Source of the DNA: Alviniconcha marisindica
Taxonomy: Eukaryota; Mollusca; Gastropoda; Provannidae
Reading direction: 5' to 3'
Assembly (NCBI GenBank): GCA_018857735.1
Contig: JABMCL010002167.1
Location: 672,501 to 736,500 of the forward strand
Length of the DNA stretch: 64,000 nt
Shown here: piece by piece, positions 1 to 64,000 of the stretch
Layout: each line of letters opens with the position of its first letter
Position numbering within the stretch: position 1 is the first letter of the stretch
Position numbers and translations under genes: made by a program
The notes under the pieces: model-generated
What the model was told of the DNA's origin: nothing
Database searches by the model: none
The model's input: the letters and a program-made list of their open reading frames with translations, nothing else

Positions 1-1190
1 GTGGGGGTGGTGGTAGTGGGGGAAGGGGGGGGGGTGCTGCAGCATTGTTAATCACTCATCAAAGCAAAAACAATCTTGCCAAATATTGATAATGGGCTAC
101 TCTGTGGGAGAATGGGTGCTGGGGGTTGGGGCTGGGGGTGGCAATCACTCATCAATGGAAAAACAATCTTGCCAAAGACAGTATTTGTCAGAAGTTGAGA
201 GGGAGAGACAGCCAATTTTCAGCTTCAGATTGACAGACATGGTGATTCCAGTATACCCCCCCGCCCCCCCACACACACTTTATTTAAGGTGGCATAAAAA
301 ATGAAAATACAAAATCTTTGAATTTGGGAATAATCTGGAACATTCTGATCACCCTGTAATCCATTCCAAAATATATGGTGGAGAAACAGTCATCTGTTGA
401 TTACATAAGCCCTAACGATGACCATGACCTTGAAGACAGCAAATGGATCTTTTCATATGACAGTCCAGCTGATTATGATGCACCACCATACTAATTTTGG
501 TTACACATACTCTTGACGTTTGGTAGATATCCAGACAAAACCCAGACCCATACACTGACAAGCGATTCCAAATGTACCCCCCCCCCCCCCCCCCAAAAAA
601 AATGCCATTATGGGGGTATAATTACTTTTGTCCACACAAAGATAGAAATACCAAATAAACTGTTGCCTGCCCATCAAACCAAGTTATAACACTTAACTGT
701 ATGAGACATGACTGAAATTTTTCTTGTAAAGGTTTATGGGAAAATGTTCCAGCCACATTGCGGTGGATTAAAAAAGAAAGATGGAGAGAGAGGGAAAGGG
801 GGGGGGGGAGCCCGGGGGGGGGCGCTCCGTCTTAGCTAAACTTTAAGCCGATCAACTGACAAGGTAAAGCTATCCGTCTGCCCATGAGGTGCCACACTAC
901 TGAAGGAGGGGAAGCAAACGCGACTGAAGACAACTTTCGCCCGAGCCGAGTTGTTTCCCCTCGACCCAGGCAGCACTTTTCCTGGCCGGCTACCCCGTGC
1001 ACACGTACCGAGCGGTGCATTTAAAGGGCATTAACCCGACTGATTTGTGCAGCAGTACTAATGGCGGGGTTGCTTCCCTTCGATTGGTACGTTGTTTTCT
1101 TCTTCTTTTCCCCCCCGTTGCTGTCGTAGAGCTCACGTAATGGGTTTGAGTGGTTTATGGAGAAATTAGAAACATGAGATGACAAAATTT
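1..1190. other. No gene seen; dispersed-repeat fragment and homopolymers
   Basis: No supportable coding sequence. A C-run (577-594) and G-runs near 799-827 interrupt AT-rich DNA. Around 405-545 lies a fragment resembling 19085-19260: both contain a 'gaccttgaa' stretch, then 'gatgcaccaccata', then 'tttggttaca', so they are probably two copies of one dispersed element. From about 825 to 1080 the DNA is richer in GC and CpG, which could be a promoter-like island, but no gene could be attached to it. Confidence 0.4.
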
Positions 1191-1368
1191 ACATAATCAG
1201 TGTCCCTTATTTCGCTGGAAACCACAAACAAACCCCACTGCATAAACTATTACAGGATTGTGGATTGGGAATCTAAATCACATAATCAGTGTCCCTTATT
1301 TCGCTGGAAGCCACAAACAAACCCCACTGCATAAACTATTACAGGATTGTGGATTGGGAATCTAAATC
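1191..1368. repeat. Tandem duplication, 89-bp unit, two copies
   Basis: Positions 1191-1279 and 1280-1368 are almost identical (one visible substitution, ggaaaccac versus ggaagccac). The high identity indicates a recent duplication. No coding content was seen in it. Confidence 0.9.
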
Positions 1369-1453
1369 AAACCTTGAAATTGAATCAAATGCAACTTCAG
1401 TCCATCATCTTTTGAGTGCACCATTTCACCCTGTCAGTTGAATCCACAACAAA

Positions 1454-1530
1454 ATAAGATGAAAATAAATCAATAGTCTGACCACAGATGACACATCTGT
1501 GGTCAGACTATTGATTTATTTTCATCTTAT
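1454..1530. repeat. Perfect inverted repeat / hairpin
   Basis: The arms 1454-1489 and 1495-1530 are exactly complementary over 36 bp. One more G-C pair closes the stem and leaves a three-base loop. Perfect pairing at this length suggests a very young palindrome or a sequence under selection. It could be a fold-back transposon remnant, a hairpin-RNA precursor, or a cloning/assembly fold-back. The sequence alone does not decide between these. Confidence 0.9.
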
Positions 1531-2189
1531 CAAAAGGAAAGTAAACATTCCAGTGGTCAAGGTTACAAATCAATGCACAGCTAATTTCTAAGTTTACTGA
1601 CGGCATGTGCATGTGATATAATTGCTGACATCAAAGCGAGTTCTAATATGGCTTTACACTGCTAATCAGCAGTCCTCATCTGTTCTTCAGAACTCTGAGC
1701 AAAACCTAAGTCAGGCATATCATAATTTCACATAATAAATCATCAAAGTTTCTTTGAAAACATTACTTCTTTTCTTTTTTCCTTCTGTCTCCTTTTGCTG
1801 CTTTTGCATCAGAACCAAATGAATTTTCTCTTGCAAACGACATTTGTGAAGTCAGAGATCAAATTCAAAGACTAATGAGTTCTGCAGCATTTTTATTTTA
1901 TCCTATAGATTGTATAATCCTAATACTAGCAAAAAGCTTTCGACTGTTCAAGCTGATGACTGGTGCCATGTCAATTGAGAGTTCTCAAACTGCAAAGATT
2001 ACGGTGAACTAATCTGACAATGCTTTTAGCCAGAACAGTAGGTCTAAGTTTGTGAACTCAACTTGACCCTAGCTTCAGCCAATCACCTATCAACAAAAAT
2101 ATAACTGGAATTCAACCAATCATTTGTCACTAAAACCCATAAACATCTTGTGGGATTATCACTTGCTGTGTTCCACTACTTTCTGTGCA

Positions 2190-3640
2190 GTTCACACCCA
2201 TAGAGTAATCAACAACAAAAAACAGCATTGCAGAGCATTACAAATAATTGCCAGAGCATATGTAAAATACTGACAAAGGTTAGTTTCACAGGAACTGGAT
2301 TTCAACACCCTGTGAACTGCAAAGTGTGTTGACAAAGATGCTAAACAAAGGTAACACCAAGAAGTACACCTGTTAACCACCAAATGCATCTGTAAAGTGT
2401 TGACAAGGGGGAATAACAAAGATAACATCAAGCAATACACACATTTACTACTGACAGTATTTGTAGTGTTAAAAATGGTTGATAACAAAGTAACACTAAA
2501 AAGTACACCCTTTAAATTAATTGACAGGATCTGAGACTTGTACGGATCTGTACAGTTTGGACAAAGGTAAAGAACATGTTAACAAGGGTGAAGAACAAAG
2601 GCAACACCAAGAAATACACACCCTAGCTACTAAAGGTATGTACATATGTGACACTAACACCAAGGAACACGCACATTAACTATTCAACTCTTTTGAAGGT
2701 CTCTGGAAAGTGTTGACAAAGGCGGACAACGAAGCTAACACCAAAAGTACACCTGCTAGCTGAAGAGATCTTTACAGTTTTGACAAAGGTGGGTACTAAC
2801 TGTAATGCAAAAGGTACACACATTAACTACTGAAGTGATCTGTAAAGAGTTGACAAGTACGTACGTAACCTGGTGTTTTACGCCGAGTCAACCATTACAG
2901 TTATATCAGGGTGAAAGTGTTGACAAATGTTGGTAACATTAACATAGGTAATAAGTAAGTGTACCTATTTATTGAAGGGATCTGCATTTAAGTGTTGACA
3001 AAGGTGGACAGCAAAGGTAATATCAAGAAGCACACCTATTAAGTAACTGAAACCGGGGAAAAGAGCTGTAAAGTGTTGACAGAGTGGATAACAAAGGTAA
3101 CAAGAAGAAAATTAATACATGTCTTAACTACTGAAGGGATCTGTAAAGTGCTGACAAAATGTGGATATTGCGTTACCGAAACCAGCAATACGATCTGTAA
3201 AGTGTTGACTGAATGAATAACAAGGCAACACCAAGAAGTTAGTTAGCAACTGGATTTGAATGTCCTGTCAACCACACAGGGTCACCTTGGGACGAACACC
3301 AAGAAGCAAACAAAGGTAACAAGAAGTACACCTATTTACTGAAGGGATCTGTAAAGTGTTGACCAAGGGTTATCGATAGCAAAGGTGACACCACCTGACC
3401 AAGTACGCCCATTAAAACTGAAAGCAGTGAAAATGATCAGTAAATTATTGAGAAAACAGACAACAAAGCAAGGTAACCCCAAGAAAATGAATCAAACACA
3501 TTAATCACTGACGGAATCTGTAAAGCGTTGACAACAGTAGAACCAAAAAAGTAACACCGAAGTACAGCAGTAAAAGGCAGAAGACTGAAGAACACCAGAA
3601 GGGCAGAAGACTGAAGAACACCAGAAGGAAGTCTCACTGG
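2190..3640. repeat. Degenerate tandem array, about 75-80 bp unit
   Basis: The phrase 'gatctgtaaagtgttgac' and its variants recur about every 75-80 bp, usually followed by 'aaaggtggacaacaaaggtaacaccaag' type text with many changes. Roughly 18 copies are recognisable, all diverged. A shorter copy pair, 'agaagactgaagaacaccagaa', sits at the right end (3590-3630). Heavy divergence suggests an old array. Confidence 0.75.
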
Positions 3641-3802
3641 TAACCAAAGGCACTATTAAGTGCAGAGAAAGGCAGCCAGGTCACAAGAAAACGGCACCAA
3701 GAATTGCAGAGGTACTGCTATCAACATTTTAACATTGGATTTTCAGACTTCAGGTGGCAGCCACAAAGATGATTTTGAATTCACACGACATTGTCCATAA
3801 TG

Positions 3803-3807
<5 letters not shown>

Positions 3808-3838
<31 letters not shown>
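3808..3838. repeat. (TG)n microsatellite
   Basis: Uninterrupted TG dinucleotides, followed by imperfect gtgcgtgcat repeats. Confidence 0.95.
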
Positions 3839-3839
<1 letters not shown>

Positions 3840-4566
3840 TGCGTGCATGAGTGCATGCATACCATACGCGTGTGTGTGCTCTGTAAAATTGTATGAATAT
3901 AAATTATCCCCCTGTCCTGGAGTGAGCTTACGTCTCCCCTTTTTCTCTCTCTTTTTCTTTCAGCTTGCAAAAGCAACTGTGTGCACCTGAACTGATTGTA
4001 CCAAACTACCACACTATTGTTTTCAACCCGTACTATACACACACAAAAATCTCATCCATCAATTACTCTCCAGCTGTGTCAGTAACATTATCATCATGTC
4101 TGACCTTGCTGGATTGCTCCCATGTTGACAAGCTCAACACGTTCTTTCCTCGATCAATGACAAGTCTGTCACTCACCTGTTTCCCAAAAGACCCCACAAA
4201 AAAACCACAACACGCACACACACAAAAAAACCCACCAAATTTGAAAATAATGCATGACTCTTCTATGAAGTAACAAAAAACACAAGAGCGCTGTCTTTTC
4301 CAAAACTTTGCATGTGAAAAAAACATGGCAACCAAATTATGGCTAACTTCACTTACTAATGAGCAATACAGAACTTACATTAGTTACAGAATGGGTTTGA
4401 CTTTGAGAGAGTTACCATAAGATGCAACTGCGTAAGAATTTGATTATCGGGAGTAGGTGGCGAATCTGCGCATTCTGGAAACCAGCCTGAAGTTTGCCGA
4501 ACGTCTGACAAGGGAGGCGATCACAAAGGGTCACTTAACAGCACAGACACTGGTCGCCCAGCTTAC

Positions 4567-5822
4567 CTCACTTGGTCTTTTGCTGCAAGAGCATCTTCAG
4601 CTAAGAGTGGTTCGGGAGATGAGGCGTACTGGGAACGGGAAGACACTGACAAACAGTCCGAAGAACACGGGGAACAGGACCTCTGCGAGGATGGTACTGA
4701 AGGCACAAAATCCTCCCTAGGGGAAGAAAACTCTGGTGGTAAAGCCAACGGAGATGGCAACAACGGCTTTGGCTGAGGCAACAACTTTGCTCGAGAGGAT
4801 GGAAACCCAGGTGGCAGAGCGGCAAGAGGTGAGCCCGGCAACAGAGGTGGCAACATCGCTTGAGGTGATGGTGGCAAAGTTGCAAGAGGTGAGCCTGGCA
4901 ACTGAGGTGGCAGTGCAGCTTGAGGCGATGGCAACTGAGGTGGCGAAGTTGCAAGAGGTGAGCCTGGCAACGGACGCTGCAACACTGCATGAGGGGAGGG
5001 CAACGGGGGTGGCAAAACTGCAAGAGGTGAACCCGGCAACTGAGGTGGCAACGCAGCTTTAGGCGATGGCAACTGAGGTGGCGAAGATGCAAGAGGTGAG
5101 CCTGGCAAGTGATGCTGCAACGCCGCGTGGTGGGAGGGCAACTGGGGTGGCAAAGCCGGAAGAGGTGAGCCCGGCAACTGAGGTGGCAACATTGTCTGAA
5201 GAGACAGGAAGGGAGGAGACAGCACTGCTGGGGAGGACGGCAGCTGAGGTGACATTTGCTGATGAAGAGGCAACGCTGCCTGCGGGGAGGACAACCCTGT
5301 GGGCACCATACCCTGGTCAGAGGCAGACAGGTCCAGAGGCATGGGGAGGCTGGATGAAGAGCCAAACATCCTTCTCCGCATCAACGAAAACTTGGCTTCT
5401 TCACTGGCAATCTGTGGTTTAACGGAAGAGTTCCTGCAGACAGCACAATCAGCGGATTCCCTGCCGTAGAGTTCTGCAACGTGTGACAGATCCAGTGACG
5501 CTTGGTCAAAGCCCATTAAGGCTTCACTGAGGCTCCCGCTGGATGAAATCTGTGACAGCTTCTTGTGGTGCTGCATGTCGGGCATTTCCCCCATGAGCTT
5601 GGCCGGAACGTAGGAGTTGTAATACTCTGAGAACTCGTACACTGGTTGCCCGTCTTCAGCCAGAATGGGTGGGAAAACAGCATCTTCCATGGCTGTGAAC
5701 ATAGAGGTGGCCTGGAGCAGGTAGCAGAACTCTGGAGCAGGACTAGGACAGCCTTCCAACTCAGGAGACAAAATGACAAGGCAAGTCTCCAGAAGACTAT
5801 GCACTGCGAGATGCCCTGGCAT
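4567..5822 (-). CDS. Large proline-rich coding exon; probable alternative first exon of the TSC22-like gene
   Basis: A 418-codon open exon on the minus strand. The ATG at 5822 has an in-frame TAA 12 bases upstream; a second candidate start is the MFTAMEDAV methionine about 40 codons in. The reading frame ends at a good donor (GTG AG|GTAAGC, boundary 4567/4566), after which the intron gives an immediate stop, so this is an exon and not a complete gene. Residues about 45-175 look like unique globular or motif sequence (MEDAVFPPILAEDGQPVYEF; FSLMRRRMFGSSSSLPMPLDL). Residues about 180-365 are proline-rich repeats, and the tail is serine-rich. The donor phase (2) equals that of the TSC22 exon at 25228, and both lie on the same strand, so both could splice to one downstream TSC-box exon. 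I recognise no family in the protein itself; a separate gene, or an internal exon entered at the acceptor-like tract before ATSMFTAMED, remains possible. Confidence 0.6.
4740..5290 (-). repeat. Coding minisatellite: PQLPGSPLA-type repeat
   Basis: Within the exon at 4567-5822 a degenerate unit encoding PxLPSPxAxLPPQLPGSPLA (about 27 residues, roughly 81 bp) recurs some seven to eight times with substitutions and one shortened copy (TLPPSPQAMLPPLLPGSPL). The units keep the frame, as expected for a repeat under coding constraint. The open frames in other phases and on the opposite strand here are by-products of the repeat. Confidence 0.75.
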
Positions 5823-7660
5823 GCTGCTGAGTTATCTCACGGTTCCTTCCAATTCTGTGCAAGGTGAAACTGTTCAGCCTGGTTCTAAATGTATTTTACA
5901 TTCAACACAATGACCTCACATTTAATTTCATTCACCGTTGAAAGTCATTCAGGGTTACCGATCATTTAGTTCAGCAACACTGTACAGTATGGAGGCTTGA
6001 TGATTCTGCTGCAAAATCCAGTTACAACCATCTGCAAACTTCACCGTAAAAGTGCAAGTTTACCAGTAGCAGGCTCTGGCCATGCTGTCCAGTGCAATCA
6101 GACTATCATTCACAACTCATTATCTGGTTTTACGCCAGTTTTACAAAGTCAAAAGACACCAACACCCTGTGGTTTGCCTCCTGGAATATTTTAACAAACA
6201 CGATCCTGCCACACCCTAAACACAAGGTGCAGATGCTTCAGAAGCAAAACCTCCACTGCAAGTGCAACACTATGACACTGTAGTCTTCTCATAGAACAAA
6301 ACCAAAAACAAATCACAGAACACACTCAAAATATAATGTTCTCCCAGCAATATCCCTCACAACACTACGAACGTCCAGAGGCCAACTGAAGCAGAGACAC
6401 AGCCACAATTTGATCCCAAGGTAACTCAGAAGTTACACCATGTGGACAAACTCTCCGTCTCAGACTCAACCATCAAAGCCAAGGACAAAACACTACTGGC
6501 AGAAACGGCGGGACAGAAGCAGGCCGCCCTGGGTGTGGGACCCAAGCCTGGAGGTTGACAGGAACTGAATGAATGAACAACCGCACGTGGCAGGCTCTTT
6601 CCCTGACATAATGTTGTTGTTACCCCTCCCCTCCCCCCCCAAATCGTGACTACTACCACATCCACCTTCGCTCTTTCCCTGGTTGTTTCAACAGTCTCCA
6701 AATCGTGATGAAGCAGCCCCAGCATCATGCACCCCCCCCCCCCCCCTCACAGTCACTCACCTGGTTACTACTGGGAATCTAGGAAATCATGAAAAAGGAG
6801 TCTCAATTCAGGTTTATGTTGTATGTTCTCAACAGCGTACTCAACATCTCTAGTAAAATGTATTACTGTGTGTGGGACGAGCCACAAACTACAGACATCA
6901 CAAGAAATGAAAAGCTTGCCTACTTCCAGTGCAAGCTTAGTTCAACAAAATCACACCGTCGCTGTGGCTCATAGACACACTCTCAGCGCGCACACCGCTG
7001 CGGTTTCTACATCAGGAACACACAAACACACTTTACTTACCTTAGGTCCATGCTGGTCCTTACAGTGACACTGAAGACTGGCTAGTGGCAGCACCAAAGT
7101 GACCTAGCTGCTACTTTATCTACACGAGCATATTACTGCACACTGCAGACACGAAGCGAGAGCATTGTTCACCGCACCACTCTGTGCTTATGCACTCTGC
7201 TGCAGTGACTAGTATGGTCTGGGCTGCGGTGGGCTGCAGACCCACATGGGCAACACATGGCCGTGTTGACAGAGGGGTGCTTGTGCGTGATGCACCAACG
7301 CCCAACTGTCAACCCTTGCACCTCAACAGTGACCCAAAGAGCATGTCAACCCCTGTGCCTCAACCATGAAACTGGCACCCAAAACGTAGCAAATCAAAGT
7401 ATGAAAATAGCATCAACAAAATATACACACCCCCACCCCCACCCCCCGAAGGTTTCAAGAAAATCATTATGGCAAAATGTCACAAACAGATCATCTGATT
7501 GAGTCTGTGTCTGACTTCATTGTAAAGTAACAATCCTGAATACACACAGTGGCAGTGCTACATAAACACCCGAAACAATATATATGCCAAGAAAGGTGGG
7601 GGGAGGAGGAGGGTAGTTTGGGGGGGGGGGTGGGGGGGGGGTTGGGGGGGGGTAATTAAC
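5823..7660. other. No gene seen; possible 5' flank of the proline-rich exon
   Basis: No convincing exon on either strand. It contains a C-run (6732-6746) and a C-rich/CA tract (7424-7446). If the exon at 4567-5822 is a true first exon, its promoter and 5' UTR should lie here; no clear TATA box or initiator could be assigned. Confidence 0.4.
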
Positions 7661-7951
7661 ATGGCATATGGTTCTAACAGTAACAAAGTTTGACCAACAT
7701 TATCTGTTTGTCAGATGCTGCAGAGTATCATACACTACAGTAAACGTAAACATGGGACGATTATGATCTGCAGCATACTTGGAGAGGTGGGGGGGAGAGG
7801 GGGGTTGGGGGGGGTAGGGGTAAAGTAACATGGCATATGGTTCTAACAGTAACAAAGTTTGACCAACATTATCTGTTTGTCAGATGCTGCAGAGTATCAT
7901 ACACTACGGTAAACGTAAACATGGGACGATTATGATCTGCAGCATACTTGG
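7661..7951. repeat. Direct repeat, about 121 bp, separated by a G-rich spacer
   Basis: Positions 7661-7782 and 7830-7951 are nearly identical, starting 'atggcatatggttctaacag' and ending 'cagcatacttgg'; they start 169 bp apart. Each copy is preceded by a long interrupted G tract (7617-7652 and 7789-7820), so the duplicated unit probably includes a G-rich segment whose length has drifted. Confidence 0.9.
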
Positions 7952-8744
7952 GGTAAGGCTTGTGTACAACAGTTGCACACATAGGGCTTCATTTGTGTTA
8001 AGGAAACTGCAACATTGTGTGTGGGTTCCCAGAGTTCTGCAGAAGCAGATGGCAGGTGGTGAAAGGGAGGAGAGAAGGGGGTGGGAGGGGGTGGAGGGGG
8101 CGGATGCAGACACAATAGAAATGCACTGACCGACTTTGTGCTGCCCCTGTCTGTTCTGGCATCCTGTGCACTACTTCTATTGCTACGCTTGTGCACACTG
8201 CACTAGGCCCCCCAGCCTGAACTTTATCCAATACACCAGCCGCTCAGACTGATACAAGCGAATACTAGTAACAGTGGCAACAGCAGATTTCGCACTTTCA
8301 GTTTTACACACTAAGCAACCCTGTTATTTTACTATGCCAGGGTCTGCATCTGCTGGAATCGACTTTACCCGACTGTTAGTTTCATAGTCTGACAGTCTGT
8401 GCTCTCTCTCTCTCTCTGAGTCTCTGTATGTATATATATATATCACAAACTGTAACACTTCAAGTTGCAATTACTTTACTGTTAACATCAGTTATCTAAC
8501 CAGTTATGATAGTATGATATACATTCATATTTGGTTAAATTTGTTTTCTCCAAAGAGGTACTGGCAGAGACTGAGATCCCTGGAAGCAGGGGAAGAGCGA
8601 GACTATGCCTAACGTTGCACTGCCACCATCAGGCTGATTCTGCATTACGATGTCGATGGGCAGCAGCATGAGACACTTTTAACGCTTCGTTAATTTTGAG
8701 GGGCAAAACCACAAAGACAGTGTCCAAAACCCACAACATCTGAA

Positions 8745-8835
8745 GAGATAGGCAAGCTCAAGTGGTATCGAACCAAGGTCCGTCTGCTTACCGGCCTAAT
8801 GCCTTACCAGGAGGCCAAACTGGCTTCTGAACATA
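8745..8835 (-). mobile_element. tRNA-derived SINE fragment
   Basis: On the minus strand, text resembling an A box (tggcctcctggtaaggcat) is followed about 45 bases later by a B-box-like ggttcgatacc. This spacing and order are those of a tRNA-derived SINE head (Pol III internal promoter). A cloverleaf cannot be completed, so it is not called a tRNA gene. The element's body and 3' tail were not delimited. Confidence 0.5.
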
Positions 8836-9099
8836 TTCACATTGTCATCTTTTGTTTATTTTATCTACGTGATCATGGCAAAGGCATTATGAAATTCAAG
8901 GTCACGTGACAACAACACATTCACCACATCATTAAAAAAAATATATAATTAAAATCACATGATGTGATGTGCAATATAATTATATATTATATATATATTT
9001 ATATAATTAAAGGTCATTAGGTACACCAACCTTTTGACACTCTCCCAAACTCATGGAAATGGCATTAAAACTGGTTTACTTTCAGGCCCATAACATTCC

Positions 9100-9330
9100 T
9101 CTCTGGCTCTCTTTTTCAACGATTGTGCTGCATTACAGTGATACTACAACTACTGCTGTACTAACAGTAGTAGTAGTACTAGTAGTACTGTCTGTAGTGA
9201 TAATACCCTGCTAGGTACTAGTAGTAGTAGCACCAGAACTTACTAATAACTGTTCAATTTTTTTTTTCATTGTGTTATGATGAATTACATACAAAGCACA
9301 GTAAGTACTACTAGTACTTACTTTTTTCTA
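9100..9330. repeat. ACT/AGT trinucleotide-rich tract
   Basis: Blocks of tagtagtag and actactact alternate on the same strand, giving self-complementary stretches (for example around 9168-9192). It looks like a decayed trinucleotide microsatellite. Confidence 0.6.
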
Positions 9331-9566
9331 AAACTGCATATCTATGATATAGTACCACATAACAGAACTACTACAGAACTAGCACTAAAGGATCATGGAC
9401 ACAATGATACAATTTAAAGGCACAGAGCATATTAATTATTATCATCACCAGGCATATATATGAAAGGGAGGGGGAACATTACAAATTTATAATCTATGGG
9501 TGTACATCAACAACAGGGCTAAGGTTGCACAAAACTGACATTTTTGTGCGGTATTAAACTAATGAT

Positions 9567-9592
9567 GGGGGGGGGGGGGGGGGGGGGGGGGG
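9567..9592. repeat. G homopolymer, 26 bp
   Basis: Uninterrupted G run. Other G or C runs of 14 bp or more occur at 577-594, 6732-6746, 10246-10262, 29597-29611, 33910-33930 and 34110-34140. They could form G-quadruplexes; their exact lengths are prone to sequencing error. Confidence 0.9.
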
Positions 9593-12500
9593 CGGTGCTT
9601 TTGGATCTTATATTACTGTGTTGGTACAGTGGTTGCAAGGATGGGTGGGGGGAGAGGGGAGAAGGGCAGCCGCCACCAGAAAGGACAAGTACTATATCTC
9701 TGTCCACACCCAACCACCACTCCATCAGCAGGTGTGACCACTTCAGAGGAACTGACCAAGGAACAACTGCCCTGGCAGCTTCATTCAACCCTAATTGCCT
9801 GGCAAACCACAATACCAGTATACTAACAACTACTGAGTTCTGCGTCTGTCCTGCACAGACATTATTCTGATTTTATGTGGTCACAATACAGCCAGTCTAT
9901 AACACTAACAGTATACAGGTAAAAATTAAAGACCACAGTGTCTAGGCTTGAGATAACATTAAGAGCAACAGGCTAAAAAAAATTTAGCAACAAAACAGAA
10001 TAAGACCCTACTGGCTACATACAGCCCATGTTCTTCAACTTGAGATAATACATCAGATACCCACATTGACCACTGTGAAACTTAATTTTAGGTACAGGCC
10101 ATGGCCACTGAAACAGACTTCAGTGCAAATCAGATTACATTTTCCAGTGGATGGAAATAACAGAGGCAACACCAACACCATCTCTTAAAATCTGAACTCT
10201 ACTGTTCACTGTTTCTGTACAATTTTATCATGGGGTATAATATATGGGGGGGGGGGGGGGGGTATGTGTGCATACATCCATGTGTGTGTATGTTTCCTGA
10301 TACAGGTACTTCATCCAGCATCTCAGAGAACACTCACCCACAGCTGACTCAGCTCACTGAGTTCACTGAGCCACTGTGGACTGATCCTTTGGCCCTAACA
10401 CTAAAGGAGTGGAATCAGTAAACTGTATCAGCTGATTTCCACTTTAAAGCAATATATTATAATTATATATGCACAAGTGGGGACTGACTCGTCAAACCTT
10501 CCCCATAGAAAGGCATAATCCTTGCAGCTGAATGTAAGGAAAACAGACCTTTACCCCGGAGGCAATTTCTTTGTCAGTAGTTCCACTGTGTTCAAATGAC
10601 TTACTCTCCAGGAAGATAATGGCTGAAAGGCTTCAGACAAGAAGAGGTCACCATAAAACAGTATAATTTAATACACTCAACATGATGGTGCATGTTCAGT
10701 TATCAACTAGTACAGACATGTATACACTAATGATACAGCATCCGTGTGCCCCGAGTGCAGGCTGGCAGTGGAATCCGAGAACAGAAGCATCTTCAATACA
10801 AGTTACTGAGAAGAAAAATCTGAAACAAGAATGACTGCTAGCGTTCTAAGATAAGCATTCTTTTGAATCTTTTATGTGCCTGGATCTTACCGAGAAGAGT
10901 TCAAATCCCAGGTGATGTGGCATTCTTATTTGTTTTTAATGTTATTATATATTCATGAATCCAGCCCCATACAGGTACAGTACTTGAATAATATTAATAC
11001 ATATGCAGGTCAGTCAGAAAAAGGAGGTCTGGACTTCGAAAAACATAAGCTGACATTTTTTTAATTGCATCCCTGGGACCCTCTAAACGTATGTTTGGAG
11101 TCTGAGTCCTTTTCAGTTCCAGTGTGTGGGAAGGGATGGTATCAGTAAGGGATGCACATTTGTGCTCTAATTGAAGCCCTGAATATTATACATCCCTATT
11201 ACACTTTGAACATGTTCCAGGGCTGAGGCTATGAGGAAGCAAACAATTTAATCTAACTTTGAATACCTGCATGCATAAATAACATTATTTACATTTTTTT
11301 TTTTTTTAAAGGATTCAAAAAGGCACAGAGACATGTATAAGAAAAAGAAAACCCCACATAATACTAGCAGGTGCACAGAAAATCAAATTGACAAATACAG
11401 TCTATATTTGGTTTGCATAACACAGTTCACAGTTTTACTTTGTACACTACAGTTACATAATGCTGGACCCATTATAACAGAAACACCAGGAGCAAGATGC
11501 AGTAAGAGATTGTGTATCAAGGTTTGTCAAAACAGAGGTGATAGTGATACTGATAGTACAAAACAAAAATACTGGCACAGTACAACAACCTGCAAAGAAT
11601 GACCACTTTTGGAACCAAGGACAGAGTATTTTTAGTACCAAGTGGTCATAGTTTATTTCAGACTATCCATCTCTCCTCAAAGCTTATAAACAGACTAGTA
11701 CTACTACTAGACACTAACACTGTAACAGGAAATGGTCAATTTTTTTACTTCAGTCAATCAATTTCTCATCAAAGCTTTTCACAACTCACCAAACTGGTGG
11801 CAACACCATGTTAAAGTCTAAATGAGTATTGCTCAGCCGATGTATCTAATATCGTACTCACAAGATTTGTCTCATTTTAAAGTACAGATTCTTTTTTTAA
11901 ATTGATATGCAACCAATGCTTCAAAATAATAATATATCAATGTATACAGTAAAGCAAAGTTCTAGATAGCTTTATTTGATCTAACCCATGGTAACTTCTT
12001 TTCTGAAAACTCAGTAAGCTACTGGGAGCGGGGGGGGGGGGGACAAAAGAAAAGTTGTGTTTTCAAAAAAAACTCAAACCATAAATCTCTTCTATTTTTT
12101 CAAACCATGAAAAGCTTAACACTTCACAAGCTTTACAATTTCAATACCTAGTCCCTGAATCAATGCTGACGGTGACCCGAAAACTGAAAGTGAAAAACGC
12201 GATCTTCCATTTCCAACACATGGTCATCCAAAGCAGGTTTTGTTACTGGCAGGCAAGTCACGGACACAAGGAGAGACTTTGGTATAGTTTTAAGGTGTAT
12301 TTCATACTCACAGCAACATGAAAGGTCTGGGCATAAAATAAAGAAAACAGTCTCATTCACATTTCATTTTTCACATTTCTAACATTCAGTGCAAATTAGT
12401 CAAACTGAAAGGGCCACAGCACACAACCTAATAAAAAATAAAAACAAATCTAAACAGAAGTACATAAATTATAAGAAATTAGAAGGAAGTAAAAAAAATA

Positions 12501-13636
12501 AAAGAGGAAATCTTCAAAGCACTCACAATTCTTATTTCAGATTCCCAGTGACCTTGACCATGGATCGTAAAATCAGAAACCAGGATACACTGGTGTGGAG
12601 TTCAATCCATATTATTATTATTCAATTGTTTACATTTGAAAGCTCTGTCTCACAGCATGGCACACATGGAAATACCAGTGTCCTAATCTCATTGCTCTGG
12701 ACAGCCAGAAGCACATTTGTTCACTCTAATTTGGAGGTCATGGTCAGCAAAACGATGCCATGAATCACTGAGAATCGCACAGAATTTAATCGAAGCCAGA
12801 TTCTCTCTAGAATTAAGAGTTTTCACCTTTTCCTTTCAGACTGAGGCACTGCTGTACTTTGAAAAGGTTCAAGGTCACTAAAGCAGCGTGAAAACAGAAA
12901 AGGCAGTTAAACATGCTGTGGTCAACTGATCAAGATGCACAGTTTAAAAAGTCTTGCCAACACTGATGCCATGACAGTGTATAATAAATAAATAAAAATA
13001 ATAAAAAATGCCACCTCTGGAATCATGTAAATCATTTCCTTCTGACATCCATCATATTCAATCCTCCCATGCCTTCAGAACTGTTAAAAACACACTCCCC
13101 AATACAAAAAAAATCACAAAAAGTGAAGACTTCTTACTTGCTTGGCCCCACCCCTACCCCCTTTCTTGTTACATTCCGTCACCTCTGCGCCAGCGTGTGT
13201 GTGTACACATGCACGTGTTGTGTGAAGAATGCAATATTATGACTAAAATGATAATAATTATTTCTGAGATTTTAATGTATACGTTTGTGTTGATCTTATA
13301 GGGAGCTAGGTGTGTGTGCTCACCCACGTCAGTGAGATACGGCACCCCACAGCACCATAGAAATGGCTGCTATTATTATTTACCTTAAAGTAAGAGTGCT
13401 GAGCTGATTTTGACAGCTGCAAAATGTGATGGAAATAGTTCCAATACAATCTACTTTTCCATGATACACAAATGGTCAATCAAACAAAATGATCTTTTCT
13501 ATGTGTGTTCTGGTTTGCACTTAAATTTTAATCATCAATTTATGCCACAATGCCTCCAAAAATGGACCCACTGCATTTCCATAGGCATACTGCCACAAAG
13601 TGTTACATTTCACATTTTCTCTGTTTTTACAGCTAA

Positions 13637-13786
13637 CTGCAAAGTTTTAAATCTGAAACAGAATGAGGCCGAAAGCATTCGTGCAGAATCAACACACAAA
13701 GGACTCAGGTCTTTGTTGTTGTACTTGTGTTACATATTTCAAGCGCTAATTACCTCCCTTTGTGTTGATTCTGCAAAGTTTTAAAT
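13637..13786. repeat. Small inverted-repeat element flanked by a 16-bp direct repeat
   Basis: Ends 13682-13702 and 13757-13775 are inverted copies (tgcagaatcaacacacaaagg against tgcagaatcaacacaaagg, a two-base indel apart). A 16-bp direct repeat, ctgcaaagttttaaat, sits at 13637-13652 and 13771-13786. The right end also carries 'aattacctccctt', a motif that recurs at 22757. It may be a MITE or the result of an aberrant duplication. Confidence 0.55.
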
Positions 13787-15703
13787 AAAATGCTGACACT
13801 GATTCAATGATTGATAGATTATAAAAACATTTGTGGACTCAGATTTTTTGCACAGGAGTCAAACCTACGACAGACCACCATCTTATGCACTGACCTTACT
13901 ATTTTGTATTATGCATTGATGAGAAAACAATCCAGTGAACAAACATAACTAATGGAAGAGAATCATAAAATTATCAGCCTCGGTAAAGGTCACAATAAAA
14001 TTCACATCACACCTACGGACGTGCCATGGGAGTGAATATCATTTACCCTGAATGAAGGGCTCTCTTCCTTTAACAATTTCAAAGCATCAGAATATCACTT
14101 TCCTCTTCTCTTTTTTTTTATTGAAAAAATAAATAAATAAAAAATAAATTTAAAAAATGGCTTTTGCAATAATATACAGACTGGCAAAACATAAGCCCTA
14201 AAAGTTCCATCTTTAATGAAACTATTGTACTTCAGTAACAGTTAGGCTTTGCTTAGCAAACATTTTTATTTCTTGCCACAAGAAGCGAAACAATAATTTC
14301 CTGTGAACCCTAAAATAAGCCAGTCATAAGTTATGAGAGATCAAAATGACTGCAACAAGTTAACAATGTCGCATGTGATGTTAAGGCACCACACTCTCTT
14401 TCACGACATCCACAAATGGTTCCTCTCAATGAATTCTGACCAAGCAATACAATATTTTTCATGTCTTTGCCTGTTTCCACCATGGTCTAAAATGGTTTGA
14501 TCTTGATCAGATGTCTCAAAAAAATATTCTGGGGAGACTTACATTCATTTGCTAAATTCAGTAAAAAAAAGTGACTGTCTCCGTCAAATTCATACCCAAC
14601 TCATGAAAACAAATTTGTGACAACCATGCAAAGTTTGCATTTAACTGCAAAAGAAATTATCTACAAAATTTTAACTTTCTGCACTTATTATGAATAATAA
14701 AGTTCTTTTGTATTTGTATAATTTGTAAATTTACCTTGCACTTTTTCCCCATGGGACTTAAATTATAAAAAGAAAAAAGGTACGATAAAGCTTAAAAACC
14801 TCAAACAATAGAGATTGAACAAAAGTACAAACTTTAAAGTCTGTTATATCATCAGGAAACTACCACCCTTGAGTACATGTACGCCTACATCAAAAATAGC
14901 TGTGCTGCAGCAGTGTATGCAGGGGGTGGGGGTGGGGGGGGGCTAAAGAACACTTCCATTAATGAGACAATACAAAAATGTACAGATTTTCCTGGTAGAC
15001 CCCTTCTCCTGGCAACAGACTGACGGTTAATCTACAAACAAGCAAATGAAAAAAAGAAATGAAACAGTCTGCTTTCAGCCCAAGAAGAAAGCCTTTTTAA
15101 AAGTGTGCATAATATATATGTTTGTATTGTTTCATTCTAAAAAATAAGTGTTCTTTTCCACCTTTCCATCGTTTTGGACAGGAAACGGCACGATTAAAAC
15201 GAAACACAAGCTTGCTGTTTTCACTTGCCAGTTCAACAGCTCTGTCACAAAGCCAGTAAAGTAGCATACATAATAATATTTTCTCATCAATACGATTTAC
15301 TTCCACCTATGATCTATACCACTGACACCTGATTACCCCTTTACCTAACAGTAAACTCATGTTTGGTAATAATTACAATACAAATGACCATACATTATAT
15401 ATATGTCAGGTAATGAGGTATGCATTCAATGTCCACACATACATTTGTTAAACTTTGAAGTTAAAATATTTTTAGTGAAAGCGTGACTGTTAAGCATTTT
15501 ACAGCAGATGATATTTACCATTTAGACTATTACTGTATTAGAGTACACATGTTAAACAGACCAAACCCAAATTCGTTGACTGGTTGATACATGAGGGTCG
15601 GGTCAGAGGTCTATGCACTGTACTCCAGAGAGCCCCGGCTAATAACAAATTCTTCTGCATTCACTGTGCAGCAATTTTGACACATCATCACGCATGCACT
15701 GAT

Positions 15704-15728
15704 GCACACACACACACACACACACACC
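15704..15728. repeat. (CA)n microsatellite
   Basis: Short uninterrupted CA run. Confidence 0.9.
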
Positions 15729-18700
15729 CACAAACAACAAAGTTTATTGCCTTGCCTGCAAAAATACAGTTTACCCCTGCTGTGTGCCTAATGCCTTGAA
15801 CACAGCAATCTAATCTTTTCATGTTACTTTGGCTCGAAGGGTGTACCATCAAACTAAGTCTGGCTGCTAAAGGATCGGCAGTTCAGAAGACATCTAGATA
15901 TAGCAGAAACTTTCGAAAGTCTTTTTATTTTATTTTTTATTATGAGCACTCAGTGACCTTGACACTGATGGTTGCCAACCAATTTTTTGCAGGACACTCT
16001 GAAAGTTCTCAACACTCTGGCTCGGGATGAGGTCACCACCACACCCAGGTTGGTCAAAAAAACAAAAACAAAAAGAAAGGTTCAGTCTACACAAAATGTG
16101 GACACACATGTATATATATATAATGATATGTGGGGTATAAAAATGGAATACTGTCAATTTCCATGTATACATAAACCATGGCCAGCATTGGGTACTAATT
16201 CATGAACAGAAAATGTAAAATTACCAGTATACAACTTGCAATGGGGAAAAATGGAATGGTTGGCAGATGGCACGTGCTGAGTACACCACAAACCAAAAGA
16301 TCAACTGCTTGAATGAAGTAGTGTGCTCATGGTAACATATTAGCAGCTACCACATAAAACCACAGTAGCTCTCAGCAGTGTTAGCTCCCCTGATAATGCG
16401 ATTAACTGCCCTTTCCCGTTTCATTAATTCCAAATACAAAATCAACTCCAGTCACAATAATGAGGTGGGCAAGTGTTGCAGGTAAAGTAAAAGAGCAGCA
16501 TCCACAACCAGGGTGGCATAAGACAGACAGAACAACCAGCCACAACCTACCCGCTTTCATCCATTAAGGGGGGAAACAGGCCCGAACCCCCGAAGGTGCT
16601 CAGACTGGAGAAATACTCCAAGAAACTACAGACAGAGAGAAAGTTAGGACAGGTTCAAGACAGTGAAAGAGTCATTGAGAGATGGGTATGAGTTGCTGGA
16701 TCTACTGATCCTTCAAAAAAAAAAAAAAAATTAACAAGAAGAACAAATCGTCAAATGACCAAATTTTAATCAGTCTTCAAAATTATAATCAAATGAGAAA
16801 TCACATACATTTATCATGGATTTATACACTGTACTACTACTATGTGTTAACTTCAATGACATATTTATGCCAGCCATGCTGTACTTCATTGTTTAAACTT
16901 TAACACAGCAAAGCCAAAAACAAGTTACTGATAGTGATACAGCAACAGTGTGTAATTTACTTCTTATTTACTAATTAATTATTATTATTCAATTTAACAA
17001 ATGCAAAGTTAAAATATAATTATGAACTGAACTAATCTGCACCATTCCTAGATTCAACTTTCATTTCAATGACGTTTTTGTTATAATTTTTGGAACACTG
17101 TAAATACTAAAATTTGGATGTGAATGTAAAATTAATGATCCAAGTTGCACACAGATCTACCAATTTATTTATTTTAATTCAAAGAAGAAAACAATGCACA
17201 ATGATGATAACAAAAATCATGGGATCATGGGAGACAATGAACAAAGCACTAATTTTGACAGAGGTCACTCAATGATAGTTAATCACTGCAACTATTACTA
17301 GTACAACTTACAAGATAAGGCACAGAAGAAAAAAATCTGCCAAAGGAGCTACCTAGTAAACTATTCAAAAATAATGTTATAAACACTTCTAAGACTGGAT
17401 GCAAAAAAAATATTTAATGAATAAAAAATCTGATAGAATATTGCATTTAATGGGGGAAAAACTGCATTTTCAAAATAAATGGATGCCAAACTTTACTGGG
17501 TGCCATAATTTATTAAAAACAAACTGCAAACTATTAGTATTAATAATATTAGTTATTGCCCAAAACGTTTGACACACAAAAGTGCATTATCCACAAATGT
17601 TCCATCTACTCTTAGTTTGATTAATAATAATATGAAGCCATTTTACTTTAATAATCATAATAGCCATAGTGGATTTGTTTTGAACTATTATATATAGTAT
17701 TAATTCATCATGTTCTATTTTCTGTCATGACTGCAGTAACGAATAAGCAGAAGGTAAGACTACGAACAAGAGTGCCACAAATGACATCTGAATAAAAATG
17801 ATGTTGACATGGAATATGGACACACTCATGCACTTCTGCACACTTTCTCTCTAACATTAACAATATAACAGTAATCAGTCACTGAATCAGGAATGTGCCA
17901 GACTACCACAAAAACTGACATTAACAGTTGCACTAACAGTAACACTAGTAACACTCTAACAGGACAATTACTATCTGGGTCAGACAACATGAACAGAATA
18001 ATAAATATTTGTCCTATTTTACTTTTTCAGTATTAGTAATGGGAAAGATTTTCCTGACTGTGTTTGCTGCGAGAGGTATACTAACACACACGCATGCGCG
18101 CACACACACACACACCAGCCAGAGAAAGAACATTTCAGCTGAGCACTAAAAATTAACATTGACAAATTTACAATTGTGGTCAGCTCTGCATATTTCATGA
18201 AGCTCATTTTCTGCCAACAGTGAACATTAGTATCAGACATTGTTCTGTGCTGACATCACCCCATCATGTGTGTCTTGTGAGGGCACTCTGAAACAGCATC
18301 ATCTAATGATCATAGCTGAAGAATTGCTACCAAAGGCAAAGGCAGCTAATCTTTTGCTTCTGTTCATTGCTCTCAACTTGACCCGACACTCAAGCGTTTT
18401 GTCAGACTATCAAATTTTTAACTGTGTAAATTGACCAATTTCATCACAATGAATTGAATGGCATGTACAAAACACCAACATTACAGTTCCTGCAGTTGCA
18501 GAGTCCAGGGGGTGGTGGCTTTGTTAGACATGTTAGGGAGGAGCGGCCTTACACAAACCTAGAAGTCAGACATGGAATGTTTCACAGCTACAGTAACTTA
18601 CACGCAGGTCAGAACAAAAACACAGCAAATTATTACCAATTCGCTTTGACTGCACAAGACACCATGATGGGCAGAGTATATATTATATATATATTTCAGC

Positions 18701-19084
18701 TGTATGTTTACAGAGAAATACGCAGCATTAAAGGATTCTTTGAGATCGCACAAGCCCGCCTGGTCTGGGGAACCTTGGACATTCACACTCTTTGTAAATG
18801 TCATCCCACAGCAACTCTTTAGTTATCAATTCACCTTTGCTGACATTTAAATGTTCATTTTAGAAAACAAAGCATCCCCATGGAATTTCAGCACTGTCTT
18901 GATTGAAAGTAAAAAAACCAGCAGCACCACCAACATCACTGCTGACACCAACATTATGTGAAGATAGGTGTAGCAATCTAATATTTTCACTGGGCACTTT
19001 TGGCTTATGATGATCTACCATCACACTAAGTTTAGTTCAGAAGGTATAGTAAAAACAGGTAAATGTGTTGGCTATATTTATATA

Positions 19085-19260
19085 CCCTCACTGTGACCTT
19101 GAACTTGAAGATAGCAATCTTTTTTTCTTGTTTCTTTTTTTCTTTTTGCATGACACTTTGACCCATGATGATGCACCACCATACCAAGTTTGGTTACAAA
19201 AGGCTGAGCAATTCAGAAGATATCCTCTGGACAAAGGCAGACACATAACTGACAGGGTGG
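19085..19260. mobile_element. Dispersed repeat, 'gtgaccttgaacttga' family
   Basis: Shares ordered text with 405-545 (gaccttga, gatgcaccaccata, tttggttaca, agatatcc, ggacaaa). Shorter relatives, with 'ccatcaaactaagt' or 'ccatcacactaagttt' and 'gttcagaag', occur at 15825-15900 and 18995-19050. Several diverged copies of one element are therefore scattered through the TSC22-side intron. No coding capacity was seen; class unknown, SINE-like by size. Confidence 0.55.
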
Positions 19261-20341
19261 AGGAGGGGTAAAAATGAATAATTAGAATTGGAATGAAATC
19301 CATGCAAGGATCATTTTTCATGTACAAAAAACTACAATGTCACTGTCACTGTAAAATTCCAACACCCAAAAAATTCATTAAAAATCAGCAAAATGCAGGA
19401 GAAAAGGTGGTATCAAAGGAAGTGAATGCCAAGAAACAGCCAGCATTCTCCTTACCAATATTAATTCTTATGCTTGGACGTCAGAAAGAATGGAACTCAG
19501 CTGGTGAACTACTATGACTGTCCACAAAATGTCTATCAATCACACTCATGCCTTATTGAAGTTATTCATCATGAACTTTCACTCATTTCAAATGAGGGTA
19601 AACAAACCATTTAAGGCATTTAACCTACATCACCAACAGGGTCTTACTTTTCACTGGACAATCTTCATGTTCAACAATATTCAATAAGGATTGAAAAAGT
19701 TGAATAACAAGAACATGAGGGTGGGGGGGAGAGGGGGAGGGGGGGGAGTGGGGGCATAAGAAAATAATATACATCCTACAGCCCTCCTCAGTTTCTGCCA
19801 CTGCTAAGAACATACTACTAGTACTAGTGCTGTAAGTATAACCCATTCAGTCACACTCACATACTATAAGTAATACCCATGCCCATTGTGTTGAGCTGCC
19901 TGTGCACAGTCTCCAGCTCCAAATTCCAGGTTCTGACTCTGAGGTAAGCTACCTAATCATGCATGCTGCCTTTCTGTCTTTATCTTGCTGAATAGGTTTT
20001 TCTCCTTGGGCTTGGGCTGTTTTGCTGTTCCACTCCTGTTCACAACTTCTCTTTCATCTGACTCATGGGTCGTGCATGCCCATCACTACATGCCAAGCAA
20101 ACAACTCTTAACTTCCATGCACATTCACCTTCCCAGCTTCCTTTGCCTAGCTTTGGCTAAGCATTTATTTATTTTTATTTATTTTTTTTCTCCTTTTGTG
20201 CACAACCCTCCTAGTTATACTTCAAAGTAAAGACCAAAGCTGTTTAAGTCATTTAACAACAAACTGGGTTACCATGGAAGTTAACAAAATATGAGCACAC
20301 ATGTAATAAATGATGAATGCACACAAACACACTCGTGTGTA

Positions 20342-20344
<3 letters not shown>

Positions 20345-20430
<86 letters not shown>
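20345..20430. repeat. Compound (TC)n(AC)n microsatellite
   Basis: TC repeats to 20400 pass directly into AC repeats to 20430. The long hydrophobic/Ser-Leu and His-Thr open frames across it are microsatellite artefacts. Confidence 0.95.
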
Positions 20431-20433
<3 letters not shown>

Positions 20434-20449
20434 CTGACATAGAGATAAA

Positions 20450-20552
20450 GTGCTTGCTGGCCAGTTTGTTACACATGTATACAGAGCAAGTTCAGCAAGC
20501 CAGTCAAGCCTGTGACACTTGACTTGTGTAAGACAAACTGGCCAGCAAGCAC
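20450..20552. repeat. Inverted repeat, 20-bp arms
   Basis: The arms 20450-20469 and 20533-20552 are exact reverse complements (gtgcttgctggccagtttgt) separated by 63 bases. It starts directly after the compound microsatellite. It could fold as a stem-loop or mark the ends of a small inserted element; no target duplication was identified. Confidence 0.85.
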
Positions 20553-20681
20553 CTTCTCTTCAGTCATCACAACCCAAAGCAATCAATATTCAATGGTCCC
20601 CATGTGACTGTCATAGTCACTGTAGTGTCAGAAGACTGAACTGGGATGTAAAGATACTGTAATATTGCTTTGAGGTTCACT

Positions 20682-20682
<1 letters not shown>

Positions 20683-20714
<32 letters not shown>
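20683..20714. repeat. (TG)n microsatellite
   Basis: TG run, followed by a short self-complementary CpG-bearing stretch (gcgcacgcgagatcgcgtgcgc) at 20715-20736. Confidence 0.9.
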
Positions 20715-20717
<3 letters not shown>

Positions 20718-20739
20718 ACGCGAGATCGCGTGCGCTCAA

Positions 20740-23700
20740 GGTTGTAAACCAACATGATACACCAATGCCTTATACTTCTGTACATCAGCCGTTGGTGTTC
20801 CACTGCCACCAATAGTAATGACTGCTAAACAAATGAACCTCAACTATTATTACTACAAATAATAACAATGAGGAAAAACTTCATCACTAAACTGGCATGT
20901 GAACACAGAACAGTTAAACGTGGGCAGCAAAGGCAAAATGCCAACCAAGGAAAATTTCATGCAAAAGTCAAACTATTACAGTATTAGTATTGTATTCTAT
21001 TAGTACTATTACTTCATTTTCAGTCTCAGTCAATATTTAAACACAACAGGTCAAGATGAGTCACAAATTTACTGAGACATTATCACTGACGACGAGCACG
21101 CTGTGAGGTGAAATGTCAAATGTCTTTTTACTTCCAGTTCCACCTTCATAAGCATTTTACCGTAAACGCCCACACAAAGTAAATAATAAATATATGCCAA
21201 GTACAGCACAGCTACTGAGCTAGTTCTACCTATGCCACACACTTCTTCAGGTTCAGGTACATACACAAACAAAGACTACAGGCTCACTATGACACGTCCA
21301 CAGAGCTGCTTAAGCCAAAGGTAACAAGAGAATGGAGCAGACAAAGATAGGAGAAGAAAAGAAAAAGAAAGAAAAAAAACACACACAGACACACACTTAG
21401 TATGTCAGTGGCAATAGCCACACAAAGTCCTGTCAGTTTTTTCTCTGTGTGCGTATGTGTGCGTGCATACAACTACAAGTATGCATGTGCGTGTATAAAG
21501 ACAACTGTATTATATAATAAACATAGCAAATGTTAAGTTGCAGCTTCACATAACCAGTTTCATAGAAATGTATTCCAATTTTTCCATGTTCTATCAATTC
21601 TATTATTGTATAAGTATTGTGCTTGTGTATTATTCAAAGCTTAAACAACTGAGGGCAGAAAAATAGCATGGCAGTCAAATTCTTCCCTAATACTAATAGT
21701 AATACTGTAAATCACTAAATGCAATAATACTAAATTACACTTACAGTATTAGTATTAACTGTATATTATACACAGAAGTGGCTTTTGTTGTAGCTGTTGT
21801 TTGTTTTGTTTTGGTGGTGGTGTGTGAGTGTATGTGTGTTTTTTTGTTGTTTTTTTTGCAAGTGGGGGGGGAGGGGGGGGTTGGCATTGTTTGTTCTTAC
21901 GCAGTTATTCAACAAGAAGTTTAATGCAGCAGACAGTGACAATGACCCACCTGAAAGTCATCAACTCTACTTTATTTAGTTCCATTGTACAACTGCTGAG
22001 TGCTGGTGACCCACAAAACCAACAAGGTTGTTAGTGCTAACTGCTATGAAAATATATTTCACTGTTTCAGCCTCGCTGTTCAACTTCAAGTTTGGGCAGT
22101 GCTCACTTATCTTCTCACAGGGGTCCCACTGAGAGAAAAAAAAAAATCCCACAAACTCTAACTCTAAGGCATTCTGAGGGGCACTCCTCTTAAAAATGAA
22201 TAAATCATGTCAGGCTTAGTGCAACCTGGTATGAAAACAGATAGATTTTATTCATTTTTCGCAAAGAATTCTCAATAGTTTTCATACCATTTGAGGTGCA
22301 AACTGCAAACCCACTTATTGGCAATAGTTTCTTGATGTCCCTTGCACAAACTGCTCATTCTTGAACGGTGAAATGGATGGGAACAAGAAGAGCAACAATG
22401 CTCAGACAACTTCCATTTATTGTGAAAACCGGGGGGGGGGGGGAGAAAGAAAGAAAATTCTATTCAATACACACATACTGTGTATGATCTGTTTTTTTAA
22501 TGTATTTAACAACTAATGAACTATGGAACACGTTAAAACTACATCAAACATGAAATTAAAACTATTTTAAAAAATTGCAATTTAAGTTTCTGACACTCAT
22601 GACCTCAAAATAGGGCAACTGTCATAAACTACAATATGAATCTACACATCCCAAGCAATATTATAATCAAGTGAAGTTTGAAAGGCATCACTTTTAAAAC
22701 AAACTCTCAAAAAAGCCAAAGTTTAAGTAGAACGTGTCAAATCAGGCAAAGTGTCAATTACCTCCCTTGAATAAGTGACAGTAAACAATAATGGTACATC
22801 TTTTAATCAACATAAATTTTTTTTTTTAACTGGTAAAGTTTCATATAAATCAGATAAGATTAAGAACATTAAATTTTCAGTTAAAACTTTGATACAGCTG
22901 CGAGAGCATGACCCCGAAATACTGTCAATGTAAAGTTCTGAAAGTGGTATTACAATATGGGTAATGGGCACAGGCTGAGTTCAGTGCAAACTACTACAGT
23001 ACTACTACTAGCCTACCACCTATCACCAATACCACTGTGCAAAGTTTGACATCTACCTCATTTATTGTGTCCAAGAAAATTGCCAGCAGTGTTGAAGTTT
23101 TGGGCATAACGCTCATTCTACTACAAATTACCACAATGCAAAGTTGGACATTTGTCTCATTTATTGTGTTCAAGAAAACTGAGAGCAGTGTTCCAGTTTT
23201 GGGCGACGCTCATCCAGCCAACCAGCGGGCTGGCCTATGAGTGACTGAACATTACAATTTTACACTGACATTTTTTTCATAATCGTGCATCCAATTCCAA
23301 AACTTTACATTTGTTACATTCTGTTTTCCATATCTGTGCCTCCAAAACTTCACATCTGTTGAAACCAGTCTCCAACATGACCTGCGCAAGATGGTAGTTG
23401 GTACCAGTCGACTGGACAGTCGGGTCCAGTGGGTGAAATCTCACATGAGATCTCCAGCTGTCCAGGCCAGTTCAAGCGACTTCTGTTCAGACTGTTGTCT
23501 ATTATTGAGTACTAATGTGCTATCGCAGCCTAGGCTGTGCACATAATAAAGCACACACATTTATTCAGACTTAATTTTTTCTCTCACTAATGTGTGGGAC
23601 CCCTGTAATACACTCCTTGGCTGTTTGCCTGAACCAGTGGGTCATGTCTTCTGAGGTTAGGGACAGAAAGAAAATAGTCTGAATATTAATTTGTGATCAG

Positions 23701-25220
23701 AGAAAGGTTCATAAAATTTCATTCCATTCTTTCTATGTTGCATTAATGTTTCACAATTGATGGTTTTACACAACAGCTAATTGAAAAAATAATATTTCAA
23801 TCTTTGTTTAAACTTAAAAGCTGAAAAGACAACTTTTTTGTAATCAAAGAATCAATGATCAATCGACCTTCACTAGTATTACTATTACTGTATTAGAGTT
23901 AAATGCACAGAGGCCACAATAAACATGTAACTTGTAATAACCTGGGATTTTTTTCATCACTGTTGCTTACCACCTACAATAATGCATCTGAATTGAGATG
24001 GATTAAAACAATATTATGGATTAAAACAACATTACTTATTAATCTTAAAACTGAAGGGGAACATTAAAATCAAAAGGAAAATGACATGAGACTGTCACTT
24101 TTGCATATATATTTATTTACCTTGTAATTTACTTGCATGCCAAATGAGGGTCATTAAAGGTAAAAAAAAAAAAAAAAAAATCATCACTGTTGCAGGGATG
24201 TACTCTGGCGTTCTACATGGGTCACTGACCAATTAACACAATAACACTTTTAACAGCCTAAAACGTGTAATTATTTGCAGAAGGTGGACAAGTGTTCCAT
24301 TCACTTCTGTTTGACTCTTTGTGGTAATGTCAGTTTTAATTTTGTTTTATCCTGGACCAGACATTCCAAGCAGATGATACGGGCAGTCATTATTTTCTGT
24401 TAGTCTGTATATATTCATAAGTATGTGCTCTTCAGCTTGGCCTATACTCTGAAAGCTTTGAAAATAAACATTATTGTCTGCTGTGGAGTTGAGCAACACT
24501 GAGCTAAAGGTACACTGTTATTGGTCTGTTTAACAAGGTGAATGAAAGAGTGTGCTTTTCACTGACAAAGAAAATAGAAGTGGCTTACTATTACTAATCA
24601 ATTTACAGTATGAAACGCATAAGACATACACATTCCTGTTTGTTGTGTCTTTTGTTAAAACTAACATGCATGGCATCAATTGCACACTATTCATAATATT
24701 ACTTTAGTAAGTACACTGATTCATATGAATTTCTCTGTTTGTTGATTCAAGATGGAAAGGCACAAGGTTTTCAAACCAAAATGTTTTAAGTTTTAAACTG
24801 AAGTGGAAAAGTTCAGCTAGATACAAAGTTATAAAATAAAAAAATGAGTTCTGGGACAACACACACACTGACAGACACTGAAGTAACTGCTTCAATCTGA
24901 AACTTTGTGAAAGGTTTAGCACTAGGACTGGAAGCAACATGAAAACAAAAAGCATAAAACAGAACATGCACAGTGTCACTGTCAGTGGCTTTTGAGTGCC
25001 AGTGCCAAACACATCACTGCAGACACCCAACAAACAACCAGGAAAGGCAGACGGTAGTGAGAGATATAAAACACAGGCATTTCTAGACACAGTCATAGTG
25101 ATACTAAGAGAAATAAAGCACTGGTATCTCTAAAATTCCATCACTAATGTTAACTATTATGGTAATGAAATGGGTGATGAATGAGGGATGGGGAGGCAGG
25201 GAGGTGTCAGATAAAACAAA
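20740..25220. other. Intron-like AT-rich DNA, no gene seen
   Basis: No supportable exon or RNA gene. It contains a 98-bp spaced direct repeat at 23033-23212 (listed separately), an A run (24162-24180) and a G run (22431-22442). The minus-strand open frame at 24704-25096 lies in the first part of the TSC22 intron; it has no family signature or splice signals supporting it. Confidence 0.5.
23033..23212. repeat. Diverged direct repeat, about 98-bp spacing
   Basis: 'gcaaagtttgacatctacctca' near 23039 and 'gcaaagttggacatttgtctca' near 23138 begin two copies. Both continue through 'tttattgtgt(c/t)caagaaaa', 'cagcagtgtt' and 'agttttgggc' to 'acgctcat'. A third, shorter resemblance ('aactttacatttgttacattctg') follows near 23300. 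Confidence 0.75.
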
Positions 25221-25227
25221 AACTTAC

Positions 25228-26705
25228 GCCTCTTCAGTGATGTCATCATCAGTTGGAGGGTGGGTGATCCCACCAACAGCTATCTCCAGAGGCGCCAGCC
25301 CTGCCCCCAAACTTAGCGTTGTCTCCTCCCCTCTCTCTGAACGAAGTGGAACAAGGTTGTTGTGGGTGGAGCCACTAAGGGACAACTGCACGTCCAAGTC
25401 GGACCCATATCCATCCAGAGGCTGGGATGACACAGACGCTGGGACATGATTCGGTTGTGGCGGGAGTATGTTGGGGATGTTGCCACCCATTGTACTAGCA
25501 CTGTTCCCAACACCAGTACTCAGGTTGTACCCAGGCTGTTGAGAAGACATGTCATACATCGCCTGTTGTTGCTGCTGTGGTGGCGCCACTGGCTGACCTT
25601 GACCACTGCTGATCTGGGCTTGACCTGCAGAGTTCACGTACTCGCCTGTTTGCATAGCACCAGAAGGCGTCTGCTGGGAAGTGGCGACAGAGCCAGGCAC
25701 AGAGGCAGGCTGGGAATGCACATTGGCCGGAATCATGGAGACCTGGGGGGTGGGGAGTTGCTGGGACTGACCGCTAGGGTATGGGATGTTCCCAGACAAA
25801 CTCTGACTTGTCTGGGTCTGGCCATGTGGCATGGCCGGCAGGTTAGGGACCGAACCCCCAGATCTCAAGGACTGACTGCTAGCTGCAGGCACTGATTGTC
25901 CCATTGACTGACCTGGCACCCCTGCCTGCACAGGGTACGGTAGAGGAGCTGAAGACTGAGCAACATGGTTTGAAAATGAAGAGTTCACTTGGCTGACTGA
26001 AGTCAGACCAGGCTGACTAGAAGGTGCTGGCTGTATAGGCTGGAATGCCTCACCTTGTGTTTTGGTGGGGGTTGAGACATCTGGCGCAGCTGTAGACTGA
26101 GGCAAAGAGGGCATGGCCATGGTGCCAGTTGCCCCAGCAAGCAAAGGGTTTTTTGACGGATCATCCACACCATGAACATAATGCACTGAATTGGCAGCAC
26201 TGGAATTACCAGAGTTGACATGAATTTCCTCCTGCTTGTTCTCGGACTTTTCTGGCGCATCTAGGTAATCATAACAAACCCATCTTCCCCGCTTGAATGG
26301 TTCTTTCGTCTCTACTTTCACCACCTTGAATCTGGCCGGCTTCTCTTTTATCACTTCCTCTGGCGTTAACAGTGGATCTTGATTGTCGGTGTCTGTTGCT
26401 TTTGAATTCGTATCATAAATTTCTGAGCTTAAATCTTCAGTGTGACTATCGACAGTCTCGTCAAGATCATCTTGACTGTCCAAGTCGTTGTCCTGTGTCA
26501 AATCACCACTTCCGCCCCTTTGTGAACTCTTCGTTACACTCGTGATTTTGAATGTCGTCTTCTTCTTCGGGGCATCAACCTTTGGATTACTCTGGTTGCC
26601 TCGGGGGTCGTTCTCGTCTCTCCCGTTGTCTTTTAGATTGTGCTGGGAACCAGTGGGGTCGGATGAAACGGACATATTTTCAATACCCAGGGGTCTATCT
26701 GCCAT
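25228..26705 (-). CDS. TSC22/bunched-family long isoform, first coding exon (partial gene)
   Basis: About 492 codons from ATG 26705 to the donor at 25228/25227 (GAG GC|GTAAGT, phase 2). The ATG has a good context (gagaagATGG) and an in-frame TAG lies at 26744-26742. Two landmarks identify the family: KKKTTFKITSVT at residues 47-58, and PARFKVVKVETKEPFKRGRW with following VCYDYLD at residues 123-149. These match the two conserved N-terminal motifs of long TSC22D proteins and Drosophila BunA. Motif 2 contains RFKV, an RFx[V/I] sequence of the type bound by SPAK/OSR1 C-terminal domains; long TSC22 isoforms are known to work with NRBP1/Madm and the WNK pathway in growth and cell-volume control. 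Residues 200-430 are Ser/Gln/Pro-rich with a short Q run and look disordered. The C-terminal TSC box and leucine zipper, needed for dimerisation, must come from downstream exons not found in the window. Confidence 0.93.
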
Positions 26706-26741
26706 CTTCTCGAGGCAAATTACTTCTCGCGACAACTCTGA

Positions 26742-27300
26742 CTAAGCCTCACCTAACAAACGGCGGCTGTTTTCTCAGATCAGACTCACCTCCATATCAC
26801 ATAGTCTCTAAAACAAAAAATATTCTCACTAATGCTCCCGTCTCTCACATGTTTGAAACATTTGTCCGTGAAAAGAAGCTAAACTTACTTCAAACAAGAC
26901 GATGTCTTCTTCTCTTTCCTCCAGCCTCTGAGTATGGCGGACATCATAACTGAGGCATTCTGGGAAGGAAACGACGTCATGACCCCTTCGCGACCTTGGG
27001 GATCGGCTGTCTGCTGACCTTTGACAGACTGGTATTTGCAGTGATTCAGTAAGGGGAAAAACGCATATCCAAGCATTTGTCGCACATTTGAGAGTGAAAA
27101 TAGAAGCTGCTAACAGACAAAGAAAGACACTTTGTCATATCAGAATGAAAGGAATTAGCAGATTGGGTAAAGTAGGCCCGTAAAGCCGAGTTTTCTTGGC
27201 CCACACGGTCTTCGCGTGACATGCCCACGATGCGTGAAGTGGCCATTTGTTCAAGGGGAGGAATGTGCTCATAATCGGACACACGAGGGGTGGGGCCGGG
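26742..27300 (-). promoter_or_regulatory. Likely 5' UTR and promoter region of the TSC22-like gene
   Basis: Immediately upstream of the ATG the DNA becomes richer in CpG than the surrounding intron-like DNA. An in-frame stop at 26744 shows the coding sequence does not extend further 5' in this frame. On the minus strand the sequence CCCAGAATGC (about 26952-26961) resembles the core of the ZNF143/Staf site found in many animal promoters. No TATA box was identified, and the transcription start is not determined. This is context-based inference. Confidence 0.35.
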
Positions 27301-28830
27301 GCGGTTGCTGGTTGCTGTTGTTGTTGTTTAAATTGTTTATTTTGTTTCGAAAAATGTACAGTGCTATTGGTTTGCTTGCAGTTCCTTTTGCAATCAAAAC
27401 TTTGGCCTTTCTGGCCAAAAGAAAGAAAGACGCGAGGGCCAGTAAACGGAATTCGATCAGTTATCTGAGGATATTGAGCCCCCCTATTATCGCGGCCTAG
27501 ACGTTAGTGCTTAAACACACAACGATGGATAAACACAAAACGTAAAAAGGGTAGTGATTAGTGATTATTATATTTTCCCCTGGCAGTGGCTTGAAAGGTG
27601 TAGTAGCTACACAATGGAGTCAGTCTACCGGCCGAGCCGAGACTACAGTTGCGGGCTGAGGCTCAGTGGTGTCAGTACAGACATTATTCTCTGAGTGTCA
27701 GCTATTGTCAGAGACTGAGAGGGAGAGAGAGCGGCGGGAGAGAAACTCGGAGAACATGACAAATTCGAGAGAGAGGGAGAGAGTCTCAGTAAATAGTGTC
27801 GGCCCTTTCGTTTTAAACGGCTGGTTTGGTTTAAATGTGGTTTTATTTATGAAAGTATCTCATAGTTTTGGTGTGAATGTTGCATCATTTAGGATTAGAA
27901 AAGCATATCATAGTTCTCCGAGCATCAAACTCACAATAAAATAACTTATATAACATGCACTGCCGAAAATTCTCAAGACCGTATCAAGTTCAGGCCGCTG
28001 TGGAGTAAGTTCAGGAAACCGTTCATTAAAATGGTTCTGTTTTATGAACACTGTACGGTCAGTATAGATTCGATGAAAAGGGAAATAAAACAGTGTAGTA
28101 CATGGAAAGTGACTGACTGGGGAAGAGAAAGGAATTAAAAGCAACTGTAACTGGTTCAGTCAAATGTACAATGTGCTTAACCGATCACTGATTTAGCTTA
28201 TCGCAGAATATACGCTGATGTGTGAAGGTGTATGCAGTCACTGACTCTCCCTATAACTCCTGCACTGTGACTAAACATGCATATTCAGTCTTGTGTGGCA
28301 GTTTTTTGTGCTCATTATAAATCATTCATTCATATGTGTGTGAATAATATATGTGTGTGAATTCAATTGTGTGAATAATATATGTAAACAACTAGAACTT
28401 GAGAAGGAAAAAAGCCAACACTTCAGTTTTAAAGCAGTTTTTAACACCCCCCCCCCCCCCCTCCCCCCCCCAGGGAAGTTCAAGTTGGCTGTTAAGTAAT
28501 ACGGCCCGCACACACGACAAAATGATAATGCACAGAACTTGCCATAATGTTCAAGTTTACACTGACTAGCGCGTCGGGAAAGTGATCGGCGGAGATAGGC
28601 CATACGCATAACCTCAGTTGACCGGGTCACAAGGTCATGGCGCATGCATTAACCGAGTTGTCCGGGAAATCGGGGTCAAAACGTGAAACCCGGTAACGGG
28701 GAACAATCATAGTTCAGGAGCTGTGTGAGAGTCGAGGTGGCCGTCCTGGACTGTCCGTCCTAACGAGCCTTCTGGTTTCCGTGGACGTAAAGAATTATTG
28801 CACCGTGCTTCGGCATTGGTCACAACTTGT
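27300..28830. other. No gene confirmed; GA-rich and C-rich tracts
   Basis: A GA-rich stretch (27700-27785) and a C-rich tract (28447-28470). No exon with family signature. From about 28500 the DNA becomes CpG-richer towards the candidate ORF at 28833-29021. Confidence 0.4.
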
Positions 28831-28832
28831 CC

Positions 28833-29021
28833 CTAATATGTCAACTGACATCTGAGGACATTAAGCAACACTTCACCACCACCACGGGGAACAAACTCCA
28901 CAAGACGGCAACCCTTGTTGTTACCACGAACGTGAACTTGATAAGCTAGACCCCCGTCAAAACACAGATGGGAGAGAACCTCGGCGTTCACAACGCGGCG
29001 GCCATTGCGGGCACGGGTCAT
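28833..29021 (-). CDS. Candidate small ORF or first exon, unidentified
   Basis: A 62-codon frame starting ATGACCCGTGCCCGC. The translation has a natural, varied composition (NAEVLSHLCFDGG, YQVHVRGNNKGCRLVEF, VPRGGGEVL) and GC-rich third positions unlike the AT-rich surroundings. It lies in a local CpG-rich stretch. I do not recognise the protein. It could be a complete small protein, a first exon with an unassigned donor near its 3' end, or a piece of an old retrocopy. An overlapping plus-strand frame (28968-29180) looks less protein-like. Confidence 0.3.
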   Translation of the reverse strand: MTRARNGRRVVNAEVLSHLCFDGGLAYQVHVRGNNKGCRLVEFVPRGGGEVLLNVLRCQLTY

Positions 29022-30054
29022 ATATTTATGTCAGTCACGAGATATTTATGTAATGATTTATTTGATCATGAGAGACTGAATGGGGTGAACTTGACTGCAA
29101 CAATACGAACAAAACAAACACGGAGAAAATCACAGCCTAGGTACATGCAGCAGTCTGGGTGTTTACACTACCGTCTGTGACTGAGTCAAGTTAATCGTCA
29201 TGCAAGGGACTGTATCTCCCTCTGGCAGCGAAACATTTTTTGTCAGTCGAGGAACCGGCGTGGGGAGGACCGTGACAAGGCCTACTGACTAGCCTTTTGA
29301 AAACAGTTTTTTTCCAGCATGAATACTATGCAGAATAAATCAAAATCGAAACATGAATAAAATTAGTCTTCTCATGAGTCGAAAATGGCCAGTTTGACCG
29401 AGGCCGGTGAAACTAGACGAATTTCAAACTTAGTGGCATATTTCTCATTAGCTGGCATGACGGATTCTGTTAAAAATGAGTGGACATATTCTGTTTTCAC
29501 ATTGAGTTTCAGGTTTTGATATAGAATATTGTACTGAATTCTTTTAACTCGTGTTATTCTTCTTCTCAGTTTTTTCTTTTTTTTCTTTTTTAATTGGGGG
29601 GGGGGGGGGGGAGAGTATTTCAGGTCAGTTGTATATTATGCCCGTGATCTTGCCCTTTTTTTGGGGGGGGGGGGGGCGTCACGGCTGAGTGCGAAAATTT
29701 GGACCCGGCCCTCCCCGACGGCTTTCAGTCAACTTTCATCTCATCGTCATCATACTGTCAAGTTTTTAAGTTATATATATAGTAACTACTATTTTTGGGA
29801 AGAGCTCATGAGGACTGAGACCGTTGTTTGCTCTGTCTCTCTCATGGTATATATTAACTTATCAGATTAAGTTCATGTTTACTTTATGACCTTTTGTCAG
29901 CAAGCTTGTGTAGGTTTCAGTGTCAGTCATTGTAGCCCAGTACCTCAGTGCCGCGATTAAAATTTCCCCCAAAGAAGGCCGAGGCCGAAATACTGGGGAC
30001 ATTTTAACCCATCTTGTTAATCTTTTACTTCACTGTGTGTGTCAGTGTGTGCCA

Positions 30055-30086
<32 letters not shown>

Positions 30087-30260
30087 TCGCTGCCCACTCT
30101 TAACGCAGGGGTCATTCTGTTGGTGACGGTGAAGGGAGTGATTCTGGTGGTGGTGACAGAGTAGCGATAGGTATATGATCTCCCTCTTACCCCCATCTCC
30201 ACTGATATCTCTCTACCCCCCCCCCCACCCCCCACCCCCCAACACACACACACACACACC
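29022..30260. other. No gene seen; G runs and a TG microsatellite
   Basis: CpG-bearing but without a supportable exon. Contains G runs at 29597-29611 and 29661-29676, a (TG)n at 30056-30084, and C/CA-rich text at 30207-30260. Confidence 0.4.
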
Positions 30261-30261
30261 C

Positions 30262-30512
30262 CATAAACCTTATGGTTTTTGTGGACGTTAAGCACCACCC
30301 GTTTATTTACTTAATGGGAGAGCAGAGCTCAGGGGGCGTGTGAAAGTCACGTCGAACTAGCCGTCCCGGCGGCCTCCCCGTCCCTAACTGAACAGTAGTC
30401 ACCCGTCCCTAATAAGCCTTATGGTTTCTGTGGACGTTAAGCACCGTGTTCAGTCACTTACTTACCTAATAGCCCTTACTGCGGTCTCTGTGGTCGTAAA
30501 CAACATTGAACG
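30262..30512. mobile_element. Three fragments of one dispersed repeat
   Basis: 'cttatggtttttgtggacgttaagcacc' type text occurs near 30267, again near 30418 (cttatggtttctgtggacgttaagcacc), and in a weaker form near 30475 (ccttactgcggtctctgtggtcgtaaac). A fourth relative lies at 28766-28795. 'ccgtccctaa' precedes two of them. They look like ends of a repeated element inserted or duplicated several times; class unknown. Confidence 0.55.
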
Positions 30513-30681
30513 AGAACTGGCGGCGTGTTCACTATCCTCAGGTAATTACTGAGACCCACGAACGGCTGTGACACGGGCACCGTGATTTTCACCAGCTGAA
30601 CCATTCCCTCAGGCGTTGCCAGATCGTCACTGACTCAGCCACTGCGGAGCAGCCTCGACTTTCTACTCGAATTAGAAGCAT

Positions 30682-31790
30682 AATCAGCGGGGCATTTTAA
30701 GCACACCAGTATGATCGGCGGGGCATTTTAAAGCACACTATGATCGGCGGGGCATTTTAAAGTACACTATGATCGGCGGGGCATTTTAAAGTACACTATG
30801 ATCGGCGGGGCATTTTAAAGTACACTATGATCGGCGGGGCATTTTAAAGCACACTATGATCGGCGGGGCATTTTAAGCACACTATGATCGGCGGGGCATT
30901 TTAAGCACACTATGATCGGCGGGGCATTTCAAAGCACTCGGCTGTGATCAGCGGGGCATTTTAAAGCACACTATGATCGGCGGGGCATTTCTGGCAAAGC
31001 AAACTATGATCTGCGGGGCATTTTAAAGTACACTATGATCGACGGGGCATTTTAAAGTACACTATGATCGGCGGGGCATTTTAAAGTACACTATGATCGG
31101 CGGGGCATTTTAAAGCACACTATGATCGGCGGGGCATTTTAAGCACACTATGATCGGCGGGGCATTTTAAGCACACTATGATCGGCGGGGCATTTCAAAG
31201 CACTCGGCTGTGATCAGCGGGGCATTTTAAAGCACACTATGATCGGCGGGGCATTTCTGGCAAAGCAAACTATGATCTGCGGGGCATTTTAAAGTACACT
31301 ATGATCGGCGGGGCATCAGTTTTAAAGTACACTATGATCGGCGGGGCATCAGTTTTAAAGTACACTATGATGGGCGGGGCATTTTAAAGCACACCATGAA
31401 CTGTGGGACATTTCCGGCAAAGCAGACTTTGATCGGCGGCGGGGCATTTCCGTAAAGCGGCACACAATGATCGGCCCTGGCATTTCAAAGCAAACTATGA
31501 TCGGCGGCGGGGCATTTCAAAGCACACTATGATCGGCGGGGCATTTCAAAGCAACTATGATCCTTAAAGTTGATCGGCGGCGGGGCATTTCAAAGCACAC
31601 TATGATCGGCGGGGTATTTCAAAGCACACTATGATCGGCGGGGCATTTCAAAGCACACTATGATCGGCGGGGCATTTCAAAGCAAACTATGATCGGCGGC
31701 GGGGCATTTCAAAGCACACTATGATCGGCGGGGCATTTCAAAGCAAACTATGATCGGCGGGGTACTTCAAAGCAAACTATACCCGATTCC
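30682..31790. repeat. 29-bp tandem satellite with 266-bp higher-order duplication
   Basis: About 35 copies of tatgatcggcggggcatttt + aaagcacac, with sub-variants (aagcacac, aaagtacac, ttcaaagcacac, gatcggcggcggggc). A distinctive run of variant units (aaagcactcggctgtgatcag, then ctggcaaagcaaac) at 30931-31010 is repeated at 31197-31276, exactly 266 bp later. Blocks of units were therefore copied together. The unit is CpG-rich in an AT-rich region. Confidence 0.95.
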
Positions 31791-31877
31791 GAGTTTGTAT
31801 TTTGACCAGTATCTCCGACCCGTAGTGTTGGACAAACCTGTTTGAACCTTTCGCAAGGCAAGTTCTGAGTCCTTCAA

Positions 31878-31917
31878 CCCATTCACTGCCGCCCAGCCTA
31901 TAGAATTGTCGGGTTCA

Positions 31918-31976
<59 letters not shown>

Positions 31977-32161
31977 CCAAACGGATTCGGTATTTCCGGG
32001 TCCATCTACTTTCAATACTGTGCCTTGTCGGTGATCGAAATCCTTTCACATGCTAAAGTGAGAAAGGGAGGATCGTAGAGAGGAAATGGCGAGGCAGATT
32101 TCAAACTTTTGATTTACACTTTTATTGGTCGTTTTCAAGTGACATCGTGGCAGTGAAAGGA
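31878..32161. mobile_element. MITE copy A, piggyBac-type (TTAA target)
   Basis: Begins CCCATTCACTGCC and ends GGCAGTGAAAGGA, flanked by TCAA on the left and TTAA on the right. Internal text (ctactttcaatactgtg, aaatcctttcacatgc, cttttattggtcgttttcaagtgacatc) matches copies B (41273-41484) and C (43471-43691). A (CA)n microsatellite (31919-31974) has expanded inside it. Non-autonomous: no transposase frame. Confidence 0.8.
31919..31974. repeat. (CA)n microsatellite inside MITE copy A
   Basis: Uninterrupted CA dinucleotides absent from the other two copies of the element, so the expansion postdates its insertion or is specific to this copy. Confidence 0.95.
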
Positions 32162-32169
32162 TTAAGCTA

Positions 32170-32690
32170 GTTCCTTTAAAGAAACTAGCCTTCTTAAAAC
32201 GTGTTGCTCCCACGGAACCGACTGGTAAAAAGAAGCTGTCCTGCTAAAAACGTAAAGGAACTAGCCTTGATGAAGTATGTTTTTGTGTGAACAGGTACTA
32301 AGAAGAGATAAAAATAAACGCGTAAAAGGAATTTAGTATATCCGCCTTCCTTCGCCTTTGTCATCTGAGCTTTAAATATAGGATAAGACTATTGTCCGTG
32401 CTAAAATCATACATGGGAATTCGTTTCTTGTTAAAGCTCTTTTTAAAGGACAGCTGACTTCAAACACACCTCTTCCGCCACCGCCTCTCCGTAATATTCA
32501 TATATCTGTCTATCTGCCTTCGAGGCAGCTGATACTGTGTATGTTGTAGGCAAACAACGAAGGATGGCTGAATGAGGATGCTTTTGGTTTGGTTCGGTTT
32601 GATGTTCGTTGATATATATGTATGCATAGTGTATTCATTGTATAGGCTTGCATCTCGGAAGATCTGAAGTGTTGAGAAGCTTGAGACACT
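32170..32690. other. No gene seen
   Basis: AT-rich DNA without a supportable exon; short internal repeats of 'aactagcctt' (32178, 32259, later 33026) only. Confidence 0.4.
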
Positions 32691-32699
32691 ACCTGCGGG

Positions 32700-33172
32700 C
32701 ACAAAGCCAATGACATCACACCATCGATCGCCTGGAGGCGCGGAAAGACGAAGCGCAAGACGATCTTCCGTGAAAGGACGAGAGAGGGCCATCGTCAATC
32801 AGACGAACATTGGAACCGCTCCAAAGGCAGCGTCGGGGAAACTTCTGAGACGGGGTGGAGCGCATATGGGTTTTTCCCGAGCGCATAGATATCATCTTGA
32901 ACTGAACTGAACTTAGGATTGTTTCTTTCTGTAGTTTGTGTTGTGATATTGTACAGCGACGCCGTGAGCTTGTCATTTTTTTACGGAGTACAGCGCTGTA
33001 AAAGAGTTAGTCATATGATTCTAACTAGCCTTCTTAAACAAAATAACCACGACAAGAAAAAAAGACAGTCAGATCTATGAAATAGTTGTTCACCGGGATT
33101 ATTAGATCTGACACGGTTAACCGGCCGCTGATTTTTGCGCTTTATAAATGCTTTACTTATTATTATGATCAG
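32700..33172 (+). mobile_element. Probable retroelement 3' ends (SINE/LINE-like)
   Basis: A CpG-rich block (32720-32890) ends in a short gaactgaactgaact tail (32896-32910), typical of a SINE 3' end. Further on, 'attgtacagcg...gtgagctt' (32948-32972) and 'gcgctttataaatgc' followed by tattattat (33137-33165) match 62185-62255, where 'gtacagcgcagtgagttt' is followed by 'gtgctttataag' and an (ATT)n tail. So at least one retroelement family has two copies in the window. Boundaries are uncertain. Confidence 0.45.
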
Positions 33173-33179
33173 GTTCAAT

Positions 33180-34107
33180 CATGCAAAGCCGAAATGTTAT
33201 ATTAATATGACTGCTCTTCGTCATTGTTTTTGTGAAATTTTCTATTTTCATAGATAAAACGTTGCCCAAACTGGATACTTTTGTATCCCTTGAACTAAAA
33301 CACTTTTTTTTTTTTTTTCAACACTGTCACCTGTTTCTGATAATCCTGAAGCTGGAGTGTAGCTGTGGTGGCAGGTAACAATGCACTTGTATGCACGGCA
33401 GTGTGTACAGATGAGGGGAAAGAGCTGCACACACAACAACCCTCTCACCCAACAGTTGTGAACTGCAGGGTTTTAGCGGAGGAATGCCAACAAACAAACA
33501 AACTAATAAACAAACCTGCTACAGTTTTCAAAAAACACTGGTAACAAGAAAAGTGAGACCTTCACGAAAAGTTTTATTTCACCCAGTGCAAAATGTTGCA
33601 CAGGTATAAACAATGTTTCAACACACAGATATCCAATCGAGCACGCCACACACAAACTTGTTCCATTCAACATCAGGTACTTATATTACACTGGGGGGGA
33701 AAATAAATAAACAAAGAAATAAATCCCTCCTCTTTCTAATGGACGGATGCAAATTGTTTGAACTGCAATAACTCTCCCTCCTCCTTTGAAAGCCAAAGTT
33801 GACATTTTGTGAGACCCACAATTATATACATAGCTCTGAAGAGAACATCTGAATTGGATCAGGTACAGGCTATACAATTCACAGACATGGGGGGTTGGGG
33901 GTGGGTGATGGGGGGGGGGGGGGGGGGGGGAGAGGGGTGTGTGTGTGTGTGTAGAGGTGGAATGCAGAATTGTATTAATGGTGCGAACCTTCTATTTATT
34001 TCTAATCTGGCCTCTCTTGTGGGTCAGTTCAACAATCCAGTCCTATGTGATCACCACAGGACAAGGCGGTGCATATTCTAGTTGAATTTCCCTTCTTCTT
34101 CTACTTT

Positions 34108-34143
<36 letters not shown>

Positions 34144-36520
34144 CCCACACCCCCCTCTCCCTCCAAACACTGAGGTATTCAAATAAATGTAGACTTGATG
34201 GCAAGAGAATTGGCCAAGTTATAACGTAATATTAATATGTTCATACCTGCACCGCCTAGTCCTACTGAATTGCAAACTATTTTTTGATTTTACACAGAGA
34301 ACCAAACCTATGAGGTATTCATCAATGAAGAATTGGTCCTTGAGGCATTTCACAGCACTGAAAATGTTCACACAAACAGATGAATACATGAAAACACATA
34401 CACACTGAAACAATCACCCATACATGAGAGATTCTGATCTGGTGTCTGCAATCCTGAACACACAGATGTCTTCACGATACTAAATGGGCACCCGTGAACT
34501 GAATGAATAAATTAACAAACAAAAGGAGAGAAGAAAAGAAAAAGAAAAAATCCAATGAAACAAAAACATGTTGACGCATGAAAATATTACTGAATGAATT
34601 TGATGACGGACAGAGGCAGAATAAATAAGCAACAAAATCGGACCAAATATGCAAATGATTCACACTAAAAATCAGAGGCTCCTGTGACTTAAAAATGGTT
34701 TAGTGGTCATTAAAAATGGAATGACGGTAAAAGCTTGATAATGCTAATGCTGAGTTTTCTAAAATCTCATTTAAACAACATTCAAGAAAATGCCAACATT
34801 TTGGCCCAGGCATACACAATGCACAATGCAATGCATCAGGTATCTCCTTTAAATGAATGCAAAAAGTTACTTTAAAAATTATGTTTCTGATTTATTCTTC
34901 GCATATATGTAACAATGCTAAAAAGGTCAAACTCAACTAGATAAGAATTTCAGTGTCATCTTTTTTCTTTTCTTTTTTTTGCTCTGGTGACCTTCAAATT
35001 TGATCAAGGTCACCAAAAAGAGATTTAAGAAAGTGTTAACGCCTTAACCCCATCAAATAAAGCCAAGGTCACAGAAAACAGTATGAATGGCTGAAGCTCA
35101 GCAAGTACCATCATAAAGCATAGTTTCATGATATACTCATGCTTAGTCCAAGAAATCACAACATGAATTATTTTTGCTATGATCGGCCAGCCTAAAACTA
35201 ATATTTACATAGGCTTGCACCTTTTTGCATGAGTGAATGAGCATTTAGTAAACAGGAAAATGATAACAGATGCTAAAAGTATGTTTATTAGTGGTGGGTA
35301 AAATGTCACTAAAAAGCAGTAAGATCCAGTGCGATTCTGTGACTGTGCAATTAGCGGTTGCTCCCTGTTAAAACTTTGCACCTGCTTTCATTTCCATGTG
35401 TACACAATCATTAGTCTTCACTACGGCCGACAGCAAGAGTCAAAGTCCTGCAAAGTAGAATTGTTACAAACACACATTTCATGCACACGTGTACACAGCA
35501 GTTTGTCTTTGGCATGATTGGCAGCAAGAATCAAAGATACAGGACAAAAAATTACTATAAACATATTTTGCACACAGATGTATGAAACAGTTTCATCTTT
35601 GGCATGACAGGTAGCAAGAACACAAGAATCAATGACACAGAATTGTTATAAACACACATACATACGCACACCAAGCACCCCCACGCCCCCTCCCTCTTTC
35701 TCATGCAAAAGGAAGAGGTGGAGAGGATTCATTATAATTTATAAGCTGTAAAACTGTAAAATTGAATCTTTTACTCAAACATGATAATATATATGAAAAT
35801 GTGACACATGATTCATATTAAAAACACACACACATTAAGCTGAACATTAGCAATCAAACATGCAGTCTGAAGACATTGGCTACAAATCGTGCACATGCAG
35901 ATACAAGTATATGTATATATATATATAAATTATAATACAGCTAATCCTAAAATGACGGAATTGAGGAGAAAAAAACAACAAAAAACAAAAAAACATGAGC
36001 ATCTCCTCAAATTGAATTTTTTTTTATCTTAAAAAAATTCAAGCAAGTATAATAGCTGCAATCCAAGGGCCACTTTAATTCTGTTTCAAGAATTTAAAAT
36101 GTTAAGTAATAAAAGCAATGAGTCAGCAAAAAACAACAAAAACAGCCTACAAAAATAAAAATAACATGGAAAGGGGGAGGTGAGAAGGGGGAGGGAGGGA
36201 GGGAGAGAATTCCGTTCAACGCGACGCGCACAATGAGTTAGCAGCTCACCAGCAAAGTAAAAAGAGATCACCCCACCAAAGGAATTGCTCCAGTCATCCA
36301 AACTCTACTGTTAATGCACTGAGGCCCTGTTTCCAGTGATAATGTACGAGAAAACGATAAAAGTTTGTTACTTGATACGTAATGAACGGTCAACTGCCAC
36401 GGTCATTTCAATGGGAAATGATAGAAGTGGTTGATGACACAATCATGTAATGAAAGGAAAAACAACAAAAAACCGAGGCACAGTCTCAAAATCATGAACA
36501 ACTATTTTTCTGTCAAAACT
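33180..36520. other. No gene seen; AT-rich DNA with long G and C runs
   Basis: Contains a T run (33304-33318), a G run followed by TG repeats (33910-33952), a 31-bp C run (34110-34140) and short AT microsatellites. A ~110-bp segment around 35425-35660 ('gcaagaatcaaagatacag...', 'aaacacacat') is present about three times in diverged form. No exon or RNA gene could be supported. The minus-strand frame at 36086-36301 has an attractive start (DDWSNSFGGVISFYF) but no splice or family support. Confidence 0.4.
34110..34140. repeat. C homopolymer, 31 bp
   Basis: Longest single-base run in the window; followed by tccccc and CA-rich text. Confidence 0.9.
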
Positions 36521-36527
36521 GATGATT

Positions 36528-37560
36528 GTCAAGTCAGCTTGGTCAGACTGAGGATGTCAAGTCAGCTTAGTCAGACTGAGGATGTCAAATCCGCTTGGTC
36601 AGACTGAGGATGTCAAGTCAGCTTGGTCAGACTGAAGCTTGGTCAGACTGAGGATGTCAAGTCAGCTTGGTCAGACTGAGGATGTCAAGTCAGCTTGGTC
36701 AGACTGAAGCTTGGTCAGACTGAGGATGTCAAGTCAGCTTGGTCAGACTGAAGCTTGGTCAGACTGAGGATGTCAAGTCAGCTTGGTCAGACTGAGGATG
36801 TCAAGTCAGCTTGGTCAGACTGAGGATGTCAGGTCAGCTTAGTCAGACTGAGGATGTCAAGTCAGCTTGGTCAGACTGAGGATGTCAAGTCAGCTTGGTC
36901 AGACTGAGGATGTCAGGTCAGCTTAGTCAGACTGAAGCTTGGTCAGACTGAGGATGTCAAGTCAGCTTAGTCAGACTGAAGCTTAGTCAGACTGAGGATG
37001 TCAGGTCAGCTTAGTCAGACTGAAGCTTAGTCAGACTGAGGATGTCAAGTCAGCTTAGTCAGACTGAAGCTTAGTCAGACTGAGGATGTCAGGTCAGCTT
37101 AGTCAGACTGAAGCTTAGTCAGACTGAGGATGTCAGGTCAGCTTAGTCAGACTGAAGCTTAGTCAGACTGAGGATGTCAGGTCAGCTTAGTCAGACTGAA
37201 GCTTAGTCAGACTGAGGATGTCAAGTCAGCTTAGTCAGACTGAAGCTTGTCAGACTGAGGATGTCAAGTCAGCTTAGTCAGACTGAAGCTTGGTCAGACT
37301 GAGGATGTCAAGTCAGCTTAGTCAGACTGAAGCTTAGGGCAGACTGAGGATGTCAAGTCAGCTTAGTCAGACTGAAGCTTAGTCAGACTGAGGATGTCAC
37401 GTCAGCTTAGTCAGACTGAAGCTTAGTCAGACTGAGGATGTCAAGTCAGCTTAGTCAGACTGAAGCTTAGTCAGACTGAGGATGTCAAGTCAGCTTAGAC
37501 CGAGAATGTCAAGTCAGCGTAGTCAGACTGACAATGGTTAAGTCAGCTTTGCGGATTGTC
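36528..37560. repeat. Tandem array alternating 28-bp and 44-bp units
   Basis: The 28-bp unit is gcttggtcagactgaggatg + tcaagtca; in most later copies a 16-bp extra block (aagcttagtcagactg) is inserted to make a 44-bp unit. The left third is mainly 'cttggtcag', the right two thirds 'cttagtcag', so subtypes have spread locally. Each unit contains two copies of gtcagactga, making an internal half-repeat. Confidence 0.95.
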
Positions 37561-38560
37561 AAGTCAACTTTGTCAGGCCCAGCTTTATGTCACCAGCCAC
37601 AACAGCTGAAGGCTCCTGTGTCAAGCCTTTCATCTGCAACAGCATGTGCAGCCCACAGCCTTAAAGGCTCCTATGCCCAGTGTTATGTCATCAGCCGCAG
37701 CAGATGAAGGCTCCTGGGTCAAGCCTTTCATCTGCAACATCTGCAGCCCACGGCCTTTAAGGCTCTGAAGTCCAGTCAGAACAATCTCTAGCCGAACCAA
37801 GCCTCCCAAATTTTCAGTGTTTTTTTCCACACAGCCTGCACAGCCAAAAAGCTCTGGAATCAAGCCTTCCAGCCTTAGAGGCTCCTTTACGTCATCAGTC
37901 GCAACAGCTGGAGGCTCCGGAGTCGAGCCTTTCATCTGCAACAGCATATTCAGCCCACAGCTTTAAAGTCCAGTCAGAACAATCTCTAGCCGAACCAAGC
38001 CTTCCAAATTTTCAGTTTTTTTTTTTTTTTTCAAACAGAAGGCACAGCTTTGGAGTCGAGCCTTTCAATGTTTCATCTACAGCAGCATATTCAGTCCACA
38101 GCCACAAATCTCCTAAGCCCAGTCTCAAGCCGTCAGTCAGAACAGTTTCTAGCCGAGTCAAGCCTTTCAAAGTGTCAGTGTTTTTTCTCTCTCTCTCTCT
38201 CTCTCTCCCCACACAGCAGGCACAGCCAAAAAGCTCTGGAGTGAAGCCATTCATCTACACATGCCATCCTGCCTACAGCCATAAAGGCTCCTAACCCCAA
38301 CCGTAACTCACTCCGCCCCAGCACCCGGCTCAGAGTCAGGCACTGCGGAACAGTCTTGTCTGTCTGCGCCCGGCTCAGAGTCAGGCACTGCGGAACAGTC
38401 TTGTCTGTCTGCACCCGGCTCAGAGTCGGGCACAGAAGCTGGTTTCATCAAACTGGTTTTAGAAGCCGCGAACAACGCACACTTATGAAAGAACTACAAC
38501 TCACTACCTTCAGCTGTTCCCAGGTGCCACAATCACAGCGAATTTGGCTGAATTTCTCCT
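37560..38560. repeat. Degenerate repeat block, 'tcaagcctttca' family (part 1)
   Basis: Phrases such as 'caagcctttcatctgcaacag', 'cagcccacagcc', 'ccaaaaagctctgga' and 'tcatcagccgcaacag' recur at irregular 90-170 bp spacing. A (TC)n run sits at 38185-38207. A 47-bp unit (cggctcagagtcaggcactg + cggaacagtcttgtctgtctg) is tandem at about 38326-38430. It lies downstream of the coiled-coil gene's stop codon and might be transcribed as 3' UTR, but no poly(A) signal was seen. Confidence 0.7.
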
Positions 38561-39010
38561 TATTTGACAAATTTCTTCTTATTTGACAAATTTCTTCTTA
38601 TTTGACAAATTTCTTCAGCATCATGAGCAAGCGCCGATGCTACACACTCAGGGAGGTTTCAGCTGAGGCGTTTGTTGATGAGAACAGTGACCTTGATCTG
38701 GATGCTGCCAGTTCTTTACCATAATCAAGCAAGCAAGTGTGCAAGACCGGTCAGCAAGATAGTGGGGAAACAACAGTTTTCAGACTCTCTTTGATGCTGA
38801 AAATACAGTGATAACACCTCAGGTATCCTTTCTTCGTCTTTCACTGACTGCTGAAAGATAGTGAATGAATGATATTTACTGAAAATCGAGCACAGTGTTG
38901 CCTGTTCATTGTTGATAATGTGTGCATATGTTGGTAGCACTACCTTGTGCAGAAGTGGAGATAGTGAGTTCCAAACACAGCGGCTGTGGTTTTTGAGCAG
39001 CAAGGCTAAA
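38560..39010. other. Unique spacer with no gene seen
   Basis: Begins with three short repeats of 'cttatttgacaaatttctt'. The remainder is unique, with no supportable exon. It separates the two parts of the 'tcaagcctttca' repeat block. Confidence 0.4.
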
Positions 39011-39900
39011 AATAAAATAAAAAAACAGGCAGCAGAGGCTGCACAAGCAGTAAAGCCTCCAGGGCTAAATTGTCAGTCATAAAGCCAAAGGCTCTAGCTG
39101 AGTTGAGCCTTTCACTGTCATAACAGCCAAAGGCTCTAGCTGTCTTTGAGCAGCAAGGCTAAAAAAAAACAGGCAGCAGAGGCTGCACAAGCAGTAAAGC
39201 TTCCAGGGCTGAAAGGGCTATATTGTCAGTCATAAAGCCAAAGGCTCTAGCTGAGTCGAGCCTTTCACTGTCATAACAGCCAAAGGCTCTAACTGAGTCG
39301 AGCATTTCACTGTCAAGTGTTTTTCTGCACAGCATGCACAGCCCATGGCCGAAAAGCTCCGAAGTCAAACCTTTCATCTAAAACAGCATATTCAGTCCAC
39401 AGCCATAAAATCTCCAAAGTCCAGCCTGAAGTCATCGATCACAACAGCCGAAGGCTCTAGCCGAGTCAAGCCTTTCACTTTCGGAGGCTTACTCACACAG
39501 CATATGTAGCCTACAGCCAAAAAAGCTCTGCAATCAAACCTTTCACTTTTGGATGCTTATTCACACAAAATAATTATGCAGCCTACAGCCAAAATGCTCT
39601 GCAGTCAAGCCTTTCAGTTTTGGATGCTTATTTACACAGCATATGCAGTCTACAGCCCAAAAGCTCTGCAGTCAAGCCTTTCACTTTGGGATGCTTATGC
39701 ACACAGCATATACAGCCTACATCCCAAAAGCTATGTCAAGCCTTTCACTTGTGGATGCTTAATCACAAAGCATATGCAGCCTGCCGCCCAAAAGCTTTGT
39801 CAAGCCTTTCACTTGTGGATGCTTATTCACAAAGCCAAAGCATATATGCAGCCTACAGCCTGAAAGCTCTTCAGTCAAACTTTTCTTCTAAACTGGAATA
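39010..39900. repeat. Degenerate repeat block, 'tcaagcctttca' family (part 2)
   Basis: A 121-bp direct repeat ('aggctaaa', 'aacaggcagcagaggctgcacaagcag', 'gtcagtcataaagccaaagg') at about 39003-39120 and 39148-39250 is followed by five or six copies of a 70-75 bp unit carrying 'caagcctttcactt(t/g)tggatgctta'. The unit shares its core with 37560-38300 and with 40815-40925. Confidence 0.7.
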
Positions 39901-39904
39901 TCAC

Positions 39905-40795
39905 ATACAGCCATAAAAGCTTCTAAACACAGCTTGCAGTCCTAAGCACAGCTTGCAGTCCTAAGCACAGCCTGAAGTCCTAAGCTCAGCCTGAAGCCCT
40001 AAGCACAGCTTGAAGTCCTAAGCAGAGCTTTTAGTCCTAAGCACAGCTTGAAGCCCTAAGCACAGCCTGAAGTCCTAAGCACAGCCTGAAGCCCTAAGCA
40101 CAGCCTGAAGTCCTAAGCTCAGCCTGAAGCCCTAAGCACAGCTTGAAGTCCTAAGCAGAGCTTTTAGTCCTAAGCACAGCTTGAAGCCCTAAGCACAGCC
40201 TGAAGTCCTAAGCACAGCCTGAAGCCCTAAGCACAGCCTGAAGTCCTAAGCACAGCTTGAAGCCCTAAGCAGAGCCTGAAGCCCTAAGCTCAGCCTGAAG
40301 CCCTAAGCACAGCTTGAAGTCCTAAGCACAGCCTGAAGCCCTAAGCACAGCCTGAAGTCCTAAGCACAGCCTGAAGTCCTAAGCACAGCTTGAAGTCTTA
40401 AGCTCAGCCTGAAGCCCTAAGCACAGCCTGAAGTCCTAAGCACAGCTTGAAGTCCTAAGCACAGCCTGAAGTCCTAAGCACAGCCTGAAGCCCTAAGCAC
40501 AGCTTGAAGTCCTAAGCTCAGCCTGAAGCCCTAAGCACAGCTTGAAGTCCTAAGCACAGCCTGAAGTCCTAAGCACAGCCTGAAGCCCTAAGCACAGCCT
40601 GAAGCCCTAAGCACAGCTTGAAGCCCTAAGCACAGCCTGAAGCCCTAAGCAGAGCTTGAAGTCCTAAGCAGAGCCTGAAGTCCTAAGCAGAGCTTGAAGT
40701 CCTAAGCTCAGCCTGAAGCCCTAAGCACAGCTTGAAGTCCTAAGCACAGCCTGAAGTCCTAAGCACAGCCTGAAGTCCTAAGCACAGCCTGAAGT
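39905..40795. repeat. 19-bp tandem array
   Basis: About 47 copies of gcctgaagtcctaagcaca with a few recurring substitutions (cttg for cctg, gccc for gtcc, ctcag or agag for acag). Variant orders repeat within the array (39960-40060 resembles 40090-40190), so multi-unit blocks were duplicated. It ends about 200 bp before the last exon of the coiled-coil gene. Confidence 0.95.
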
Positions 40796-40992
40796 CGTCA
40801 TCAGTCACAACAGCCAGAGTCTGTAGATGAGTCAAGCCTTTCACCTCCAGACGTTTTTCTACCCAACATGCACCGCCTTTACAGCCAAAAAGGCTTGGCA
40901 CTCAAGCCTTCATCGTTCCAAACAGCTGGAGGCTCTGCAGCCCAAGCCTCCAAGGCGTCTAGGGCCCACGGGGCTGAGCGGAGCCAGCATGC

Positions 40993-41115
40993 TCAGTGCT
41001 CCAGGCCCTGAGTGAAGTTGTCGATCTGAGCGTTGAGTCGCTGCTCCAGGTCGTGGGCATGCTTGTGCTCCTTGCTGTAGAAGGCGTTGGACACCTGCTC
41101 CGCCACGTCTGGGAG
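40993..41115 (-). CDS. Coiled-coil gene, exon 9 (last)
   Basis: Acceptor tgctgacag| at 41116; phase 0 entry, 40 codons, TGA at 40995-40993. Reads LPDVAEQVSNAFYSKEHKHA then HDLEQRLNAQIDNFTQGLEH, an amphipathic helix. GC-rich codon use contrasts with the flanking repeats. The phase matches the donor of exon 8. Confidence 0.75.
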   Translation of the reverse strand, partial: LPDVAEQVSNAFYSKEHKHAHDLEQRLNAQIDNFTQGLEH

Positions 41116-41272
41116 CTGTCAGCACAGAAATGCACACCATGCATGATACCAATTTAACAATAATAACAATCATCGTGGGGTCTTAGAGAGCGCCCATTCT
41201 CAAATGAGCCCCAGGGGCGTACATTTCATTCAGCGTAAAGACAACCAACATCCAAAACACACACGATATTAA

Positions 41273-41484
41273 CCCCTTCACTGCCCCAGCCTGTAAAATT
41301 TCTGGGTTGAAAGACAGATGGACATTATATTTTCCGGTCTGACAACGCATCTACTTTTAATGCTATGCGTTTTGATCAAAATCCTTTCACATGCCAGTGC
41401 AAAAAAGAAAACAAAAAGGCTTAAGGGTTTCAAATTTTGCACTTTTATTGGTCGTTTTCAAGTGACATCACAGCAGTGAAGGGG
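41273..41484. mobile_element. MITE copy B, piggyBac-type (TTAA target)
   Basis: Perfect 12-bp terminal inverted repeats (CCCCTTCACTGC ... GCAGTGAAGGGG) flanked on both sides by TTAA (41269-41272 and 41485-41488). This is the best-preserved of three copies. It lies in the last intron of the coiled-coil gene. No coding capacity. Confidence 0.88.
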
Positions 41485-41529
41485 TTAATCTACACAAATT
41501 CATCATCACTTTACAGTTGTTTCACAGTT

Positions 41530-41862
41530 TTTAGGTCTTCGTTATCCCTTGCAGGAAATTTGGGCCGCCCTACATGAGGGTAAGGCTAAACAGCAGTGCT
41601 ACCCATTCCTGCCAGTGTGTGCAGTGCCTTCATGTGTCCAAACACTGATATGTCTGCTGGTATTGGGGATTTTTAATGTGCACACAGATGTTGATGCGTG
41701 CGATTGTACACAGGGGGCTGCACAAACGCTGTAATGTAGTCTGCACTGAAAGCTGACCCTGGGAGAAAAATTCTGTATCACCCTGGGGAACTGAATCGGC
41801 ATCATTACTGAACCCGGCTTTTCAGTCTGATGCTCTGCCAACGGAGCTATCCTACTCCATAG
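41530..41862 (-). mobile_element. tRNA-derived SINE
   Basis: The minus strand opens at about 41860 with a tRNA-like head (ggatagctccgttggcagag, then catcagactg, then a B-box-like gggttcagtaat). The body (ccccagggtgatac; tctcccagggtcagcttt; cattaaaaatcccc) is shared with the copy at 62340-62567. The anticodon region cannot form a good cloverleaf, so it is not a functional tRNA gene. Confidence 0.7.
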
Positions 41863-41879
41863 TGCGTTTTTTTTTAGCG

Positions 41880-43200
41880 CGTCTCACCTCATCTTCAGAA
41901 CCAGTGTGCAACTCTTAACATGTCAGCATGTCTGTGAGTGTGCCTCACCTTCTCTGCAGAACAAGCGTGCAACTCTAGCAGGTCAGTATGTCTGTGAGTG
42001 TCTCGTCTCATCTTCAGAACCAGTGTGCAACTCTAGCAGGTCAGTATGTCTGTGAGTGTCTCGTCTCATCTTCAGAACCAGTGTGCAACTCTAGCAGGTC
42101 AGTATGTCTGTGAGTGTCTCGTCTCATCTTCAGAACCAGTGTGCAACTCTAGCAGGTCAGTATGTATGTGAGTGTCTCGTCTCATCTTCGGAACCAGTGG
42201 CAGTGTGCAACTCTAGCATGTCAGTGTGTCTGTGAGTGTCTCACCTCGTCTTTAGAACCAGTGTGCAACTCTAGCAGGTCAGTATGTCTGTGTCTCGTCT
42301 CATCTTCAGAACCAGTGTGCAACTCTAGCAGGTCAGTATGTCTGTGAGTGTCTCGTCTCATCTTCAGAACCAGTGTGCAACTCTAGCATGTCAGCATACC
42401 AGTGAGTGTGTCTCACCTTGTCTTCAGAACAAACATGCAACTCTAGCATGTCAGTAAGTGTGTCTCTCCTCGTCTTCAGAACCAGTGTGCAGCTCTAGCA
42501 TGTCAGTATGTCTGTGAATCTGTCTTGCCTCATCTTCAGAACCAGCATGCAACTCTAGCATGTCAGTATGTCTGTGAATCTGTATTGCCTCATCTTCAGA
42601 ACCAGTGTGCAGCTCTAGCATGTCAGTATGTCTGTGAATCTGTATTGCCTCATCTTCAGAACCAGTGTGCAGCTCTAGCATGTCAGTATGTCTGTGAATC
42701 TGTATTGCCTCATCTTCAGAACCAGTGTGCAGCTCTAACACTGAGCATTTCTCACTCTATGTTAGTATGTCTGTGAATCTGTCTTGCCTCATCTTCAGAA
42801 ACAGCGCATGACTCTAGCATGTCAGTATGTCTGTGAATCTGTCTTGCCTCATCTTCAGAACCAGCGCATGACTCTAGCATGTCAGTATGTCTGTGAATAT
42901 GTCTTGCCTCAACTTCAGAACCAGCGCATGACTCTAGCATGTCAGTATGTCTGTGAATATGTCTCTCCTCATCTTCAGAACCAGCGCATGACTCTAGCAT
43001 GTCAGTATGTCTGTGAATATGTCTTGCCTCATCTTCAGAACCAGCGCATGACTCTAGCATGTCAGTATGTCTGTGAATATGTCTTGCCTCATCTTCAGAA
43101 CCAGCGCATGACTCTAGCATGTCAGTATGTCTGTGAATATGTCTTGCCTCATCTTCAGAACCAGCGCATGACTCTAGCATGTCAGTATGTCTGTGAGCGT
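41880..43200 (-). repeat. 60-bp minisatellite derived from the exon 8 donor
   Basis: From 42470 to 43200 an almost perfect 60-bp unit; from 41880 to 42470 shorter, more variable units of the same family (about 55-65 bp). On the minus strand each unit reads gttctgaagatgag + g(t/c)(g/a)agac + cacagacatactgacatgct + agag, matching the exon 8 end (tccgaggacgag|gtgagaca). Distal units keep |GTGAGAC donors (for example at 41888/41887), while many proximal units have GC in place of GT. The proximal part is open in the exon 8 frame as a 20-residue repeat (SEDEARHIHRHTDMLESCAG). Confidence 0.9.
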
Positions 43201-43207
43201 GTCTCAC

Positions 43208-43377
43208 CTCGTCCTCGGAGCTGGAGTGAGGCAGCTCAAGCCTGTCCACTTTGGGGTACTGCTGTTCACTGACCAGTGACATGGGCTCTGACCCGTGACT
43301 GTCGTCAGGCTGATAAGAGTACTGAACTGTTCGCCGAGTACCCGCCTCGTGCAGCCTGCGTTCCTCCGCAGCAATGC
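43208..43377 (-). CDS. Coiled-coil gene, exon 8
   Basis: Acceptor gatgttaacag| at 43378, donor GACGAG|GTGAGAC at 43208/43207. 170 bases: two complete the split Arg codon from exon 7, then 56 codons. The translation AAEERRLHEAGTRRTVQYSY continues through QPDDSHGSEPMSLVSEQQYP to the acidic end SSSEDE. Ser/Asp/Glu-rich and probably disordered. The frame stays open past the donor into the downstream array, so a longer alternative exon is possible. Confidence 0.75.
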
Positions 43378-43384
43378 CTGTTAA

Positions 43385-44215
43385 CATCAAATGGGGTTTG
43401 CTGACAATCAAATGCACAACTATACAATAAATCACAAAGCTACATTCGTGATCTCCAGAGCAGACACTAACCCCTTAACTGCCTCAGCTCGTACATTTTC
43501 CAGGCTGAAAAATGCCCGCATAAACGCCTGCAAACCGCATATTTGAGGGGTCTATAACAACTCTACTTTCAATACTGTGGATTTGGGTAGAAGTCCTTTG
43601 ACGTGCTCGTGCAAAGAGGGGGAAAAGCCGTAATGATTTCAAATTTGGTTGTTTTTTGAATGATGGTGCGGCAAGCACAGCAGTGAAAGGCTTAAATTTT
43701 GAAGTATAATCTAATAATAACAAATGCATAATTACTCAAGAATTTACAAAGCTACATACATGAGTGATCTCCAGAGCAGACATTAAATTTTGAAGTATAA
43801 TGACACTCAAATGCATAACTACACAATAATTTACAAAGCTATATACATGAGTGATCTCCAGAGCAGACTAAATTCTGAAGTATAATGACACTCAAATGCA
43901 TAACTACACAATAATTTACAAAGCTACATGAGTGATCTCCAGAGCAGACATTAAATTCTGAAGTATAATGACACTCAAATGCATAACTACACAATAATTT
44001 ACAAAGCTACATGAGTAATCTCCAGAGCAGACATTAAATTCTGAAGTATAATGACACTCAAATGCATAACTACACAATAATTTACAAAGCTACATGAGTG
44101 ATCTCCAGAGCAGACATTAAATTTTGAAGTATAATGCCACTCAAATGCATAACTACACAATAATTTACAAAGCTACATGAGTGCTCTCCGGAGCAGACGT
44201 TAAATTTTGAAGTAT
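43385..44215. repeat. 83-bp tandem array interrupted by MITE C
   Basis: About six copies of a unit containing gaagtataatgacactcaaa, tgcataactacacaataatt and gatctccagagcagacatt. The leftmost partial copy (43385-43470) adjoins the exon 8 acceptor and is cut off from the rest by the MITE. More diverged relatives continue to about 44400. Confidence 0.9.
43471..43691. mobile_element. MITE copy C, inserted in a minisatellite unit
   Basis: Begins CCCCTTAACTGC, ends GCAGTGAAAGGC; flanked by CTAA (43467-43470) and TTAA (43692-43695). Its flanks, joined, reconstruct the 83-bp unit of the neighbouring array (gcagaca-ttaa-attttgaagtata), giving an empty-site comparison that supports insertion at TTAA. 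It lies just upstream of exon 8. Confidence 0.85.
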
Positions 44216-44499
44216 CACTCGTGACAGAAATTCACAAATCAGTTCTCTCAAAAACCTGGCCGTTATACATGTTTTAATTAAAAAGGAAAGGTTGATGATC
44301 AAACGCATGACTATGCAGTAACTTTACAAACAGATTTTAGTGACCTCCGTAGGAGACGTCAGATTCTGAAACATTAGCCTGGTGGAAATTCACAAATCTG
44401 TTACTAAAATAACCTGCCCTAGACAGTACTCAAATACAGTTGCATGTGACTCTTCTTAACGATGACCACTGCTGCTCCTCATTTGATGGGTCTACTGAT

Positions 44500-45060
44500 G
44501 GATAATCTATAGATGCTACGGGATAGGACACCATCAGCCTTGTCTGTCAGAATAAACACACTACCGTACTACTACTGCTGGCAGAGGTACAACTACTGCA
44601 GCTATTAGAGGTGCTACTACCGCTATAGAACAGGACACCATCAGCCTTGTCTGTCAGAATAAACACACTACGGTACTACTGCTGCTGGCAGAGGTACAAC
44701 TACTGCAGCTATTAGAGGTGCTACTACTGCTATAGAACAGGACACCATCAGCCTTGTCTGTCAGAATAAACACACTACCGTACTACTACTGCTCGTAGAG
44801 GTACAACTACTGCAGCTATTAGAAGTGCTACTACCGCTATAGAACAGGACACCATCAGCCTTGTCTGTCAGAATAAACACACTACGGTACTACTACTGCT
44901 CGTAGAGGTACAACTACTGCAGCTATTAGAAGTGCTACTACTGCTATAGAACAGGACACCATCAGCCTTGTCTGTCAGAATAAACACACTACCGTACTAC
45001 TACTGCTCGTAGAGGTACAACTACTGCAGCTATTAGAGGTGCTACTACCGCTGAAGCTTC
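44500..45060. repeat. 107-bp tandem array ending in a trinucleotide tract
   Basis: Five copies of a unit with ggacaccatcagccttgtct, gtcagaataaacacactacc, and ACT/CTG triplets. After the last copy the triplets run on as degenerate (ACY)n and CAC repeats to about 45180. Confidence 0.9.
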
Positions 45061-45179
45061 TGCAATTACTATCGCATAATTACTACTTCCGCCACCACAA
45101 CTACCACCACCACAACTACCACTACTGCGGCTACAACTTCTGCTACAAGATATACTACAGCAGCTACTACTGCTACCAG

Positions 45180-45360
45180 TCTAATATTGATTTTGATCTT
45201 GTAGGTCATGGTGGGTCACAGGATCAAAAGTGAGGTTGGACTGTGTAAAAACGGTAATTTGGTCTCAAGACCCGCCATGACCTAGTAAGTAAGTAAGTTG
45301 GTGTTTTACGCCCAGTCAACCAGTGCGGTTATATCAGGGTGACCGCCACGACCTATCTCA
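45180..45360. mobile_element. Dispersed-repeat fragments
   Basis: 'ggtgttttacgcccagtcaaccagtgcggttatatcagggtga' type text (about 45299-45342) resembles 2871-2913 (ggtgttttacgccgagtcaa, gttatatcagggtga), so this is a dispersed element with two copies. Next to it, 'gtaggtcatggtgggtcacagg' is related to the 74-bp array unit that follows. Confidence 0.5.
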
Positions 45361-46135
45361 TTAAGAATGACCCCATGTCAATAGATATATCGCAACCTTG
45401 CTTTTGATCTTGTGACCCACGGCGACCTAGCGCATTAAGAATGACCCCATGTCAATAGATATATCGCAACCTTGCTTTTGATCTTGTGACCCACGGCGAC
45501 CTAGCGCATTAAGAATGACCCCATGTCAATAGATATATCGCAACCTTGCTTTTGATCTTGTGACCCACGGCGACCTAGCGCATTAAGAATGACCCCATGT
45601 CAATAGATATATCGCAACCTTGCTTTTGATCTTGTGACCCACGGCGACCTAGCTCATTAAGAATGACCCCATGTCAATACAGTTCACAACCTTGCTTTTG
45701 ATCTTGTGACCCATGGCGACCTAGCTCATTAAGAATGACCCCATGTCAATAGATATATCGCAACCTTGCTTTCGATCTTGTGACCCACGGCGACCTAGCT
45801 CATTAAGAACGACCCCATGTCAATAGATATATCGCAACCTTGCTTTCGATCTTGCGACCCACGGCGACCTAGCTCATTAAGAATGACCCCATGTCAATAG
45901 ATATATTGCAACCTTGCTTTCGATCTTGTGACCCACGGCGACCTAGCTCATTAAGAATGACCCCATGTCAATAGATATATCGCAACCTTGCTTTTGATCT
46001 TGTGACCCACGGCGACCTAGCTCATTAAGAATGACCCCATGTCAATAGATATATCGCAACCTTGCTTTTGATCTTGTGACCCACGGCGACCTAGCCCATT
46101 AAGAACGACCCCAAGTCCATGGAGAGATTGCAACA
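45352..46135. repeat. 74-bp tandem array
   Basis: About ten copies of a unit with ttaagaatgaccccatgtca, atagatatatcgcaaccttg, ttttgatcttgtgacccacg and gcgacctag. Unit starts are exactly 74 bp apart (45361, 45435 and so on). A diverged copy runs on to 46190, close to the exon 7 donor. Single inverted relatives occur at 54645-54680 and near 55000, so the unit was probably recruited from a dispersed element. Confidence 0.93.
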
Positions 46136-46228
46136 TGCTTTCAATCTTGCCGCCAGCTGTGATCTGTCTCATTAAGCACGGTCCATGTCTTTGGTTCCCC
46201 AAACACGACAGCGGAAACAAGTACGTAC

Positions 46229-46389
46229 GGAGGTTCTGCCGTGAGCTCTGGCTCATCTGAGCTTCCAGCCTGGCTTTCTGCGCCTCCAGAAACTGCAGCT
46301 GGTCGTCGTAGCGACGGATGCTGGAATCCAGGTAGTCGTCCATAGCGCTGAATCGCTCAGAGCCAGACTCCGTGTTGCCCAGGGAACCA
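46229..46389 (-). CDS. Coiled-coil gene, exon 7
   Basis: Donor CTCC|GTACGT at 46229/46228 (phase 1). Two acceptors are possible. The one at 46430 (ggccccag|) leaves the wrong phase for exon 6. The one at 46390 (tcattcctcag|TGG) joins exon 6 in phase 2 to give DKH-S-GSLGNTESGSERF, so it is preferred. Reads 53 codons including MDDYLDSSIRRYDDQLQFL and EAQKARLEAQMSQSSRQNL, a helical segment. The extended form from 46429 would be used only if an unseen phase-1 exon precedes it. Confidence 0.7.
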
Positions 46390-46499
46390 CTGAGGAATGA
46401 GTGATTCCAGTGATGCATTATTTCCAAGCCTGGGGCCAATTACATAGGTGAAGTGAACATGCAGTTACAGTATCCACTTTTAGCCCCGTCGGTTTGCAG

Positions 46500-46649
46500 T
46501 CCTCAAATGGTGTGCGAATGTGTGTGTGTGTGTGTGTGTATGCGTGCGTGTGCGTGTGTGTGCGTGCGCATGTGAGTGTGCACTGGCGTAGTACGGAATG
46601 AACTAATATGCGAACATGTCAACACAGTGGACACTTCAAGTTTATTCTG

Positions 46650-46711
<62 letters not shown>
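46500..46711. repeat. (TG)n and (CA)n microsatellites
   Basis: Interrupted TG/GCGTG repeats at 46510-46580 and an uninterrupted CA run at 46652-46711. A 26-bp segment (acattcaagtttattctgtc with flanks) is present on both sides of the CA run (46630-46655, 46727-46750). Confidence 0.95.
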
Positions 46712-46714
<3 letters not shown>

Positions 46715-46759
46715 GCAAGCACGCACACATTCAAGTTTATTCTGTCCACACATACACAC

Positions 46760-47044
46760 ACACAGAGAAGCACACATGCGTTCTCATACCATTTGAGGAC
46801 TGTGAAGTGACAGGGCTAAAAATGGATATTGCCCAAGCAGTCACATACAACCATTCATGCATGTAGTCTGTATAATGCTCCTGTACATATGACACAGATA
46901 ATGACAGCAATAATGCCAAGAACCCTTGTTTCTAAAAATGGAGTTGTACCTCAATACAAGGAAACATATACAAAGATAGGAAATGAACAGCACAACATGA
47001 GTGAATGAGTAAACATTCACAGTCAACATGTACTTCAAAAAACA
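46760..47044. other. Intronic DNA, nothing seen
   Basis: No exon, repeat array or element recognised. Confidence 0.4.
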
Positions 47045-47754
47045 AAAAAAAGAGACAGGATCTTGTCTCATTCACCTGTGTTTGACAGGATGCAGGATCT
47101 TGTCTCATTCACCTGTGTTTGACAGGATGCAGGATCTTGTCTCACCTGTGTTTGACAGAATGCAGGATCTTGTCTTGCTCACCTGCACTTATCTGACAGG
47201 ATGCAGGATCTGACCTCATTCACCTGTTTGACAGGATGCAGGATCTGGTCTCACTCACCTATTTGACATAATGCAGGATCTTGTCTTGCTCACTTGTGTT
47301 TATCTGGCAGGATGCAGGATCTGGTCTCACTCACTTGTGCATATCTCACAGGATATTGTCTTGCTCATCTGCACTTATTTGACAGGACACAGGATCTGGT
47401 CTTGCTCACCTGTGTGTATCTGACACAATGCAGGAACCAGTCTTGCTCACCTGTCTTTATCTCACAAGATGCAGTCTCATTCACCCGAATTTGACACCCT
47501 GGCCTGACTCACCTGTGTCTGTCCATCAAAATGCAGGATAGTCTTGCTCACCTGTGCTTGTGCGTCAAAATGCAAGATCTAGTCTCACTCACCTCTGTGT
47601 TTGTCAGAATACAGGATACGCCCTCATTCACCTGTATTTGTCCGTCAGAATGCAGGATCTAGTCTTGCTCACCTCTGCTTGTCTGTCAGAATGCAGGATC
47701 TAGTCTTGCTCACCTGTGTTTGTCCGTCAGAATGCAGAATACAGTCTCGCTCAC
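47045..47754 (-). repeat. ~40-bp minisatellite derived from the exon 6 donor
   Basis: About 17 variable units. On the minus strand each contains a copy of the exon 6 end and its donor: (t)gacggacaaacacag|gtgagc, followed by aagac(t/c)agatcctgcattc. The copies nearest exon 6 (47640-47754) keep gacggacaaacacag|gtgagc almost intact; those further away lose the exon match ('tgtcaaacacaggtgaatga') but retain an AG|GTGA core. The array touches the true donor directly. Confidence 0.88.
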
Positions 47755-47891
47755 CTGTGTTTGTCCGACAAGATGCTGGTGTGGGATGTGTCAGTCCTTG
47801 CGGAGTTGTGCTGACTGCGGATGATCTGCTCCACATCCTCCACACTGTTACGCAGAACGTTCATCTCGCGTCGCATCAAGTGGCTCTGAGT
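47755..47891 (-). CDS. Coiled-coil gene, exon 6
   Basis: Acceptor actctgtgcag| at 47892, donor AACACAG|GTGAGC at 47755/47754 (phase 2). It is open in one frame only; the other two have early stops. Reads TQSHLMRREMNVLRNSVEDV then EQIIRSQHNSARTDTSHTSI and LSDKH plus a split Ser codon. The first half is heptad-like helix and the second half polar linker. Confidence 0.75.
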
Positions 47892-47899
47892 CTGCACAG

Positions 47900-48530
47900 A
47901 GTGAACACATGAATGCGTAACAATCATCACTCTAAATTAAAACCCAAAATAATCAGAGCAGACGCAAATTTACGGGGGGTATTTTTTTTTAAATTCTGTA
48001 AAACAATGTAATTAATATTATGCTCATGAAAATGAGACTTTTTTCTTTTAAAGAAGCATAAAATGAACAACAACAACAACAAAAAACACAACAGAAACGA
48101 AAAAAGCATATGCAAATATAAAATGCACGTACATTAGATAAGATTTCACCCCCCCCCTCCCCCCCCCCTTCCGACAGCAATAATAGCAACCCATCACCAT
48201 GGCCCCAGCACCAATAAGCAAAGCATCAATACCACTGTCACAACCAATGAAACAATACCCACACCGACCAATGATGAAGAAACACAAGATGAACTTGTAC
48301 AGGTTTATAAACCAACTATACGACCAATGATGCAGAAACACAAGATGAACTTGTACAGGTCTATAAACCACCAAAAAAAAAAAAACAGACTGCAGTAAAG
48401 TTGTTAAAAAAAATTCAAGCCCACTCCCCCAAAATATTAATATACCCCTCAACAAAACAAGCTTCGTTCCTTGCATCAGATCTTTCTCCAGTTACCGAAA
48501 AAGAGAGAATCCTGAAGGTCTCTGGCATCT
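47900..48530. other. Intron 5 with a short direct repeat
   Basis: A ~55-bp direct repeat ('accaatgatg(a/c)agaaacacaag' and 'atgaacttgtacaggt') occurs at about 48258-48312 and 48312-48366. A C-rich tract lies at 48150-48170. Otherwise nothing seen. Confidence 0.6.
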
Positions 48531-48533
48531 TAC

Positions 48534-48638
48534 ATTTGGTGCATAACACTCGTTGTAATCTCGGCCAGCCTGCTGCAACATTTCTCGCCTCATGCGGCGA
48601 TTTTCGGAACGCAGCGAGTCAACCTGAGATTGTGCAAC
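48534..48638 (-). CDS. Coiled-coil gene, exon 5
   Basis: Acceptor taaccccgcag| at 48639, donor ACCAAAT|GTAAGA at 48534/48533; phase 0 on both sides, 35 codons. Reads VAQSQVDSLRSENRRMRREM then LQQAGRDYNECYAPN. Strong heptad pattern in the first 25 residues. Confidence 0.78.
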
Positions 48639-48759
48639 CTGCGGGGTTAGAAATGAACACACAAACAAAACACACTGGTTAGTCACCACAGCATGGGGGG
48701 GAGGGGGGGGGGGTCACCAAAGGGTGTGTTGAGGGGTGAGGGTGGGGGTTCAAACAGAA

Positions 48760-49290
48760 AGGATGCACTGCAGTCAAGCAGTTAAGACTTGTTGTCAGAA
48801 ATGCGATCTGCTGTGGCACGAAACTGTCCTACACCTCTGAACACCTTCAAAGAGTTAGGACAAGGTGTCAGGAATGAGATTTGCGGTGACAGGAACTTGT
48901 CTCCCACCTCTGAAAAGCTGGTTAAAAGTTAGGACGCATTGTCACGTGTGAGATTTGCAATGGCATGAAACTGTTTCACCCCCCCTGAAAAACTGGTCAA
49001 AAGTTAGGACACATTGTCAAGAGTGAGATTTGCAGTGCCGTGAAACTGTCTCACACCCCAGAAAATCTGGTCAAAAGTTAGGACACAGTGTCAAGAGTGA
49101 GATTTGCAATGGCATGAAATTGTCTCACACCTCTGAAAAACTGCAGTGAAAAAGTTAGGACACGTTATCAGAAATGAGATCTGCAGTGGCATGAAATAGT
49201 CTAACGCCTCTGAAACACTGCAGCCAAAGAGTTAATAAGGACATCTTGTCAGGGATGAGATTTGCAATGGCATGAAATCATCTCAAACCT
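48760..49290. repeat. ~75-80 bp tandem array
   Basis: Six copies of a unit with aaagttaggacacattgtca, 'gagtgagatttgcagtggca' and 'tgaaactgtctcacacctct'. Diverged, with small indels. Confidence 0.85.
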
Positions 49291-49621
49291 CTGAAAATCC
49301 TGCCGGGTACATCACACAGTACAGTCAAAGCTTTTATGTATTCCACAATAAAACAATCCACACCCGCATGGAGTTTGATCTTAAACTTCTGATATCCTGT
49401 TCGGTACATTATATTTTTTATAGTACAATCAAAGATATATATATATGATTGTACTATCAAATATATATATATATATATATGATTGTATTATCAAATATAT
49501 ATATATAATCAAGACAGTACAGTCCACACCCACATGGAGAGTTTGATCTTAAACCTCTGAAATCCTTTCTAGTACATCATACTTTTGATAGTATAGCTAA
49601 AGATATTATATTTTATATCAC

Positions 49622-49675
<54 letters not shown>

Positions 49676-49990
49676 CCAAAATAGAAAATCCACACCTACA
49701 TGGAGAGTTTGATATTAACCTCTGAAATCCTTTCTAGGACATCATACTATTCATACTACTGTTGAAGACATTATATTTTATATAATATATAATACCAAAA
49801 TAAAACAATGTTTGAAATCCTTTCTAGGACATCATACTTTTCATAGTACAGTCAAAGATATATTTTTTATATATAACAAGACAGCACAATCCACACCAAC
49901 ATAGAGAGTTTGATCTTAAACCTCTGAAATCCTTTCTAGTGCATTGTACTTTTTATAGTCACTTTATTCTATACCAAGACACACATGGAG
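49290..49990. repeat. Diverged ~170-bp repeats around (AT)n tracts
   Basis: 'ccacacccacatggagagtttgatcttaaacctctgaaatcctttctag' type text occurs about five times (near 49360, 49525, 49690, 49805, 49890), each followed by AT-rich DNA. In one copy this has expanded into a pure (AT)n run at about 49630-49672. The unit resembles the end of the preceding array. Confidence 0.8.
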
Positions 49991-49999
49991 AGTTAAGGC

Positions 50000-51770
50000 C
50001 CTTTGCAATTGGCTGAAGGGCTAACTGCAAAAACTAGTACACAACCAGTCTTTGCTAACTTATGGCTTCTTCTCCTGTTGCTAAAAAGTCAAAGCGGGAA
50101 GGGAGTGACATATGTATAAGTATGATGCATCTTCTTTCTGGTGACACTTTTGTGGCCTATGTGATGTTCCCGCTGTTGTCGGTGAAGAGAGAAATGCTGC
50201 TCAATCCAGTTGATCCCCCCCCCCCCCAAAGCTTGATCCAAGGCACGTAACCAAAATTAATACTCCTATTTTGTTTAGGTTGTAAAAAGGACTGCATTAT
50301 CTTAGTGTTGAGTAGCAGCTGGTGATGACTGGTTTTGTTTTAACATAATGTCGTGTGTGTCTTGTTTTGAACTTGTTTTGAACCAAACCTCTGAATAAGT
50401 TCTGTTTTAGATAATACGATAGGAAAACCCCAATGAGCAGAATGCATTTTCCAAAGTAGTTTTTAACTGTATTTCTTAGAGGGTTTAAAATACACAAGCA
50501 TATATAAATACATTTTAAAATTGTTAACATATAAAGACATTTAGGACTGTTTTTAAAAAAAAGGGAAAAAAAGAGGAAAAATAAAGATATATATATAAAA
50601 ACAAAGTTTAAATAAAAATGAAAGTGACAACATCTGTCTTTTTAAGAACATTTTATCCAATGGATTTTTGTTTTTGTTTTTTGGTCAGTGCATTACCAAC
50701 ATGGACAGGAAAAACAAACAAACAAAAACAACAACAAAACAACAATAACAACAACAACATTATATTAAAGTTGAGAAGATGGTTGGGAAATAAAAGGCAC
50801 ACATTTTGAACACATTGGTGGGGGAAAAAATATCACAGCACAAAATCAACAACAGCAAGCCACTCCAACCTGTATTCTTGATTCAAACAGCCATAAATAT
50901 ACATTCAGATTAAAAGTCACTAACAGATAACAACATCCTTACTAATGATGATTAATTACTTCAAAGCAACAACAGATAATATGATAAAGTCTGCACAGAA
51001 AAGCAAAACTGCATGCTTGCTACACAATGGAAGGTGGTGACAGTGAATTTGTGAATTTTATACTGCCAATTTCAAAGGCATTTTTGGAGGCCCATAGTCA
51101 GAATGTGTCTGGTAACAAGCAATAACTTGTTGCTCATGCTATAGGATGCCCCAAAACGCACTGTTTTCACAAACTCGCGATCTTCTGGTCAGCCAAAAAA
51201 CGATGCAAAGACACTTTTTTTCCACCCTCCATCCCCTTTCCCCAGTAATTTTTGCAACAGCAACTGTGGTGGCATTTGTATTGCTTCGCAATTCTAGGTT
51301 CAACTTCCATTGTTATACACAGCGTGAAGCAACGCCTACTCAGAAATCGGCCCGGAAGTGACGCTGTGACTTCTTGTGTGAAAGGTTACAAAGGGCATTC
51401 ACTCGTGCAAACCAGCTTCACTGAACCGCCCAACAGACTGATGTTGGATGATTTTTAGGGTGGTTGTAAATGTGGGATTCCACTGTGGCACTGAAAGGAA
51501 GAAGGGTTTCTGCAACAGTGTGTCATCTTCCTCTTTCTTCTCACTACCTCTCAAAATTGTCCACCCTCTAGGCACAGCCTAGCATCAAGGCAAATCTGTG
51601 TCAGGAGCTAAAAATAACTGAGATAAAAATAGATATGGGTACAGGCTTTTGTCAAGAATGCACCAGGATCAACCTGTCCTTCAAGTTACCCTTTGGGAAG
51701 GATTTTTTTCAATCTTCTGCCAGCATGTAGCGGGACAAACCACAAGACCCCTAGATACGGTGCTGTGCAT
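50000..51770. other. Intron 4, no feature seen
   Basis: AT-rich DNA, C run at 50217-50227, CAA-rich tract at 50715-50757. Around 51146-51440 the text is richer in GC but no exon could be supported on either strand. Confidence 0.4.
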
Positions 51771-51777
51771 GCATGAC

Positions 51778-52020
51778 CTAGTTTTGTGAAAGGGCTCCCA
51801 GATGCTGTGATGTGTTTCCTGCGAGAGCTGTTACCTTCCTGACCAACCAGGGGCGGTTCCCAGCGGCAAGGCTAATGCTAGTTTTGTGAAAGGGCTCCCA
51901 GATGCTGCGATGTGTTTCCTGCGAGAGCTGTTACCTTCCTGACCAACCAGGGGCGGTTCCCAGCGGCAAAGCTAATGCTAGTTTTGTGAAAGGGCTCCCA
52001 GACACTGCGCTACATTTCCT
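51778..52020 (-). repeat. 100-bp tandem repeat, 2.4 copies, with splice-site-like ends
   Basis: Units start at 51778, 51878 and 51978 and are nearly identical. On the minus strand each contains ggttggtcaggaag|gtaaca, a donor-like border after a short open stretch, and an AG-ended tract (tctcgcag|). It may derive from an exon or decayed exon, in line with the other arrays in this gene; the source exon was not identified. Confidence 0.75.
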
Positions 52021-52085
52021 GCAACCATCCTCGTCACAAACACAACAGCAAAGACTACGACACACACACACAACACCCTCGTTAC

Positions 52086-52283
52086 CTTCAGCTCTGCAAC
52101 CTTTTTATCCAGCGTGTCCGACTCGTCACGCAAGCTGCGCTCCAGCTCTGAGGACTTCTCACTAAGGGTGGCCAGGGAGGAGTTCCGCTGATGTAGCTCT
52201 GTGGTCAGCTCACCCAGCTTCTGTCGCATGGCCGTCAGCTCCACACTGTGGGTGTCGTTGACGGTGGCCAGCTTGTCCTGCAG
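52086..52283 (-). CDS. Coiled-coil gene, exon 4
   Basis: Acceptor atccctactcag| at 52284, donor GCTGAAG|GTAACG at 52086/52085; phase 0 on both sides, 66 codons. Segments include LQDKLATVNDTHSVELTAMR, QKLGELTTELHQRNSSLATL and SEKSSELERSLRDESDTLDK. This is a continuous heptad-repeat coiled coil with no proline. Confidence 0.85.
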
Positions 52284-52299
52284 CTGAGTAGGGATAAGA

Positions 52300-53350
52300 A
52301 ACGTAATGAATGTGATGTTCAGAGGACTGTGTCATCACCGAAATTGTCCCGCTGAGTCATGACTGACTGTGGCCAGCTACTGTTTCGCAGCTGAGCAGGG
52401 ATGAGAAATATAAAGAAAAGGATTTCTGGATTACTGTATCATCACCATCTTTGTGGTGTGAGAGTTAATACTAACAGTGGCCATGATTGTCTTGTAGTTA
52501 GGATGTCTGGGTTACTGTATCGTCACCACGATCTTTGTGCTGTGAGAGTCACTACTAACAGTGGCCATGATTGTCTTGTAGTTAGGATTACTGTATCATC
52601 ACCACAATCTCTGTGCTGTGAGAGTCACTACTAACAGTGGCCATGATTGTCTTGTAGTTAGGATTACTGTATCATCGCCACGATCTTTGTGCTGTGAGAG
52701 TCACTACTAACAGTGGCCATGATTGTCTTTTAGTTAGGATTACTGTATCATCACCACAATCTTTGTGCTGTGAGAGTCACTACTAACAGTGGCCATGATT
52801 GTTTTGTAGTTAGGATTACTGTATCATCACCACAATCTTTGTGCTGTGAGAGTGACTACTAACAGTGGCCATGACTGTCTTGTAGTTAGGATTACTGTAT
52901 CATCACCACATTCTTTGTGCTGTGAGAGTCACTACTGACAGTGGCCATGATTGTCTTGTAGTTAGGATTACTGTATCATCACCACAATCTCTGTGATGTG
53001 AGAGTCACTACTGACAGTGGCCATGATTGTCTTGTAGTTAGGATTACTGTATCATCACCACAATCTTTGTGCTGTGAGAGTGACTACTGACAGTGGCCAT
53101 GATTGTCTTGTAGTTAGGATTACTGTATCATCACCACAATCTTTGTGATGTGAGAGTCACTACTAACAGTGGCCATGATTGTCTTGTAGTTAGGATTACT
53201 GTATCATCACCACAATCTTTGTGCTGTGAGAGTCACTACTGACAGTGGTCATGATAGTCGTGGAGCTAGGATGTCTGGGATACTGTATCGTCACAATCTT
53301 TGTTTTGTGACAGCCACTAGTGACAGTGGCTGTGACTGTCTTTGAGCTGA
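52300..53350 (-). repeat. 76-bp minisatellite derived from the exon 4 acceptor
   Basis: About 12 copies. On the minus strand the unit contains ctacaagacaatcatggcca + ctgttagtagtgac + tctcac, aligning with the exon 4 start ctgcaggacaagctggccac + cgtcaacgacacccac. Two outer copies also keep the acceptor: tctcatccctgctcag| near 52391 and tctcacctctgctcag| near 53348. In the central units the tract before the exon match has decayed to aatccta. Confidence 0.85.
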
Positions 53351-53508
53351 GCAGAGGTGAGAAATATAAAGAAGTAATAATGATGCACATTTATCACGTA
53401 CTCATCAACGCCCCGAGTGCTCACATGACACATACTCACTTAAAACACAGTATTCTTCACACATGCAGAGCACAGTCCTACTCATGCAATTTACATAAAG
53501 CATTATTT

Positions 53509-53510
<2 letters not shown>

Positions 53511-53545
<35 letters not shown>
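53511..53545. repeat. (CA)n microsatellite
   Basis: Uninterrupted CA run followed by imperfect ataca repeats. Confidence 0.95.
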
Positions 53546-53551
<6 letters not shown>

Positions 53552-53858
53552 ATACACAAAGTATGTACAATGAATTCAAACCATTTATCAGTACTACTGT
53601 GTGCAGACAATTGACATTCTACTACTGCTGCAAGAAGAAACGAGAAAAGAAGAAAAAAAGAAAAAAACAAAACAAAAGAAAAAGAGAGACGACACAGATA
53701 CATATATATATATATACATATCATACACATTTCACAAAACAGACCTTTTTAACTTCCAGCTGAAGGCAACGCAAAAAAAAAAACACACAAAAAAAAAACT
53801 GAAGAGAAAGAGAGAAGACAGATACACATACATATCATACACATTTCACAAAACGGAC

Positions 53859-53909
53859 CTTTTTAACTTCCAGCTGAAGGCAACGCACTTCTGCATTTTT
53901 CTCAGCTTC
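53859..53909 (-). CDS. Coiled-coil gene, exon 3 (51-bp micro-exon)
   Basis: Acceptor tttgttgctag| at 53910, donor TTAAAAAG|GTCCGT at 53859/53858. Seventeen codons in phase 0: EAEKNAEVRCLQLEVKK. It joins exon 2 (..LLKEK) and exon 4 (LQDKL..) without breaking the heptad pattern. A second copy upstream has a one-base deletion. Confidence 0.7.
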
Positions 53910-54255
53910 CTAGCAACAAAGACATAACCATTGTTAACCACGCAGAAAAACAAGACATCACCCTTCAGTTTTTTTATGAAGAAAATATTTGTTCTTCAGT
54001 GTGATATATATTGTACACATTTCACAAAACAAACCTTTTTAACTTCCAGCTGAAGGCAACGCAAAAAAAACAACAAAAAAACTGAAGAGAAAGAGAGAAG
54101 GCACAGATACACATACATATCATACACATTTCACAAAACAAACCTTTTTAACTTCCAGCTGAAGGCAACGCAAAAAAAAAAACAAAAAAAAAACTGAAGA
54201 GAACGAGAGAAGACACAGATACACATACATATCATACACATTTCACAAAACAAAC

Positions 54256-54305
54256 CTTTTTAACTTCCAGCTGAAGGCACGCACTTCTGCATTTTTCTCA
54301 GCTTC
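54256..54305 (-). pseudogene. Frameshifted duplicate of exon 3
   Basis: Same acceptor (ttgttgctag|) and almost the same sequence as 53859-53909 but one base short (gcgtgcc instead of gcgttgcc), giving 50 bp. Its donor is weaker (AAAAAG|GTTTGT). Inclusion would shift the reading frame, so it is either skipped or a poison exon. Flanking intron text (aacaaagacataaccattgt) is duplicated with it. Confidence 0.75.
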
Positions 54306-54469
54306 CTAGCAACAAAGACATAACCATTGTTAACCACGCAGAAAAACAAGACATCACCCTTCAGTTTTTTTATGAAGAAAATATTTGGTCTTCAGTGTGA
54401 TAGTGATACATGTGCAAATGTTTACAATCCCATCGACCCATGTAGAGAAAAAATACAGCCGTAACAAAT

Positions 54470-54800
54470 CTGGGCACGAAACTGAAAGTGAGGTTGGAAT
54501 GTAGGTCTTCTTTGCAGACGGGAAGACGGCTGAGCGAAAAACAAGCAGTATCTGTACTACCAATGCTGTGTTCATGTAGAGAAAAAATAGCACCCTAACA
54601 AATCTGGGCACGAAATTGAAAGCGACGTTGGAAGCAGTACTGACTTGGGGTCATTCTAATGAGCTAGGTCATGGCGGGTCAGGAGACTGAAAGAGAGGTC
54701 ACAAAACTGAAAGAGAGGTTGGAATGTAGGTCTTCTTTGCAGACGGGAACACGGCTGAGCGAAAAACAAGCAGTATCTGTACTACCAATGCTGTGTTCAG
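54470..54800. repeat. Direct repeat, ~85-130 bp
   Basis: 'gaggttggaatgtaggtctt', 'ctttgcagacggga' and 'gagcgaaaaacaagcagtat' through 'ctgtgttca' appear at about 54490-54575 and 54715-54800. A shorter piece ('aacaaatctgggcacgaaa') repeats at 54463 and 54596. The inverted 74-bp-array relative (gtcattctaatgagctaggt) lies between them. Confidence 0.8.
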
Positions 54801-55254
54801 CCTTGCATTTCTACTTCGAAATATTTGGACGAAATCAAAACCTTTTTTTCTTTCAGAAACTTCCTACGGGAGCTGGTGGGAAGAAGAAGGGTGGCTGAGC
54901 AAGGTTCAAGAAGATGAGCAGGCACACTTCAAGCTAAGGAATGTTGCGTCTGAGTTGACATTTTTCAGCTCATCCCAACTTCATTTTTTGTATCATGTGA
55001 CCCACTATCACCTGGTACATTAAGTCATTATGGATGACCCTAGTCAGTACTGTGCCCAGTCTCAGTTTTTTTCCCCTGTGACCTGATGTCACCAACATCA
55101 TGAATATTCTAAAAAAGAAGAAAAAGAAAAAAAAGGTACATTACCCATAGAAAAAAAGAACAGAAACGCCCAAAGGGGAAATAAGGTATGCAGCAACAAG
55201 AAAGAAAAAAGACCTGAGTTTATGCAGACACAAAAATATGTCATTGGATCGGAG

Positions 55255-56165
55255 CTGTACAAAAGAAACATAAAGAAAACTGTGGATCAGAGAGTACAAC
55301 AGAGATTGGATTGGACTGTACAACAGAAACAGAAAGGATGCTGTAGACTGGAGCCATACAACAGAAAGAGAAAGGACACTGTGGATTGGAGCCGTACAAC
55401 AGAAACAGAAAACACACTGTGGACTGGAGCCATACAACAGAAACAGAAAGGACACTGTGGATGGGAGCCATACAACAGAAACAGAAAGGGAACTGTGGAC
55501 AGGAGCTGTACAACAGAAACAGAAAGGGACACTGCGGATCAGAGCCGTACAATAGAAACAGAAAGGACACTGTGGATGGGAGCCATACAACAGAAACAGA
55601 AAGGGAACTGTGGATAGGAGCTGTACAACAGAAACAGAAAGGGACACTGTGGATCAGAGCCGTACAATAGAAACAGAAAGGAAATTGGACTGGAGCCATA
55701 CAACAGAAACAGAAAGGACACTGTGGATTGGAGCTGTCCAACAGAAAGGACACTGTGGATCAGAGCCGTACAACAGAAACAGAAAGGACACTGTGGATTG
55801 GAGCTGTACAACAGAAAGGATACTGTGGATCAGAGCCGTACAACAGAAACAGAAAGGACACTGTGGATTGGAGCTGTACAACAGAAAGGACACTGTGGAT
55901 TGGAGCTGTACAACAGAAAGGACACTGTGGATTGGAGCTGTACAACAGAAAGGACACTGTGGATTGGAGCTGTACAACAGAAACAGAAAGGACACTGTGG
56001 ATTGGAGCTGTACAACAGAAAGGACACTGTGGATCGGAGCTGTACAACAGAAAGGACACTGTAGATCGGAGCTGTACAACAGAAAGGACACTGTAGATCG
56101 GAGCTGCACAACAGAAAGGACACTGTGGATCGGAGCTGTACAACAGAAACAGAAAGGAAACTGGT
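55255..56165. repeat. 32/45-bp tandem array abutting the exon 2 donor
   Basis: A 32-bp unit (aaaggacactgtggattgga + gctgtacaacag) with an optional 13-bp aaacag duplication making 45-bp units. On the minus strand each unit ends in a pyrimidine-rich tctgttgtacag, a good acceptor mimic. The array begins about 8 bases after the exon 2 donor. Open frames of up to 223 codons exist in several phases and on both strands because the unit lacks stops; they are not taken as genes. Confidence 0.93.
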
Positions 56166-56168
56166 CAC

Positions 56169-56277
56169 CTTTTCCTTCAGTAGCTGGTGGCCGCTGTCTC
56201 GTGCATTCTGTGAGATGTCGAGCTGACTTGAGGCAACCAGGTTTTGCTTCAGTTGCTTCATTGTCTGCTTCTGGGAC
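56169..56277 (-). CDS. Coiled-coil gene, exon 2
   Basis: Acceptor tggtatcatcag| at 56278, donor GAAAAG|GTGACC at 56169/56168. One base completes the split Lys codon from exon 1, then 36 codons: SQKQTMKQLKQNLVASSQLD then ISQNARDSGHQLLKEK. Heptad-like. The next in-frame AG within the exon (ggtcccag|) would give the wrong entry phase for exon 1. Confidence 0.75.
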
Positions 56278-56309
56278 CTGATGATACCATCAAAACAATA
56301 AGAACCAGT

Positions 56310-57320
56310 AATGCAGTGCTCTAAAATTTGTCCTGTGGTTTGTCATGGTGCTTATCTTCATAACCATAACCAGCAGTATGGTGCTTTAATGTTTGTTGTT
56401 TGTTCATAACAGTAAGAAGCAGTATAGCAAAACAGTACTCTAAAATGTATTGCGTGGTTTGCTGTGGTGCTTATCTTCATAACCATAACCAGCAGTATGG
56501 TGCTTTAATGTTTGTTGTTTGTTCATAACAGTAAGAAGCAGTATAGCAAAACAGTACTCTAAAATGTATTGCGTGGTTTGCTGTGGTGCTTATCTTCATA
56601 ACCATAACCAGCACTATGGTGCTTTAGTATTTGTTGTTTGTTCATAACAACAAGCAGTAAAACAGTGCTCTAAAACATGTTGTGAGGTTTGTCATGGTGT
56701 TTATCTTAATAACCATAACCAGCAGTATGGTACTTTAATGTTTGTTGTTTGTTCATAACAACAAGCAGTAAAACAGTGCTCTAAAACATGTTGTGAGGTT
56801 TGTCGTGGTGTTTATCTTAATAACCATAACCAGCAGTATGGTACTTTAATGTTTGTTGTTTGTTCATAACAACAAGCAGTAAAACAGTGCTCTAAAACAT
56901 GTTGTGAGGTTTGTCTGGTGCAAAACATAACCAGCAGTAGTTTAAATGCTTAACATGTTGTGAGGTTTGTCGTGGTGTTTATCTTAATAACCATAACCAG
57001 CAGTATGGTACTTTAGTGTTTGTTGTTTGTTCATAACAACAAGCAGTAAAACAGTGCTCTAAAACATGTTGTGAGGTTTGTCGTGGTGCACAATAACCAG
57101 CAGTAAGTATAATGCTGTAACATTTGTGGTTTGTTTTGTTTGTTCTGGTGTTTACCATCATACCAATATGAACCAGTAATGCAGTCCCCTAAAACGTGTT
57201 GTGTGGTTTGTCGTGGTGCTTATTTTCATATCAATAACCCACAGTAAGTATAATGCTGTAACATTTGTTGTTTGTTTTGTTTGTTCTGGTGTTTACCGTC
57301 ATAATAAAACCAGTAATGCA
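56310..57320. repeat. ~120-bp tandem array, diverged
   Basis: Seven or eight copies containing 'gtggtgtttatcttaataacc', 'ataaccagcagtatggt' and 'tttgttgtttgttcataaca'. The first three copies are most alike; right-hand copies are shortened. Confidence 0.88.
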
Positions 57321-57329
57321 GTGCACCCA

Positions 57330-57890
57330 AACCAGTAAACCATTTCATGCGCGCAGATGAACAACAACAATAGTAAACAAACATTAATTAAACAAAAATC
57401 CAAACAATGCAAAATGAAAAAATGAAGAAAAAAATCTTGCAAACACAACCAAACTTATCCTAGTACCAAACAGTCCAAACTATGAATGTTGTGAAGTTCA
57501 AACCAAACAGTTTTTACCATTCAGTGTTAGCCTTTCGAATGCTGCTTCTCAAAATGCGCCTATGATTAAACGGACACAGTAAGCAATTAGTGATATCAAA
57601 ACATGTTGGTTTAATAGAAAGCTCAATCAGTTCCATTCCACTCTTTCATCTCCTTCTCTGTACCTCTCCATCTCCAGGAGATTAGTGTGAGATTCACCAG
57701 CACAAGCAGTTTGCACCACACTACAGCAGTACGAATTTGTACATCAGTGGCCGAAGGTGCCTATGGTGTCATTCTTCCCCAATGGCCGGACATTCCAACA
57801 ACAAATTCATCAACAAAACGATCTCTGTCAACCGAGCTATCAGGGAAAGGCAATGCTCACTGCTGAGGCATCTTCCAAGAAACAGTTCAT
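57330..57890. other. Intron 1 unique segment
   Basis: No exon or element identified. A short CpG-poor open stretch on the plus strand (57737-57967) has no family resemblance. Confidence 0.4.
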
Positions 57891-57899
57891 CTGTTTTAC

Positions 57900-58440
57900 A
57901 AGACGCAAGACAACTTCATACATCCATTGCCGAAATCACATGGTCTGCCATAAAACCTATCGTATAACAAGACAACTTCATAAATTGCCGAAATTACACG
58001 GTCTGCCATAAAACCTATCATATAACAAGACAACTTCATAAATTGCTGAAATGACATGGTCTGCCATAAAACCTATCATATAACAAGACAACTTCATAAA
58101 TTGCCGAAATTACACGGTCTGCCATAAAACCTATCATATAACAGACAACTTCATAAATTGCCGAAATTACACGGTCTGCCATAAAACCTATCATATAACA
58201 GACAACTTCATAAATTGCCGAAATTACACGGTCTGCCATAAAACCTATCATATAACAGACAACTTCATAAATTGCCGAAATGACATGGTCTGCCATAAAA
58301 CCTATCATATAACAGACAACTTCATAAATTGCCGAAATTACATGGTCTGCCATAAACCTATCATATAACAAGACAACTTCATAAATTGCCGAAATGACAT
58401 GGTCTGCCATAAAACCTATCATATAACAAGACATTGCACC
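57900..58440. repeat. 57-58 bp tandem array
   Basis: About nine copies of acaagacaacttcataaatt + gccgaaattacacggtctgc + cataaaacctatcatata. Very similar copies; open on the minus strand as a YDRFMADHVISAIYEVV-type repeat, which is regarded as a by-product. Confidence 0.93.
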
Positions 58441-58899
58441 AATGAGACATGTTCTCGGTCTTCCAGATTACAATCCACTCACATAAACAGTTCTGTGTTC
58501 ACTGAGCATCCCTTAACACAGGGGTCCTACGGTCTACGATATGATGGAAAGTTGGTCTGTTCAGTGAAATGGAAAGAAAGTGGACCACTCTCTTGAAACA
58601 TGTAAACTGCACCAATTTCATTTATTTACCACTAATGACTGTTTTATTTTTTATTTTTTAATCTAGCTCAGCACCATTCAGCGCCTATTGGAGCACTGAT
58701 GATGTTTTCTGAGACTCTGATGTTCACAGCACAAAAGTAAAGTTAGAAACTGATTTTTTTTAAATCACCATTCAAGTTTTACTGTGAAACAAACATACGG
58801 ATCATGCACATGCATTATTACACATGAATTATGTTTTAAAGGGCAAGCACTGCAAAAAGAACACTGTGATCGTTGGATGAACTACCTTGGGGTTATAGG

Positions 58900-59234
58900 G
58901 GGGCGATCCACCAGCCTGCAAAGTGTAGAGACCAGGCACTTTAACACACAGCCACATTCAAGTGCAGAGACCAAGCAGTTCAACACACAGCCACATTCAA
59001 GTGCAGAGACCAAACAGTTCAACACAAAGCCACATTCAAGTGCAGAGACCAAGCAGTTCAACACAGCCACATTCACGTGCAGAGACCAGGCACTTCAACA
59101 CACAGCCCACATTCAAGCGCAGAGAATGGGCACTTTAAAACATAGCCACATTCAAATGCAGAGACCAGGAACTTCATGACATATCCCACATTCAAATGCA
59201 GAGACAAAGCAGTTCAGTGCACTGCCATATTTAA

Positions 59235-59269
<35 letters not shown>

Positions 59270-59640
59270 TAAGTGCAGAGATCAGGCACCTCAACACATA
59301 GTCCACATCCAAGTGTGCAGCTCAAGCAGTTCAACACACAACCAGATTCAAGTGCAGAGACCAGGCACTTTAACTCACAGCCACATTCAAGTGCAGAGAC
59401 CAGGCACTTCAACACACAGCCACATTCAAGTGCAGAGACCAGGCACTTTAACTCACAGCCACATTCAAGTGCAGAGACCTGGCACTTTAACACACAGCAC
59501 ATTCAAGTGCAGAGACCTAGCACTTTAACACACAGCCACATTCAAGCGCAGAGACCAAGCAGTTTAACACACAGCCACATTCAAGTGCAAAGACCAGGCA
59601 CTTTAACACACAGCCCACATTCAAATGAAGAGATCGTGTG
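58900..59640. repeat. 39-40 bp tandem array
   Basis: About 17 copies of cacattcaagtgcagagacc + aggcacttcaacacacagc. An (AT)n run (59238-59266) is embedded. On the minus strand each unit has ggtctctgcacttgaat, an imperfect acceptor-like tract. Confidence 0.92.
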
Positions 59641-59879
59641 GTTGATCATTTGATACATATATATATGCCCTGTCGCACACAGATTTTTCCATATGTGGGA
59701 CATCTATATATTATATAGTATTTTCTGTGGTGGAGGGTGAGGGGGCAACACAAAGTCACAAGTGTGCAGATCAAAACAGTAAACATATAAACATGACTAA
59801 CTGTGAAAATAAAACAGCTCAACATAAAAGCCACGTTAAATAAACAAAGCAAGCAATTCAACACATCAAAGCATATCGC

Positions 59880-60850
59880 CACATTCAAGCAAGGAAATCA
59901 AAAGGACCGCAGGCGGCAGTTCAAAGCATCGCCAAATAAAAGCGTGCAGATCAAAGCCGGTCCGACATGCAGCTGAGGGGGCACAGAGAAAAGCAACCAG
60001 TTCAACACAGATAGCCATGTTCAAGTATGCAGATCAAGAGATTCAACACATATCATATACTGATATAGCCACATTCAAGCCAGGAAATTAAAAGGATGAA
60101 AGCAAGCGGTTCAAAGCATCACCAAATAAAAGCGTGCAGATCAAAGCTGGCTCAACATGCAGCCGAGGGGGCGCTGAGGAAAACCAACAGTGCAACACAT
60201 AGCCACGTTCAAGCATGGAAATCAAGCCGTTCAACACATATACAGCCACATTCAAGCCAGGAAATTGAAAGGATGAAAGCAAGCGGTTCAAAGCATCACC
60301 AAATAAAAGCGTGCAGATCAAAGCTGGCTCAACATGCAGCCGAGGGGGCGCTGAGGGAAACCAACAGTTCAACACACAGCCACGTTCAAGCATGGAAATC
60401 AAGCCGTTCAACACATATATCAGCCACATTCAAGCCAGGAAATCAAAGGATGAAAGCAAGCGGTTCAAAGCATCACCAAATAAAAGCGTGCAGACAAAGC
60501 TGGCTCAACAGCAGCCTAGGGAGGTGCTGAGGGAAACCAACAGTTCAACACATAGCCAGCGTTCAAGCATGGAAATCAAGCTGTTCAACACATATACAGC
60601 CACATTCAAGCCAGGAAATCGAAAGGATGAAAGCAAGCGGTTCAAAGCATCACCAAATAAAAGCGTGCAGATCAAAGCTGGCTCAACATGCAGCCGAGGG
60701 GGCGCTGCGGGAAACCAAACAGTTCAACACACAGCCACGTTCAAGCATGGAAATCAAGCCGTTCAACACATATCATACAGCCACATTCATGCCAGGAGAT
60801 CAAAGGATCAAAAGATGCGGTTCAAAACATCGCCAGGTTCAAGAGCGGAG
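59880..60850. repeat. ~180-bp tandem array
   Basis: Five copies of a long unit with gaaagcaagcggttcaaagc, atcaccaaataaaagcgtgc, gctggctcaacatgcagccg, ttcaagcatggaaatcaagc and cagccacattcaagccagga. The last phrase shares 'cagccacattcaag' with the 39-bp array, so the larger unit may contain a captured piece of the smaller one. Confidence 0.92.
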
Positions 60851-60953
60851 AGCCAACAAGCAGGCTGAATGCTGAAGCACTGATCCAACAGTGAGGAAGT
60901 GAGGCCAGCCAGTTCAGCAGAGAACCATTTAACGCGACACGCACAGCACTTAC

Positions 60954-61040
60954 TTCAGGTCGTCCCTGGCGTTCTGGAGAGCCTCCTTCAGTCTCCTGAC
61001 CTGGTCCGATTCCTCAAAGTCATGAGGTTCACCCATGTGC
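60954..61040 (-). CDS. Coiled-coil gene, exon 1 of those found (internal)
   Basis: Acceptor tctctgttttgcag| at 61041, donor CCTGAA|GTAAGT at 60954/60953. 87 bases: one completing base, 28 codons, two leftover bases. Reads HMGEPHDFEESDQVRRLKEA then LQNARDDL, with a split Lys. Entry phase 2 means a further upstream exon exists; it was not found in the window. The acceptor and exon start are repeated many times in the flanking arrays, so which copy is the true acceptor rests on the intact exon 3' half and donor being present only here. Confidence 0.72.
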
Positions 61041-61862
61041 CTGCAAAACAGAGAAGAGCTTTCCTCAATCTCCCGACCTGCTCCGATTCTTCAAAGTCAT
61101 GAGGTTCACCCATGTGCCTGCAAAACAGAGAAGAGCTTTCCTCAATCTCCCGACCTGCTCCGATTCCTCAAAGTCATGAGGTTCACCCATGTGCCTGCAA
61201 AACAGAGAAGAGCTTTCCTCAATCTCCCGACCTGCTCCGATTCCTCAAAGTCATGAGGTTCACCCATGTGCCTGCAAAACAGAGAAGAGCTTTCCTCAAT
61301 CTCCCGACCTGCTCCGATTCTTCAAAGTCATGAGGTTCACCCATGTGCCTGCAAAACAGAGAAGAGCTTTCCTCAATCTCCCGACCTGCTCCGATTCCTC
61401 AAAGTCATGAGGTTCACCCATGTGCCTGCAAAACAGAGAAGAGCTTTCCTCAATCTCCCGACCTGCTCCGATTCCTCAAAGTCATGAGGTTCACCCATGT
61501 GCCTGCAAAACAGAGAAGAGCTTTCCTCAATCTCCCGACCTGCTCCGATTCCTTCAAAGTCATGAGGTTCACCCATGTGCCTGCAAAACAGAGAAGAGCT
61601 TTCCTCAATCTCCTGACCTGCTCCGATTCTTCAAAGTCATGAGGTTCACCCATGTGCCTGCAAAACAGAGAAGAGCTTTCCTCAATCTCCTCGACCTGCT
61701 CCGATTCTTCAAAGTCATGAGGTTCACCCATGTGCCTGCAAAACAGAGAAGAGCTTTCCTCAATCTCCCGACCTGCTCCGATTCTTCAAAGTCATGAGGT
61801 TCACCCATGTGCCTGCAAAACAGAGAAGAGCTTTCCTCAATCTCCCGACCTGCTCTGATTCT
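61041..61862 (-). repeat. 77-bp minisatellite derived from the exon 1 acceptor
   Basis: About ten to eleven near-perfect units. On the minus strand each holds a full acceptor (cttctctgttttgcag|) followed by gcacatgggtgaacctcatg, actttgaggaatcgg and a diverged version of the exon text up to gctct. The real exon sequence therefore starts as one more unit and then leaves the repeat. One unit has an extra base near 61551 and another near 61690. Confidence 0.93.
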
Positions 61863-61864
61863 TT

Positions 61865-62180
61865 GAAGTTGTTGTTGATCGCTTTTATGTAACGCTATTC
61901 TCCGCTCTCGAGCAGACTCACTGCGCTCTTGTCGCATGTGACTCTAAATGAGTGACTGTAGCTCCTTACAGCGTGCTTTGAATATATATACACCCAAGTG
62001 GTGTACTTACAGTGCTGTTTGGTTCTTGCATGGCTGGTGCTACTTGAAACTGCTGCCGTGTCACAGTGTGTGTGTGTGTGGTGTAACATGGTTATTGTTT
62101 GATAGGCGACGATGGAAGACTACATTATTTAAGGTTCTGTTTGTTTGAAATGTATGCTAATGTGGTTTTTGTCATAAGAT
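61865..62180. other. Spacer between arrays, no gene seen
   Basis: Unique sequence with a short TG run (62066-62080). No exon recognised. Confidence 0.4.
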
Positions 62181-62255
62181 GTTTGTACAGCGCAGTGAGT
62201 TTAACTCTGTTTGAGAAAAGTGCTTTATAAGAATTATTTATTATTATTATTATCT
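62180..62255 (+). mobile_element. Retroelement 3' end with (ATT)n tail
   Basis: 'gtacagcgcagtgagttt' then 'gtgctttataag' then (ATT)n matches the end near 32948-33165. Such tails mark SINE/LINE 3' ends. Confidence 0.5.
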
Positions 62256-62339
62256 TGGCGTGTTCTGTGTACACCATTCAACCATATTACATCACTTCAT
62301 GCAAAGCCATATATATATATATATATACAATGTGAATAC

Positions 62340-62567
62340 ATATTTAGCTGTAACCAGCCACCTGAACTTTTGGCAGAATGACCAGGATTTTTTACGTGCT
62401 CTTGCAGTAACACAGAGGTGGAATCGATACTGAAATAAGATTCAGCACAGAAAGTTGACCATGGAAAAGAAAACTCTCCCGCCGCTCCCGCCACTGCCAG
62501 GACTCTTACCTGCGACCTTTCGATCACAAGGCTTTAGCTCTAACCACTAAGCTATCCCCACTCCCCC
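62340..62567 (-). mobile_element. tRNA-derived SINE, second copy
   Basis: The minus-strand head at about 62566 reads ggggatagcttagtggttag then agctaaagccttgtgatcga, tRNA-like with a clear A box and a decayed B box (ggtcgcaggtaagagtcc). The body (ctttccatggtcaactttct; gtaaaaaatcctgg) aligns with the element at 41530-41862. Confidence 0.7.
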
Positions 62568-63500
62568 AGTCATGAGGTTCATCCATGTGCCTGCAAGCAA
62601 ATCATTACGTTGCACACTCAGTGAAATGAAGCCCAGTCATGAGGTTCATCCATGTGCCTGCAAGCGAATCATTACGTTGCACGCTCAGTGAAATGAAGCC
62701 CAGTCATGAGGTTCATCCATGTGCCCGCAAGCAAATCATTACGTTGCACGCTCGGTGAAATGAAGCCCAGTCATGAGGTTCATCCATGTGCCTGCAAGCG
62801 AATCATTACGTTGCACGCTTGATGAAATGAAGCCCAGTCATGAGGTTCATCCACATGCCTGCAAGCGAATCATTACGTTGCACACTCGGTGAAATGAAGC
62901 CCAGTCATGAGGTTCATCCATGTGCCTGCAAGCGAATCATTACGTTGCACGCTCGATGAAATGAAGCCCAGTCATGAGGTTCATCCATGTGCCTGCAAGC
63001 GAATCATTACGTTGCACACTCAGTGAAATGAAGCCCAGTCATGAGGTTCATCCATGTGCCTGCAAGCAAATGATTATGTTGAATGCGCAGTGAAATGATG
63101 ACCAGTCATGAGGTTCATCCATGTGCCTGCAAGCGAATCATTACATTGCACGCTCGGTGAAATGAAGCCCAGTCATGAGGTTCATCCATGTGCCTGCAAG
63201 CAAATCATTACGTTTCACGCTCGGTGAAATGAAGCCCAGTCATGAGGTTCATCCATGTGCCTGCAATCATTATGTTGCATGCTCAGTGAAATGAAGCCCA
63301 GTCATGAGGTTCATCCATGAGCCTGCAAGCGAATCATTACGTTTCACGCTCGGTGAAATGAAGCCCAGTCATGAGGTTCATCCATGTGCCTGCAAGCGAA
63401 TCATTACATTGCACGCTCGGTGAAATGAAGCCCAGTCATGAGGTTCATCCATGTGCCTGCAAGCGAATCATTACGTTGCACACTCAGTGAAATGATGCAC
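62567..63500 (-). repeat. 67-bp minisatellite sharing the exon 1 acceptor
   Basis: About 14 copies. On the minus strand each contains (g)attcgcttgcag|gcacatggatgaacctcatg, that is, an acceptor and the first ~20 bases of exon 1, then actgggcttcatttcaccga and the next tract. It is a second, independent expansion of the same exon border as the 77-bp array, differing in the rest of the unit. Confidence 0.92.
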
Positions 63501-64000
63501 CTCTCAGCTCTGCAGGGAAAAAAGAGGAAGGGTTTTAGAATTATGGAAACATATCGAAGCAGGGCGCATCCCCTTTAAGAAAACACAGGCAAAAGAAGTT
63601 GCAGGATCAAGATCACCTGTGAGCAATGACAATAAAACGTTTTTTTAAAAGAACAAGGTCTCATAGCAGAAGAATCAATGTCATTAGGACTGTGGAATCA
63701 GAAGTAGAAGAATCAAGGGCATCTGAATAATAATTTAAAAAAATTAACGTCATAATGTAGCGAAATTAAGGTCACAAAGTCGAAGAAAAAAGATCATTAG
63801 AATTAGATTTTATTCAAAATGAAAGGCTCGAAGAGACAGGGATGGATTCTCTCTCCTAATCAAAAATCAGGCAGGGGTGGGGGAGATTTCGTCTTTTTCT
63901 CTTCTTTTTTTTAAGAAACCCTGAAGCAAATATATTTGCTCTCGGATGAGCACAGGCAGCAGTCAAACGGAATTCCCGCTAGCAAGCTGACGACTCCCAC
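63500..64000. other. No gene seen at the right end
   Basis: The minus strand has an acceptor-like tttttccctgcag| at 63513 just before the array, but no open exon follows. A short repeat of 'gaagaatcaa.gtcat' phrases occurs at 63660-63790. The upstream exons of the coiled-coil gene presumably lie beyond the window. Confidence 0.4.

Follow-up and report, generated by a model that had tools for sequence, protein, structure and literature searches.

Mirage-type minisatellites across exon–intron borders of CEP63 in the snail Alviniconcha marisindica

Introduction

One gene in the genome assembly of the snail Alviniconcha marisindica (817.6 Mb) has introns filled by minisatellites, several of which carry the border of an adjacent exon. 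The locus raises the question of whether splice junctions are preferred sites of minisatellite birth, or whether arrays that arise in a repeat-rich gene are tolerated where they happen to include a junction. The initial annotation of this DNA proposed a mechanism acting at junctions and knew of no standard feature class to which such arrays could belong.

Short repeats of this kind are known from human CBS, where a 31-bp exon 13/intron 13 repeat and 844ins68 are short tandem repeats that duplicate a splice junction; these are single loci in one gene, unlike the arrays of the snail gene, CEP63. Minisatellite-like tandem repeats across exon–intron boundaries have been published in amphioxus under the name of mirages, and the accounts cited here describe them in Adh3 and in the globins BflGb6 and BflGb9, with unit lengths of 10 to 160 bp (PMC3087553; PMC3902484; Canestro et al., 2002, NAR, cited there). 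RT-PCR in amphioxus was reported to suggest regular splicing despite the mirages (PMC3087553), and one of the accounts also describes PGBD5, with imperfect repeats of splice sites, and cites troponin C (PMC3902484). Internal tandem repeats at exon–intron boundaries have further been described in human segmental-duplication genes (PMC2812944).

Results

The gene is CEP63, and its exon model is confirmed by relatives

The analysed stretch of 64,000 nucleotides (hereafter the window; contig C2332, 672501–736500) contains the C-terminal half of CEP63 as nine exons, e1 to e9, on the minus strand (Table 1), and nine further exons, u1 to u9, were placed on the contig upstream of the window. The gene in total comprises 18 placed exons over approximately 38.3 kb; the u5 acceptor was not located, hence 33 usable borders. 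Without u5, the joined reading frame stays open from start to stop. Alignment to relatives is continuous through the junctions, which confirms the exon model, and the e1/e2 and e2/e3 regions are variable in this alignment, their length differing among species. The best protein matches to the window exons came from Pomacea canaliculata and Nucella lapillus, and the last 142 residues matched Babylonia areolata (79% identity over the whole stretch), Littorina saxatilis, Batillaria attramentaria, and an unnamed protein. The Babylonia relative matches the Pfam CEP63 family; a Pfam search with the 379-residue half encoded in the window gave only matches under the curated cut-offs. An Rfam scan and a tRNA scan found nothing. 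For e7, an acceptor at 46429 was rejected in favor of 46389, which is required by phase and agrees with the relatives. Of two Pomacea CEP63 isoforms examined, one (P0003) lacks the stretch equivalent to e3.

Table 1. Exons and tandem arrays of CEP63 in the window
Feature	Window positions	Strand	Basis or remark
Exon e1, 87 nt	60954..61040	-	GT/AG, phase, homology to snail CEP63
Exon e2	56169..56277	-	CEP63 exon model
Exon e3, 51 nt	53859..53909	-	CEP63 exon model
Exon e4	52086..52283	-	Exon model, relatives
Exon e5	48534..48638	-	No junction copies above threshold
Exon e6	47755..47891	-	Exon model, relatives
Exon e7	46229..46389	-	No junction copies above threshold; relatives
Exon e8	43208..43377	-	Exon model, relatives
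Exon e9, includes stop codon	40993..41115	-	Exon model, relatives
77-bp array, 11.4 copies	60988..61863	-	TRF; extends 53 nt into e1
67-bp array, 14 copies	62565..63495	-	TRF; e1 acceptor core within other sequence
e2-adjacent array without exon sequence	55243..56163	-	Starts ~6 bp beyond e2 donor
e3 array, 112-bp unit	53750..54310	-	TRF and border copies
Diverged 76-bp array	52320..53385 (TRF 52512..53272)	-	Tied to e4 acceptor via unit 52320..52440
~41-bp units across e6 donor	47056..47767	-	TRF and border copies
60-bp array across e8 donor	41881..43210	-	TRF and border copies

Between u4 and u6, in the region of exon u5 (contig C2332:740700–744400), approximately 48 residues that are conserved in snail relatives are only partly matched in the gene. 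By eye, sequence of the 77-bp array of u5 seems to have taken the place of part of this region, and a search of the whole genome with a 53-residue composite of the relatives found no other copy at E 0.001. Two CEP63 introns (window 51050–51450 and contig C2332:742750–743350) have in common a dispersed repeat a few hundred bases long, also recognized by eye. Elsewhere in the window, the minus strand carries a 505-residue open frame (25224–26741), which we take to be reminiscent of the TSC22D family and which had no Pfam match at E 0.001.

Local copies include exon sequence and the splice site at seven exons

The central 60 bases of each border were aligned to the surrounding sequence, and a border passed at a score of 36.5, above a shuffled null (n = 554; 99th percentile 30.5, maximum 34). 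Nine of the 33 borders passed. At eight of these, belonging to 7 of the 18 placed exons, the copies include exon sequence together with the splice site, and both boundary types are involved: five donors (u4, u5, e3, e6, and e8) and three acceptors (e1, e3, and e4). The e2 donor also passed (45), with only its intron side repeated. The best local copies scored 120 at the e1 acceptor, 114 and 113 at the e3 acceptor and donor, 52 at the e4 acceptor, 60 at the e6 donor, and 56 at the e8 donor; upstream of the window, the u4 and u5 donors scored 115 and 116. Similarity to the borders is thus far beyond shuffling, the e4 consensus excepted. The initial annotation had located exons and arrays correctly, and its reading of the arrays at e1, e4, e6, and e8 as copies of the gene's own borders is borne out, with e4 as the weakest case, by the comparison with shuffled controls.

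Copies spanning a border by at least 8 bp on each side number 70 at the eight borders: 5 at the u4 donor, 17 at the u5 donor, 10 (plus 14 shorter in the 67-bp array) at the e1 acceptor, 1 at the e3 acceptor, 4 at the e3 donor, 2 at the e4 acceptor, 9 at the e6 donor, and 22 at the e8 donor, with a lower score cut (36 instead of 44) for e4, e6, and e8. GT or AG is kept in 50 of the 70. The dinucleotide is lost in 20 copies: 18 belong to e8 and 2 to u5, where there is a gap; outside e8, it is kept in 46/48. The junction-bearing units measure 77, 67, 112, 76, 41, 77, 181, and 60 bp, and all but the last are not multiples of three.

Junction-bearing arrays are a minority in a gene that is dense in repeats. 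Of the 38.3 kb of the gene, 15.3 kb belong to 23 minisatellite arrays found by TRF, 18 of which contain no border in place; with a slightly different filter, minisatellite coverage is 0.41 in CEP63 compared with 0.14 outside the gene in the 153.9-kb stretch. At donors and acceptors alike, the copies adjoin the original, share its orientation, and hold contiguous exon and intron, which fits tandem duplication at the DNA level and not copying of spliced RNA. The reverse-transcribed splicing intermediates offered as one origin in the initial annotation are therefore not favored. All copy numbers come from one assembly, and the assembler might have mis-joined or expanded the arrays; we consider such an artifact extremely unlikely because the units differ from one another and from the exon, with subfamilies, and because similar arrays are found at kinase genes on other contigs (see below).

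Individual arrays differ in how far their copies keep the splice site

The unit of the 77-bp array consists of the acceptor tail and approximately 64 bp of e1 (the exon part by eye), and its 10 full border copies keep AG. Where e1 has GAC (Asp), the units have GAG (Glu) in 11/11 cases, and glutamate is found at this position in six of six aligned relatives; by parsimony, the exon would have changed after the array arose. Judged by these codons, the array is evidently old and evolves apart from e1, the two not being homogenized, and the contrast illustrates that an array can preserve the edge of an exon in an earlier state. The second e1 array, of 67-bp units, has 28 of 29 bp in common with the border (6 bp of intron and 23 bp of exon), as had been claimed for it, and AG is kept in 13/14 copies.

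At e3, which had been described as a multiplied micro-exon, the 3' end with its donor is present five times, the real exon included, and a second whole copy with a 1-bp deletion lies at 54305. The weakest case is e4: the 76-bp consensus by itself scores 21 against the exon border (P = 0.0065), and the array is linked to the acceptor by the unit at 52320–52440, which scores 52 against the border and 32 against the array. At the e6 donor, GT is kept in 9/9 spanning copies (15/15 at a lower cut), with an average identity of 0.82 between array columns and border, whereas at e8 GT is kept in 4/22 copies; we do not generalize from this contrast to selection against decoys.

Five places in 53765–54276 on the minus strand, the real e3 included, have CTTCAG and GT flanking an in-frame segment of 15 nt. 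Lying near T-rich tracts, these segments could be candidate micro-exons. In addition, two of the junction arrays are directly adjoined by candidate elements on the minus strand (window 41700–41870 and 62380–62565), which presumably resemble tRNA-derived SINE heads; ARAGORN found no tRNA.

The e8 array bears on whether the copies are used, that is, whether alternative donors and acceptors give exon-length or micro-exon variants of CEP63 that are kept by selection. A 240-residue open frame on the minus strand (window 42752–43474) runs from e8 onward through approximately seven 20-residue units in frame, and the 15-nt segments of the e3 copies and the Pomacea isoform that lacks the e3 stretch would also suit such a use. 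However, a 60-bp unit that is free of stops is expected to stay open when repeated, whatever its role, so the frame is no evidence of coding. Moreover, GT is lost in 18/22 e8 copies, most unit lengths would not preserve the frame, and the predicted proteins of four relatives (P0023–P0026; Babylonia, Littorina, and Batillaria included) join e8 to e9 without unit sequence. Use of the arrays under selection is, on balance, very improbable.

Preference for junctions within CEP63 depends on the count

By coverage, 9/33 borders are in the repeated state compared with 427/822 intron positions, so that borders are depleted (Fisher p = 0.007); this test is biased against borders because each intron array is counted once per unit. 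A circular shift gave 15.9 borders expected in the repeated state, and 8 were seen. The proportion of repeated positions is 0.15 in the exon at −45, 0.24 at the border, 0.59 in the intron at +200, and 0.53–0.57 beyond, with no peak at the junction.

Counting by array seed gave a different picture, although CEP63 was picked for the feature, so that its p values flatter a junction bias, and neighboring borders, the e3 pair for example, are not independent in these tests: with each position weighted by 1/copy number, 9/33 borders (27%) compare with 14.4% for introns (p = 0.039), and with each array's unit placed at random in the collapsed gene, 5/23 TRF arrays have a border in place compared with 2.3 expected (P = 0.067, strict), or 7/23 when the e3 and e4 arrays are counted (P = 0.005, lenient). 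In the upstream half of the gene, which was not seen when the initial annotation was made, two of four arrays contain a border. Junctions are therefore approximately twofold over-represented by array seed and under-represented by coverage, and the answer depends on the count.

Border-spanning arrays are also found at kinase exons

A sample that was not chosen for repeats was drawn from protein-kinase exons (PF00069). Among the 144 best-scored matches listed, 79 stop-free ones were judged internal-exon-like. Of these, 20 were retrieved together with flanks of 1 kb (one shortened by a contig end) and 18 with flanks of 150 bp; one lay too close to the end of its contig, and 40 were left out. Borders were called by script and not taken from annotation. 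L028, which seemed to be nearly a duplicate of L027 and had the same borders, was excluded, and the final set held 37 exons and 74 borders (19 wide and 18 short-flank loci). Two further calls were rejected: the L055 acceptor, which was mis-called (the true border scores 13), and the L043 donor, which is a GT microsatellite.

At the wide loci, 4/38 borders had local copies compared with a seed-weighted 4.1% in introns (p = 0.069); by coverage, 4/38 compares with 287/1689 (p = 0.38), and 2/11 TRF arrays included a border with 1.2 expected (P = 0.34). Of the short-flank borders, 4/36 passed initially and 2/36 held after checking. All kinases together gave 6/74 borders against 4.1% (p = 0.083), an expectation that comes from the 19 wide loci over a 1-kb range; for 36 of the 74 borders the flanks measured 150 bp, where copies may be missed. 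Copies with at least 8 exon bases were found at 4/37 kinase exons: the acceptors of L024 (a 51-bp unit including approximately 30 bp of exon, by eye), L043 (9 bp), and L044 (at least 30 bp) and the donor of L029 (17 bp). The L026 acceptor passed on its intron side alone, and the L032 acceptor (idx 1008) scored 64 with 2 bp of exon only. Border-spanning arrays in this genome are thus not confined to CEP63.

Pooling CEP63 with the kinases gave 15 borders compared with 7.8 expected (p = 0.009); the data not picked for the feature, u1 to u9 and the kinases, gave 8 compared with 5.3 (p = 0.16). A modest preference for junctions is possible. If junctions were true hot spots of minisatellite birth, for example through nicks or R-loops at the meeting of splicing and transcription or through short direct repeats around AG|GT, this would account for the excess at seed level, for arrays with unlike units at seven exons within a single gene, and for the borders in the upstream arrays. 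We nevertheless think such hot spots unlikely, given a distance profile without a junction peak, borders that are repeated less than introns by coverage, kinase exons that show no significant excess by coverage or TRF seeds, and the result in the unpicked data. For the junction-targeting mechanism of the initial annotation, the evidence is divided: the coverage test speaks against it, and the tests by array seed show the twofold excess.

Discussion

The explanation that we regard as probable is that the CEP63 arrays are mirage-type minisatellites, the outcome of ordinary minisatellite birth in a repeat-rich gene that is tolerated at junctions. Short segments of CEP63, some of them border-spanning, have been tandemly amplified in place. 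The short tandem duplications may arise by replication slippage or repair, and the arrays would then grow by unequal exchange. Because each copy comes with a splice site of its own, duplications that include a border could survive, the exon still being joined through an intact site. Splicing probably takes place at the real exon edge, which gives a normal exon, with the intronic copies as tolerated, putative decoys. Such decoys fit the unit lengths, as adding one unit would shift the reading frame for seven of the eight junction-bearing units, and also the joining of e8 to e9 without units in relatives. Special targeting of junctions would not be required, and the approximately twofold bias would remain compatible with this origin. 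Two observations count against it: the retention of GT or AG in nearly all copies outside e8 could mean that these sites are maintained, contrary to tolerated decoys, and the junction excess at seed level counts against plain minisatellite birth.

As described in the cited accounts, amphioxus mirages and the snail arrays have in common that tandem repeats span boundaries, at donors and acceptors, and that many units keep AG or GT. A further mirage trait given there, units homogenized apart from the cluster boundary (PMC3087553), was found in the snail 77-bp array, the sole array checked. Whereas these accounts have one or two mirages per amphioxus gene and units of up to 160 bp, CEP63 has arrays at seven exons and units of up to 181 bp, and the host is a snail, of another phylum. 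Known here from genome sequence, the CEP63 arrays have the sequence features of the mirage class, so that the statement that no standard feature class is known gives way to a structure of the same kind in amphioxus (PMC3087553; PMC3902484). The snail places mirage-type arrays in another phylum and at high density in one gene; a literature search among open-licence papers found no mollusc report of border-spanning minisatellites. The human segmental-duplication genes share with the snail that boundary repeats can alter gene structure. According to that account, variable repeats lengthen exons or introns in recently arisen human paralogs and may give rise to new introns (PMC2812944), whereas in snail CEP63 the introns are filled and the coding exons are as in relatives.

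Mirages are reported for a handful of amphioxus genes in the accounts cited, compared with seven CEP63 exons and 4/37 kinase exons in this snail, which makes it a convenient place to test splice-site choice among many near-identical sites. The arrays would also allow a test of whether repeats of this kind are a source of new introns and exons. A bolder proposal, which we hold to be rather doubtful, is that snail junctions seed minisatellites two to three times more than other intron sequence throughout the genome, with the spliceosome ignoring the decoys. If true, this would fill very many introns with decoy splice sites and would tie intron growth to a DNA lesion coupled to splicing or transcription.
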